This document shows, piece by piece, positions 1 through 38,233 of a DNA stretch of 38,233 bases (the first letter of the stretch is position 1; every line of letters starts with the position of its first letter). The notes under the pieces are model-generated. The model did no database searches and had not been told where the DNA came from. It worked only from the letters and a program-made list of their open reading frames with translations. Location of the stretch: IMG/VR virus record IMGVR_UViG_3300045999_007490, positions 1 through 38,233 of that record; one strand, 5' to 3'. The translations under genes were made by a program, and so were the position numbers. Source of the DNA: a virus.

Positions 1-1251
1 GCCCTGTTGAGCAACCTTTAATGCTTCTTGTGCTGTGGCAAATTGTTGAATAAGGGGAATAACTTTACCGATCTGTCGGAATCCACCAAGTTCTTCTACT
101 ATTGTGGAAAAACGTATATCTCTTGGGTCTAATTGATTGAGTGCCAAGCTTAATCTTTTTACCGCTTCAAATGGTCCTACGAATTTGCCTTCTAAATCTT
201 GTAGATTAACACCAAATTCTTTTAGTTGATCTATTGTTTTAGCTCTTTGAATACGTGTAAAAATTGTTCTTAAACCAGTAGCAATTGTTTCTGCGCTTTC
301 ACGAGTAGTAGCACGAACACTGGTAAATACAGCAATAAATTCATTAAGAGCATCTTTTCCTTGACTTACTCCTTTGCTCGCACTTGCAAACACACCGCCA
401 GTACGTTGAATAGCAGCAATAATATCTCCCGATTCAACAGCAAATTTTGCCGCAACAGCATTGATACTACCTAATACATCCTCTAAATCTGTGGCCTCTA
501 AACCGAACTGTCTCAATGCTGCAATAGCGCCTTCTGTGGTATCTGTTAAATTATCGAAAGAGGGAGCAAGATCTGTCTTAGCCAATGCAGCAAGGGCGAT
601 TCTGGTTTCATTTGCGCTTAAACCAGCTTGTGCTAGTGTGATAGCAACCTGTGCTAAACTATCACTACTAACACCAAGAGTTGTGGCTAAACCAGTAATT
701 TCTTTTTCTAGAGAAGCAATTCCAACAGCTCCTGAGCCAGTAACTTGTCTCAATTGAATCAGTCTTCTTTCGAACTCAATAAACGCCTTAACGCCTTGAT
801 TAACAGCATTAACCAATGCAAAAATACCTGATGTAGCAATAGTATAAGCAGCGAATCTTTTAAATGCTAAAGCTGATTTTTGACCAAACTCCTCAATCGC
901 TGTGGTTGCTTGATTAAGATTTTTTGCTGCTGCTTGGGCAGACGCTGCTGTGGTTGCTAGGCTTTTACCTCCACCAATATTAAATCCTTTATTGGAAGAT
1001 AAAGAAGATTGCAAATCTCTAAAAATAACAGTTAGATCTTTAGCATTAATTTTGGCTGCTGTTAGCGCAGCATTTAATCCATCTACTTTTCCTCTAATAG
1101 CATCAATAGATTTAACAGCACTTTTATCAATATTTATTTTGATATTAGCATTTAAAGAACTTAATTCTTTACGCATTTGCCCAATAACTGGCTTAAGATT
1201 AGCCGGGCCACGAAGATTAAGTTGTGCAGTAAGGTTGAATGCGTTCGCCAT
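1..1251 (-). CDS. Tape measure protein, TP901 family (C-terminus beyond the window)
   Basis: This is the N-terminal 417 codons of a tail tape measure protein. The reading frame stays open from the ATG at 1251 to the left edge, so the gene is truncated by the window. Tape measure proteins set tail length, fill the tail tube and help DNA enter the host. Residues about 185-360 look like the TP901/PhageMin_Tail core: Ala-rich helices including LGVSSDSLAQVAITLAQAGL and a TGLRTIFTRIQ segment. Residues about 130-150 form a hydrophobic stretch (YTIATSGIFALVNAV). The start is supported by an AAGGAC ribosome site just upstream. It follows the tail-tube candidate and the chaperone-position genes, as expected in long-tailed phages. 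Family assignment is from remembered motifs; I am confident of the role. Confidence 0.9.
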   Translation of the reverse strand, partial: MANAFNLTAQLNLRGPANLKPVIGQMRKELSSLNANIKINIDKSAVKSIDAIRGKVDGLNAALTAAKINAKDLTVIFRDLQSSLSSNKGFNIGGGKSLATTAASAQAAAKNLNQATTAIEEFGQKSALAFKRFAAYTIATSGIFALVNAVNQGVKAFIEFERRLIQLRQVTGSGAVGIASLEKEITGLATTLGVSSDSLAQVAITLAQAGLSANETRIALAALAKTDLAPSFDNLTDTTEGAIAALRQFGLEATDLEDVLGSINAVAAKFAVESGDIIAAIQRTGGVFASASKGVSQGKDALNEFIAVFTSVRATTRESAETIATGLRTIFTRIQRAKTIDQLKEFGVNLQDLEGKFVGPFEAVKRLSLALNQLDPRDIRFSTIVEELGGFRQIGKVIPLIQQFATAQEALKVAQQG

Positions 1252-1274
1252 ATTTTAGTCCTTAAATAAATAAT

Positions 1275-1301
1275 CCCCATCTACCATCAATAGTAGTGGG
1301 G
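1275..1301 (-). terminator. Hairpin before the tape measure gene, possible weak terminator or RNA processing site
   Basis: CCCCATCTAC and GTAGTGGGG pair as nine base pairs with one bulged base around an 8-nt loop. On the minus strand the stem is followed by an AT-rich but not pure-T run (ATTATTTATTT), then the tape measure ribosome site. It could attenuate read-through from the chaperone-position gene or protect the 3' end. Function is inferred. Confidence 0.45.
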
Positions 1302-1334
1302 ACTATTCGTATAATGAATAAATAGATTAAATAA

Positions 1335-2210
1335 TTAGCTATTATTAGATTCTGTAGACGGTGACTCTGCTTTAGTATTTTCATTTGTAGATTTTTTATC
1401 CTCAGCTTTTGTATCTTGTATAATAACAGGCTTTCCATCATCATCTAAAAATGGCTTGAACTCAACGATATAGTCTCCGTCTTTACTTACAGGATTACCA
1501 TCCTTATCTACAAACTCACCTTTTTCATTGATAAATCTACCCGACTCATCAATAAGTCTACCTTCACTATCAATCAATCTGCCTTGTTTATCTATAAGAC
1601 GTAGTTTGTCATCAACAAATTTATAATCGCTTAAAAATTTATTTTCTGGAAGCTTATTTTCATAATCATTATCCAACCCATACAGCATATTAGCCATATT
1701 TTGTGCTGCTAATATTGCTGCTGGCTCAGAAGCCCTATTTAGATAATCATCATAATTATTAAAATACGGTTTCTTACTATCATTATACACCGTACAAACA
1801 GAAACTAAATAGTTAAACCTAGCATTATCTGCTTGACCTTCGGCCGTATGAGTATCCAAACTGGTTTTAACAGAAATTAGTTCTCTTAATTCTTCTCGTT
1901 GTTTTTTCATCTCGAAAGCAATTTTTTTAGCTTCAGATAGGCCAATACCGCCTTTAGCCAGTTTTCTTTCACCTTCTAATATGGTCGATTGTATATCGGT
2001 AAACTGTTTTTGTTTTTTAGCATCCCATAGTCCTTGATCCACCATAAGATCATCTAACTTAGCGCGAACTACAGCTTTGGCCTTTAAAGCATCACTAAAG
2101 GCTGTGTTATAAATTTTTGTGGCTTCTCTTTGATCCTGTAAAGATGGAGATCTTACTGCGAGTTCAACCTTTTTATTATCAATTTCTGTTTCAAATGTTC
2201 TAGTATTCAT
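1335..2210 (-). CDS. Unknown virion or tail-assembly protein with RLID heptapeptide repeats
   Basis: A 291-residue acidic protein not recognised by name. The first 130 residues are helical and charged (REATKIYNTAFSDALKAKAV, MKKQREELRELISVKTSLD). Residues about 205-255 hold about six tandem seven-residue units of the form RLIDxxG, drifting to RFINEKG, EFVDKDG and NPVSKDG, which suggests a small beta-solenoid. The C-terminus is a low-complexity Ser/Thr/Glu/Asn tail. It lies between the tail-tube candidate and the tape measure gene, where tail assembly chaperones usually sit, so a chaperone role is possible. No slippery site leading to a longer second product was convincing. The ATG at 2210 follows an AGAGGA ribosome site. 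Function is inferred from position only. Confidence 0.7.
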   Translation of the reverse strand: MNTRTFETEIDNKKVELAVRSPSLQDQREATKIYNTAFSDALKAKAVVRAKLDDLMVDQGLWDAKKQKQFTDIQSTILEGERKLAKGGIGLSEAKKIAFEMKKQREELRELISVKTSLDTHTAEGQADNARFNYLVSVCTVYNDSKKPYFNNYDDYLNRASEPAAILAAQNMANMLYGLDNDYENKLPENKFLSDYKFVDDKLRLIDKQGRLIDSEGRLIDESGRFINEKGEFVDKDGNPVSKDGDYIVEFKPFLDDDGKPVIIQDTKAEDKKSTNENTKAESPSTESNNS

Positions 2211-2211
2211 A

Positions 2212-2499
2212 TTAGTTTCCTCTCTTATTTTTTGGATAGAATTTATAGTTATATTTGATGCTATCAGTAGTTTTTTCCAAATCCGAAATACATTTCCTTA
2301 ACTGATTATTTCCATTATTTAGTATGCTGTTTCTTGTGTGTTCCCAGATATCATTTAATTTTTTTTGGTGTTCTGTTAATTTATTTTCATCCTCATCTAT
2401 TCCCCACAAATGTCCAAAATTATTTTCAAATTCATATAAAGCACCAATCATTGTGGTTTGAAAACGTTTTGTTAAAATATCCTTTGTAATATTATTCAT
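2212..2499 (-). CDS. Small hypothetical protein in the tail module
   Basis: A 95-residue charged, probably helical protein (ILTKRFQTTMIGALYEFENN; LTEHQKKLNDIWEHTRNSIL). Its ATG overlaps the stop of the preceding gene as ATGA, and it ends 2 nt before the next start, so it is translationally coupled to both. The family is not recognised. Position before the tape measure gene makes a tail chaperone or connector role possible. Confidence 0.65.
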   Translation of the reverse strand: MNNITKDILTKRFQTTMIGALYEFENNFGHLWGIDEDENKLTEHQKKLNDIWEHTRNSILNNGNNQLRKCISDLEKTTDSIKYNYKFYPKNKRGN

Positions 2500-3542
2500 T
2501 GCTTACGCCTACTTTCCATGAATTTTTTGTTATTTTCCGCCACAATGTTTCTTTGTACATCTGGCAAATCAGCTTCTTTTACAACTTTACCCCTGGCTAT
2601 TGCTTTGTTCCTTTCCTTAATAGTATTCTTACCCACAGAATTATTCAACCCATAAATACTATTAGCTTCTTTATTGGATTTGGCTACTAAAAATACCTCA
2701 TTGGCTTTATCTAAGTTTTTACCCTTTAATAGTTTTTCTGCCCTGTTTTTGTTCTTTAGTTCTTCATTCTCTCGTTTTTGTAGTATAATCCATCCATCAA
2801 AAGCGTCATCGTCTTCAAACACATCATCGGATGGGCATTCTGGATGTTCATGAGCATTATCATACATTTTGGTAAGCACAACAAGTGTTTTTTGTTCATC
2901 TGTCCATGATACCGCTGGTTTATCGAATAAGTTTTCTTTATTAGCAGACCAGTAGCTGCGCCAATTATCTCCACGAGCAATTTTTTTGAACATACTTATA
3001 TCTATCATATTTTGACTAACTAAATCAAAAAAATAATTAAGCTTATAGAAATCAACATTTTTTATTGATTTAAATATTCTAATATTTTTACTATTAAATA
3101 AGCTATGAATAAATATATATTGTCCTTTTAATAAATTAGCATATCCCATAGGAGTAAGATGATCAAATGAATGTCGAATATGATACATCTTGTTCGTCAA
3201 GGATCTTAACGAAGAAATTTGGGATTTTATGGAATCTCTTTTTGCATCATTCCAAAAATTTTTGTATAGATCTACCTTAAGATCATCTATAGTCTTTTCT
3301 ATTTTTTTAAGTTCATCATCTCCGTTGGGGGTCCACAAAGAATTTTCTACTAGATATTGTAGAATTTCCTCATCTGTAATCCACGAATTATATTTATTAT
3401 TATCAAACTCTTTTTGAGCAAAAATCTCAGCCTGATACTTAACATCAATAGTTGGATAAATTAGCTTATATTGTTTACCCGCATGGATAAACAAATAAAA
3501 GCCAGATAATATACGAGATAAATATAGTCCTAAATTGTCCAT
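2496..3542 (-). CDS. Hypothetical protein downstream of the tail tube gene
   Basis: A 348-residue protein of unknown family, rich in Lys, Asn and aromatic residues, with no signal peptide or membrane segment. The first 60 residues are mixed (LYLSRILSGFYLFIHAGKQY), the middle is helical (ILQYLVENSLWT, SLRSLTNKMYHIRHSFDHLT), and the C-terminal 90 residues are very charged (NRAEKLLKGKNLDKANEVFL, VQRNIVAENNKKFMESRRKQ). It follows the tail-tube candidate by 36 nt and overlaps the next gene by 4 nt. The gap holds several TTGTCC repeats of unknown meaning. A tail assembly or structural role is inferred from position. Confidence 0.65.
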   Translation of the reverse strand: MDNLGLYLSRILSGFYLFIHAGKQYKLIYPTIDVKYQAEIFAQKEFDNNKYNSWITDEEILQYLVENSLWTPNGDDELKKIEKTIDDLKVDLYKNFWNDAKRDSIKSQISSLRSLTNKMYHIRHSFDHLTPMGYANLLKGQYIFIHSLFNSKNIRIFKSIKNVDFYKLNYFFDLVSQNMIDISMFKKIARGDNWRSYWSANKENLFDKPAVSWTDEQKTLVVLTKMYDNAHEHPECPSDDVFEDDDAFDGWIILQKRENEELKNKNRAEKLLKGKNLDKANEVFLVAKSNKEANSIYGLNNSVGKNTIKERNKAIARGKVVKEADLPDVQRNIVAENNKKFMESRRKQ

Positions 3543-3578
3543 TGTCCAGGAATTGTCCGTTGTCTAACTAATTATCTA

Positions 3579-4700
3579 CTAGGCCGTATAGCCGGTTTCA
3601 TCAACGTAGTCGTAGAAATCGCCTTCTTTATGAGCTACGATGAAATCATTAAAGTTACTATAGCTATATGTTACTGTTACGTTACCACCACCGGTATCAC
3701 CACCAGTGTAGTTGACGCTAGTTAGTTTATTCTTGTTGCCAAGATGAATCTTTGTGCCTTCGCAGGTTTCAAGATAAATTGTTTGATCAACAAGATTAAA
3801 TCTAACATTATCACAACCTGTATCTTCGGGTGTAGCAACATCGTAGTCTCCACTAGCAGCAGCCGCTAAACTAGTGGCTGTGTAATAGCCCTTTTCACTA
3901 GCGTTGATACCGTCGCCTTCAACGGCTAGAACTTCGAATTCTGCTGTAACTTCTACTGGAAATGTTACATAACGATGGTAAGGTGCGAATGTACCAAGTT
4001 CGTTGATAGTTTCACGACCAAGATCTGTGCTTACTGTAACATTTTGAAAATGCACTTCGTGACCACTACCATTACCTAGCAATTCATTAATGCCGTCTTC
4101 TCCAATGCCTGGAATCTGTGTTGGAAAACGAGAAGCTGTCATATCAAGATGCTGTCTACGATTAACGCCTTGTGTTGCCAATGGTTGATCGTCGTTACCA
4201 TCAAAATCGCCAGTAGTTTGAGATTCTAACCATACTTTTTCATTGCCTACAAGAGTAACGTCTTCTGTAAAATTACCATCAACAGGGAATGTGTAACTAA
4301 CACTACTAACATACATACCAGAGCAAGCCATCACAGAGACTGAACTGCCAGTAGCACTTACTTCATCGTCTGGGTAAATACTGAGTTCAACGTCAACTCT
4401 AGCATTCTGGCGACCAGCAATGGTTGGACTGGTAGCATTTGTACCACCAATACCGGAACCATTTTCTGTGGCCATAACATATAAGAGAGGATAGCCGTCG
4501 AGAACTTTGTTAAGAGTTACTTCGATTTCTGGAATATTTTCGATGTTTTGATAAATGGCTAATTGACCCAGTTCGAAAACCTGTTCGAGGTTAAAATTAG
4601 TTGTGACGCCGACGCTTTGTACGCCGTGAGCAACGTCTTTTGTGCCACCAGTACCTAGGGCGACTTGTTGAATTGCATAGTAGATACGATTATTGGCCAT
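3579..4700 (-). CDS. Major tail (tube) protein candidate
   Basis: A 373-residue beta-rich protein, low in Lys and rich in Thr, Gly, Val and Ser. It starts MANNRIYYAIQQVALG and contains FELGQLAIYQNIENIPEIEV, typical of tail tube or tube-like virion proteins that list binding sites for neighbours. Base use is more GC-rich and regular than in adjacent genes, as in highly expressed virion genes such as the capsid gene here. It has its own GGTGTATA promoter-like box 40 nt upstream and a GGAG ribosome site. The order (neck genes, this gene, chaperone-position genes, tape measure) fits a tube protein. Residues 260-373 may be an added Ig-like surface domain. Assignment is by composition and synteny. 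Confidence 0.7.
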   Translation of the reverse strand: MANNRIYYAIQQVALGTGGTKDVAHGVQSVGVTTNFNLEQVFELGQLAIYQNIENIPEIEVTLNKVLDGYPLLYVMATENGSGIGGTNATSPTIAGRQNARVDVELSIYPDDEVSATGSSVSVMACSGMYVSSVSYTFPVDGNFTEDVTLVGNEKVWLESQTTGDFDGNDDQPLATQGVNRRQHLDMTASRFPTQIPGIGEDGINELLGNGSGHEVHFQNVTVSTDLGRETINELGTFAPYHRYVTFPVEVTAEFEVLAVEGDGINASEKGYYTATSLAAAASGDYDVATPEDTGCDNVRFNLVDQTIYLETCEGTKIHLGNKNKLTSVNYTGGDTGGGNVTVTYSYSNFNDFIVAHKEGDFYDYVDETGYTA

Positions 4701-4740
4701 AATTTTTACTCCACTGATATGTTATGGTAAGATAGTTATT

Positions 4741-4748
4741 TATACACC
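4741..4748 (-). promoter_or_regulatory. Putative late promoter box GGTGTATA for the tail tube gene
   Basis: On the minus strand GGTGTATA reads into AATAAC, so it also contains TATAAATA, the T4 late promoter sequence. Forty nucleotides separate it from the ATG at 4700. A second weaker copy, GGTGTATG, lies inside the upstream gene at 4788-4795. Recurrence of the octamer at similar distances elsewhere supports it. Confidence 0.7.
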
Positions 4749-4756
4749 TATTGCTT

Positions 4757-5734
4757 TTAATCTGATATAATTTCAGTAGTAATTCTACATACACCAATAA
4801 ATAATTCTGGATGGATGATATTAATATCAAATAAATTAACGCTCTTTAACCAACATTTTCTCCATTTATATTGGCTAATAATATCTGGATACATTAATGC
4901 ATCTTCTATAAGATCTCCATGATAATTTAATGGAAATTTTTCTTCTTCAGATAATTTATTAGTATCAAATAACCAAATATTAGAATCTTGCTGTAATCTT
5001 AATATATCTAATATTTTATTTCTATCATTTTTATTTTCGGCTAATATATAAAATTCAATATCTTGTTCAATTATTAAATTATTATTTCCAAGTTCATGAG
5101 GTCTAGAACGAGATCTGGCAATTGGCTCAATTATGATACAGGGAAGTTGTATTCTGTGATTGCCTCCTATTGACCAATCTCCTGATTCTAATTTTTGAAT
5201 ATCTTTATTGCTAGTATCAAAAGAGGACATTTGTATAATATTTGTCCATGGACTATCTGACCCCCTATAAACCTGAACAAATCTATATGAATGGTCTACT
5301 TCGACAACTGAATCTGTATCAATAGCGCTATCAAAAACGATTCTGCCCATGGGATAATCAATATGGTATTCTAATCCGTCAGGGAATGGGCCCTCGGCGG
5401 AGACAAAAGTATTATCTATATAAATACCACTAACTAATATGGGTTCATGATCAAAACATTCTACTCCACTTTCCCAAACCCAGTCTTTTCTTATTGCTTG
5501 CCACACTTGACCACGATCATAGGACGGATCATCAACCAGAATCATGGACGCTGGAGAATTATTTGTTGGATTATAAATCTTATACTGATCTCTATTAGCA
5601 TCAAACCACGCACCAATATTCAAAAAAGACCAATCAAAAAACATCTTAAAATTAGATTCTAAAACATTTAATAATAGATCTTCGGATATTGTTTCTATAC
5701 CTTTAAATTTTTGATTAAAATTGCATATACTCAT
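4757..5734 (-). CDS. Virion structural protein of the neck/tail module
   Basis: A 325-residue protein of mixed alpha/beta character, not assigned to a named family. Visible landmarks are FFDWSFLNIGAWFDANRDQY (residues 32-51), a beta-rich stretch with YHIDYPMGRIVFDSAIDTD (residues about 124-142) and a C-terminal segment IIHPELFIGVCRITTEIISD. It overlaps the preceding gene by 4 nt (ATGA) and is followed by the tail tube gene with its own promoter box. Lying between tail completion and tube genes, it is likely a tail terminator or neck component. That role is inferred. Confidence 0.65.
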   Translation of the reverse strand: MSICNFNQKFKGIETISEDLLLNVLESNFKMFFDWSFLNIGAWFDANRDQYKIYNPTNNSPASMILVDDPSYDRGQVWQAIRKDWVWESGVECFDHEPILVSGIYIDNTFVSAEGPFPDGLEYHIDYPMGRIVFDSAIDTDSVVEVDHSYRFVQVYRGSDSPWTNIIQMSSFDTSNKDIQKLESGDWSIGGNHRIQLPCIIIEPIARSRSRPHELGNNNLIIEQDIEFYILAENKNDRNKILDILRLQQDSNIWLFDTNKLSEEEKFPLNYHGDLIEDALMYPDIISQYKWRKCWLKSVNLFDINIIHPELFIGVCRITTEIISD

Positions 5735-6387
5735 TGTAAAGAATCCTCTAATAGCTTTGATATATCAGTTTGTGCGGCGTCTATGGCGCGAGTGATCCAG
5801 TTATTATATTGGGTACCACTAAACGCCCCTGGCACTTTCCAGCTTTTTTTAGAAGGTGTCATTAGAGCCAAACCCGAACGTGATCTTGGATTGGGTCCAA
5901 AAACAACCTCGTAGTTTTTAACTAGAGTTTTACTTCCCTCTAATAATAACCATTGAAGCCAAGGTAAAGAATATCCTCTCTCATTATCTATTACCTGAGC
6001 AAAATCAGTATATAAAACATCGGCAAAATCTACTCTTATCATACTAGCAGAAAATTTAGATTTTATTTGATTACTAGCTATTTGTGGATTTTGATACTCA
6101 ATAGCAATATTTTTTGACCATACATCTAACAAACCAGCTAGTTTAGACCCAGAATCAGCTATACCGAACTCTGCTTTAAGTTTACCTATTAAAATAGCAT
6201 CATATTCTGGAGCACTTTTAATAGCGCTATTAATAATAGGTGGAAGTTTACTTTTAATATTATTTATAGCTTTATTCATATACTTTCTAACATCAGGCAA
6301 TAAAGCTTTGAGAAGCCGCCTTTGTATTTCGTTATCGCTTTCGAGAATTTTTAAATTAATATTCAATTGATTTTTTTCCACATACAA
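5731..6387 (-). CDS. Tail completion / neck protein candidate (HK97 gp10-like by position)
   Basis: A 218-residue protein. The N-terminal half is helical (RRLLKALLPDVRKYMNKAIN); the C-terminal half has GYSLPWLQWLLLEGSKTLVK and YEVVFGPNPRSRSGLALM, the sort of arrangement seen in minor tail or head-tail completion proteins. The 25-nt overlap with the upstream gene and 4-nt overlap with the downstream one indicate coupled translation. A later Met start is possible but would cut the helical N-terminus. Role is inferred from gene order. Confidence 0.6.
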   Translation of the reverse strand: MYVEKNQLNINLKILESDNEIQRRLLKALLPDVRKYMNKAINNIKSKLPPIINSAIKSAPEYDAILIGKLKAEFGIADSGSKLAGLLDVWSKNIAIEYQNPQIASNQIKSKFSASMIRVDFADVLYTDFAQVIDNERGYSLPWLQWLLLEGSKTLVKNYEVVFGPNPRSRSGLALMTPSKKSWKVPGAFSGTQYNNWITRAIDAAQTDISKLLEDSLQ

Positions 6388-6872
6388 ATGATATAATTAT
6401 TATCTCCTAGTCCAGCAGGACTTGGTTCTCCATCTAGTTGAAACTTATGATTTTTATTAGATGATGAAGGATATGAGACTTCCATATCTTTGCATCTGCG
6501 TATTTTTTGGAGTGTTGTTATATCAGATATAGTTTGTATCATACCATCTGGTATTGCTGCGTTAATTGGTGGATTTATCCATTTTTTATAATCCCATATG
6601 ATAGCTAAATACAATGTTTCTTTATTGGTTTCTCCATAAAAACCTAATCCATTACAATATGGGCATAGTTGACCCAGACTAAAAGGAACCGGACCACCAG
6701 TTTTATATTTATTAGCAGATTTTTTTAAGTTAACATCGTATATACAATTAGGGCAAATATCTTTTTTAGTGGTTCCAAATGTTAGCGAACACGGTGTTGT
6801 TAATCCAGTATTAGACAATACCATGTCCATTTGGGTATTGTAAATATTTTTTAGTAATGTAAAGTCTATCAT
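6363..6872 (-). CDS. Zinc-ribbon neck-module protein
   Basis: A 169-residue protein carrying two CxxC knuckles, CPNC (residues about 39-42) and CPYC (about 70-73), separated by about 27 residues, as in zinc-ribbon folds. The linker contains KTGGPVPFSLGQLCPYCNGL. The rest is mixed alpha/beta with ETLYLAIIWDYKKWINPP. It lies 12 nt after the neck gene and overlaps the next start by 25 nt. A structural zinc site in a head-tail connector is the simplest reading; a regulatory role is less likely in this context. Confidence 0.65.
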   Translation of the reverse strand: MIDFTLLKNIYNTQMDMVLSNTGLTTPCSLTFGTTKKDICPNCIYDVNLKKSANKYKTGGPVPFSLGQLCPYCNGLGFYGETNKETLYLAIIWDYKKWINPPINAAIPDGMIQTISDITTLQKIRRCKDMEVSYPSSSNKNHKFQLDGEPSPAGLGDNNYIICMWKKIN

Positions 6873-6884
6873 ATAGTATCTATC

Positions 6885-7415
6885 TTATGAGTAAAAATCA
6901 CCACTATTATTACCTCTAAAAGAACCTCGTAATAAATACCTTGGATCAAAATTATTACCAACAAACGGGCTAAGTACAGCACTAACCGCTGTTGCATTAC
7001 CTATGTTGTGGTCAAGAGTTAACTGTTCATATAAAGCACATGGACCTTGATCTAATATAGTTTTGTATCCAGCTAGATTACCACTAACGCTTAAATTAGC
7101 TGACCCCAAAGCTGTCCTAATACCTTCTAATGCGGCTTTAGTCCTGAAAGTACTTTGATCCAATATACATGCCGCTTTAAGAGCTATAAATCCTACAAAA
7201 TCAGTATCTCTAGAATTGGGCGCACTAGGATCAGGAGTAATATTTTGATTAATAATATCAACTGTATAGGATGCAGACAAATTTACTTCGGATAATACAT
7301 ACTGAGCCGCTACTGTGGCTAACTGTATTATTCTACTATCGCTATAAGTTGGCTCGCAATCCATATCATTAATGAGCGTTCTTACAATAATTGGAATTTC
7401 TATTTGCCAGTACAT
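6885..7415 (-). CDS. Head-tail connector / neck protein candidate
   Basis: A 176-residue protein that begins MYWQIEIPIIVRTLINDMD, with helices DSRIIQLATVAAQYVLSEVN and DFVGFIALKAACILDQSTF. A helical bundle of this size with several short helices is typical of gp6-type adaptor proteins that dock on the portal. The C-terminal NNFDPRYLLRGSFRGNNSG may be a flexible arm. It is the first gene of a unit: a GGTGTATT box is 40 nt upstream and an AAAGGG ribosome site precedes the ATG. Gene order (neck genes, then tube, then tape measure) supports the role. Confidence 0.6.
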   Translation of the reverse strand: MYWQIEIPIIVRTLINDMDCEPTYSDSRIIQLATVAAQYVLSEVNLSASYTVDIINQNITPDPSAPNSRDTDFVGFIALKAACILDQSTFRTKAALEGIRTALGSANLSVSGNLAGYKTILDQGPCALYEQLTLDHNIGNATAVSAVLSPFVGNNFDPRYLLRGSFRGNNSGDFYS

Positions 7416-7455
7416 AATTTGGCCCTTTTAGTATACTAAATAAGTAATACTATTT

Positions 7456-7463
7456 AATACACC
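7456..7463 (-). promoter_or_regulatory. Putative late promoter box GGTGTATT for the neck/tail unit
   Basis: The octamer is 40 nt upstream of the ATG at 7415. It matches the GGTGTATA family at seven of eight positions. Between it and the start codon lies a perfect 14-bp palindrome TTTAGTATACTAAA (7427-7440), which would fall in the leader RNA. Confidence 0.65.
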
Positions 7464-7477
7464 ATTCATATTTTAGT

Positions 7478-8722
7478 CTAATTTTTTAGTAAAATCGACT
7501 CAACCTTATTAGTACTGATTAGATCGCTAATTTTCATAGACGATAATACATCTTTTGATACTAACTCTGGATGCACCCACCAATCTTCGAATGGGCTATT
7601 TTCATTCGGAGAAACATTAGGTATTAATAATTCATAGCCTAATAATGTTAGATATTCTCTAGATTTATTTCTATAAGATTTGGATAGATCAATATAATAA
7701 TCGTGTTCATATGTAATGACCGCAAACCGATATTTATCAAAAGGTATAGACAATAAAATTTCATAAGTATTTTTTGGTGGATCAATATCTAGTTGTAGAT
7801 AGTCTATATTATAGAGATTTGGAAAATATTTTTGTAGAAGTTTTTCATAATCAACTATCAGAGCATCAACACACAGCACAGGATTTTTTCTATGCTTTTT
7901 ATATGTTTGCGCCATGTGTTCTTCATATTCTAATCCAATCCCTGTCCAAGCGAACTTATTCTCTAATAGAGCGGTATTATTATTCTTATATGGATCAGAA
8001 GACCCTATTTCTAAATAAGAGCCATTCATCTTTCCGTTGAGCACAGAAAGTACAAAAATATCTTGGTATGCCTGGGAGAAATTCCTATCAATATCTTCTA
8101 GATTTTGAAAAGAATATTTTAGTTTACTTAAATTATTTTTAGTATATGGTTTAACAGAGTCCTTCTCTGGAAGGAGTCCGATCTTGACTATATTCGATTC
8201 TAGCAATCCTTTATAAGTATTGTCTAATTGATCTAAATAATTATCTATTAATAATCTTAGTATTTGTCTAGACTCAAAAGGCTTACCAACCCACCATGCG
8301 GATGCTGCCTTTTGGAATAAAAATGCGTATAAGCCAGGATACTGAACAGGATGAACAAAGGTGGAGTTTTCTGTACAAACATCTAAAGCGATATTACTAT
8401 ACGTGTACATATTTAACCAGTCTGATTTTGATTCATATAATTTACTTAAAAAGTAATATGCCTCTGGTTTTTTGGGGCATAGACAAATCGCTTGTTTAAG
8501 AAGACTCTCGCATGTATGATTTCTGTTTCCCAAAGAATTGTAACAGGAGAATGTTCTTATAAGAACTTCGTATCTAAGATCAAGACTATCTGTTTTTTCT
8601 GCTGCTCTTAGATAAAATGTGGATGCTGGTGAATAGTGTCCTTGGTGTTCATAAAATAATCCCAGATTAAAATTAACCATAGGATCATTAGGACTATGGA
8701 GATACTCATATAATTCATTCAT
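7478..8722 (-). CDS. TPR-FkbM-type SAM-dependent methyltransferase
   Basis: A 414-residue two-domain protein. Residues about 15-115 form tetratricopeptide-like helix pairs (FNLGLFYEHQGHYSPASTFY, EAYYFLSKLYESKSDW). Residues about 214-370 match the FkbM methyltransferase family: SQAYQDIFVLSVLNG, the SAM loop YLEIGSSDP (236-244), an acidic GIGLEYEE after strand 2, and YLQLDIDPP (308-316). FkbM-type enzymes methylate sugars or other hydroxyls. The start overlaps the end of the GH130-like gene by 4 nt, so the two proteins are coupled. Placement inside the structural operon suggests modification of a virion glycan, host glycan or fibre. The substrate is unknown. Confidence 0.85.
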   Translation of the reverse strand: MNELYEYLHSPNDPMVNFNLGLFYEHQGHYSPASTFYLRAAEKTDSLDLRYEVLIRTFSCYNSLGNRNHTCESLLKQAICLCPKKPEAYYFLSKLYESKSDWLNMYTYSNIALDVCTENSTFVHPVQYPGLYAFLFQKAASAWWVGKPFESRQILRLLIDNYLDQLDNTYKGLLESNIVKIGLLPEKDSVKPYTKNNLSKLKYSFQNLEDIDRNFSQAYQDIFVLSVLNGKMNGSYLEIGSSDPYKNNNTALLENKFAWTGIGLEYEEHMAQTYKKHRKNPVLCVDALIVDYEKLLQKYFPNLYNIDYLQLDIDPPKNTYEILLSIPFDKYRFAVITYEHDYYIDLSKSYRNKSREYLTLLGYELLIPNVSPNENSPFEDWWVHPELVSKDVLSSMKISDLISTNKVESILLKN

Positions 8723-9708
8723 AAAGAAACCATTTCGTCTATGGTGCTCTTATTAGCCGCTAGTAGATAGGCTATATTATCTTGAAAACCAAAGGTAACT
8801 AAAATTTGATCATTATATTCTGTCATACCGCAAGCAAACTCTATTTTACCTTCCATGAAATCGAATAGCGGAGATACTCGTAGCAGATTAAAATCCTTGT
8901 CCCATAAAGCGAATCTGTGTCTATAGGTAGCGTTTTTACGACCAGCCTCACTTCTAAAAAGATCTACCTCATGTAGCACTGCTAAATAGTGATTTTTATA
9001 TGGAATAACCTGAGATCCGCCACGAAGATCTCTGGTATTGAGCGATTGAAATTTTGTGGATACTATAGTTTCTGTGGTTTGTGTGGTTGAATTGTATCTT
9101 ACAACTTCGGTTGGATTGGTCCATTTTACATATTCATATGGCCTATCAATAATAGGCATCCAATTTTTTTCACAATAAGAATTATTAGGCAAGGGTGCTG
9201 GTAGTCTTTGTCTGCTTATTTCTTTAGCATTATTATGTTCAATAATTACTTCTGATAATTCTATGCGTCCCTGACCATTCGTAGTAGTGTCTCTTCGTAC
9301 TCCACTTAAAAATAATTTATTATTCCAGTATACTAATCTAGCATCTTCTAGTCCTATAAATTCCCATAGTGGCTTTTGATCTAATTGTGAAGTATCAACT
9401 ATTGAACTATCTATTATATTAAAATTATCATCTAAATAACAAAGTATATTGTGTGTGGCCAGAACAGCGTTTTGTTCTGTGTGTAAATAGCATAACGGAC
9501 CCCAAACGTGTTCATTAACGCCGTCTTCTGCGTGATAGAGAACGTAGTTGACATTACGTAAATTAACTAATAATTTTCCATCTATATTTAGTATGGATGG
9601 ATTCATAAGCGATGGACCGATCATTTTGTCTGATCGTACCAACAATGGTACAATTTTACCACCGTCTAGAATTACTTTTTTGCTAAAATTTCCTATATCA
9701 CTAATCAT
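8719..9708 (-). CDS. GH130-like five-bladed beta-propeller glycosidase/phosphorylase-related protein
   Basis: A 329-residue protein with repeated propeller blades. Landmarks are MNPSIL (35-40), the GxEDxR motif GLEDARLVYW (119-128), which matches the EDPR-type motif of GH130 mannoside phosphorylases, EKNWMP (180-185), RGGSQVIP (229-236), YRHRFALWD (262-270) and IEFACGM (289-295). The first Asp of the usual phosphorylase set may be present, but I cannot verify the full active site, so it could be a phosphorylase, hydrolase, transferase or an inactive sugar binder. It is cytosolic, with no signal peptide. The AAGGAG ribosome site lies 5 nt before the ATG and is part of an inverted repeat. It is coupled to the FkbM methyltransferase. 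Confidence 0.75.
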   Translation of the reverse strand: MISDIGNFSKKVILDGGKIVPLLVRSDKMIGPSLMNPSILNIDGKLLVNLRNVNYVLYHAEDGVNEHVWGPLCYLHTEQNAVLATHNILCYLDDNFNIIDSSIVDTSQLDQKPLWEFIGLEDARLVYWNNKLFLSGVRRDTTTNGQGRIELSEVIIEHNNAKEISRQRLPAPLPNNSYCEKNWMPIIDRPYEYVKWTNPTEVVRYNSTTQTTETIVSTKFQSLNTRDLRGGSQVIPYKNHYLAVLHEVDLFRSEAGRKNATYRHRFALWDKDFNLLRVSPLFDFMEGKIEFACGMTEYNDQILVTFGFQDNIAYLLAANKSTIDEMVSL

Positions 9709-9713
9709 ATTAA

Positions 9714-9740
9714 CTCCTTAATGTATATTAGTATAAGGAG
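9714..9740 (-). promoter_or_regulatory. Hairpin that sequesters the ribosome binding site of the GH130-like gene
   Basis: On the minus strand CTCCTTA (9740-9734) is perfectly complementary to TAAGGAG (9720-9714), which contains the Shine-Dalgarno sequence for the ATG at 9708. The loop is 13 nt. In the RNA this stem would mask the ribosome site, so expression of this gene, and of the coupled methyltransferase, may be controlled at translation. Confidence 0.55.
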
Positions 9741-9758
9741 AGATTGTATGCAATTATA

Positions 9759-10178
9759 TCAGATATTAACTGCTTCTCTAAAAGCCTGATCCACTTGAGC
9801 TTCTGATAATCCTAATGCTTGTGCTAGTGGTATTAACATCGGATGATTACGTTCCACATAGGGAGCATATTCCCATTCAACTTTAACAGTTTCTCGTGTT
9901 ATTTGATCCTCTATATTATTTATAGCATTTTCTACTTGACTTAATTGAATACCATTATTTATTAGCCATAATCTTATTTGTCTAGCACTAACACTTTCTG
10001 GAACCGGAGGATTTATCAATACCCATTCTCCATTATTCCAGTAATGATTTTCACTTGGTTGTGGTGGTAATAATATCCATATCTCTTTTTTAGGATTATC
10101 ATTATCAATCCAGCCTTGAATTAGTGAATCTTCTAAATCTCTAATTTCATAGTTATCTCTATTATAATATAGTGTCAT
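9759..10178 (-). CDS. Small fibre-associated protein, possible fibre assembly chaperone
   Basis: A 139-residue protein. The N-terminal part has the pattern of fibre assembly or accessory proteins (WIDNDNPKKEIWILLPPQPS, HYWNNGEWVLINPPVPES). The C-terminal part, SVSARQIRLWLINNGIQLSQ to VKVEWEYAPYVERNHPML, is a small helical domain often found at the end of phage fibre-locus proteins. The start overlaps the LamG-like gene by 4 nt. Immediate position after the fibre and lectin-like genes fits a chaperone or fibre cap. The family name is not certain. Confidence 0.6.
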   Translation of the reverse strand: MTLYYNRDNYEIRDLEDSLIQGWIDNDNPKKEIWILLPPQPSENHYWNNGEWVLINPPVPESVSARQIRLWLINNGIQLSQVENAINNIEDQITRETVKVEWEYAPYVERNHPMLIPLAQALGLSEAQVDQAFREAVNI

Positions 10179-10819
10179 AAATAAACCCTTGTATGATTGG
10201 AAACCGTTGCTGTTCCATTATTGGTAATAGTTAATCCACTCTTTCTATCGATAAGATCCCTAACTAAAGGAGCATAGATAGTTAAATTTTGTGGTCGTAT
10301 AAGAGATGGACTCATTCCTCGTGCTAGTGATAAAATCTCGTCGGCTGTTAAGGCAGCGTTCCAGACTCCAACCTCAGCTAAAGAGCCACTAAAATAATTA
10401 GTAAAAGCTGATGCTGCGCGGGTCACTCCTTGAAATAATCTATCTTCTCCAGTACCACTAGAATTAGTAGTATTAGTACCTGGACTACCACCATTAATAT
10501 AAACAGTACGACTAGTCGTGCTAGCAAAAACACCACAAGCATGAGTCCAAGTATTAGCAGAATACCCCGTGGTAGTATCAGCAGCTCCTGTGGCGGTTCC
10601 AACTGATAGAATACGAATAGGATCACCAGCAACGGCTCCTTGTGCATTTAAACGTATACCCTGTCCTCCTGTGGTGTTATCACAAATATTTAATAATCCT
10701 TGATTGGTTGTAGTATTAGAAGTTATAAACCAACAAGCCATTGTTATTGGTAAATCAGCAAATAGACTGCCAGTTGTAGTACTAAAATATTGAGTTGAAC
10801 CATTGAAAGAGTATGCCAT
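10175..10819 (-). CDS. LamG/concanavalin A-like lectin-fold protein
   Basis: A 214-residue protein with the laminin-G/ConA-like jelly-roll pattern: MAYSFNGSTQYFSTTTG at the start, PITMACWFITSNTTTNQGLL, YSANTWTHACGVFASTTSRT followed by VYINGG, and SGSLAEVGVWNAALTADEIL near residue 160. This order (FDG strand, SAWFK-like strand, W-HxAGVF strand, VYxNG turn, GxIDEVxIWNRALS) is characteristic of LamG_3 domains. The start shares TAATG with the fibre stop, so it is coupled to the fibre gene. It probably decorates the fibre tip or binds polysaccharide on the host surface. C-terminal residues 180-214 are a short beta tail. Confidence 0.85.
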   Translation of the reverse strand: MAYSFNGSTQYFSTTTGSLFADLPITMACWFITSNTTTNQGLLNICDNTTGGQGIRLNAQGAVAGDPIRILSVGTATGAADTTTGYSANTWTHACGVFASTTSRTVYINGGSPGTNTTNSSGTGEDRLFQGVTRAASAFTNYFSGSLAEVGVWNAALTADEILSLARGMSPSLIRPQNLTIYAPLVRDLIDRKSGLTITNNGTATVSNHTRVYL

Positions 10820-13800
10820 TATAGTACACTCCTAACTTCCACAGCAATAAGTTCAGCATCTCCAGTCATAGTATCATTAGTAGTATCACTAACATCTCTA
10901 TAAATTTTAATTCTAAAGAAATCACCAGCGACTAACGAGTCTATGGTTGTGCATGTTATGGTCGTTGTTGTTGGTATTCCGGAAGTACCATTAGTTGAAG
11001 AATGGGCTTCTGTTGCGGTGTCAAACGAATCGGAATCTTCATCAGTATTCATTCTTTCAAATTGTACGCCCCAACGACAATTTCCGGTGGTAGCACTAGT
11101 TGCCATCCAATGAATTCGTATTGAAAATCCTGATGATAAATTAGCATTGTCTGGTATAACGCCAACAAAAACAGCGCTTTCCTGTGTTGTGTCATCGAAA
11201 TCCAATACAGCAATACTATTTCTAGTATCTAGTGTTGCAAATGCTGATGCTGGTGGTTGATTATCTAACGCTGTAAATAATGATAAAGTTTTTATTTTTA
11301 ATGATGTTGACGCACCCGATACACCTTCGGTTAGGTCTAAATAGAATCCACGAGCACTACCACCTTGTTCAAACAATCGTAGTTTATTTTGATAAGCATC
11401 AATAGTGACTCCGCCAGATAATGTTCCATTTGGTGGTTTCGCCAATTGTATTTCTCCGCCCTCATCACCAGCAGCATAAGTGGATACCAAGTAAGGCGAA
11501 CTTAAATTAGTTCCATCAAAAGTTAAATCAGCTTCAGCATTAATACCGCTTGATGTTCCATCGCTAGTTAGTACTCTATTATCAACAGGATTACTTATAG
11601 TTATAGCATCGCCTTGTATGCCTTGTGTTCCTTGTAATCCTTCAAAACCCTGGATACCTTGAATACCATCTAGTCCTTGAATACCTTGAGCTGCTAGTAA
11701 TTGCCAATAACTAGTATTAGATGGATCCCAATTAGAAAAACCACTTTGAATAGCAACATAACTTGAACCATTATATGAAACGCTATCATTTTCATAGTAT
11801 GTTGTCATACTATTATATTCACCAGTCCAATTTATTCCACCAGCTATGCCTTGAACGCCTTGCTCTCCTTGTATACCCTGTGTTCCCTGCATACTAGCAT
11901 CAGAACCTTGTATACCCTGAGTTCCTTGTATAGCTTCTCCTTGAATACCTTGAACAGTTTGAACTACGAATACTGCCCAATAACTGCCATTACTTGGATC
12001 AAAACCGGAAAACCCATTTTGTATAGCTGCGTATGCGAATGAGCCATATGCTACTATATCATTAAGGTAATATGTAGTCCAACTATTATATTCTCCTCTA
12101 AAGTTTAGCGTTGGGATTGGTCCTTGAATACCGTCTAATCCTTGAATACCTTGAACACCTTGTTCTCCTTGTATACCCTGCACTCCCTGTTCGCCCTGTA
12201 TACCTTGAGTTCCCTGCATATAGGCGTCAGAGCCTTGTATCCCTTGAGTTCCTTGTATAGCTTCGCCTTGAATACCTTGTATGGTTTGACTTACAAATAA
12301 AGCCCAATAACTAGTATTGGTCGGATCAAAAGCAGAAAATCCGTTTTGTATGGCCGCGTATGCAGAAGTTCCGTAGGCAACTATATCGTTTAAATAGTAT
12401 GTTGTAAAACCATTATATTCGCCTCTAAAATTAAGTGTTGGAATTGGACCTTGTATTCCGTCAAAACCCTGTATACCTTGAACACCTTGCTCTCCTTGGA
12501 TTCCTTGAATACCTTGCTCGCCTTGGATTCCTTGTGTTCCTTGCATGCTAGCATCGGAGCCCGCTATGCCTTGAATTCCAAGTTCTCCTTGGATACCCTG
12601 TACGCCTTGTTCTCCTTGTATACCCTGTAAGCCTTGAGTCCCTTGATTGCCAGTGAATCCCTGAACGCCTTGTGTGCCTTGTTGACCGACCAAGCCCTGT
12701 AATCCTTGAATACCCTGGATTCCTTGAGTACCTTGTGTTCCCTGATTGCCAATTAAGCCTTGTACACCTTGGATTCCTTGTACGCCCTGAGAACCTTGGC
12801 TACCGATTGTTCCTTGATTTCCTTGAATTCCCTGAGTGCCTTGTAAACCATCTAGTCCTTGAGCGCCAGTATTTCCCTGTAACCCTTGAATTCCTTGAAG
12901 TCCCTGAATACCTTGAGTTCCTTGTGATCCCTGAGTGCCTTGTGACCCTTGAATACCATATACCAATGTATTTTCCCATAATTGAGCAGAAGCATTGTAT
13001 GCCAATACTTCTCCACCCTGCGCTCCTGATATTTGTACATTATGTAGTTCATCTAATTCATAACCATTTTGTACAGCAACATAAATTCTTCCAGAACTAG
13101 AATTCTTTTTAACAACTACTCCAATAAATACAAGATGTTCTGGTGCTGAAGTCTTAGTGGTTGTGTATGTTCCTGGAGTATTTCCTAACCATAAAATATC
13201 TCCAGCATTAAAAGCATTAGTATTAATTCCTCTAATCATACCTCTATTAATTACCCATCCTTCGGAACCAGCTAATATATTTTCAGCTACTATACCAAAT
13301 GTTTTAGATGATGTTGTATCAGACGCGTTAGATGCTCTTTTAACTGCTACTCTTTCTCCTTGAGCACCAAACATATAAACAACTTCACCCTTGTTAAGGG
13401 TCGTAGCTTCAGCATTATAGACTAATGAGGCCAAATCCTGACCAACAGATAATGTAACATTTCCACCCTTGAGATATTCTTGTAAAATTCCTTCTCCATC
13501 ATCCCAAAATATTGATCCAACACCACCAAAAGTTTCTGGAGTATTATCAAATTGAATATAATCAATATCTGAAATAGAAGTAATATCTTGAACAGATCCT
13601 GCTGGCATTGGTCCTTGGATTCCTTGAAGCCCTTGAGGGCCTTGGATACCTTGAATACCTTGTGTTCCTTGATCGCCTTGAATACCTTGTATACCCTGAT
13701 CTCCTTGGATGCCTTGAATTCCTTGAGTTCCTTGCTCGCCCTGTACTCCTTGTTCACCCTGTATTCCTTGAGTTCCTTGAATGCCTTGCATTCCATCTGA

Positions 13801-16800
13801 ACCCTGAATGCCTTGACTTCCAGTCTCTCCTTGAATTCCCTGTAAAGCCTCTCCCTGAGTACCCTGGATACCTTGTATTGTTTGAGCTATTAAAATTGCC
13901 CAATAACTAGCGTTAGTAGGATCGATATTAGAGAATCCATTTTGTGTTGCTGCATACGCATATGTGCCATATGCCACAATATCATTTTGATAATATGTTG
14001 TACTAGTGTTATATTCACCTCTAAAATTTAATGTTGGTACAGATCCTTGGATACCGTCAAGACCTTGTATGCCTTGAACCCCCTGCTCTCCCTGTATGCC
14101 TTGTACTCCTTGTTCACCTTGTACGCCTTGCGTACCCTGCATGCTAGCATCAGAACCAGCGATACCTTGTGCGCCCTGTATAGCTTCTCCTTGAGCACCC
14201 TGAATTCCCTGAATAGTTTGACTTACAAATACTGCCCAATAACTAGTGTTAGTAGGATCAATACTAGAGAATCCATTTTGTATCGCAGCATATGCCTGAT
14301 AACCGTATGCAACTATATCATTTAAATAATACGTTGTTGATGGGTTATATTCTCCTCTAAAATTTAGTGTCGGAATTGGTCCTTGTATTCCGTCTAATCC
14401 TTGGATACCTTGAATTCCCTGTTCGCCTTGGATACCTTGGATTCCTTGCTCTCCTTGTATACCTTGAGTCCCTTGCATACTAGCGTCCGAACCGGCCGTT
14501 CCTTGACTTCCAATCTCGCCCTGTATGCCTTGAATGCCATCATAGCCCTGTGCTCCGATTTCTCCTTGGATGCCTTGGATACCTTGAGTTCCTTGTGTAC
14601 CGTCTAAACCCTGACTACCAGTATCTCCTTGGATACCCTGTGTTCCCTGACTACCAGTATCTCCTTGAATTCCTTGAGTACCCTGTGTTCCTTGAGATCC
14701 AACGCTACCTTGTGAGCCAGTTAATCCTTGTGTTCCCTGGTTTCCAGTCGAGCCTTGAATTCCGTCAAGACCCTGAATGCCAATTAAACCTTGTATGCCT
14801 TGGGTTCCTTGAACACCCTGAGTACCCTGAGTGCCCGGAGTGGAAAAAGTTGTTACTAAATAACTATAGTTTGCATTTTCTGTCCAGAATGTTACTAATC
14901 TACTATTATTATCATTATTACTAACATATATATTAATTACTATTCTATCAGTTAAATTTAAACTATTAGTAGGTATAACAGCATTACTCTTAGTCTCTAC
15001 TGGAGTAGTATTATTCGTATCCCAGCCTATTTGAACTTCATCGGAAGTAGATATTAATGTTTCTGGACCGCCCACAGGATATTTACTAACTGTATAATAA
15101 TATGTTATATTAGCATTTTGTGTTGGCTTAGTAAAATAAGTATACAGATGCCAAATACCATTAGGAATTAATTCAACATTAGGATCATTAGCATCTGTAA
15201 TAAAAGAAGCTATTAAATAATCTTGTTGCAGGGATGTGAGGGTGATTGCTGACGATTGATCTCCTAATCCGGTCGTATTCATACTTAATTGTTTGTATGA
15301 GCCAAATTGTGTTGTGGAATAGTTTAGAAAATAATTAGCTCCTGTGCTTAGTCCGTTTGTTCCATTGGCGCCTTGAATACCCTGCGTACCTTGAGTGCCT
15401 TGAACTCCTTGTTGTCCTTGTACTCCCTGTAATCCTTGGATACCTTGTAAGCCTGTTTCTCCTTGAACACCTTGAACTCCCTGTGTTCCTTGACTGCCAA
15501 TCTCTCCTTGAACTCCTTGAGTTCCTTGAGAACCTTGGGTGCCAGTTTCTCCTTGTACTCCTTGAATTCCCTGAGACCCTTGAACGCCTTGTACTCCCTG
15601 TAGTCCTTGGAGTCCTTGGAGTCCTTGGAGTCCTTGCAAGCCGATTTCTCCTTGTATACCCTGCGTACCTTGACTACCTTGACTACCAGTATCTCCTTGG
15701 ATACCCTGTGTTCCTTGACTGCCTTGAGAACCAGTATTTCCTTGGATACCTTGAATCCCCTGTGTTCCTTGACTGCCAATCTCTCCTTGAACACCCTGGA
15801 CGCCTTGAATACCGGTTTCACCCTGTATACCCTGAGTTCCCTGAGCGCCCTGATCGGCAAGTAATGTCCAAAAAGTTCCTTCGGTTGGAGTATCACCAGT
15901 ATTACCACCATTAGCATTAATACGATACCATGTCTTACCATCATATGTCGCAACGTCTCCAATAGCGTAAGAAGCTCCTACATTATATGCCCCAGTAAAA
16001 TTCCAAAGGGCGGCAGTACCTTGTACTCCTTGAGTCCCCTGTGTGCCTTGAATGCCGGTTTCACCCTGTATTCCTTGCGTTCCCTGCTGACCTTGCTCAC
16101 CTTGTAATCCTTGAGTACCCTGACTACCAATAAATCCTTGAACACCCTGAGAACCATCTGCTCCAATATAGCCAGCATTGCCTTGAGTGCCTTGGTTTCC
16201 TTGGATGCCTTGTGTACCCTGATTGCCTTGGTTTCCTTGAAGCCCCTGTAATCCCTGGATACCTTGTAAGCCTTGGTTACCTTGAGTTCCTTGGCGACCT
16301 TGAATTCCTTGACTACCAACACTTCCTTGAATTCCAGTTAATCCTTGAGTGCCTTGATTACCTTGCGTACCTTGAACGCCTTGAAGACCCTGAATACCTT
16401 GAACACCTTGAATATTTGCGTTTTCTATAGTTAGTGTATTAAGTAAAGAATCATATATAAGATTAATACCACTTCCAGCTAAAAGTTCAGTATTAACTTC
16501 TACGGATCCTGCTAATCCTTGACCACCTTGTGTGCCCTGAATTCCTTGTATACCCTGATTACCTTGTGTTCCTTGTGACCCTTGAATACCAGTAATTCCC
16601 TGCGGACCTATAAATCCTTGAATTCCTTGATTTCCTAAATTACCTTGTGCTCCTTGAACACCAATAATACCCTGTAATCCAATAATTCCTTGAGTACCTT
16701 GATTACCAAGATCGCCCTGTATACCCTGAATACCTTGTTCGCCTTGAATGCCTTGATTACCTTGGACCCCTTGAATGCCCTGAGTACCTTGGATACCTTG

Positions 16801-17259
16801 CGTACCTTGAACGCCTTGGATTCCTTGTGTTCCTTGGATTCCCTGATAGCCTTGAACACCTTGAACGCCCTGAGTTCCTTGGATGCCTTTCTCTCCTTGG
16901 ACTCCCTGGATTCCCTGGATGCCTTGAATTCCTTGTATTCCAAGATCACCCTGTATGCCTTGAACCCCCTGAGTTCCTTGAACGCCTTGAACTCCTTGAT
17001 TGCCCTGTATGCCCAGATTGCCTTGAACACCTTGGTTTCCTTGAACGCCTTGAATTCCTTGATTGCCAAGCAATCCCTGTATGCCCTGCAAACCCTGAGC
17101 ACCCATTACTCCGGGGATGCCAACAGCATCGCTGATAACAACAGACGGATCACCAGATGTTACAACAGTAACACTTTGTACACAATCAGCTATTGATGTT
17201 TCAATAACTAAATATTTAGGATCGCTATTTAGAATTTCCACATGACAATCATCACTCAT
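10819..17259 (-). CDS. Giant collagen-like tail fibre protein (Gly-X-Gln repeats)
   Basis: A protein of 2146 residues starting at the ATG at 17259, which has GGAG upstream and shares TAATG with the previous stop; an in-frame GTG two codons earlier is less likely. After a 45-residue head it is mostly G-x-Q triplets (GIQG, GVQG, GTQG, GLQG) with very little Pro. Inserted are six ~50-residue modules resembling small chitin-binding-type folds (near DNA 15.95, 14.3, 13.95, 12.35, 12.05 and 11.77 kb), a beta-rich knob (about 14.83-15.36 kb), a second knob typical of phage fibres ending NGYELDELHNVQ (about 12.96-13.6 kb) and a C-terminal jelly-roll-like domain (10.82-11.58 kb, with SIAVLDFDDTTQESAVF and WMATSATTGNCRWGVQFERM). 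It is likely a trimeric fibre for host binding. It is preceded by possible base proteins and followed by LamG and accessory proteins. Confidence 0.9.
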   Translation of the reverse strand: MSDDCHVEILNSDPKYLVIETSIADCVQSVTVVTSGDPSVVISDAVGIPGVMGAQGLQGIQGLLGNQGIQGVQGNQGVQGNLGIQGNQGVQGVQGTQGVQGIQGDLGIQGIQGIQGIQGVQGEKGIQGTQGVQGVQGYQGIQGTQGIQGVQGTQGIQGTQGIQGVQGNQGIQGEQGIQGIQGDLGNQGTQGIIGLQGIIGVQGAQGNLGNQGIQGFIGPQGITGIQGSQGTQGNQGIQGIQGTQGGQGLAGSVEVNTELLAGSGINLIYDSLLNTLTIENANIQGVQGIQGLQGVQGTQGNQGTQGLTGIQGSVGSQGIQGRQGTQGNQGLQGIQGLQGLQGNQGNQGTQGIQGNQGTQGNAGYIGADGSQGVQGFIGSQGTQGLQGEQGQQGTQGIQGETGIQGTQGTQGVQGTAALWNFTGAYNVGASYAIGDVATYDGKTWYRINANGGNTGDTPTEGTFWTLLADQGAQGTQGIQGETGIQGVQGVQGEIGSQGTQGIQGIQGNTGSQGSQGTQGIQGDTGSQGSQGTQGIQGEIGLQGLQGLQGLQGLQGVQGVQGSQGIQGVQGETGTQGSQGTQGVQGEIGSQGTQGVQGVQGETGLQGIQGLQGVQGQQGVQGTQGTQGIQGANGTNGLSTGANYFLNYSTTQFGSYKQLSMNTTGLGDQSSAITLTSLQQDYLIASFITDANDPNVELIPNGIWHLYTYFTKPTQNANITYYYTVSKYPVGGPETLISTSDEVQIGWDTNNTTPVETKSNAVIPTNSLNLTDRIVINIYVSNNDNNSRLVTFWTENANYSYLVTTFSTPGTQGTQGVQGTQGIQGLIGIQGLDGIQGSTGNQGTQGLTGSQGSVGSQGTQGTQGIQGDTGSQGTQGIQGDTGSQGLDGTQGTQGIQGIQGEIGAQGYDGIQGIQGEIGSQGTAGSDASMQGTQGIQGEQGIQGIQGEQGIQGIQGLDGIQGPIPTLNFRGEYNPSTTYYLNDIVAYGYQAYAAIQNGFSSIDPTNTSYWAVFVSQTIQGIQGAQGEAIQGAQGIAGSDASMQGTQGVQGEQGVQGIQGEQGVQGIQGLDGIQGSVPTLNFRGEYNTSTTYYQNDIVAYGTYAYAATQNGFSNIDPTNASYWAILIAQTIQGIQGTQGEALQGIQGETGSQGIQGSDGMQGIQGTQGIQGEQGVQGEQGTQGIQGIQGDQGIQGIQGDQGTQGIQGIQGPQGLQGIQGPMPAGSVQDITSISDIDYIQFDNTPETFGGVGSIFWDDGEGILQEYLKGGNVTLSVGQDLASLVYNAEATTLNKGEVVYMFGAQGERVAVKRASNASDTTSSKTFGIVAENILAGSEGWVINRGMIRGINTNAFNAGDILWLGNTPGTYTTTKTSAPEHLVFIGVVVKKNSSSGRIYVAVQNGYELDELHNVQISGAQGGEVLAYNASAQLWENTLVYGIQGSQGTQGSQGTQGIQGLQGIQGLQGNTGAQGLDGLQGTQGIQGNQGTIGSQGSQGVQGIQGVQGLIGNQGTQGTQGIQGIQGLQGLVGQQGTQGVQGFTGNQGTQGLQGIQGEQGVQGIQGELGIQGIAGSDASMQGTQGIQGEQGIQGIQGEQGVQGIQGFDGIQGPIPTLNFRGEYNGFTTYYLNDIVAYGTSAYAAIQNGFSAFDPTNTSYWALFVSQTIQGIQGEAIQGTQGIQGSDAYMQGTQGIQGEQGVQGIQGEQGVQGIQGLDGIQGPIPTLNFRGEYNSWTTYYLNDIVAYGSFAYAAIQNGFSGFDPSNGSYWAVFVVQTVQGIQGEAIQGTQGIQGSDASMQGTQGIQGEQGVQGIAGGINWTGEYNSMTTYYENDSVSYNGSSYVAIQSGFSNWDPSNTSYWQLLAAQGIQGLDGIQGIQGFEGLQGTQGIQGDAITISNPVDNRVLTSDGTSSGINAEADLTFDGTNLSSPYLVSTYAAGDEGGEIQLAKPPNGTLSGGVTIDAYQNKLRLFEQGGSARGFYLDLTEGVSGASTSLKIKTLSLFTALDNQPPASAFATLDTRNSIAVLDFDDTTQESAVFVGVIPDNANLSSGFSIRIHWMATSATTGNCRWGVQFERMNTDEDSDSFDTATEAHSSTNGTSGIPTTTTITCTTIDSLVAGDFFRIKIYRDVSDTTNDTMTGDAELIAVEVRSVL
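11595..17122 (-). repeat. Degenerate 9-bp tandem repeat DNA encoding the G-x-Q collagen-like stretches
   Basis: Blocks of 9-nt units reading on the plus strand as CCTTGAATA or CCTTGTGTT variants, interrupted by the non-repetitive modules. Codon choice varies between units, so the array is old and kept by selection, not freshly expanded. A run near 15601-15638 is nearly perfect (four GGAGTCCTT units) and looks recent. Such DNA can expand or contract by recombination and can confuse assembly. Confidence 0.85.
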
Positions 17260-17657
17260 TAGCACTCCAGTGTAGTATTAGCTTGACTAAATCTTTTAAC
17301 AATTGATACTGTGCCATATAAAAGTCTAGTTGTAAATTTACCACCACCAGTGTACAAATCGGACGATGAACTAAGTTCGAGATCATATTTAGCCGTATTA
17401 AATGCAAAATTATTAGTAGTGCTTGCTGGTAGTTGAAAAATTAATTTACCATTAATAGCATCAATAGTGAATTTATATTGAGAATAATCCAGATTTTCAG
17501 TGGTAAAAATGCTAGTATCTCCATTATTAGTTTTCCACATTAATCTAGCACACCAACCAGTTAAATCTACTGGGTCGTTATTAGCGTCTTTGTATACTAG
17601 TGACAACTGAAAAGAAACGCCTTGCTCAATATTAAAATTATATTTGCTAGCTGGCAT
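17259..17657 (-). CDS. Small beta-rich tail or baseplate protein, fibre-base candidate
   Basis: A 132-residue protein beginning MPASKYNFNIEQGVSFQLSL, then PVDLTGWCARLMWKTNNGD. This FxxxQGxxF...DLTGxxAR pattern is common in small phage tail proteins encoded just before fibres. The C-terminal part, NTAKYDLELSS to RLLYGTVSIVKRF, is shared with the two upstream neighbours at 18308 and 18989, so the three appear related. The promoter-like box GGTGTATA is 38 nt upstream. It probably links the fibre to the tail or baseplate. Role is inferred. Confidence 0.65.
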   Translation of the reverse strand: MPASKYNFNIEQGVSFQLSLVYKDANNDPVDLTGWCARLMWKTNNGDTSIFTTENLDYSQYKFTIDAINGKLIFQLPASTTNNFAFNTAKYDLELSSSSDLYTGGGKFTTRLLYGTVSIVKRFSQANTTLEC

Positions 17658-17695
17658 ATGTGATAATTCCTAATTTTAAGGATAATATATACTGA

Positions 17696-17703
17696 TATAC
17701 ACC
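17696..17703 (-). promoter_or_regulatory. Putative late promoter box GGTGTATA for the fibre unit
   Basis: The octamer overlaps no coding sequence. It lies 38 nt upstream of the ATG at 17657, matching the spacing of the other copies. It would drive the fibre gene and the downstream lectin and accessory genes. Confidence 0.65.
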
Positions 17704-17714
17704 AAAATGAGCTA

Positions 17715-18296
17715 TTATTTAGCTAGCCATCCACCAGATGCTATATCAAAATAGTACTGAGTTTCCTGAGTATTTTCTTCAGTAATAGCAGAAGCGTCAT
17801 CCACAATAATTATATTTTGTTCATTTAATTGATCTATAATAGTAGTAATATTATCAGATAATTCACTAGTATCTTGTATTATAGTAAATATATCCCCAGA
17901 ACTATTTGGATTATCGATAACTATGGTGATGACACCAGAAGTATTAGGTTGTTCTGATACTATAATAAGGATGCCGCTAGGTTCAATTGGATTTTCTACA
18001 ATAACTATTGTGCCACTAGACGGTGATGGTTCTTCAACAAGAATTATAGTGCCGCTATACGGAACAGGTTCTTCAACAATAATAATTGATCCACTCGGAT
18101 CTAAAGGATCTTCTACGATTATTATTCCACTACTCAAACCCGATGGGTCCGGATCTTCTACTATTATTAGTATATCGCCACTAGGACTAGAGCCATCTGG
18201 AGGATTTTGAATAATTACAATACCACTAGGATCAATTGGTTCTCCTATAGTTATAGTAGGTTTTATAGGAGGAACAAATGAATCAGAAGATGACAT
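17715..18296 (-). CDS. 13-residue beta-repeat protein, possible fibre shaft
   Basis: A 193-residue protein made of about eleven units of 12-17 residues with the form (S/T)-I-I-I-V-E-(E/D)-P-x-P-S-G, for example SIIIVEEPVPYSG, TIILVEEPSPSSG and TIVIVENPIEPSG. Alternating beta strand and Pro-Gly turn suggests a beta-spiral like viral fibre shafts, or a beta-solenoid. The last units lose Pro and become Asn/Thr rich. It ends YYFDIASGGWLAK, a motif shared with three proteins of the 29-36 kb block. It is very acidic. It lies between the related beta-rich genes and the fibre gene. No named family is recognised. Confidence 0.7.
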   Translation of the reverse strand: MSSSDSFVPPIKPTITIGEPIDPSGIVIIQNPPDGSSPSGDILIIVEDPDPSGLSSGIIIVEDPLDPSGSIIIVEEPVPYSGTIILVEEPSPSSGTIVIVENPIEPSGILIIVSEQPNTSGVITIVIDNPNSSGDIFTIIQDTSELSDNITTIIDQLNEQNIIIVDDASAITEENTQETQYYFDIASGGWLAK

Positions 18297-18307
18297 TGTA
18301 ATCCTTA

Positions 18308-18976
18308 TTAGTCACAAGTTACTGGCTCACCACCATTTACGCCACCATTCACAGTTATTGTACCATATAAAAGCTTAAAAGATGCGCCTCCAGTGCTATC
18401 TGAATCCCATACCTCATAATCTGCTGTTGTAAATGGCATACCATAAGCATCTTCTCTGGCTCCAATAGTCGAACCAAGAGCATGAGCGGTTTTATTAACA
18501 TTAACTTGATATGCTGATGTTCCTTTACCTGTGAAAGCAAAACCAACCGTACCAGCTGGTCTATTAACTGTGCATGTCCATAATCCAGAAATAGATTCAT
18601 TTTCTCTAAATTTTACTAATGACTCTTTGCCAATATAATACATTTTGTTTGGGTCGCTGGATTCTGGACCATAAGCGGATGTAAACTTAATAAGAAGAAC
18701 TATACATCCACCATTGCGTAATGGTACTGCCCTAAGTGGAGTTCTTGCTTTGCAATATTTAGCCCACTCATTTGCTGGATTTGCTGAGTCCCACCAGTAT
18801 TCTTTAAAAGAATATCCTTCTCTTATTGAGAAGGTATTGGTTTCTGAGGTACTGCGCAAAACAGAATAACAGTCTGGTGGAGTATCAAATACTATGTCTC
18901 CACTTTGAGTCCATTGTGAAAAGCTTATAAATGCTGGTTGACCGGCATCAAATGTATAATTATGTTCTTTGGCCAT
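18308..18976 (-). CDS. Beta-rich virion protein, paralogue of the next upstream gene
   Basis: A 222-residue protein. The C-terminal half contains KFTSAYGPESS, YQVNVNKTAHALGSTIGARE, DAYGMPFTTADYEVWDSDS and KLLYGTITVNG, which align with the 194-residue protein at 18989-19573. The N-terminal half is different (FISFSQWTQSGDIVFDTPPD, Cys and Trp rich), suggesting a shared base domain with a different attached part. It ends 12 nt before the beta-repeat gene and starts 13 nt after its paralogue. A tail tip or fibre-base structural role is inferred from the neighbours. Confidence 0.65.
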   Translation of the reverse strand: MAKEHNYTFDAGQPAFISFSQWTQSGDIVFDTPPDCYSVLRSTSETNTFSIREGYSFKEYWWDSANPANEWAKYCKARTPLRAVPLRNGGCIVLLIKFTSAYGPESSDPNKMYYIGKESLVKFRENESISGLWTCTVNRPAGTVGFAFTGKGTSAYQVNVNKTAHALGSTIGAREDAYGMPFTTADYEVWDSDSTGGASFKLLYGTITVNGGVNGGEPVTCD

Positions 18977-18988
18977 TTTATACCCCTG

Positions 18989-19573
18989 TTAAGAATTAGG
19001 ATAATCTGTTGATTTGCCAGCATATCTACTTAATATGCTAATGTTGCCATATATGGGACGAATAATTGAACCATCATCTAATCTAATCATAAGATCATAC
19101 TTTGCGCTGTCAAACGGAAATCCATAAGCATCGAATCTGGCTCCGTAAGAGGCTCCAAGAGGATGTTTTGATTGTGTTAGATTTACTGAATATGGTGTTG
19201 TACCAAGTTCTGTAAAATTGAATTCGATCCTAGAACCATCATTATCATTTGTTGTTAGATCTACATCATATAAGGATGGAATAGATGAATCTAAATGATA
19301 GTTAATAATATAGGTTTGACCTATAACAAATCTATTTGGTCCGCCTACACGAGTACCACCATAAGCGGCTGTAAATTCTAGACTAAATAAAACATCAACT
19401 ATATCCGCTGTAGTTGGAACATATAAACTATTAGGAGAAATTAGAGCATTTTCTATTTCATCTGTTGTTAAATCAAAAGCTATTGTGGTTTGTGCTCCTC
19501 TAATAACTGTGAAATTTTTTTGGGCATCTTCACCATATACATTATTAATATTGATCGTATTATTTATGATCAT
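18989..19573 (-). CDS. Beta-rich virion protein, first gene after the capsid terminator
   Basis: A 194-residue protein with LEFTAAYGGTRVGGPNRFVI, PYSVNLTQSKHPLGASYGAR and DAYGFPFDSAKYDLMIRLDD followed by PIYGNISI. These blocks repeat in the protein at 18308-18976, and the last part also in the one at 17259-17657. The ATG at 19573 is preceded by a GGTGTATA box 39 nt upstream and a second copy further up, both downstream of the capsid-gene terminator. It therefore opens the fibre operon. Likely a structural protein of the tail tip; family unknown. Confidence 0.65.
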   Translation of the reverse strand: MIINNTININNVYGEDAQKNFTVIRGAQTTIAFDLTTDEIENALISPNSLYVPTTADIVDVLFSLEFTAAYGGTRVGGPNRFVIGQTYIINYHLDSSIPSLYDVDLTTNDNDGSRIEFNFTELGTTPYSVNLTQSKHPLGASYGARFDAYGFPFDSAKYDLMIRLDDGSIIRPIYGNISILSRYAGKSTDYPNS

Positions 19574-19612
19574 AGTGCGTCTCTCTATTTGTCTTGAGGT
19601 TTACTAATCTAG

Positions 19613-19651
19613 TATACACCATAGTAAAAAAGATTGTTGAAACTATACACA
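19613..19651 (-). promoter_or_regulatory. Tandem putative late promoter boxes GGTGTATA and TGTGTATA
   Basis: GGTGTATA occupies 19613-19620, 39 nt upstream of the ATG at 19573. TGTGTATA occupies 19644-19651 and begins in the T-tract of the capsid-gene terminator. The two are 31 bp apart. This arrangement restarts transcription straight after termination. Confidence 0.65.
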
Positions 19652-19674
19652 AAAAGCCAGTCTTTCGACTGGCT
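19651..19674 (-). terminator. Intrinsic terminator of the capsid operon
   Basis: On the minus strand AGCCAGTC pairs with GACTGGCT (8 bp, perfect) around a GAAA tetraloop, followed by TTTTTG. This is a textbook rho-independent terminator about 34 nt after the capsid-protein stop codon. Confidence 0.9.
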
Positions 19675-19707
19675 CTCTGCGTATTAATTATTAATATTAC
19701 TAGATTC

Positions 19708-20712
19708 TTATAGAGAACCAAGTAGTACTCTGCGATTATCGAGAACAGCGAAGCCCTGTTCAGCCCAACCATAGAAGCCTGCTCTCTTTTGACGATGTAG
19801 GGTATCGTCTTCGAAGATTTGAACTTCTTGGCGAACTGGCATTATGAAGCTGTCTCTCTTGCGTAGATCAAGACCAACAACTAGTTCTTCATCGTCGGTT
19901 GGGAGATCAGCACCCAATACTTCGGTGTAGAATAGTTGATATTCTTGACCTTCGCCTAGTTCATCGAGATCGTGTAGATTGACGCCGAATACTCTGTTAA
20001 GAGTACCATCAGCAGCAACATAGATCTCTCTGCGAGTAACTTCATCAACTTGATCAACGCCCCAGTTGCGAATGTCTTCCATTGCTTCTGGACTAACATA
20101 AAGATCAGTTAGCATACCACGATTGTTACTAGCACTGTTGCCACCACCATTTCTGCGCATAACAGTCTTCATGAGACTAACTAAACGCTTGGTGAATTGA
20201 CCAACATCAGCATCGCTATCGTATACCACGATATTGCGATCAACGCCAGCAGCAAGTAGAGTGTGCCAACCATCGTCATTCATCTTCTTGACGAATTGTG
20301 CTTCGAGAACTTCCATAGCACGACCAACAACGTCCCAACGGGCGTCACGAGCGTACTTTAAAAGATAATCGATACTAGCACCAATGTCATAGGTTGGAAC
20401 CATGACATAATCGCCTTCAACATGACGCTGTGGAATATAACCATGATTTGGAATGGTATAAGCCACAAAGTCTTTTTCTGTGCCAGGAGCAAGGAAATCC
20501 AATGGAAATTCTGGAGTAGCACTTTGAGCAAGAACAATTGGCTCGAAAATGCCGTCTAGAATATCACCATTGAGAACGCCCTGACGAAGTGGAAGTTCTA
20601 GAGCTTTGGCAAACTCAGCATTTGCACCTAAAGCTTCTTCTTTATTTAGCGAACCAGAGCGAACTAGAAGATTGGTTAGTTCTGGAGTTGCTTCAAACCT
20701 TTTGTTGGCCAT
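19708..20712 (-). CDS. Major capsid protein, HK97 fold candidate
   Basis: A protein of 334 residues from the ATG at 20712 (MANKRFEATPELTNLL). That start is preferred over an in-frame ATG at 20730 because GGGAG lies 6-7 nt before it. Features are a helical N-arm, an E-loop-like region, the segment FDFLAPGTEKDF-like PLDFLAPGTEKDFVAYTIPN, helix AMEVLEAQFVKKMNDDGWHT (spine helix), LTDLYVSPEAMEDIRNWGVD and a C-terminal GFYGWAEQGFAVLDNRRV. This order matches HK97-type shell proteins. Higher GC and optimised codons fit high expression. It follows the protease/scaffold and decoration genes and ends at an intrinsic terminator. Assignment is strong from synteny. Confidence 0.85.
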   Translation of the reverse strand: MANKRFEATPELTNLLVRSGSLNKEEALGANAEFAKALELPLRQGVLNGDILDGIFEPIVLAQSATPEFPLDFLAPGTEKDFVAYTIPNHGYIPQRHVEGDYVMVPTYDIGASIDYLLKYARDARWDVVGRAMEVLEAQFVKKMNDDGWHTLLAAGVDRNIVVYDSDADVGQFTKRLVSLMKTVMRRNGGGNSASNNRGMLTDLYVSPEAMEDIRNWGVDQVDEVTRREIYVAADGTLNRVFGVNLHDLDELGEGQEYQLFYTEVLGADLPTDDEELVVGLDLRKRDSFIMPVRQEVQIFEDDTLHRQKRAGFYGWAEQGFAVLDNRRVLLGSL

Positions 20713-20726
20713 ATTTTTCTCCCTTA

Positions 20727-21191
20727 TCATGTAATATTAATGTCAACTTTTACGAAATCATCAGCGTCTTTACTACTCAAGAAGCGACCAACCTTAACGC
20801 TATCGGTGCTATCTGTTGTAAGTTCACCACCGACTGTGTAATAGGCGTCATCGCCAGCAACCGGAGTAACACCACTAGCAACAAGATCTGTTGTTACTTG
20901 ACCTTGACGTAGTAATGTGACCTTACTGCCAACCTGAACCTCGTCTTTGTGCCAATTGATGTGTTGTCTAGTAAGATCATAGTTAACAACATCGTTTAGT
21001 AAAAGACCTGCTGGGGTAGTACCCTCTGTGGTGTCTGATGGATATTCTACTACAGCATTGGCATCATCCATACTAACGCCAACATTGTTTTCAGTATTCG
21101 CATGAACCACAATACCGCCTCGTTCGCCGGTTGTGTTCATGAAGAATGAGATATCTGTGTATGCTTCGATACGATCTGGTTTTAGAGCCAT
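20727..21191 (-). CDS. Head decoration / capsid-stabilising protein candidate
   Basis: A 154-residue, beta-rich protein. The ATG at 21191 is chosen over the GTG at 21197 because GGGAGAG lies 5-7 nt before it. It contains VVHANTENNVGVSMDDANAV, LNDVVNYDLTRQHINWHKDE and a C-terminus with VGRFLSSKDADDFVKVDINI, a pattern often seen in small proteins encoded immediately before capsid genes. It overlaps the protease/scaffold gene or lies within 3 nt and ends just before the capsid ribosome site, so it is in the capsid operon. It is likely an outer-shell decoration or stabilisation protein. Confidence 0.75.
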   Translation of the reverse strand: MALKPDRIEAYTDISFFMNTTGERGGIVVHANTENNVGVSMDDANAVVEYPSDTTEGTTPAGLLLNDVVNYDLTRQHINWHKDEVQVGSKVTLLRQGQVTTDLVASGVTPVAGDDAYYTVGGELTTDSTDSVKVGRFLSSKDADDFVKVDINIT

Positions 21192-21193
21192 AT

Positions 21194-21889
21194 TCACTCT
21201 CCCTTATTAAGTGTCTTGCCTAATCTATTATAAACAAAGTCAACTAATGCAGCTCTTGTGTTTTCAACTTCGGAGACTGCTGTTTCATTACCAACACTAA
21301 GATCAACAGTTTCTTCGGTCTCTACTGTTTCTAGAGCATCGGAATCAACGACGGTTTCTTCAGAAGCTTTCTTTTTCATCATCATAGCTTCTTCTTCCAT
21401 CTTTTTCTTTTTTGGTGGCATCATGGCCGCGAAAACCTCGTGCATACTGTCGAATGTAGCATCATCTAGGCTTTCGAATTTTTCTACTGTGCTAGTGGCT
21501 AGTTCGTTATCAAAACCAGTTTCTAGTAAAGTAGCCATTCTCTTCATCTTCTTTTCTTTTTTCATCATCTCAGCTTCTTTACCCTTGTAAGCAGCTAAAG
21601 ATTCGTTAGCAGCATCAAAGTCTGCTTTCATCTTGGTCATTTCTTCTTCTTTTTTCTTCATGTCTTCCGACATCTTTTTAGCAGCTTCTTCTTTTTCAAC
21701 TAGGGCTAGCTCTAGAGCGGCCTTTGTTTCTGCAAGAACGGCTTCTTGAGCCTTGAGTGCATTTTGTAGTTCGGTGTTTTTGGTTTCTAAATCAGAAGCT
21801 AGAGTTTGAGCTTCGGTAACAGCAGCTTTGCAGTCTGCCATAGCTTCGATTTTTTCTTTGATTTCGGCAACTTCTTTTTCTAAACTCAT
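21194..21889 (-). CDS. Nested in-frame scaffold protein (internal start within the protease-scaffold gene)
   Basis: Codon 281 of the protease-scaffold gene is an ATG (21889) preceded by a consensus AAAGGAG at 21902-21896, six nucleotides upstream. This is the best ribosome site in the operon and it sits exactly at the junction between protease and coiled coil. Initiation here would give a separate 231-residue scaffold, as in lambda C/Nu3. The domain boundary supports it. Confidence 0.65.
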   Translation of the reverse strand: MSLEKEVAEIKEKIEAMADCKAAVTEAQTLASDLETKNTELQNALKAQEAVLAETKAALELALVEKEEAAKKMSEDMKKKEEEMTKMKADFDAANESLAAYKGKEAEMMKKEKKMKRMATLLETGFDNELATSTVEKFESLDDATFDSMHEVFAAMMPPKKKKMEEEAMMMKKKASEETVVDSDALETVETEETVDLSVGNETAVSEVENTRAALVDFVYNRLGKTLNKGE

Positions 21890-22729
21890 ATCGGTCTCCT
21901 TTAAATTGGCTTGATTTGAAAATACACCTTCTTTTTGAGAATCACTATTTTTTTCTTTATTTATTTCTATAGTAGCCACGTTTTGATCAAATCCAACACT
22001 GTCTTTTGTAAAAATAATACTTTCGGGATTAGCTGGTTTGTTCACAAAACCTTTGCCGGAAAATGTTATATTTCTTAGGACTCTACCAATTTTATGATTT
22101 TCGTGCTCACCAAATCCACCATATGATCTTAGGTGTTTGGTTAAAAATGCTGTTTCTTCATTTCTAGCTAATATTTTATATTCGCCAGTACTCTTATTAA
22201 TTAATCCATAATCAAATCCATTAAAAAAGCACTCCATACTAACATACTTGGTCCCTTGCTCAATTTCAGCTATTAATTTTTGTGCTCTTTCTCTAAGTTC
22301 CGGTTCGGTATATCCCACATAAATAACAGATCCTGTTAATATATGAAATTTATTAGGTAGATTTTCTGATGGAGTAGATTCGTCGATGAAAACACCATCT
22401 TCGGTTATTGGCCAATTAGAAGTAATATGACCAACTATCGTGGCTTCGTCATGTTCTAAATTTGTTGGTTTGTGCATGGGTGTGTGTTTTGCTGCCCATA
22501 CTTCAGCCTTATCGAAAATATCATCATTCTTATTCCAAGAAGTGGTCACAAGAATAGATTGAGTATAATACAAATCTTTGTCTTCTATACCAGCCAATGC
22601 CTTTATTGCGAGATTTTTTGTGCAGTTAGGTGTTGATGATTTTTCTACCAAAGACGCATAAGAAATTGAGGCTTTGGCCGATAATACTTCTTCTAGACCG
22701 TCTTCGATTTCTGATTTGTATATATTCAT
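21194..22729 (-). CDS. Prohead protease fused to scaffold protein
   Basis: A 511-residue protein. Residues 1-250 look like a prohead serine protease of the herpesvirus-assemblin/T4 gp21 type: NLEHDEATIVGHI (90-102) offers the catalytic His93 and GTKYVSMECFFNGFDYG (159-175) the Ser164. Residues 281-420 are a long Glu/Lys/Ala coiled coil (for example KAQEAVLAETKAALELALVE), typical of scaffolds, followed by an acidic Met/Lys-rich tail (MMPPKKKKMEEEAMMMKKKA). The protein directs shell assembly inside the procapsid, then cleaves itself and other head proteins. A GGTGTATA box lies 29 nt before the start. It precedes the decoration and capsid genes. Confidence 0.85.
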   Translation of the reverse strand: MNIYKSEIEDGLEEVLSAKASISYASLVEKSSTPNCTKNLAIKALAGIEDKDLYYTQSILVTTSWNKNDDIFDKAEVWAAKHTPMHKPTNLEHDEATIVGHITSNWPITEDGVFIDESTPSENLPNKFHILTGSVIYVGYTEPELRERAQKLIAEIEQGTKYVSMECFFNGFDYGLINKSTGEYKILARNEETAFLTKHLRSYGGFGEHENHKIGRVLRNITFSGKGFVNKPANPESIIFTKDSVGFDQNVATIEINKEKNSDSQKEGVFSNQANLKETDMSLEKEVAEIKEKIEAMADCKAAVTEAQTLASDLETKNTELQNALKAQEAVLAETKAALELALVEKEEAAKKMSEDMKKKEEEMTKMKADFDAANESLAAYKGKEAEMMKKEKKMKRMATLLETGFDNELATSTVEKFESLDDATFDSMHEVFAAMMPPKKKKMEEEAMMMKKKASEETVVDSDALETVETEETVDLSVGNETAVSEVENTRAALVDFVYNRLGKTLNKGE

Positions 22730-22750
22730 GTTGTCTTTCTAGAGTATGTC

Positions 22751-24943
22751 TTATGAACTATACACCAATTGATAAACATAAGATTTAGTAAACTTATTTT
22801 CATCGGCGGTTAGTGGCCTATTTAATTCGGCCATAATATTTTTCGTAAATTTTTTGTATTTACCATATTTAGCATTTATATCAATACTATTTAAAGTATT
22901 GAGTTTTGACAAAACTACTTCTTCGGTAACATTGGTCATCGGCTCTATAGAAAAAAAGATTTTAGTTTTGATACTTTCAACCTCGTCATATTCTACGCTA
23001 GATAAACTGCGCATATTTTTCTTATTATAAAATTCTAGTAAGGTAGGATTTATGATTTCCGAAATCTTTTCTTGAGTATCTATAGTCCATAGATTTAAAG
23101 AAGCGCCGGTTTGTGGACTAAATGTTTTGGTTTTTCTTTGATTTGAGTCTTTGCTATTTCTTGGTCTTCCCTGTTGCGGTTGTCCCGGTAGGCTATCAGG
23201 ATTGGTGTTCGTAGAAGGAGAACCAGGAATTGCTTTTGGTGGAGTAAATTGTGTTTTAATCTCAACGGCGTTCATTTCTCCTCGCTTTTTATTTCCAAGT
23301 TCTAGTCCAACTTGACTAGGTGTTGCTAAACCAAGTTGTAATGCCATCTTCTTCATAGAGTTTTCAAAATTAGCATCAAAGAATGGACCAGCTTTTTGAA
23401 CCATACGACTTGAATCTCTGTCTCTACTTTCTCTATTGAGTCTATTCTTTTCAATTTCTGGATCAAAACCAAATACTCTTTGTAGAAGTTCATCACTAAC
23501 AATATTTCTATCGGCTAGTTGGATCAATAAAGCTTTTTCTGCTTCTTCATTACTTAAGTCCATTCTGTCGAACTCTATTTTTGCTGGAAATCTAAAGCCC
23601 ATGGCTTTTTGTACCATAGCAATTTCTTGTTTCCAAAATGACATTAATACCTTACGACCATATTGTAGTCTTTGTGTAAGGGTTTTTAGACTTATAAAGT
23701 TATTAGTTGTTCCAGCAGCGCCGTACGTTCCGGTCAAAGTTGGAGGAATACCCAGACCAGCATAAACACTATTTAAATGTGGAGTATATTTACCTTCGCC
23801 AAGGAATTGATGAACACTAGTTTTGCTTTCTAGTAGTTCAATATCAGGACCCCATACAAGATCCATTGTGCCACCGCCAACATTATTTTGTAGAATATTA
23901 CTCAGCTTACTAGCTGCTGCTGGAGTAGGAGCAATCTTGTGCTCTAGACTACCAAGTTTAAAAATACGGATATTACTAATTGCGCCGTCAAGAGCTGCTA
24001 AGTCAGCAAGTTTAAGTTTTTCTATAACATTAATATCATCCATAATACTATAGATCATCGGATATGCCCAAGTTTTCCAATCGTCTTTCTTGTAATGAAA
24101 AACTAGAGTTTTACTAGGATCTAATAGATATGGTTTTTTAGTTTTTGCTGCTTCAATAATTGCTGCTGGTAGTTGATCAACTATTTTTCTTTCAGCATCG
24201 TTCTTGGGACTGTTGATAATTTTTCTAAGAGTTCCAGGAATAACAATACTATAAGTTTTATCTCCAACGAAAGAAGATAATGAGCCACCAATAACATCCA
24301 CACAAACAGGATCTATGAAAGTATATTTCCACGGAATTTCTCTTTTTTCGACCTGTGTCTCAACTTGATTAACTATCAAATCTGGACTAGCAACACTTTT
24401 ATAAAGACTGTCTGCAACCTTTACGCTAATTTTAGCTGTTTGTCTATTTACAACAATGTTTCCAACACGATAAAGATTGTTTAAAAATCTTTCGCTTCGT
24501 TCTTCTCCTTTTACTTTCTCAAACCAATTACGATAGAATTTTTCTATTCTTTTATTCGTATGAACTAATCTTATTCCTTGACAAGCAAAGTCGCCCATAA
24601 GATCTATAACGTTTTTGACCAAACCAACTCTGTTATAAATATCGTCAGCCTTGACGAAAATACCCTTGATATGAGAAGGTACGCTTTCTTCTGGCCTAAA
24701 ATAGTCATAATCACTACGAGTTAATCCGGGACGACCACTCGTTGGGCCATCTAAATTTCTAAAGTCTGTGCGATATCTGCCATTATTGGCCGTTGATTTA
24801 TTGACTAGGCCAAATTCTTCCAATCCTTTGCTAGCTTCTTGTAAGGCTTGTCTTTTGTCTTCTAGATTGGAATCGTCCCAAGTAACATACGCATTTTCTG
24901 GTGCGACAGGTTCAGCATTTGGAATATTTGGATTGGTAGACAT
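22751..24943 (-). CDS. Portal protein
   Basis: A 730-residue protein from the ATG at 24943 (MSTNPNIPNAEPVAPENA). This start is preferred over a TTG at 24967 because a promoter-like box lies 39 nt upstream of it. Portal rings form the DNA entry vertex and the docking site for terminase and neck. Visible features are GLVKNVIDLMGDFACQGIRL, RFLNNLYRVGNIVVNRQTAK, a mid-protein SVYAGLGIPPTLTGTYGAAG followed by FISLKTLTQRLQYGRKVLMS and the long helical stretch through LLIQLADRNIVSDELLQRVF, all typical of phage portals. The C-terminal 120 residues are an added domain. It follows the large terminase gene and precedes the protease. Confidence 0.85.
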   Translation of the reverse strand: MSTNPNIPNAEPVAPENAYVTWDDSNLEDKRQALQEASKGLEEFGLVNKSTANNGRYRTDFRNLDGPTSGRPGLTRSDYDYFRPEESVPSHIKGIFVKADDIYNRVGLVKNVIDLMGDFACQGIRLVHTNKRIEKFYRNWFEKVKGEERSERFLNNLYRVGNIVVNRQTAKISVKVADSLYKSVASPDLIVNQVETQVEKREIPWKYTFIDPVCVDVIGGSLSSFVGDKTYSIVIPGTLRKIINSPKNDAERKIVDQLPAAIIEAAKTKKPYLLDPSKTLVFHYKKDDWKTWAYPMIYSIMDDINVIEKLKLADLAALDGAISNIRIFKLGSLEHKIAPTPAAASKLSNILQNNVGGGTMDLVWGPDIELLESKTSVHQFLGEGKYTPHLNSVYAGLGIPPTLTGTYGAAGTTNNFISLKTLTQRLQYGRKVLMSFWKQEIAMVQKAMGFRFPAKIEFDRMDLSNEEAEKALLIQLADRNIVSDELLQRVFGFDPEIEKNRLNRESRDRDSSRMVQKAGPFFDANFENSMKKMALQLGLATPSQVGLELGNKKRGEMNAVEIKTQFTPPKAIPGSPSTNTNPDSLPGQPQQGRPRNSKDSNQRKTKTFSPQTGASLNLWTIDTQEKISEIINPTLLEFYNKKNMRSLSSVEYDEVESIKTKIFFSIEPMTNVTEEVVLSKLNTLNSIDINAKYGKYKKFTKNIMAELNRPLTADENKFTKSYVYQLVYSS
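22759..22766 (-). promoter_or_regulatory. Putative late promoter box GGTGTATA for the protease/capsid unit
   Basis: The octamer lies in the last codons of the portal gene, 29 nt upstream of the protease ATG at 22729. It encodes Val-Tyr near the portal C-terminus, so coding and promoter signals overlap. Confidence 0.6.
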
Positions 24944-24982
24944 AATAGTATTATATTGGAATTGCAATTAAACTATAAGAAA

Positions 24983-24990
24983 TATACACT
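24983..24990 (-). promoter_or_regulatory. Putative late promoter box AGTGTATA for the portal gene
   Basis: Seven of eight bases match GGTGTATA. It lies just after the large-terminase stop codon, 39 nt upstream of the portal ATG at 24943, the same spacing as other copies. Confidence 0.6.
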
Positions 24991-24991
24991 G

Positions 24992-27028
24992 TTATCTATA
25001 AATTCCTTTATATATATTATCGTTTGCTGCGCCAGTAAACCAAGTTGGCCCTTTATAAAGTTCTCCGTCTTTAGCTTTTCTATCTGTGCGTAAATTTGAT
25101 CCAATTACTTCAAACGTGACTGGCTCTAAAGATCTACTAAGTTGTCTAGCTAACATATTTGCTATTACTAAAGCACTATATCGGTCTTTTCTTAATTTAC
25201 CCTTTTTACCATTTGGAAGTTTAATATCCGGAGTATCCCATCTATCTCTGCCACCAACGCCGGTGCTAGTTTGGGTCATAACAATTGTTGTTAATTCATT
25301 TTTTAGTTCTTCTATTTCCAATATACAATCACTTTGATTATCATATAAATTTTCAAAGTCTGCGTCCATAATATTTTTATTTTCTTGGTCTAGTGCAAGA
25401 GCCAAGCTGATCTGATCGAATCTAGGGAATAATAAAACTTTATCCTCTAAATCTTTTCTCAGACCATGATTGGCTTGACTAGTCCAATCAGCACGAGCAA
25501 ACTGTACCAATTCAAGTATATGTAATCCAGACTGGCTATCTGTTTCTTTTGATTTATCTTGATCTATAATTGGCCATATAAGATGTTCGCCCTCTTCTAA
25601 TTTAGAAGGATCGTGTAGTGCTTCTTCAATCGCCACACCACCACCCTGAGCGTCCATCCCAATCCTGTATGGTGGAAATGTTTTCATGAGATTGCGTATT
25701 TTTCTAGCGCAAAATCCATAGAAGTCATATTCATTAACTAAACCAGTCTTTTGTCTATCTTTAAAATTACTTCTGTTTGTGGTCCAACAATATACTATGC
25801 GAGAATGATCAGGATGAAGTTCCAAAACTACAATACTAAAATTGTCTTTTTCGGATGCCGGATCGATACCGTAAACATATTGAAAGCTAGGATTGCCTGT
25901 TGTTATAGCGTCAAAGATAATATTTTTGTTATTCAATAAAATTGGCTTGGTATCACTAGTGACACAACTTTCTATTAAACTTCTCCTAAAGAAACCGTCA
26001 CTATCTTCTGTAAAACAAGCCGCATATTCCATGTTATAAATCCCAGTATGAATCGTAGCTTTTGCTCTACTAACTTGTTTATCGTCCATGAATCCTTTTG
26101 GAATAAGTTCATATGGTATTCGAATAATAGAATAATCTGCCCAATTGAAATTGTCTGGAACCTCACCATTAAAAATTTCTTGTAGTTTATACTTGTCTCC
26201 TTTACTGTCTATAATACTTCTGTATCTTTTCCAGTAACTAGAGAAGTGTTTAAATGCATAATCTGCTGTACCACTAATAATAGCCTGATTACTCTTTTTA
26301 ATTTGAACCGCTTCTAGTTCATCATTCCATAATCCAGCCTCAAGCAAAGCTTTCTTTTTAGCTTCTTCTTTGACGTTCTGTATAGGATTAGCGCTAACAG
26401 CAGCGAAGCCAGAAACTACCGTTTCATAAATATCCGGACTAATTGATGCGAACTCGTCAGCGATGATAATGTGTGCTCTAAGACCTCTAATTTTACTACC
26501 GTCGCCCATAGGCACAGCAATCGTCCAACTTTCTCCTAGTCTAATCGTGCATCTATCAACATCTCGACGCGGACCATCATTGTTGCCTGTAAAGATACTT
26601 CGTAATATTGGACTATTGCGCCATAGTGTTTCCATATATTCAAAGATGATTTTACTTTGTCTAAAAGCGGCACCCACGACTACGATTTTTGTGCCTGGAA
26701 CCAACATGCATCTAAGAACACAATAAAGAGCCATCAAAAAACTTTTACCGAAACCACGACTAGCAATAAACATAGGAAATGGACGAATCCAAAACTCTTG
26801 AAGTATAGCTATTTGTATAGGATGCAATTCTACTCCAAACAATAACTTACAGGTACTACCAAAATATTTTGGGTTTCTCAATAGTCTTAATAAGTGTAGA
26901 TCTGGATTTTCTATATCATCTTTATTGCGTCCAATCATTTGGTTCTTATCAACAATGATCTTTGATAAGTCGCCTAGACCTAGCCACGCATCGTCAAATA
27001 TTTGTTTATTTTTGATTATATCGCTCAT
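24992..27028 (-). CDS. terL: Terminase large subunit
   Basis: A 678-residue DNA packaging motor. The ATPase domain has Walker A FIASRGFGKSF (87-97) and Walker B HIIIADEFA (186-194, Asp191 and catalytic Glu192), with the adenine-binding-type HPIQIAILQEFW at 69-80. The RNase H-like nuclease domain has three acidic residues in VYGIDPASEKDNFS (Asp389), RIGMDAQGGG (Asp459) and KDRYSALVIAN (Asp615), as in T4 gp17-type terminases. It translocates DNA into the prohead through the portal. The start overlaps the ERCC4 gene by 23 nt. Length is slightly above the usual 450-620 residues. No frameshift or intron is visible. Confidence 0.95.
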   Translation of the reverse strand: MSDIIKNKQIFDDAWLGLGDLSKIIVDKNQMIGRNKDDIENPDLHLLRLLRNPKYFGSTCKLLFGVELHPIQIAILQEFWIRPFPMFIASRGFGKSFLMALYCVLRCMLVPGTKIVVVGAAFRQSKIIFEYMETLWRNSPILRSIFTGNNDGPRRDVDRCTIRLGESWTIAVPMGDGSKIRGLRAHIIIADEFASISPDIYETVVSGFAAVSANPIQNVKEEAKKKALLEAGLWNDELEAVQIKKSNQAIISGTADYAFKHFSSYWKRYRSIIDSKGDKYKLQEIFNGEVPDNFNWADYSIIRIPYELIPKGFMDDKQVSRAKATIHTGIYNMEYAACFTEDSDGFFRRSLIESCVTSDTKPILLNNKNIIFDAITTGNPSFQYVYGIDPASEKDNFSIVVLELHPDHSRIVYCWTTNRSNFKDRQKTGLVNEYDFYGFCARKIRNLMKTFPPYRIGMDAQGGGVAIEEALHDPSKLEEGEHLIWPIIDQDKSKETDSQSGLHILELVQFARADWTSQANHGLRKDLEDKVLLFPRFDQISLALALDQENKNIMDADFENLYDNQSDCILEIEELKNELTTIVMTQTSTGVGGRDRWDTPDIKLPNGKKGKLRKDRYSALVIANMLARQLSRSLEPVTFEVIGSNLRTDRKAKDGELYKGPTWFTGAANDNIYKGIYR

Positions 27029-27470
27029 AAATTCTTTTCATTAAACTGACGCTGAATCGTTCCGCATTACTAGGATCATCACAAAATACTATTTGTATAT
27101 TATATTCTAATTGAATTTCTATTAATCTTTTAATAATATAGTTTCCACTAATTCGCAGTTTGTCCCATAACTTTTTAGGAATATCACTACCGACAGGAAA
27201 GTTATATACTTCGTCGAGACTAAATTCAAAAACCATATAAGGGTGTTTGATCTTACTTAGTCTTTCTAATACATCCTTGAATCTGCTTTCGCTCAAATTA
27301 GTAGCTAATTCACTAACGCTCTTTTTACGCTCTATAGCTATTATATTTTCGAATCCTTCTATGCTATAATCACCGGTATCTAGTTTATGTTTAGCAGTAT
27401 TATGGTGTCCGAATTCCCATGGGATCTGTTCTCTGGTGTCGATGATAATAGTGAATGGGTCTTTATTCAT
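27006..27470 (-). CDS. ERCC4-type nuclease
   Basis: A 154-residue protein with the XPF/Mus81/ERCC4 nuclease core: IIIDTREQIPWEF (8-20), TGDYSIEGF (32-40) and AIERKKSVSEL (45-55), giving the family GD...ERK catalytic motif (Gly33-Asp34, Glu47-Arg48-Lys49). ERCC4 nucleases cut branched or flap DNA. It consists of the nuclease domain alone, without the helix-hairpin-helix part of the cellular proteins. Its ATG overlaps the HNH stop as ATGA, and its end overlaps the large terminase start. In this location it may resolve replication or recombination branches before packaging. The pairing with terminase is notable. Confidence 0.9.
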   Translation of the reverse strand: MNKDPFTIIIDTREQIPWEFGHHNTAKHKLDTGDYSIEGFENIIAIERKKSVSELATNLSESRFKDVLERLSKIKHPYMVFEFSLDEVYNFPVGSDIPKKLWDKLRISGNYIIKRLIEIQLEYNIQIVFCDDPSNAERFSVSLMKRIYERYNQK

Positions 27471-27721
27471 TTTAATAGCCTGCTAAAAAATTCTCTATAA
27501 CTATCTTCATTGTCTTTTATTAATTCGTGATGAAATCTGCATAGTGTGATACCATTTTGTGGGTGAAATCTTAAACCCGGAAAATCTGCCCATCGATAAA
27601 TATGATGTGCTTGTAATTTCTTTTTGTTTTTACATCCTGGCCACCTACAGCTATGATTATCTCGCGCATAAATTTTTTTTCTCCATTCCTTGTATTGAGG
27701 ATCTTGGTAGTTTCTACTCAT
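27467..27721 (-). CDS. HNH endonuclease
   Basis: An 84-residue protein with a complete HNH motif: zinc cysteines Cys25 and Cys30 (CRWPGC), LQAHHIYRW with His39-His40, Asn56 in PQNGITLC, and Cys61 with HH at 64-65. HNH enzymes of this small free-standing type next to terminase genes are known in cos phages such as HK97, where they assist genome-end cleavage. Here it overlaps the small terminase candidate by 8 nt and the ERCC4 nuclease by 4 nt, so it is part of the packaging operon and not an obvious homing element. It may still be a mobile nuclease. Confidence 0.9.
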   Translation of the reverse strand: MSRNYQDPQYKEWRKKIYARDNHSCRWPGCKNKKKLQAHHIYRWADFPGLRFHPQNGITLCRFHHELIKDNEDSYREFFSRLLK

Positions 27722-28523
27722 CCGCGATAACGCTTTCGTTATTTAAGAATGGTTTGTCTACTTTTCCATCTTGATATTCATGATACTCATAGAAATTTTT
27801 TCTGTATTGTTCTGTTGCCATGCTAAGAATTTCCATTTCCCTACCTTCTTTTTCTCTTATTTCTTCGTCTTCTAGCATGCGTATCAACCCTGTCCAACTG
27901 CTTTTTCCGTCTTCAATTCTTTTAATGCGTTGTTCTCTTGTGGCTTTGAGATCTTTACTAATCTTTTGTTGTTCGCTTAATAATTTAGTATATTCATTTG
28001 TGTAACTAGCTATGCTATTGCGAGCAAAACTAAGTTGTGTTTCCAGATTGGCTAATCTGGGAATATCTCGTTGATCTTCTGGTTTGTCGTATTCAGCATC
28101 AACCAGCCTTTGAAGCTTTTCTGTTTCGCTAATATGTCGTTTACGTTCTTTCATGCTTCGATTGATTAAAATATCGATAGTAATAAATTGTTTGATTTGT
28201 AATTCTTCGGCAGGAAGCACATCCTCGCGGAACTGTTTAATTAAACCTATCCATGTATCCTCAAAGTATTGGAGTTCGCCACTATCAGCATCGAACTGTC
28301 TTAGTATTTCGCTCCAAAATGTTTTACTGTGTAGTTTCCTTTTAAGCACATCATTTTCGCCCTTTTCCTCCAATGCGTATAGTTGATTTTCATCAACATA
28401 ACGATTTATGGGATCAATATTTCTATTTAAACTATTAGCTATTTGTTCTATAGTTAATATATTTATATTATCTCTGATAAATTTTTCTTCATCTAAGCTT
28501 AATTGTCCACGTTTTTTAGCCAT
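27714..28523 (-). CDS. Terminase small subunit candidate
   Basis: A 269-residue DNA-binding-type protein. The N-terminal 45 residues form a helix-turn-helix (SLDEEKFIRDNINILTIEQI, then ANSLNRNIDPINRYV). The middle is a long helical region (RLANLETQLSFARNSIASYT, EQQKISKDLKATREQRIKRI), which would drive oligomerisation, and the C-terminus is acidic. This order (HTH, coiled coil, tail) and the position directly upstream of HNH and large terminase fit a small terminase. The FIRDNI motif recurs in the small plus-strand regulator at 29345. Its start lies inside the end of the sigma-like gene (8-nt overlap). Confidence 0.7.
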   Translation of the reverse strand: MAKKRGQLSLDEEKFIRDNINILTIEQIANSLNRNIDPINRYVDENQLYALEEKGENDVLKRKLHSKTFWSEILRQFDADSGELQYFEDTWIGLIKQFREDVLPAEELQIKQFITIDILINRSMKERKRHISETEKLQRLVDAEYDKPEDQRDIPRLANLETQLSFARNSIASYTNEYTKLLSEQQKISKDLKATREQRIKRIEDGKSSWTGLIRMLEDEEIREKEGREMEILSMATEQYRKNFYEYHEYQDGKVDKPFLNNESVIADE

Positions 28524-29148
28524 GATATTCTTTAAGTATTTGTTTAATATGTTCGACCAGAGAGTCTTTTTCCGCTTTGCTTACTTTGGCTCCGGATTTA
28601 ATGCGTAAATATATCATTCTATTATTATCTATTAAATTATTTTCAATAATATCTATGATCTCTTTATTACTAATAAAATTGAAGAAATCATCGTCATCCG
28701 AAGTAAATACAGATCCATAGTTTTTAATTTCATCAATAGTTGTTAGATGCATCAGATTTTTCTTGTTATCATTGCGTTGTGACCAAGTGTAATACAAATC
28801 ACAATCATTTTTATCACTATATTTAGTACACAATGAATTTTTACTATCAAATAGTGGGCACGAATAGCACGGCTTATCTGGTCTTCTATAGTTATCTCTT
28901 TTGTAATTAAAAAGCCTGTTGCGAACGTGAGTCCACAAAAAGTTTTCTAATGGTCTTTTATAGTCATAGTTTTTAAGACCCTCGATAGCAAATATACTAA
29001 TCTGCTGTTTCATATCCTCTATATCATGATAACCAAATTTAAATTTATATGCTAATTTTTTAGATATATTATCAATAACAGTTAATAGTTCATTTTCATC
29101 GATCTTGTGTTTTTTCGATATTGTTTTCTTCTTCTTCTTTTTTTTCAT
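28516..29148 (-). CDS. RNA polymerase sigma-like factor (late transcription factor candidate)
   Basis: A 210-residue protein. Residues about 30-90 resemble sigma region 2: KFGYHDIEDMKQQISIFAIE, then NYDYKRPLENFLWTHVRNRL with FNYKRDNY, the helix that in sigma factors holds RNA polymerase and the -10 element. It is followed by a possible zinc site (CYSCP, then Cys107 and Cys116). The C-terminal 70 residues are helical and could form a region-4 remnant. This architecture is like T4 gp55, the late sigma factor. It lies ahead of the packaging genes and behind a sigma-70-like promoter. I infer that it reads the GGTGTATA boxes. The ATG at 29148 gives a Lys-rich N-terminus. Confidence 0.75.
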   Translation of the reverse strand: MKKKKKKKTISKKHKIDENELLTVIDNISKKLAYKFKFGYHDIEDMKQQISIFAIEGLKNYDYKRPLENFLWTHVRNRLFNYKRDNYRRPDKPCYSCPLFDSKNSLCTKYSDKNDCDLYYTWSQRNDNKKNLMHLTTIDEIKNYGSVFTSDDDDFFNFISNKEIIDIIENNLIDNNRMIYLRIKSGAKVSKAEKDSLVEHIKQILKEYHG

Positions 29149-29263
29149 TTAATAATTCTGAGATGGTTTTAGTTTGAGATGATTCTAAGTCGCGCGAAAT
29201 ATCTACGTTTTCGCTAGCTACTACTTTTAGTGTGCTATTCGCAATATTTTTCTTTTTTTTCAT
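29096..29263 (-). CDS. Small basic/acidic protein at the head of the sigma operon
   Basis: A 55-residue protein from the ATG at 29263, which has AAGGAG 7-8 nt upstream. It begins MKKKKNIANSTLKVVASENV and ends with a Glu-rich tail (LNEKKEEEENNIEKTQDR). Longer readings that start upstream lack a ribosome site and would run over the promoter. It overlaps the sigma-like gene by 53 nt in another frame, through a run of A residues. No family is recognised. It may serve mainly to couple translation of the sigma-like gene. Confidence 0.6.
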   Translation of the reverse strand: MKKKKNIANSTLKVVASENVDISRDLESSQTKTISELLNEKKEEEENNIEKTQDR

Positions 29264-29282
29264 ATATTCTCCTTGCCATAAA

Positions 29283-29310
29283 TTAGCCAACACATAGTAT
29301 ATATTATACT
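29283..29310 (+). promoter_or_regulatory. Possible plus-strand promoter for the small HTH gene
   Basis: TTAGCC (29283-29288), a 16-nt spacer and TATACT (29305-29310). The -10 is good, the -35 is poor. The 16-nt spacer equals that of the right-end promoters. It faces away from the sigma-operon promoter and overlaps it. Confidence 0.45.
29296..29310. promoter_or_regulatory. 15-bp palindrome, operator candidate between divergent promoters
   Basis: AGTATA-TAT-TATACT is a perfect palindrome that covers the -10 boxes of both divergent promoters. A repressor bound here would block both directions. The adjacent HTH gene is the natural candidate, by inference. Confidence 0.55.
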
Positions 29311-29329
29311 TAGTACACAGGTTTGTCAA
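29303..29329 (-). promoter_or_regulatory. Sigma-70-like promoter of the sigma/terminase operon
   Basis: On the minus strand a perfect TTGACA (29329-29324), a 15-nt spacer and a perfect TATAAT (29308-29303). The spacer is two bases short of the optimum, though TAATAT fits a 17-nt spacer. It lies about 40 nt before the ATG at 29263. Confidence 0.75.
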
Positions 29330-29344
29330 AAAAGGAACAATAAT

Positions 29345-29557
29345 ATGGCTAATTACAAAAAATGGACAGATGCGGAAATAGGATTTATCCGAGATAATAT
29401 TGCTCAAATGAGCGATCTAGAATTAGCCAATAAGCTAAGTACTATGACCGGAGAAAATATTACTTATGGTATGATACGGCGTCAACGACGCAAACTTGGC
29501 GTTAGCAAGCCACGAGGAAGACGAAAAAAGAATAACAACAATATATTAAATCATTGA
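29345..29557 (+). CDS. Small helix-turn-helix DNA-binding protein
   Basis: A 70-residue basic protein, the only plus-strand gene inside the minus-strand block. The first 50 residues form a Myb/SANT-like or HTH fold (KKWTDAEIGFIRDNIAQMSD, LELANKLSTMTG, MIRRQRRKLGV); the tail is Arg/Lys/Asn rich (KPRGRRKKNNNN), as in DNA-binding extensions. The FIRDNI segment is shared with the small terminase candidate. AAAAAGGA lies 6-8 nt upstream of the ATG. Its stop overlaps the end of the convergent 783-residue gene by 7 nt. It is placed as a regulator of the divergent promoter. Sure of DNA binding, less of role. Confidence 0.8.
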   Translation: MANYKKWTDAEIGFIRDNIAQMSDLELANKLSTMTGENITYGMIRRQRRKLGVSKPRGRRKKNNNNILNH

Positions 29558-31902
29558 TCATCAAATTCAGAATAAAATTCTTTTAATGGTTCTTGTGGTG
29601 GAATTTCATCTTCTGATTCTGGTTCTACCACTAAACCAATAGAAATATCATTTATAAGATCAGGATTATTTAAAAGAAATTCTTCTAAAGAAAAATTTTC
29701 ATTTTCCGAACCGGACCCGCATAAATCTTGGCAAGATGTGCTTTCTGTAAATTTATTTATCATTTGTTCTCTAAGAAATAGAGCTAATTCTGCGTGTTTG
29801 GTACGTTTTGTTCTTTCTTGAATAACCTGTCTATCAACATTCCAAGGAAAAGCAAAATCTTCTGGCCATTCGGTTTGGTTAGCTATATCATCAGCTAATC
29901 CTTTAAGATCTCCTTCATTTACCAAATCTATAAGTTGTTGAAGTTGGTTGGATACCTCAGAGCCGTTATTAAGATTATTAAGTAGTGATACGTCTATAGA
30001 TGCGCTAAATCCATCAACAAGTTCTTGTTGTGATATTTGACCTAAGTAATATTTTTTTAATAAATACTGTAGTTCGTCTACTACTTCATTGTAAAGTACT
30101 TCTGGTACTTTCCTGTCCACTTCGCATACAGAATCTGGGACTAATTGAAATTCAGATAGTAGTGTGTTTGTAACATTATTTACTAACTCTTCGTTTGTTT
30201 GACTATAAGCATAATCACCAGCTAATGATAATATTAAAAGAGCACCACCCGCCTTTCCACCTGTACCACCAGTGCCTCTTTTGGGTCCACACAATGGGTT
30301 TTTAATCTTTGGAATAATAGAAAATTTGTGTTTTCTTTTTTTAAAGTTATCTGGAATTTCTGCTAATGTTGGTCCAACGAATTTTCGACGCAATCTTGGT
30401 GATTTGCGTCTTACTCTTTCGCAAATATTATTAATAGCATTTTCAAATATAGTATATTGGATATTATCAATACGTCCAGAACTTCTTCTGAGAGCAAGTT
30501 CGTTTAAAAGCTCTCTGCGGATAGCGGCTATGCTATCTTCTGTTAGTTCCTTAATTTTTTGTCTATCAAATTTTTTAAATATTGTGGATCCTGCGGGACT
30601 TTTTTTGATACTGTCGATAAACTGTTCCATCCTTGCTCCTATTTTTTCTCCTTCGTCCTTACAAACTAATTGTACAAGTTCATCGTATCTTGATTTGTGT
30701 TTATTTAATGCTTCTATAATTGGACCATTTTCTGGATCGTCTGGAAAAATAACAGCTAGTGGATCCAACCATATTTTCACACCATTTATCTCAACAAAAG
30801 ATGGCGAATAATAAGGGCTGATCCATCTTTGAAATTCTCTTGGATTTTGTCCAACAAGAAAAGAAATTATTCTTTTGGGATCCTGCTCATCGATATAAGA
30901 TAGACCCTTACCTATATTTCTGGCTAAATGCTCTTTAAATGTTTCTCTTATTGATTCTAATATTTTTTGTTCTTGTTGTTTTAGTTTTCTGGCTTCTTCA
31001 GCATCTCCTCTTTTAGCCATAGCCAGTAATTGAGCAAGAATGGCCGGTATTGCTGCTCCTATTAAACCAAAAGCAGCCCAAACATATGCAGAATTGTTAG
31101 AACATTTTGGTTTGTTTTGGTTGTTATCATTTAAAGCTTCCCAAGTTTGAGACTGTGTATCAAATCGGAATGATGGTTGCGATCTAATATTAGCTATTGA
31201 AGCACTAGGGTTTGATGAGTGTGTTTTAGTTGGGTATATAATATTATTATTTTCATCTTTAGTTGGGCCTATTATAATATAACCTTCAAAAGATGTGCCC
31301 GATCCATAGTTAGATAATAAAATTTCTCTTTCTATAGGTAGTGACGCATCATTCAATAGTGCGTATCCTGATCCTTCATCCTCAATTATGCATTCAGCTA
31401 TGCAGAATTTATTAGTATTAAATGTAAATGAGGCTTTGAAGGTTGCATTATAATTACTAATGACAACTATTCCATTATTATTAAAACCTGAACCTGAAAT
31501 AGCTATATCAAAATCGATAATAGATCCATTGTCATCGACTTCAGTAATAACTACAGTTGCTGGTAAATTATCTTCAGTGGAGTTGAAGATATAATATACG
31601 TCCCCAATGCTGTGTCGTGATCCGCCGTCGGTAACTGATAATGATTCTTTTGTTAATCCAAACTTTAATGATAATTCACAAGGAGTTCCATCTGGATGTT
31701 CTGGATTAGCAACAGAGCAGGTTGTTGTACTGGGATAAGAAAATCCTTTATTCAATATAAATATAGTATTAAGAGCATAATATGAAGTATTTGGATTTAT
31801 GAAAATTACTTTTGTTGGTAATATTGGATCTGGTCTATCTCCAACTTGTAATGTGAATATTGGATTTTTGGATGATTTGCCAGCTGGATAATATTGACTC
31901 AT
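29551..31902 (-). CDS. Large virion-like protein with a hydrophobic helix
   Basis: A 783-residue protein of unknown family. Residues 1-245 are beta-rich. SFRFDTQSQTWEAL (about 245) is a motif shared with other proteins here. Residues about 272-296 form a hydrophobic stretch (YVWAAFGLIGAAIPAILAQL) followed by a helical charged region (AEEARKLKQQEQKILESIRE). A Gly-rich hydrophobic segment (GGTGGKAGGALLILSLAGDY) lies around 560, and a CQDLCGSGS element near 725. It may be an internal or membrane-penetrating protein released with DNA, but this is speculation. It is the last gene of the 36-29 kb block and shares ATGA with the gene before. Confidence 0.6.
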   Translation of the reverse strand: MSQYYPAGKSSKNPIFTLQVGDRPDPILPTKVIFINPNTSYYALNTIFILNKGFSYPSTTTCSVANPEHPDGTPCELSLKFGLTKESLSVTDGGSRHSIGDVYYIFNSTEDNLPATVVITEVDDNGSIIDFDIAISGSGFNNNGIVVISNYNATFKASFTFNTNKFCIAECIIEDEGSGYALLNDASLPIEREILLSNYGSGTSFEGYIIIGPTKDENNNIIYPTKTHSSNPSASIANIRSQPSFRFDTQSQTWEALNDNNQNKPKCSNNSAYVWAAFGLIGAAIPAILAQLLAMAKRGDAEEARKLKQQEQKILESIRETFKEHLARNIGKGLSYIDEQDPKRIISFLVGQNPREFQRWISPYYSPSFVEINGVKIWLDPLAVIFPDDPENGPIIEALNKHKSRYDELVQLVCKDEGEKIGARMEQFIDSIKKSPAGSTIFKKFDRQKIKELTEDSIAAIRRELLNELALRRSSGRIDNIQYTIFENAINNICERVRRKSPRLRRKFVGPTLAEIPDNFKKRKHKFSIIPKIKNPLCGPKRGTGGTGGKAGGALLILSLAGDYAYSQTNEELVNNVTNTLLSEFQLVPDSVCEVDRKVPEVLYNEVVDELQYLLKKYYLGQISQQELVDGFSASIDVSLLNNLNNGSEVSNQLQQLIDLVNEGDLKGLADDIANQTEWPEDFAFPWNVDRQVIQERTKRTKHAELALFLREQMINKFTESTSCQDLCGSGSENENFSLEEFLLNNPDLINDISIGLVVEPESEDEIPPQEPLKEFYSEFDDQ

Positions 31903-32216
31903 AAGTATTTTCTCATATTAATTTGTAATGGGAATAAATAAAGAACATCATAGTTTTGTATACCAAAATTAATCTCATTAGTAGAAAAATCTCGTTTAAT
32001 ATATTGTGTTTTATCAAGAGTAAAGTCTTCATTTAACCAATATCTATCATCTCCGGTTAAGTATTTTTGATATTTATATTGAATTCTATTAGGGTTTATA
32101 TATGTTTCTTCAAATTCTGAGGTGCTATAAACAAAAGTATTCTTGTCGCCACGAGCGTAATTATTTCGGCTATTTTTATTAACTGATCTGGTATTGTCTA
32201 TAGTAAATTGAGACAT
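31899..32216 (-). CDS. Hypothetical virion-like protein, 105 residues
   Basis: A small protein rich in Asn, Tyr, Thr and Asp with no recognised domain. It starts MSQFTIDNTRSVNKNSRNNY, weakly like the start of the 135-residue-region gene at 35977 (MSIYNISTSETRSF). The ATG is supported by an AAGGAAAT ribosome site, and a GGTGTAAT box lies 29 nt upstream. It overlaps the 783-residue gene by 4 nt. The aromatic, unstructured composition fits a small structural or linker protein. Confidence 0.55.
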   Translation of the reverse strand: MSQFTIDNTRSVNKNSRNNYARGDKNTFVYSTSEFEETYINPNRIQYKYQKYLTGDDRYWLNEDFTLDKTQYIKRDFSTNEINFGIQNYDVLYLFPLQINMRKYL

Positions 32217-32245
32217 ATTTATTTCCTTATTTTGGTTTAACTATT

Positions 32246-32253
32246 ATTACACC
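32246..32253 (-). promoter_or_regulatory. Possible late promoter box GGTGTAAT
   Basis: A six-base match to GGTGTA plus AT, covering the stop region of the upstream gene and 29 nt before the ATG at 32216. It is a weaker copy of the series and less certain. Confidence 0.4.
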
Positions 32254-32579
32254 ACTTTGATCCAGGTTTTAGAAGATTCATTAAAAACAAATGGCGCATA
32301 TTCGTTAGTGTCCGGAGAGCCGCTAGATGGTGGTTCTTTGCATTGTTTATATTGTTTGGTTAAAATTGATCTTTTTATCCCGAAGCTTTTTGAGGGATTG
32401 TATAATCCCCACTGATCTATATTATGATTTAGTGGTTCTTCTGGTACTTCTATAAAAGTTTTAGTATTTTTATCCTCAAGTATATTAATGCTATTGGATC
32501 TAAAATTGGAACTATTAATTTTTTTATTAGTATAGCTTTTTTTTGATGATATTATTTTACCGCCAATAATAAAATTCAT
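32247..32579 (-). CDS. Hypothetical virion-like protein ending in the FxFN...TW motif
   Basis: A 110-residue protein. It contains DQWGLYNPSKSFGIKRSILT and ends APFVFNESSKTWIKV, the C-terminal motif shared with the 436-residue and 193-residue proteins. It shares ATGA with the upstream 546-residue gene. No named family. Likely a structural component that uses the motif as an attachment tag, by inference. Confidence 0.55.
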   Translation of the reverse strand: MNFIIGGKIISSKKSYTNKKINSSNFRSNSINILEDKNTKTFIEVPEEPLNHNIDQWGLYNPSKSFGIKRSILTKQYKQCKEPPSSGSPDTNEYAPFVFNESSKTWIKVV

Positions 32580-34216
32580 TTTTGTTCTCCGCTTCGTAGT
32601 TCTGGTTTAAATATGCTGTCACCACCAGGCGTAGTAATATTTTTTATACCAAACTTCATATCAATTAATTTTATATCTGTAATATTTTCTAAGCAGCAGT
32701 CACATCCGCTAAGTTTTTTACTTTCATTTAAGACTTCAAGGATAACACTCTTAAGACTATCTCCAATTTCTTTGCCAACCTTGTCTTCGTATTTTGTTCC
32801 ATTATCATTTTTTATGATATCACTATCAAAATCAAAAGTGCGACTCTGCATCAAATCCCTTAGAATACTTTCCAAAGTATTTGGATTAGCTAATCTATAA
32901 ATTCCTGAACGATTAGATACTTTATTAAATGTTACAGTTTTTTGATTTTTCTTCATAATAAGAGAACTTTGAAATTCGTGTCCAAAAAAGATTGGTATAT
33001 TTTCGGATCGATCTCCGCATTTAACAACTAGTGATGCATTAAATTTTATGATTAAAATAAATGCCACATGAAATCTAAATCCAACAGGCAACTGCACAGT
33101 ATTTTCCTCGCTATTTATTCTAACTCCCCACTGACCATCTGATGTTATAACACCAACACTAGAGTTATTTGAGGATATATTAGTATCCGATGATGATCCT
33201 ATCCATAAGATTGAATCTTTATTCAATTTACTGTTAGGGTTAGAGTTTGGTGCAAATTTTCTAAAAATATCTGGATTGTCTATAATTTGTTTTACAATTG
33301 ATCCGTGTATTTCTTTTAATAAAGCTCTTAGGGACTGGTTGTATAAACCCAAATTAGCAACTACCTCTTCGTCACATCCTTGTAGATTAATATTAATAAT
33401 CTTGTCTGGTTTGGGTTGTTCGGGCGTGGAAGTTGGAGGAGATGGAACGGGAGTTTCTGGAGGTGGCGGAGGAGCTGGAGGTGGTGGAGGAGGTTCTTGG
33501 TCGCATCCTGCTTCTCCTTCTTTTAGCACAAACCAAAAAGTGTTGCCCATTAGTATTGGTTCTACTTTTGTGATTACGCCCACATTTATCCATGCTGGTT
33601 TGTTTCCATCTTTGTAATCTTCAAAATACTGAGTTATATTATCTAGGGTTGGCGGTTCTGGTACATTTTCTCCGTTTCCCTTAAAATAAAATGTATACTG
33701 TTCAATCGGTTCTTCCACTCCGCTTATTGTGTGTGTAATTTTAACAGTGGCTGTGTAGCATTCACCATCTAAACTTTCAAAAATATTTGGTTCATCATCT
33801 TCTGGTTCGAGTGGCACAAGATCAGGATCAGCCTCTTCATCTTTTACCTCACAATCGTCTCCGCAGTTTTTCATATTTGTATCTGTGGTGATTATGGTAA
33901 TAGATGTTTTTGCGGCTTCTGGGTCTTTACTCAAAGTTTGTAGTATTCGAAGTTTGGTGGCTCTGTCTATATCATTAGACTCTAGCATGCGTCTCCAGCC
34001 ATAAATACTATCCATTTCATTTATTATTTGCGTTTTTAAAAAATCAGATAAGTCTTCGCTTTCATTTATGCAGAAGTATGGGAACTTGGGTAATAATTTA
34101 GTATCCTCGTCGTCTTTGATATCGTTTTTCATATCAAAAGGATCATCATCAACACTTAAAGATAGCTGTTGATCTTTTAATGTTAAAAGTATGGAAATTT
34201 TTTTGCACTTATTCAT
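32576..34216 (-). CDS. Large virion-like protein with polyproline hinge
   Basis: A 546-residue protein. Residues 1-235 are acidic and mixed (HTISGVEEPIEQYTFYFKGN; LGNTFW-like MGNTFWFVLKEGEAGCDQEP), followed by a Pro-rich hinge (PPPPPPAPPPPPETPVPSPP), then residues about 275-546 with DKIININLQGCDEEVV, VGVITSDGQWGVRINSEENT and CDCC near residue 515. The hinge separates two folded parts, as in some tail fibre or spike proteins. It shares ATGA with both neighbours. Function is unknown; structural by context. Confidence 0.6.
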   Translation of the reverse strand: MNKCKKISILLTLKDQQLSLSVDDDPFDMKNDIKDDEDTKLLPKFPYFCINESEDLSDFLKTQIINEMDSIYGWRRMLESNDIDRATKLRILQTLSKDPEAAKTSITIITTDTNMKNCGDDCEVKDEEADPDLVPLEPEDDEPNIFESLDGECYTATVKITHTISGVEEPIEQYTFYFKGNGENVPEPPTLDNITQYFEDYKDGNKPAWINVGVITKVEPILMGNTFWFVLKEGEAGCDQEPPPPPPAPPPPPETPVPSPPTSTPEQPKPDKIININLQGCDEEVVANLGLYNQSLRALLKEIHGSIVKQIIDNPDIFRKFAPNSNPNSKLNKDSILWIGSSSDTNISSNNSSVGVITSDGQWGVRINSEENTVQLPVGFRFHVAFILIIKFNASLVVKCGDRSENIPIFFGHEFQSSLIMKKNQKTVTFNKVSNRSGIYRLANPNTLESILRDLMQSRTFDFDSDIIKNDNGTKYEDKVGKEIGDSLKSVILEVLNESKKLSGCDCCLENITDIKLIDMKFGIKNITTPGGDSIFKPELRSGEQK

Positions 34217-34665
34217 TGGTAAAACCTAATGGGATAATTGGGGGCAAATGTTAGGGGCTGAAAGTTTGTGTAGTTGTGAACATTGTGAATATAGGGCGAT
34301 TCTGTGTTTAGTGGAACGCTAGAGGTATCAACTATTTTATAGTTAAGATTATTTAGTTGGTCATTTATATTATCTATAATAGTGGCTATTCTGGAGATTG
34401 TTTTGTCTAACAGAACCAGTCTCCACTCTAAGCGTTGTATGCGCGCCGCATTATTAACCGGATCTAGATCATCTATTAGGTTTTGTGTGTCATTTTTACG
34501 AATATTCCATGTTTGTAATTCGTTGTTGTATCTGGATAATGCTTTTAGTAAATATTTTTCACGATCTCGCGCTATAATGTTGCTTTTATTAAAAACGCAA
34601 ACAGAGTTTCCTATAATAGCGGAAACGTTTGGTGATGTGTCGTAGGTTATTTTATATAATGACAT
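34213..34665 (-). CDS. Coiled-coil hypothetical protein
   Basis: A 150-residue protein. Residues about 30-110 form a helical hairpin or coiled coil (EKYLLKALSRYNNELQTWNI, IQRLEWRLVLLDKTISRIAT, IIDNINDQLNNLNY). The C-terminal 35 residues are aromatic and Pro rich. It begins just after the 436-residue gene and overlaps the next gene by 4 nt. A trimeric or dimeric coiled-coil linker in the virion is plausible. No family is recognised. Confidence 0.55.
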   Translation of the reverse strand: MSLYKITYDTSPNVSAIIGNSVCVFNKSNIIARDREKYLLKALSRYNNELQTWNIRKNDTQNLIDDLDPVNNAARIQRLEWRLVLLDKTISRIATIIDNINDQLNNLNYKIVDTSSVPLNTESPYIHNVHNYTNFQPLTFAPNYPIRFYQ

Positions 34666-34666
34666 A

Positions 34667-35977
34667 TTATTTTAGTTTCCATGTATTGGTTGTGGGGTCG
34701 AACAGGAACGATTGAGATTCTGTTTCTGATCCGCTGCCGGATCCACAATTGTCCTCGCATGTTTGTTGGTCATCGTAACAAGTAACTATCCTAGGATCAC
34801 AACACCATTCATCAACCTCATAACAATAGCCTCCACTTGGTAAACATATCCATTTCGTTCCCCAATCTTGACCTGTTATTTCATTATAATATTCTAGAGC
34901 TTCGGCTTCTGTTTCAAAAAATAGTCCGTCTGAATTTTCAATTTCTTCGTCTGGTGGAATATATTTTTTCATTGTTACCTGACCATTTAAACAATATACA
35001 GCATATTGTTCAGCATCGATACAAGTATCTAAATCATCATATGTGGTACCGAACATACAAGCACACAAGCTCTCAATAGGTTCACAGTTTCCTTTACGTT
35101 TAACATACACGGTGCTTCTTTGTGGTCCTTGTTCTATTCTAAAATTTTTACCATTAATTAATAAATTATAAAATTTTCTGGCTGCTGCTTCTGATCTAAA
35201 AAATCTGGCGCATACATCTTTATCTTTATATTTAATGCCAAATTTATCTTGTGTTAATTCTTCATGATCTGTTTGTTCAATATATGTGTTGCTCTCAATC
35301 CTCTCAAAAGGCTCACCACTATCTACAATAGTATATGTACAATATACTATCCACTTATTTTTTTTATGACACTTATTACAATTTGGAAGTAATTCTGTAG
35401 TGTCTGTTGAGAAAGGAAAAAGATCCAGCACAAAATTACTATCGGTATTAGGAATTATGTAGTCTTTCTCAAACCACAAACATTTGTCGCATCTATAAAA
35501 ATTCTCGTAACTGTCTACTGTTTTATATATACAATATGTAGAAAATAAAGCTTCTAAACTTGATGGTCTAACAATTGTTGGTAAATTTTTTTTAAAATAA
35601 ATATCGTTATCAAACATTTCTTTTTTAATAAATTCAATAGTATCTGTTATTTCAAAAGAGTATTTTACTCCACCACCCATCGTTGGCTCACTACCTGGCG
35701 GCCAAACTTTAATTGATCTACCCTGAATGGGTATAAAAACCTCTGTGGCTGTGGTGAAAATCATATTAGCAATATCATTTTTAATATCTTCGATTAGTTG
35801 TTTTGCTTCTTTTAGCGGCATTTGCTGCACATAACTATTTGGGATTCCGATTCCGTTACCATCAAATGTCATATTTTTGGGTATAAAAGTATAATCATTT
35901 GTTAGTTCATGAAAATTGATAACATAAACTATTGGATTATCCAGAGTGTCTGGTCTGTATGGGGCAAATACGGCCAT
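34667..35977 (-). CDS. Cysteine-rich repeat protein ending in FxFD...TW
   Basis: A 436-residue protein. A possible zinc site CDKC (163-166) with CNKC (200-203) precedes two tandem units. Unit A (about 228-324) and unit B (about 325-411) share ARFFRSEAAARKFYN / LFFETEAEALEYYN, then C-x6-C and YDDLDTC / YDDQQTC. It ends CGSGSGSETESQSFLFDPTT followed by NTWKLK, a linker and motif found in other proteins here (CGSGS also in the 783-residue protein). Disulphides or metal sites would stabilise the units. It shares TAATG with the previous gene. Function is unknown; likely an exposed virion part. Confidence 0.6.
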   Translation of the reverse strand: MAVFAPYRPDTLDNPIVYVINFHELTNDYTFIPKNMTFDGNGIGIPNSYVQQMPLKEAKQLIEDIKNDIANMIFTTATEVFIPIQGRSIKVWPPGSEPTMGGGVKYSFEITDTIEFIKKEMFDNDIYFKKNLPTIVRPSSLEALFSTYCIYKTVDSYENFYRCDKCLWFEKDYIIPNTDSNFVLDLFPFSTDTTELLPNCNKCHKKNKWIVYCTYTIVDSGEPFERIESNTYIEQTDHEELTQDKFGIKYKDKDVCARFFRSEAAARKFYNLLINGKNFRIEQGPQRSTVYVKRKGNCEPIESLCACMFGTTYDDLDTCIDAEQYAVYCLNGQVTMKKYIPPDEEIENSDGLFFETEAEALEYYNEITGQDWGTKWICLPSGGYCYEVDEWCCDPRIVTCYDDQQTCEDNCGSGSGSETESQSFLFDPTTNTWKLK

Positions 35978-36312
35978 TAGTTATTTATTCCTTTCCAGCT
36001 TTTAGCTAAATAAATACGTTCCGGATACAATTCGTAAGCATTAAATAGCGGATCCACAATAGTATCTTTATTATTTGAATAAAAATAATCTGAAGAATAA
36101 ATTAAACCATAATACAAATATCGATCACTTGATTCTAAGACTGGTTCTATGTTCTCTAATAGTACCAGTATATGATCGTTGTTTTGTTGAGTGGGGTTGG
36201 TGGGGTTATCGGCCTTGTTATTGTTTATAGAATAAGAGGCTATATTGGTATTCCAATCCTTGGTATTATAAAACGAGCGAGTTTCGGATGTGGATATATT
36301 GTATATGCTCAT
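35977..36312 (-). CDS. Hypothetical protein opening the minus-strand virion block
   Basis: A 111-residue protein from the ATG at 36312 (MSIYNISTSETRSFYNTKDW). A start at 36384 is possible but lacks a ribosome site, and the promoter-like box at 36353-36360 lies inside that extension. The 40-nt spacing to 36312 matches other promoter-gene pairs. It is Asn, Tyr and Ser rich, with DPLFNAYELYPERIYLAKSW near the end. It shares TAATG with the next gene. No family is recognised. Confidence 0.55.
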   Translation of the reverse strand: MSIYNISTSETRSFYNTKDWNTNIASYSINNNKADNPTNPTQQNNDHILVLLENIEPVLESSDRYLYYGLIYSSDYFYSNNKDTIVDPLFNAYELYPERIYLAKSWKGINN

Positions 36313-36352
36313 AATTTTATGATGAATCTTAGAAAGATAGCTACTAATGTAT

Positions 36353-36360
36353 CTTACACC
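36353..36360 (-). promoter_or_regulatory. Putative late promoter box GGTGTAAG
   Basis: Six of eight bases of the GGTGTATA consensus, 40 nt before the ATG at 36312. It would drive the 36-29.5 kb block leftward. Confidence 0.55.
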
Positions 36361-36594
36361 ATTGAAACAACTATAAAAAATCATTTTGTGCAGAAGAAAG
36401 GGTTGGGGAAACTGGCCAATTCTATTTTGAGTGGCTTATTGTTTTTGGACCACCGCCCGGTTTTGGGGGAAATACCCCCCATCCGAGGGAAAACAGAAAA
36501 ACCCCCCATAGGTGGGGAACTGCCGTAGCAAATCCTGTGCCAAATCGCAGACGGTGAAGTTTTCGCCAAATCCATTTTGAGTGATTTTTTTTAG
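36361..36594. other. Divergent intergenic region with GC-rich hairpins and repeats
   Basis: No gene is supported here. It separates the leftward virion block from the rightward small-gene block. It holds a GGGGGAAATACCCCC hairpin (36465-36480 region), CCCCCCATAGGTGGGG (36502-36517), ACCGCCCGGTTTTGGG (36452-36467), which recurs inverted at 37207-37222, and a repeated GCCAA...ATTTTGAGTG element at 36414-36433 and 36565-36583, the second just before the first promoter. Confidence 0.6.
36527..36545 (+). repeat. 19-bp direct repeat AGCAAATCCTGTGCCAAAT, copy 1
   Basis: Identical to 37301-37319. Each copy lies 50-60 bp upstream of a -35 box of a small-gene promoter, which suggests a shared regulatory or mobile intergenic unit. 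Confidence 0.8.
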
Positions 36595-36622
36595 TTGACA
36601 TTCCGATACTATATTGTATAAT
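36595..36622 (+). promoter_or_regulatory. Sigma-70-like promoter P1
   Basis: TTGACA (36595-36600), 16-nt spacer, TATAAT (36617-36622), preceded by a T-run (TTTTTTTTAG). Both boxes are perfect. The following leader is GA-rich (GAAAAGAAAGAGAG). Confidence 0.85.
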
Positions 36623-36646
36623 CGAGGAAAAGAAAGAGAGTTGAGA

Positions 36647-36883
36647 ATGTTTGCTAACATGATCGTGCTGAACACTGTGGCCGAGTTGACCGAGTTTTTG
36701 AATCGCAACACGCTCGATACGCTGGTGAATCGTGTCGCGTTTGCGGCCGACTTGCTCAACCACGTTCGTGAGAACGACGGAGACGGAATCGCAATCAACG
36801 AGCAAATCGGATTTTGTGATGATGGCGGGTATATCGAAATCGACGAAATGGGATATGTTGTGAACGATATGTACCTCCCCTGA
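36647..36883 (+). CDS. Small early-region protein, 78 residues
   Basis: It starts at the ATG at 36647 (MFANMIVLNTVAELTEFLNR); an upstream TTG would overlap the -10 box of P1. The protein is acidic, helical in the first half (LDTLVNRVAFAADLLNHVRE) and ends with a beta-like GGYIEIDEMGYVVNDMYLP. GC content is higher than in the virion genes. The ribosome site is weak (GAGAG-type). No family is recognised. It has its own promoter and a T-run after the stop that also belongs to the next promoter. Confidence 0.75.
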   Translation: MFANMIVLNTVAELTEFLNRNTLDTLVNRVAFAADLLNHVRENDGDGIAINEQIGFCDDGGYIEIDEMGYVVNDMYLP

Positions 36884-36893
36884 TTTTTTTTAG

Positions 36894-36921
36894 TTGACAT
36901 TATAGAATCGCATTGTAGAAT
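36894..36921 (+). promoter_or_regulatory. Sigma-70-like promoter P2
   Basis: TTGACA (36894-36899), 16-nt spacer, TAGAAT (36916-36921), preceded by the same TTTTTTTTAG run as P1. The leader to the ATG is almost only G and A (AAGAGAGAAAGAAAGAGAG). Confidence 0.8.
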
Positions 36922-36962
36922 ACCGATATAAGAGTAAGAGAGAAAGAAAGAGAGAAAGAAAG

Positions 36963-37163
36963 ATGCACGTTAACGATTTCATCCGTTCGCTTCCCAAGAT
37001 TCGCAAGTTTCGTACTTGGAATGTTTTCTACAATGGCGAAAGCCGCGGTTGTGTTCGTGCGGACAATGAAACTCAGGCTATGAGTTATCTGTCCGCTGAG
37101 AAGTTTCCTGAGAGGGAAAAGATTAGCCTAGTTTACGTTGGATACACTTACCCCCGCTCTTGA
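36963..37163 (+). CDS. Small early-region protein, 66 residues
   Basis: A basic protein, MHVNDFIRSLPKIRKFRTWN, then VFYNGESRGCVRADNETQAM and a C-terminal beta-like SLVYVGYTYP. The pattern (beta hairpin, helix, beta) resembles small single-domain phage proteins, but no family is recognised. The stop codon lies inside a GC-rich hairpin (37151-37170). The ribosome site is the GA-rich leader AGAGAAAGAAAG. Confidence 0.75.
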   Translation: MHVNDFIRSLPKIRKFRTWNVFYNGESRGCVRADNETQAMSYLSAEKFPEREKISLVYVGYTYPRS

Positions 37164-37170
37164 GAGGGGG
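37151..37170 (+). terminator. Hairpin containing the stop codon, terminator-like
   Basis: CCCCCGCT pairs with GAGAGGGGG-type bases (CCCCC with GGGGG plus an inner CT/AG pair) around a short loop with the TGA at 37161-37163. The following sequence is AT-rich but not a T-run, so it may slow transcription or protect the RNA 3' end. Confidence 0.5.
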
Positions 37171-37181
37171 TATTATCCTAT

Positions 37182-37222
37182 CCCCCCATAAGGGTGGGTT
37201 GTACCACCCAAACCGGGCGGTT
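37182..37222 (+). repeat. Intergenic hairpin block CCCCCCATAAGGGTGGG / GGGTGG...CCACCC / AACCGGGCGGTT
   Basis: CCCCCCATAAGGGTGGG (37182-37198) resembles 36502-36517. GGGTGG and CCACCC form a 6-bp stem around GTTGTA (37192-37209). CCCAAACCGGGCGGTT (37207-37222) is the inverse of 36452-36467. The GGGTTGTACCA core recurs at the right edge (38217-38227). Confidence 0.7.
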
Positions 37223-37227
37223 AGAAC

Positions 37228-37295
37228 CTGCCACAATGGCAGACAAGGCGACTGCCAAAATGGCAGAAGGCGCGCGATTTCTGCCAAAATGGCAG
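37228..37295. repeat. Three 15-bp inverted repeats CTGCCA-N3-TGGCAG
   Basis: Perfect copies at 37228-37242 (spacer CAA), 37252-37266 (AAA) and 37281-37295 (AAA); centres are 24 and 29 bp apart. A degraded copy follows near 37323-37336. They could be binding sites for a dimeric protein, an iteron-like element, or small RNA hairpins. Confidence 0.8.
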
Positions 37296-37300
37296 GCGAC

Positions 37301-37319
37301 AGCAAATCCTGTGCCAAAT
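37301..37319 (+). repeat. 19-bp direct repeat AGCAAATCCTGTGCCAAAT, copy 2
   Basis: Identical to 36527-36545 and followed, like it, by a GGTGAA segment (here GGTGAAAAAATCACC, a 5-bp stem). It precedes promoter P3. Confidence 0.8.
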
Positions 37320-37379
37320 GGTATGCCAATATGACAGTGGTGAAAAAATCACCGATTAGATTTTTCCTGTTTTTTTTTC

Positions 37380-37407
37380 TTGCAATCGACGATAAGTAAT
37401 GTATAAT
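37380..37407 (+). promoter_or_regulatory. Sigma-70-like promoter P3
   Basis: TTGCAA (37380-37385), 16-nt spacer, TATAAT (37402-37407), again preceded by a T-run. The leader is GA-rich (AAGAAAGAGAGAAAG). Confidence 0.8.
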
Positions 37408-37435
37408 CAAGGTATAAGAAAGAGAGAAAGAAAAA

Positions 37436-37669
37436 ATGAAAATCAAGAAAATCCCTTCCCGTTCAACCATCGCCGGTCGCTTGAACCTGTACGCTTATCG
37501 TGCCGGTTTCACTGTGCATCCCGAAACGGATGGTACGGTCAAACTGTTTGCCATTCGTGCGAACTATTACGTTTTCCGTGGTAGTAAGGATCGTGCGGTC
37601 AGTTTCGTGATGGACGAACTGAGTCTTCAGTCTAGACTCAACTTCAAGAGTAGTCCGGTCAGCATCTGA
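37436..37669 (+). CDS. Small basic early-region protein, 77 residues
   Basis: It begins MKIKKIPSRSTIAGRLNLYA and continues YRAGFTVHPETDGTVKLFAI, then RANYYVFRGSKDRAVSFVMD. Alternating beta strands and net positive charge suggest a small nucleic-acid-binding or protein-inhibiting fold, but no family is recognised. GC content and codon use (CGT, GTC, ACC) differ from the virion genes. Its own promoter P3 and GA-rich leader precede it. Confidence 0.75.
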   Translation: MKIKKIPSRSTIAGRLNLYAYRAGFTVHPETDGTVKLFAIRANYYVFRGSKDRAVSFVMDELSLQSRLNFKSSPVSI

Positions 37670-37685
37670 CCACTACTTAGAGGGA

Positions 37686-37713
37686 TTGCAACGGCGGAAA
37701 AGTCTGGTAAGAT
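37686..37713 (+). promoter_or_regulatory. Sigma-70-like promoter P4
   Basis: TTGCAA (37686-37691), 16-nt spacer, TAAGAT (37708-37713). It starts 17 nt after the previous stop codon. The leader ACAAAGAAAGAGAGAAA follows. Confidence 0.75.
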
Positions 37714-37741
37714 CATAGTCACAAAGAAAGAGAGAAAAAAG

Positions 37742-37921
37742 ATGTTCGAAGTTGGTCAGACGGTTAGGCTCGGCGGAATCTCTGGCAAGATTGTTGGATG
37801 GTATTTCGACGAGGGTGATGTATGGATCGTCGATCTATGCGGTGTTCGTTGCGAATGCTCGACGAACGAACTGGTCAACGGGCTCCCTCCTCACGAATGG
37901 GAAAGAGCATGTGGTGCTTGA
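37742..37921 (+). CDS. Small 59-residue protein, SH3-like barrel candidate
   Basis: The ATG at 37742 follows promoter P4 by 28 nt with the usual GA-rich leader. It encodes MFEVGQTVRLGGISGKIVGW, then YFDEGDVWIVDLCGVRCECS and ends PPHEWERACGA. The VGQxVRLxGxxGxIVGW...DVWIVD pattern is that of a small five-strand SH3-like or KOW-like barrel. It is read in a different frame from a longer plus-strand reading at 37752, which has no ribosome site. Function is unknown; nucleic-acid or protein binding is plausible. Confidence 0.7.
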   Translation: MFEVGQTVRLGGISGKIVGWYFDEGDVWIVDLCGVRCECSTNELVNGLPPHEWERACGA

Positions 37922-37961
37922 AAGCAAACAGGCTATACTAGAAAAAGAAAGAGGTGAACAA

Positions 37962-38213
37962 ATGATTGATCGAATCGTTACCGCTCAGGAAATCATCGAC
38001 GCTATCTATGATATGATGAGCGATGATGTACGTTTTGATATCACCCCAACGGGGGGTGGTGGATTTTTCGTGAGACTCAACAACTTTCCCGAAAATGTGC
38101 TGCTGCGTTCCGCGGATACGTTCTACCAGAAACTGAACGATTATTGCGTAAGAGTTGAAGATTTTGACAAGAGGTATCCGAAAGGGCTTGACGCATACGG
38201 ACACCCCTACTGA
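37962..38213 (+). CDS. Small early-region protein, 83 residues
   Basis: The ATG at 37962 has AGAGGTGAAC upstream, the strongest ribosome site in this block. An earlier in-frame start would cover the 59-residue gene. The protein starts MIDRIVTAQEIIDAIYDMMS, then has TPTGGGGFFVRLNNF and a helical ADTFYQKLNDYCVRVEDFD. A weak TATACT (37934-37939) lies upstream without a clear -35 box, so it may be co-transcribed with the 59-residue gene. The TGA is inside a hairpin. No family is recognised. Confidence 0.75.
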   Translation: MIDRIVTAQEIIDAIYDMMSDDVRFDITPTGGGGFFVRLNNFPENVLLRSADTFYQKLNDYCVRVEDFDKRYPKGLDAYGHPY

Positions 38214-38220
38214 GGGGGGT
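38203..38220 (+). terminator. Hairpin containing the stop codon at the right edge
   Basis: ACCCC and GGGG(GG)T pair around TACTGA, where TGA (38211-38213) is the stop codon. The following GGGTTGTACCA repeats 37195-37206. The window ends 13 bp later. Confidence 0.5.
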
Positions 38221-38233
38221 TGTACCAGCCGAT

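Follow-up and report, generated by a model that had tools for sequence, protein, structure and literature searches.

The window analyzed here, a 38,233-nt stretch of an uncultured virus (IMG/VR record IMGVR_UViG_3300045999_007490), carries on its minus strand an octamer, GGTGTATA or a close variant, that recurs at similar distances ahead of several genes. This raises the question of whether the octamer serves as a promoter and, if so, which protein reads it. The original prediction had proposed a new class of late promoter; all eleven octamer coordinates behind this proposal were correct on reading back, and the start codons gave the stated distances of 38-40 and 29 nt.

Octamer sites in the window

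The candidate late promoter elements are all located on the minus strand. Exact copies of GGTGTATA at 4741..4748, 17696..17703, and 19613..19620 lie 40, 38, and 39 nt before the ATG of the genes at 3579-4700, 17259-17657, and 18989-19573, respectively, and the variant GGTGTATT at 7456..7463 lies 40 nt before the ATG of the 6885-7415 gene. Another exact copy (22759..22766) falls within the final codons of the portal gene (22751..24943, minus strand), 29 nt before the ATG of the 21194-22729 gene. Directly 3' of the stop codon of the terminase large subunit gene (24992..27028, minus strand), AGTGTATA at 24983..24990 lies 39 nt before portal ATG 24943, a spacing that holds with this start codon and not with the longer ORF that opens with TTG at 24967. 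Profile searches bore out the name of the portal (phrog_2739, E 1e-9), but the names tail tube, neck, and protease, also proposed earlier, found no such support. The same searches identified the terminase (phrog_2, E 1e-20) and matched the 17259-17657 gene to phrog_1084.

Ahead of the 18989-19573 gene, a second and weaker copy, TGTGTATA (19644..19651, minus strand), overlaps the tail of a predicted intrinsic terminator (19649..19680, minus strand). This terminator, which has a perfect stem, a GAAA loop, and a U run (-22.9 kcal/mol, z -7.9), lies 3' of the 19708-20730 gene and immediately ahead of the putative promoter pair. Two further minus-strand sites are less secure. The first, GGTGTAAT at 32246..32253, is a possible element 29 nt before ATG 32216 that we retain tentatively; the site is weak, coincides in part with the preceding gene's stop codon, and had a single relative in the comparison. 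The second, GGTGTAAG at 36353..36360, had been listed as a member of the series but is unsupported: unless 36312 is the translation start it falls within ORF 35977-36384, and zero relatives were available for it in the orthologue comparison. The copies GGTGTATA at 1784 and GGTGTATG at 4788 lie inside genes, as had been noted.

The exact octamer was found five times on the minus strand and zero times on the plus strand of the window, compared to 1.1 copies expected by chance, and 0 of 100 shuffles reached five. When one mismatch was allowed anywhere, the window count showed no excess (26 versus 31 expected), which suggests that the signal consists of the GTGTA core and its position and not of a loose octamer. 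The pattern [AGT]GTGTA[AT][AT] occurred 25-45 nt before the start in 7 of 33 window leaders, as opposed to an average of 0.2 (maximum 3 in 5000) at random minus-strand positions, so the claim that the spacing exceeds chance was upheld.

Conservation of the motif in related phages

The phages compared form a large and widespread group of environmental phages of 120-230 kb with no cultured member. No named phage relative was retrieved by DNA, portal, or sigma factor, and with the terminase, matches stood at only 24-26%. Across eight related genomes, GGTGTATW was found between genes 62 times in sense and once in antisense orientation, while 49 sense copies were located within genes. De novo motif discovery on upstream regions yielded two promoter-like classes, of which this motif was the stronger. 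Its consensus was tTGGTGTATAaT (10 bits, in about 29% of the intergenic leaders), and it carried no information at -35, in line with the absence of a -35 box in the original prediction. Among leaders with neither motif, nothing above about 6 bits emerged as a third promoter class.

Conservation was evident gene by gene. The motif preceded 27 of 27 orthologues of the 6885-7415 gene (median distance 41), 93 of 101 of the portal, 83 of 100 of the 21194-22729 ("protease") gene, 43 of 53 of the 17259-17657 gene, and 7 of 14 of the 3579-4700 gene. The terminase large subunit gene has no late motif upstream in the window, and only 1 of its 77 orthologues was preceded by one; for other, neighbouring genes the figure was 0-8%. 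The 18989-19573 gene had zero orthologues among the loci fetched for this count. At the 22759 site, the overlapped Val codon of the portal was GTG in 81 of 81 orthologues versus 6.7% generally, and the codon before it always ended in G. These alignments indicate that the motif at this site is under selection against codon bias.

Two promoter classes and their genes

Within the group genomes, genes downstream of the motif included those for portal, tail, baseplate, and endonuclease VII, and genes downstream of TTGACA/TATAAT included rIIA/B, polymerase, ligase, and SSB, a division that follows late and early gene functions. A perfect sigma70 promoter of the latter type (TTGACA-16-TATAAT; 36595..36622, plus strand) faces right in the window, at the start of a divergent early-type region. 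No multisubunit RNA polymerase was matched in 16 phage records, in a search whose control was matched; T7-type polymerase also had no match, but in that search the control had none either.

A candidate phage sigma factor

A gene at 28516..29148 (minus strand) encodes P0001, a putative phage sigma factor of 210 aa and our candidate reader of the motif. It matched Pfam Sigma70_r2 (E 4e-5) and, weakly, the phrog_1740 sigma profile (E 9e-4, residues 10-91). The protein comprises a region 2, invariant cysteines at positions 94/97/107/116, and a short, degenerate C-terminal domain. Sigma70_r2 was detected in 15 of 16 records, nine of them above the cut-off and the window protein just below it. A total of 58 homologues were retrieved and P0001 was present in 24 of 25 group records, the sole exception being a contig with the portal near its end. 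Related sigma factors were also found in two bacterial bins, whose affiliations, Flavobacteriales and Alphaproteobacteria, disagree as pointers to the host. The sigma gene had been missed in the original prediction.

In the sigma70 family, region 2 is responsible for core binding and -10 melting, and region 4 for -35 recognition. No profile hit to region 4 was obtained in P0001. Its C-terminal 73 residues form three helices that faintly resemble sigma domain 4 (3hug_C, Z 6.3); the fold matches that would suggest a region 4 in this segment were weak and tied with unrelated chains. The AlphaFold model was of middling confidence (pLDDT 73, pTM 0.43); one of its better matches in the fold search was 7d7c, a gp55 complex (Z 7.5, 108 residues, 5.8 A).

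A conserved acidic protein of 55 aa (29096..29263, minus strand) is encoded by a gene that overlaps the sigma gene and is predicted to be co-transcribed with it. This operon is preceded by a sigma70-type promoter, TTGACA ... TATAAT (29301..29329, minus strand), with TGTGTAC (29313-29319) in its spacer. Allowing at most one mismatch, the TTGACA promoter was found ahead of the sigma gene in 26 of 80 relatives and in none of the 80 on the reverse strand, and GTGTA lay inside the spacer in 52 of 82 relatives.

Proposed late transcription and alternative explanations

From these comparisons we infer promoter function, late timing, and P0001 rather than another factor as the reader: late promoters probably have GGTGTATA as their only core element, read by P0001 together with the host polymerase. 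Sites right after terminators and right after stop codons fit this reading; against it, P0001 resembles known sigma profiles only weakly, and gp55 and gp36 hardly at all by profile comparison. Host sigma70 would use the TTGACA/TATAAT promoters to express the early genes and the sigma operon, and P0001 would direct the host polymerase to GGTGTATA ahead of the portal, tail, baseplate, and endonuclease VII genes. Some 40 nt ahead of the start codon, the motif would occupy the place of the -10 box; RNA would start roughly 6-8 nt past it, so that leaders would be about 25-35 nt long. For a group of 120-230 kb phages, this would represent a complete early-to-late switch in which the promoter sequence, its position, and a candidate sigma are all specified, and the motif would make their late genes recognisable from sequence alone. 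A more elaborate arrangement seems rather unlikely: a region-2-only, cysteine-bearing sigma would read GGTGTATA, a second, region-4 sigma-like protein and/or the 55-aa acidic protein would dock on the polymerase in the place of T4 gp33, and the sigma would feed back on its own operon via the spacer GTGTA. Such a two-sigma late system, if true, would be new to phages.

That second sigma-like protein (195-220 aa, with region 4) might itself read the late promoters, alone or with P0001 as a split sigma. It matches Sigma70_r4 at E about 3e-13, its gene is located among the motif-driven genes, and 9 of 25 records have it, among them almost every one of the largest. However, use of a -35 element is what one would expect of a region-4 protein, and the motif has none; P0001 occurs in all records but one; and the 140-kb record G005, although it may be incomplete, has the motif without the second protein. 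We consider this explanation doubtful. Less probable still is an extended -10 box for the host main sigma, whose late specificity would come from a phage activator or from the loss of an early repression. The TGTATAAT part does resemble TG plus TATAAT, and TGTA also tends to precede the -10 in the early promoters of the group, but it is the G's of GGTG that carry the most information, the final -10-box positions are weak, and the motif was combined with TTGACA in just 4 of 224 promoters.

A fairly constant motif-to-start distance of about 40 nt would fit an element acting in RNA, for instance as a signal in the leader that affects translation or stability. Yet the distances vary between 18 and 57 nt, and some sites were found right after terminators, where nothing further upstream would transcribe them. 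For an activator site serving another promoter, no second promoter was seen upstream of the motif; we regard either role as very improbable. Finally, chance or codon bias could be suspected from the lack of excess of one-mismatch octamers in the window and from GGT GTA TAx being a natural codon string, as in the sense copies within genes, but chance is refuted by the 62:1 strand ratio between genes, the conservation among orthologues, and the constraint against codon bias, which leave this explanation a negligible probability.

Comparison with known phage promoters

A reading of GGTGTATA by P0001 and the host polymerase has precedents, and the claim of a new class must be qualified: the motif sequence and the lineage are new, but phage sigmas that read single-element late promoters are already known, namely T4 gp55 and phiEco32 gp36. 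A literature search for GGTGTATA with promoter returned nothing relevant. The present phages would add, after T4 and phiEco32, a further natural example of such promoters paired with a candidate region-2-only sigma, of use for learning how region 2 selects its letters.

T4 late promoters consist of TATAAATA and depend on gp55, gp33, and the gp45 clamp (PMC2988020, PMC1524935). The T4-type element lies at -13 to -6. Like them, the promoters proposed here have one element at the -10 position without a -35, and a candidate phage sigma in which only region 2 was recognised; rIIA/rIIB and endonuclease VII likewise occur in the relatives. Unlike in T4, the motif is GGTGTATA and not TATAAATA. The TATAAATA at 4741, taken earlier as a hint of the T4 late sequence, is GGTGTATA followed by AATA, a coincidence, and a T4-type link was rejected because TATAAATA shows no enrichment in the intergenic regions of the group. 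P0001 had no hit to phrog_234 of the gp55 family at E 0.1, aligned with gp55 at 23% probability over 45 columns in hhalign and, unlike gp55, showed no C-terminal clamp-binding motif. No credible phrog_223 and no PF02767 match to a gp45-type or beta-type clamp was obtained in 16 records, in searches that a diverged clamp may escape.

The gp36-dependent middle/late promoters of phiEco32 (Kuravirus) have the single-element consensus tAATGTAtA (PMC8948821). In this promoter type, transcription begins 6-8 nt downstream of the element. They share with the motif a TGTATA core, the lack of a -35, and early genes on sigma70, and gp36, as P0001 appears to be, is a small phage sigma without a usable region 4; it belongs to phrog_1740, the family weakly matched by P0001. 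On the other hand, GG stands here where phiEco32 has AA before TGTATA, and the phiEco32-type AATGTATA is not enriched in this phage group, which is different and has larger genomes. Unlike gp36, P0001 carries four invariant cysteines; the two have almost no alignable sequence in common and their profile comparison is weak. The late promoters of phage 7-11, read by gp47, are bipartite (GTAAtg-16-aCTA; PMC8948821) and gp47 has a region 4, unlike the system proposed here; gp47 is a phage sigma that acts on late genes with the host core polymerase, as P0001 would.

Genome fragment and relatives

The 38,233 bases form an entire IMG/VR virus record but a fragment of a larger phage, and the minus strand holds nearly all genes called in it. 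Gene calling relied on a simple home-made caller. Firm identifications were obtained for the large terminase (24992-27028, minus strand; phrog_2, E 1e-20) and the portal (22751-24943, minus; phrog_2739, E 1e-9). Equally firm were a collagen-repeat protein, an ERCC4 nuclease (27006-27470) and one HNH protein. The first of these, the 2148-aa product of 10819-17265 (minus), has collagen repeats in 22 stretches (E 1e-146), ends in a CBM5/12 carbohydrate-binding module and is predicted to be a long collagen-like fibre. Among 50,697 named phage records, the portal and the candidate sigma factor described below had no relative and the terminase had relatives at 24-26% only. Hundreds of IMG/VR contigs, several of 120-230 kb, carry relatives; seven of these records were fetched, in pieces, and counts over relatives were made after removal of identical sequences, otherwise without phylogenetic weighting. 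Contigs with the same sigma (48-52% identity) occur in a Flavobacteriales MAG (L273) and an Alphaproteobacteria MAG (L274), conflicting hosts that probably reflect binned phage contigs.

A putative late promoter motif

The original prediction described an octamer recurring before minus-strand genes as a new late promoter class. On re-reading the coordinates, every octamer and spacing listed was correct; two of the sites (36353 and 32246) are weak. The exact octamer occurs five times on the gene strand of the window versus none on the other, and its core lies 25-45 nt before the start in 7 of 33 leaders versus 0.2 expected; the relaxed octamer showed no excess in the window. Across eight genomes with 1145 usable genes, GGTGTAT was found 20-55 nt upstream of 67 genes, versus a median of 3 for the 140 permutations of its letters and 1 for the reverse complement. 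Intergenic GGTGTATW, drawn from just 14% of the sequence, was sense in 62 cases and antisense in one. GGTGTAT (54 versus 2 for the reverse complement) and CTTGACA (38 versus 5) were among the most over-represented pre-gene 7-mers, and an unanchored mixture model applied to 454 intergenic leaders recovered tTGGTGTATAaT (~10 bits) de novo in ~29% of them; CTTGACAA, in 28%, emerged as a class of its own. Apart from T's immediately 5' of the late motif, next to no information was present up to 30 nt upstream, so the motif has no -35 box, in keeping with the original remark that none is obvious. The median spacing between motif and start codon is 40 nt.

Conservation of the motif in relatives, a check proposed with the original prediction, held gene by gene. 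Orthologues retained it before 6885-7415 (27/27), portal (93/101), 21194-22729 (83/100), 17259-17657 (43/53) and 3579-4700 (7/14). Orthologues of motif-free window genes rarely or never had it: terminase (1/77), 19708-20730 (0/82), the sigma gene (0/82), 27714-28523 (0/81) and 20727-21191 (6/83). The reverse-complement control gave 0 or 1 for every gene. The site at 22759 overlaps the final portal codons (..Q-L-V-Y-S-S). Here the valine is GTG in all 81 distinct portal orthologues having Val-Tyr, versus 215 of 3220 portal valines overall (6.7%), and the preceding codon ends in G in every case, whether it encodes Leu, Met, Thr, Ser, Ala or Val; selection here is for G-GTG-TAT as DNA and not for the encoded protein. 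In many relatives (L023, L034 and L075, for example), portal leaders carry near-repeats of ATTACAATACCT between the late element and the ATG, ending in ATTATG, perhaps a translation signal.

Two promoter classes

For genes immediately 3' of GGTGTAT we found PHROG matches to portal, baseplate wedge, tail fibre, tail assembly, minor tail and virion structural proteins and to endonuclease VII, together with some HNH endonucleases; for genes behind TTGACA/TATAAT the matches were to rIIA, rIIB, DNA polymerase, DNA ligase and SSB. The two promoter types occurred together at just 4 of the 224 genes classified, and a search for a third motif found none. In the window, the putative promoter at 19613 comes immediately after a terminator predicted to be strong (-22.9 kcal/mol, z -7.9). 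Sigma70 promoters at 36595 (plus, 12/12 match) and 36894 (plus, 11/12) face right, so that a divergent early region probably begins in 36400-38233, where G+C is higher (0.43) and the plus strand has short ORFs. Many early leaders (G001, G004, G005, G007, G008 and others) have a spacer in which CCGATAA immediately follows CTTGACA, with CAAG or AAAG ~17 nt upstream and TGTAGAAT-like -10 boxes following, seemingly an unusual composite early promoter.

A candidate sigma factor

In 15 of 16 records, a Pfam search for sigma region 2 picked out a single protein. In the window this is the 210-aa product of 28516-29148 (minus; P0001), at E 4e-5, slightly under the curated cut-off; it also matches phrog_1740 (sigma; E 9e-4). 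In an alignment of 58 homologues, region 2 is nearly invariant (LAYKFKFGYH..DMKQQ..IFALEGL.NYD..RPLENFLWTHVRNRLFNYKR.NY), followed by invariant cysteines 94, 97, 107 and 116, perhaps a metal site. Searching with this alignment located the family in 24 of 25 records, the remaining one being a contig whose portal sits near its end. In fold comparison, the P0001 model (pLDDT 73, pTM 0.43) resembles domain 2 of numerous sigma factors as well as T4 gp55 bound in a promoter complex (7d7c, Z 7.5), although Z values of this size would be weak on their own. Profile search recognised no region 4 in P0001, consistent with a promoter that lacks a -35 box; the C-terminal 73 residues fold as three helices, whose resemblance to sigma domain 4 is weak and tied with that to unrelated chains.

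An additional 195-220-aa protein, with a region-2-like front half and a strong region 4 (E ~3e-13), is encoded in nine records, mostly the largest (loci include G001:10826-11473, plus; G003:40628-41290, plus; G004:146036-146695, minus; G007:152706-153287, minus; G008:109458-110042, plus). Its gene sits among motif-driven, late-type genes, and it could be the reader, a partner or a factor for promoters not yet recognised. That it reads the late motif, alone or together with P0001, seems improbable; P0001 is probably the reader.

T4 late promoters (TATAAATA) use gp55, the clamp gp45 and the coactivator gp33 (PMC2988020, PMC1524935), and phiEco32 middle/late promoters (tAATGTAtA) use gp36, without region 4, with the start 6-8 nt downstream (PMC8948821). 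Both share the working outline of the system proposed here. The suggested link to the T4 late sequence is not supported: neither the T4 nor the phiEco32 motif is enriched in this phage group. No T4-type or beta-type clamp was detected in 16 records. The late-motif system would work like both and belongs to neither; what is new is the variant, the kind of promoter system being already known from T4 and phiEco32.

At the head of the sigma operon lies a TTGACA-type promoter that is conserved (26/80 relatives have it with no more than one mismatch, versus 0/80 on the reverse strand), together with a conserved acidic 55-aa ORF (29096-29263, minus), immediately ahead of the sigma gene and overlapping it. 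Its product has no family match and is a candidate co-activator or anti-sigma. In the spacer of this sigma70 promoter (29301-29329, minus), close behind TTGACA, lies a GTGTA, present in 52 of 82 relatives, for which dual use or autoregulation is possible.

Follow-up and report, generated by a model that had tools for sequence, protein, structure and literature searches.

A gene for a small sigma-like protein in a sequence from an uncultured phage raises the question of which promoters the protein would read and how its own synthesis would be controlled. The window, i.e., the whole stretch of DNA analysed, is the IMG/VR virus record IMGVR_UViG_3300045999_007490 (38,233 bases); it is a fragment, and the records of its relatives may be fragments too. 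With a probability of roughly three in four, the protein serves as a phage sigma factor and, through the element GGTGTAT, turns the host's core RNA polymerase towards late genes, with additional steps of autoregulation and of regulation by a divergently encoded HTH protein.

Nearly all genes of the window, including those for terminase, portal and other virion proteins, lie on the minus strand. At the right end (36400-38233), the G+C content reaches up to 0.47, compared with about 0.35, and the ORFs are short and mostly rightward; at 10819-17265 (-), a 2148-aa collagen-like protein with GIQGTQG repeats is encoded, which is probably a fibre. The large terminase subunit shares only 24-26% identity with those of isolate phages (Microcystis phage MaeS, Bacillus phage Stahl), so the window phage is not of the T4 type. 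Across 50,697 phage records, a tblastn search with the sigma protein found no match, yet at least 67 contigs with relatives were fetched from IMG/VR, some reaching 230 kb (viral_contigs), which suggests a lineage that is common but unstudied. In a contig scan, only two MAG contigs carried the sigma gene (L170 and L171), and their labels, Flavobacteriales and Alphaproteobacteria, are in conflict, so that no host was assigned from them. The features discussed below are collected in Table 1.

Table 1. Features of the sigma locus and putative late boxes (positions refer to the window)
Feature	Coordinates	Strand	Remarks
Large terminase subunit (TerL), last gene before the next late box	24992-27028	-	PHROG 2, E 1e-20
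ERCC4-type nuclease gene of the operon	27006-27470	-	Pfam E 4.9e-12
HNH endonuclease gene of the operon	27467-27721	-	
Probable small terminase subunit, HTH and coiled coil, operon gene after sigma	27714-28523	-	Before TerL; N-terminal HTH; weak PHROG 323
Phage sigma factor gene, 210 aa	28516-29148	-	Sigma70_r2, fold, conserved place
Sigma region 2, residues 30-88	28885-29061	-	Pfam match; near-invariant in alignment
Four-cysteine insert (C94, C97, C107, C116), presumed zinc knuckle	28801-28869	-	Invariant cysteines
Conserved small acidic protein, 55 aa, first operon gene, overlaps sigma	29096-29263	-	Same place in relatives
Divergent control region, 81 bp	29264-29344	.	Layout kept in 116/116 loci
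Imperfect palindrome over -10	29296-29310	.	6-bp arms, 3-nt centre
Alternative -10 TAATAT, overlapping, 17-nt spacing	29301-29306	-	
-10 TATAAT of the sigma operon	29303-29308	-	-10-like element in 44/44 aligned relatives
GTGTA box, core of the late box, within the sigma promoter	29314-29318	-	38/44 relatives
-35 TTGACA of the sigma operon	29324-29329	-	TTGAC in 32/44 relatives
Small HTH protein, 70 aa, AT-hook-like tail	29345-29557	+	Divergent in 116/116 loci
Late box AGTGTATA ahead of portal, ATG 24943, 39 nt	24983-24990	-	GTGTA in 41/42 relatives here
Late box GGTGTATA ahead of 21194-22729, inside portal 3' end	22759-22766	-	57/84 relatives; partly portal codons
Late box GGTGTATA ahead of 18989-19573, 39 nt	19613-19620	-	
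Late box GGTGTATA ahead of 17259-17657, 38 nt	17696-17703	-	24/29 relatives
Late box GGTGTATT ahead of 6885-7415, 40 nt	7456-7463	-	14/15 relatives
Late box GGTGTATA ahead of 3579-4700, 40 nt	4741-4748	-	

By homology and predicted fold, the gene encodes a sigma factor, as an initial annotation of this DNA had proposed. The window protein matches Pfam Sigma70_r2 just under the curated cut-off (E 4e-5, 23.7 bits; cut-off 24), and the same profile matches all 43 aligned relatives (best E 1.6e-6), as does PHROG 1740, an RNA polymerase sigma factor family. Each of the 12 large relatives has exactly one Sigma70_r2 match, above the curated cut-off in six of them, and the sigma gene was found in every fetched locus spanning the place. 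The AlphaFold model has a mean pLDDT of 75.5, exceeding 90 in the core of region 2, and its best PDB structure matches are sigma factors. The predicted structure shows likeness to sigma domain 2 (SigE NTD, Z 8.6, 2.4 A over 72 residues), and T4 gp55 is among the matches (Z 7.6). Foldseek E-values for the model are weak (best 0.02-0.04), and the sigma profile reached an E-value of only 0.11 at best against PDB sequences. Immediately behind region 2, four cysteines are conserved without exception in 43 relatives and would presumably bind zinc. The C-terminal three-helix domain, taken alone, resembles domain 4 of SigL (Z 6.5); unrelated helical proteins score alike, which leaves it at most a candidate for sigma region 4.

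The sigma gene belongs to an operon with the order small ORF, sigma, TerS-like, HNH, ERCC4 nuclease and TerL. It had been thought to lie directly behind its promoter, which proves incorrect since the gene of the 55-aa protein comes first. In the relatives, this first gene overlaps or abuts sigma, and its product consists of 45-72 aa with the core SxLxVxAS..DL..KSIAxLL and an acidic tail; the family has no match in PHROG. Judging from the position of its gene, the small protein may be a partner or regulator of sigma. A precedent of kind, though not a homologue, is the small phiEco32 protein gp79, which stimulates the transcription that depends on gp36 (PMC8948821). The gene next to TerL in 144 of the 145 searched sequences is that for the ERCC4-type nuclease, an unusual companion in a packaging operon.

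Candidate late promoters are marked by GGTGTATA, which occurs five times in the window, always on the minus strand (1.1 copies expected; none of 100 shuffles reached five). For four of the copies, a start codon follows after 29-40 nt; the remaining one, at 1784, is inside a gene with no nearby start and was taken as chance. When GGTGTATT (7456) and AGTGTATA (24983) are added, the latter with the portal start taken as ATG 24943, six sites are found 29-40 nt from starts, five of them at 38-40 nt. The sequence at 22759 is in part dictated by conserved codons of the portal gene, and this box was therefore kept out of the main evidence. In a blind test covering the window together with two large relatives, in which every 7-mer and 8-mer was ranked, the top ranks were taken by GGTGTAT (p 5e-20) and GGTGTATA (p 2e-17), with 15 of 25 copies of the latter upstream of starts, compared with 0.7 expected. 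As a control, the same script recovered TATAAATA from T4, the known late box of that phage. From phiEco32 it recovered AATGTATA, the published gp36 box (PMC8948821). The proposal of a distinct late box at virion genes is upheld by these results. The second enriched k-mer, TACGAAA, was mostly coding and was dropped, and no phage paper turned up when the literature was searched for GGTGTATA.

The late logo consists of a sharp GGTGTAT (consensus GGTGTATW), with no -35 and no conserved -7 T. Homologues of 6885-7415 (14 of 15) and of 17259-17657 (24 of 29) are likewise preceded by the box, which lies outside coding sequence there and often directly follows a terminator ending in a T run; such placement argues for a promoter and against an RNA element. 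On the sigma strand, GTGTA is present in 41 of 42 portal leaders, as against 0/44 for terS, 0/39 for terL and 0/18 for the capsid-region gene. In the large relative G001, a homologue of 6885-7415 is among the boxed genes, as are, judged by reading their sequences, a ribonucleotide-reductase-like, a PhoH-like and a holin-like gene, so "late" may include middle genes. As to the terminators, late boxes often follow one of the GGCTGGCC type, beginning 1-2 bases past its T run (L069, L070, L073, L076 and others); this conserved terminator-promoter tandem precedes homologues of both 6885-7415 and 17259-17657.

The control region of the sigma operon combines two kinds of signal. On the minus strand, TTGACA (29329-29324) and TATAAT (29308-29303) are exactly 15 nt apart, which confirms the host-type promoter described previously; TTGAC recurs in 32 of 44 non-redundant control regions (shuffle mean 2.8). 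Within this promoter lies the GTGTA box (29318-29314), which was absent from the initial annotation. GTGTA is found on the sigma strand in 38 of the 44 control regions (shuffle mean 5.1, maximum 10) and its antisense, TACAC, in none of the 44. The presence of the box points to positive autoregulation rather than to control by the HTH protein alone, and the pattern fits a sigma-dependent promoter that would feed the sigma-terminase operon late, when terminase is needed. Its flanks (AGTGTAC, TGTGTAT) are unlike those of late boxes, so the control-region GTGTA may be a weaker site.

The same box could also be an operator, bound by the HTH protein or another regulator, in which case it would not be a promoter and sigma would not regulate itself. 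This has an appreciable chance of being right, though well short of even. GTGTA usually starts 9-10 nt past the start of TTGAC, a fixed offset within the host-type spacer, and in 22 of 35 early promoters of relatives the spacer contains another box, CGATA; both would suit an operator. A few relatives, however, have GTGTA upstream of TTGAC with its orientation kept, several have the full GGTGTA, and, with its core and a spacing of mostly 48-52 nt before the first start codon in relatives, the box resembles late promoters. Autoregulation through a sigma-dependent promoter is preferred. TTGACA-type promoters also occur ahead of other genes in relatives. In the large relatives G001 and G004 (L148-L169; examples are G001 42899 and G004 12552), the spacer box of such promoters, present in 22 of 35, reads CGATA or CCGAT, compared with about 1.6% of random 20-nt stretches that contain it, and is possibly the site of an early regulator.

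The HTH gene faces the sigma operon across the 81-bp gap, a divergent arrangement that was noted before and is found in 116 of 116 loci. Its product is basic and, in the alignment, shows a stretch RRQRRK that hardly varies as well as an AT-hook-like tail; AT_hook matches 10 of 39 relatives, and PHROG 323 is matched weakly. The protein is a plausible candidate regulator or repressor. That it represses both promoters through the palindrome at 29296-29310, forming a strict bistable switch, is unlikely. The divergent gene order would agree with such a switch, the tail suits AT-rich DNA, and over the 44 relatives the flanks of the -10 are slightly more symmetrical than re-paired controls (0.7% of 2000 reach the value). 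However, the palindrome AGTATATATTATACT of the window, described as perfect over 15 bp, consists of two 6-bp arms separated by 3 nt that are not palindromic, and it does not exceed chance, as 16.5% of dinucleotide shuffles of the gap equal it. The rightward promoter is as poor as the annotation had it, and its TTGCCA (29274-29279) has no well-spaced -10; moreover, no lysogeny gene was noticed, albeit in no systematic search.

In the preferred reading, a phage sigma acting on late genes with feedback on its own operon, the host sigma-70-type holoenzyme would first use TTGACA/TATAAT (29329-29303) to produce the small acidic protein, a possible partner or regulator of sigma, followed by sigma itself and the terminase genes. 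Sigma would then bind the core polymerase through region 2 and read the single element GGTGTAT, a step to which the strong pattern evidence points; this element, which has no -35 and in most cases is followed by the start codon after about 40 nt, would drive the portal gene, other virion genes and some accessory genes. Thirdly, the GTGTA copy in its own control region would let the sigma holoenzyme raise the sigma-terminase operon late. In the fourth and weakest step, the HTH protein might bind the AT-rich -10 region and tune transcription in both directions. We infer the pairing of this sigma with GGTGTAT from their co-occurrence, from its being the only sigma found, and from analogy. That the late boxes are instead extended -10 elements of the host sigma-70 holoenzyme, used by way of a phage activator or DNA replication while the sigma-like protein has another role, is quite improbable: TGTATA does resemble a host -10 with TG in front, and the early promoters of relatives often end in GTGTATAAT or GTGTAGAAT too, but the late logo lacks a conserved -7 T and a -35, and at many boxes the -35 region is taken up by a terminator immediately upstream. 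A bolder and doubtful version of the sigma-dependent mechanism holds that the protein belongs to a new class of phage sigma, that its zinc-knuckle insert takes the place of sigma region 3 and reads the GG/GTG of the seven-base box, that the small acidic protein is an obligate partner, and that positive feedback operates through the box copy in the sigma-terminase operon.

Among known phage sigma factors, T4 gp55 is a late sigma that depends on gp33 and gp45 (PMC7892883). Homology in sigma region 2, a single-element late promoter and a similar stretch (GLSKRFNF.. versus KLAYKFKF..) connect it with the present protein. The box is TATAAATA there and GGTGTATA here, and the present protein differs by its four-cysteine insert, its C-terminal three-helix domain and the lack of a clamp-binding motif. 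This motif (LDFLY in T4) was found in none of the C-termini of the sigma alignment; the cyanophage gp55 in the alignment used for comparison lack it too. The gp55 family, PHROG 234, was matched weakly in 4 of 43 relatives (best E 0.012), and hhalign gave a probability of 22% over 42 columns. Neither gp33 nor a known sliding clamp (gp45) had a match above the cut-off in 14 and 12 relatives, the records of which may be fragments. The likeness to gp55 drawn in the initial annotation is a good one for the way of working; membership in the family fails on the box sequence and the C-terminal clamp motif, and the protein was not filed with gp55 on these grounds.

phiEco32 gp36, an ECF-type phage sigma with the promoters tAATGTAtA (PMC8948821), is likewise a small phage sigma that uses the host polymerase core at single-element promoters without a -35, ahead of middle and late genes. 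Both boxes share TGTATA; the present one begins with GG and that of phiEco32 with AA, and in phiEco32 transcription starts 6-8 bases downstream of the box. The four-cysteine insert sets the present protein apart from gp36, and the packaging operon and the divergent HTH gene are not seen in phiEco32. Since the box differs and the profile similarity is weak (hhalign probability 32%, region 2 only), the protein was not filed with gp36 either. In phage 7-11, the late sigma gp47 reads a bipartite promoter, GTAAtg-(16)-aCTA, with region 4 (PMC8948821); the division between a phage sigma for late genes and host sigma-70 for early ones is similar, whereas the promoter considered here is a single element. 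T4 gp55 and phiEco32 gp36 offer analogies for how the present sigma may work, and it was filed with neither.

With this locus, T4 and phiEco32 would be joined by another example in which a small phage sigma goes together with late promoters of a single box. A putative late promoter, an early promoter class and a switch region could all be derived from sequence alone. This family of uncultured phages encodes an RNA-polymerase specificity protein of its own, most likely directed to GGTGTAT ahead of virion genes, with the sigma gene placed behind a compact, conserved control region in which a host-type promoter is combined with a copy of the late-box core.
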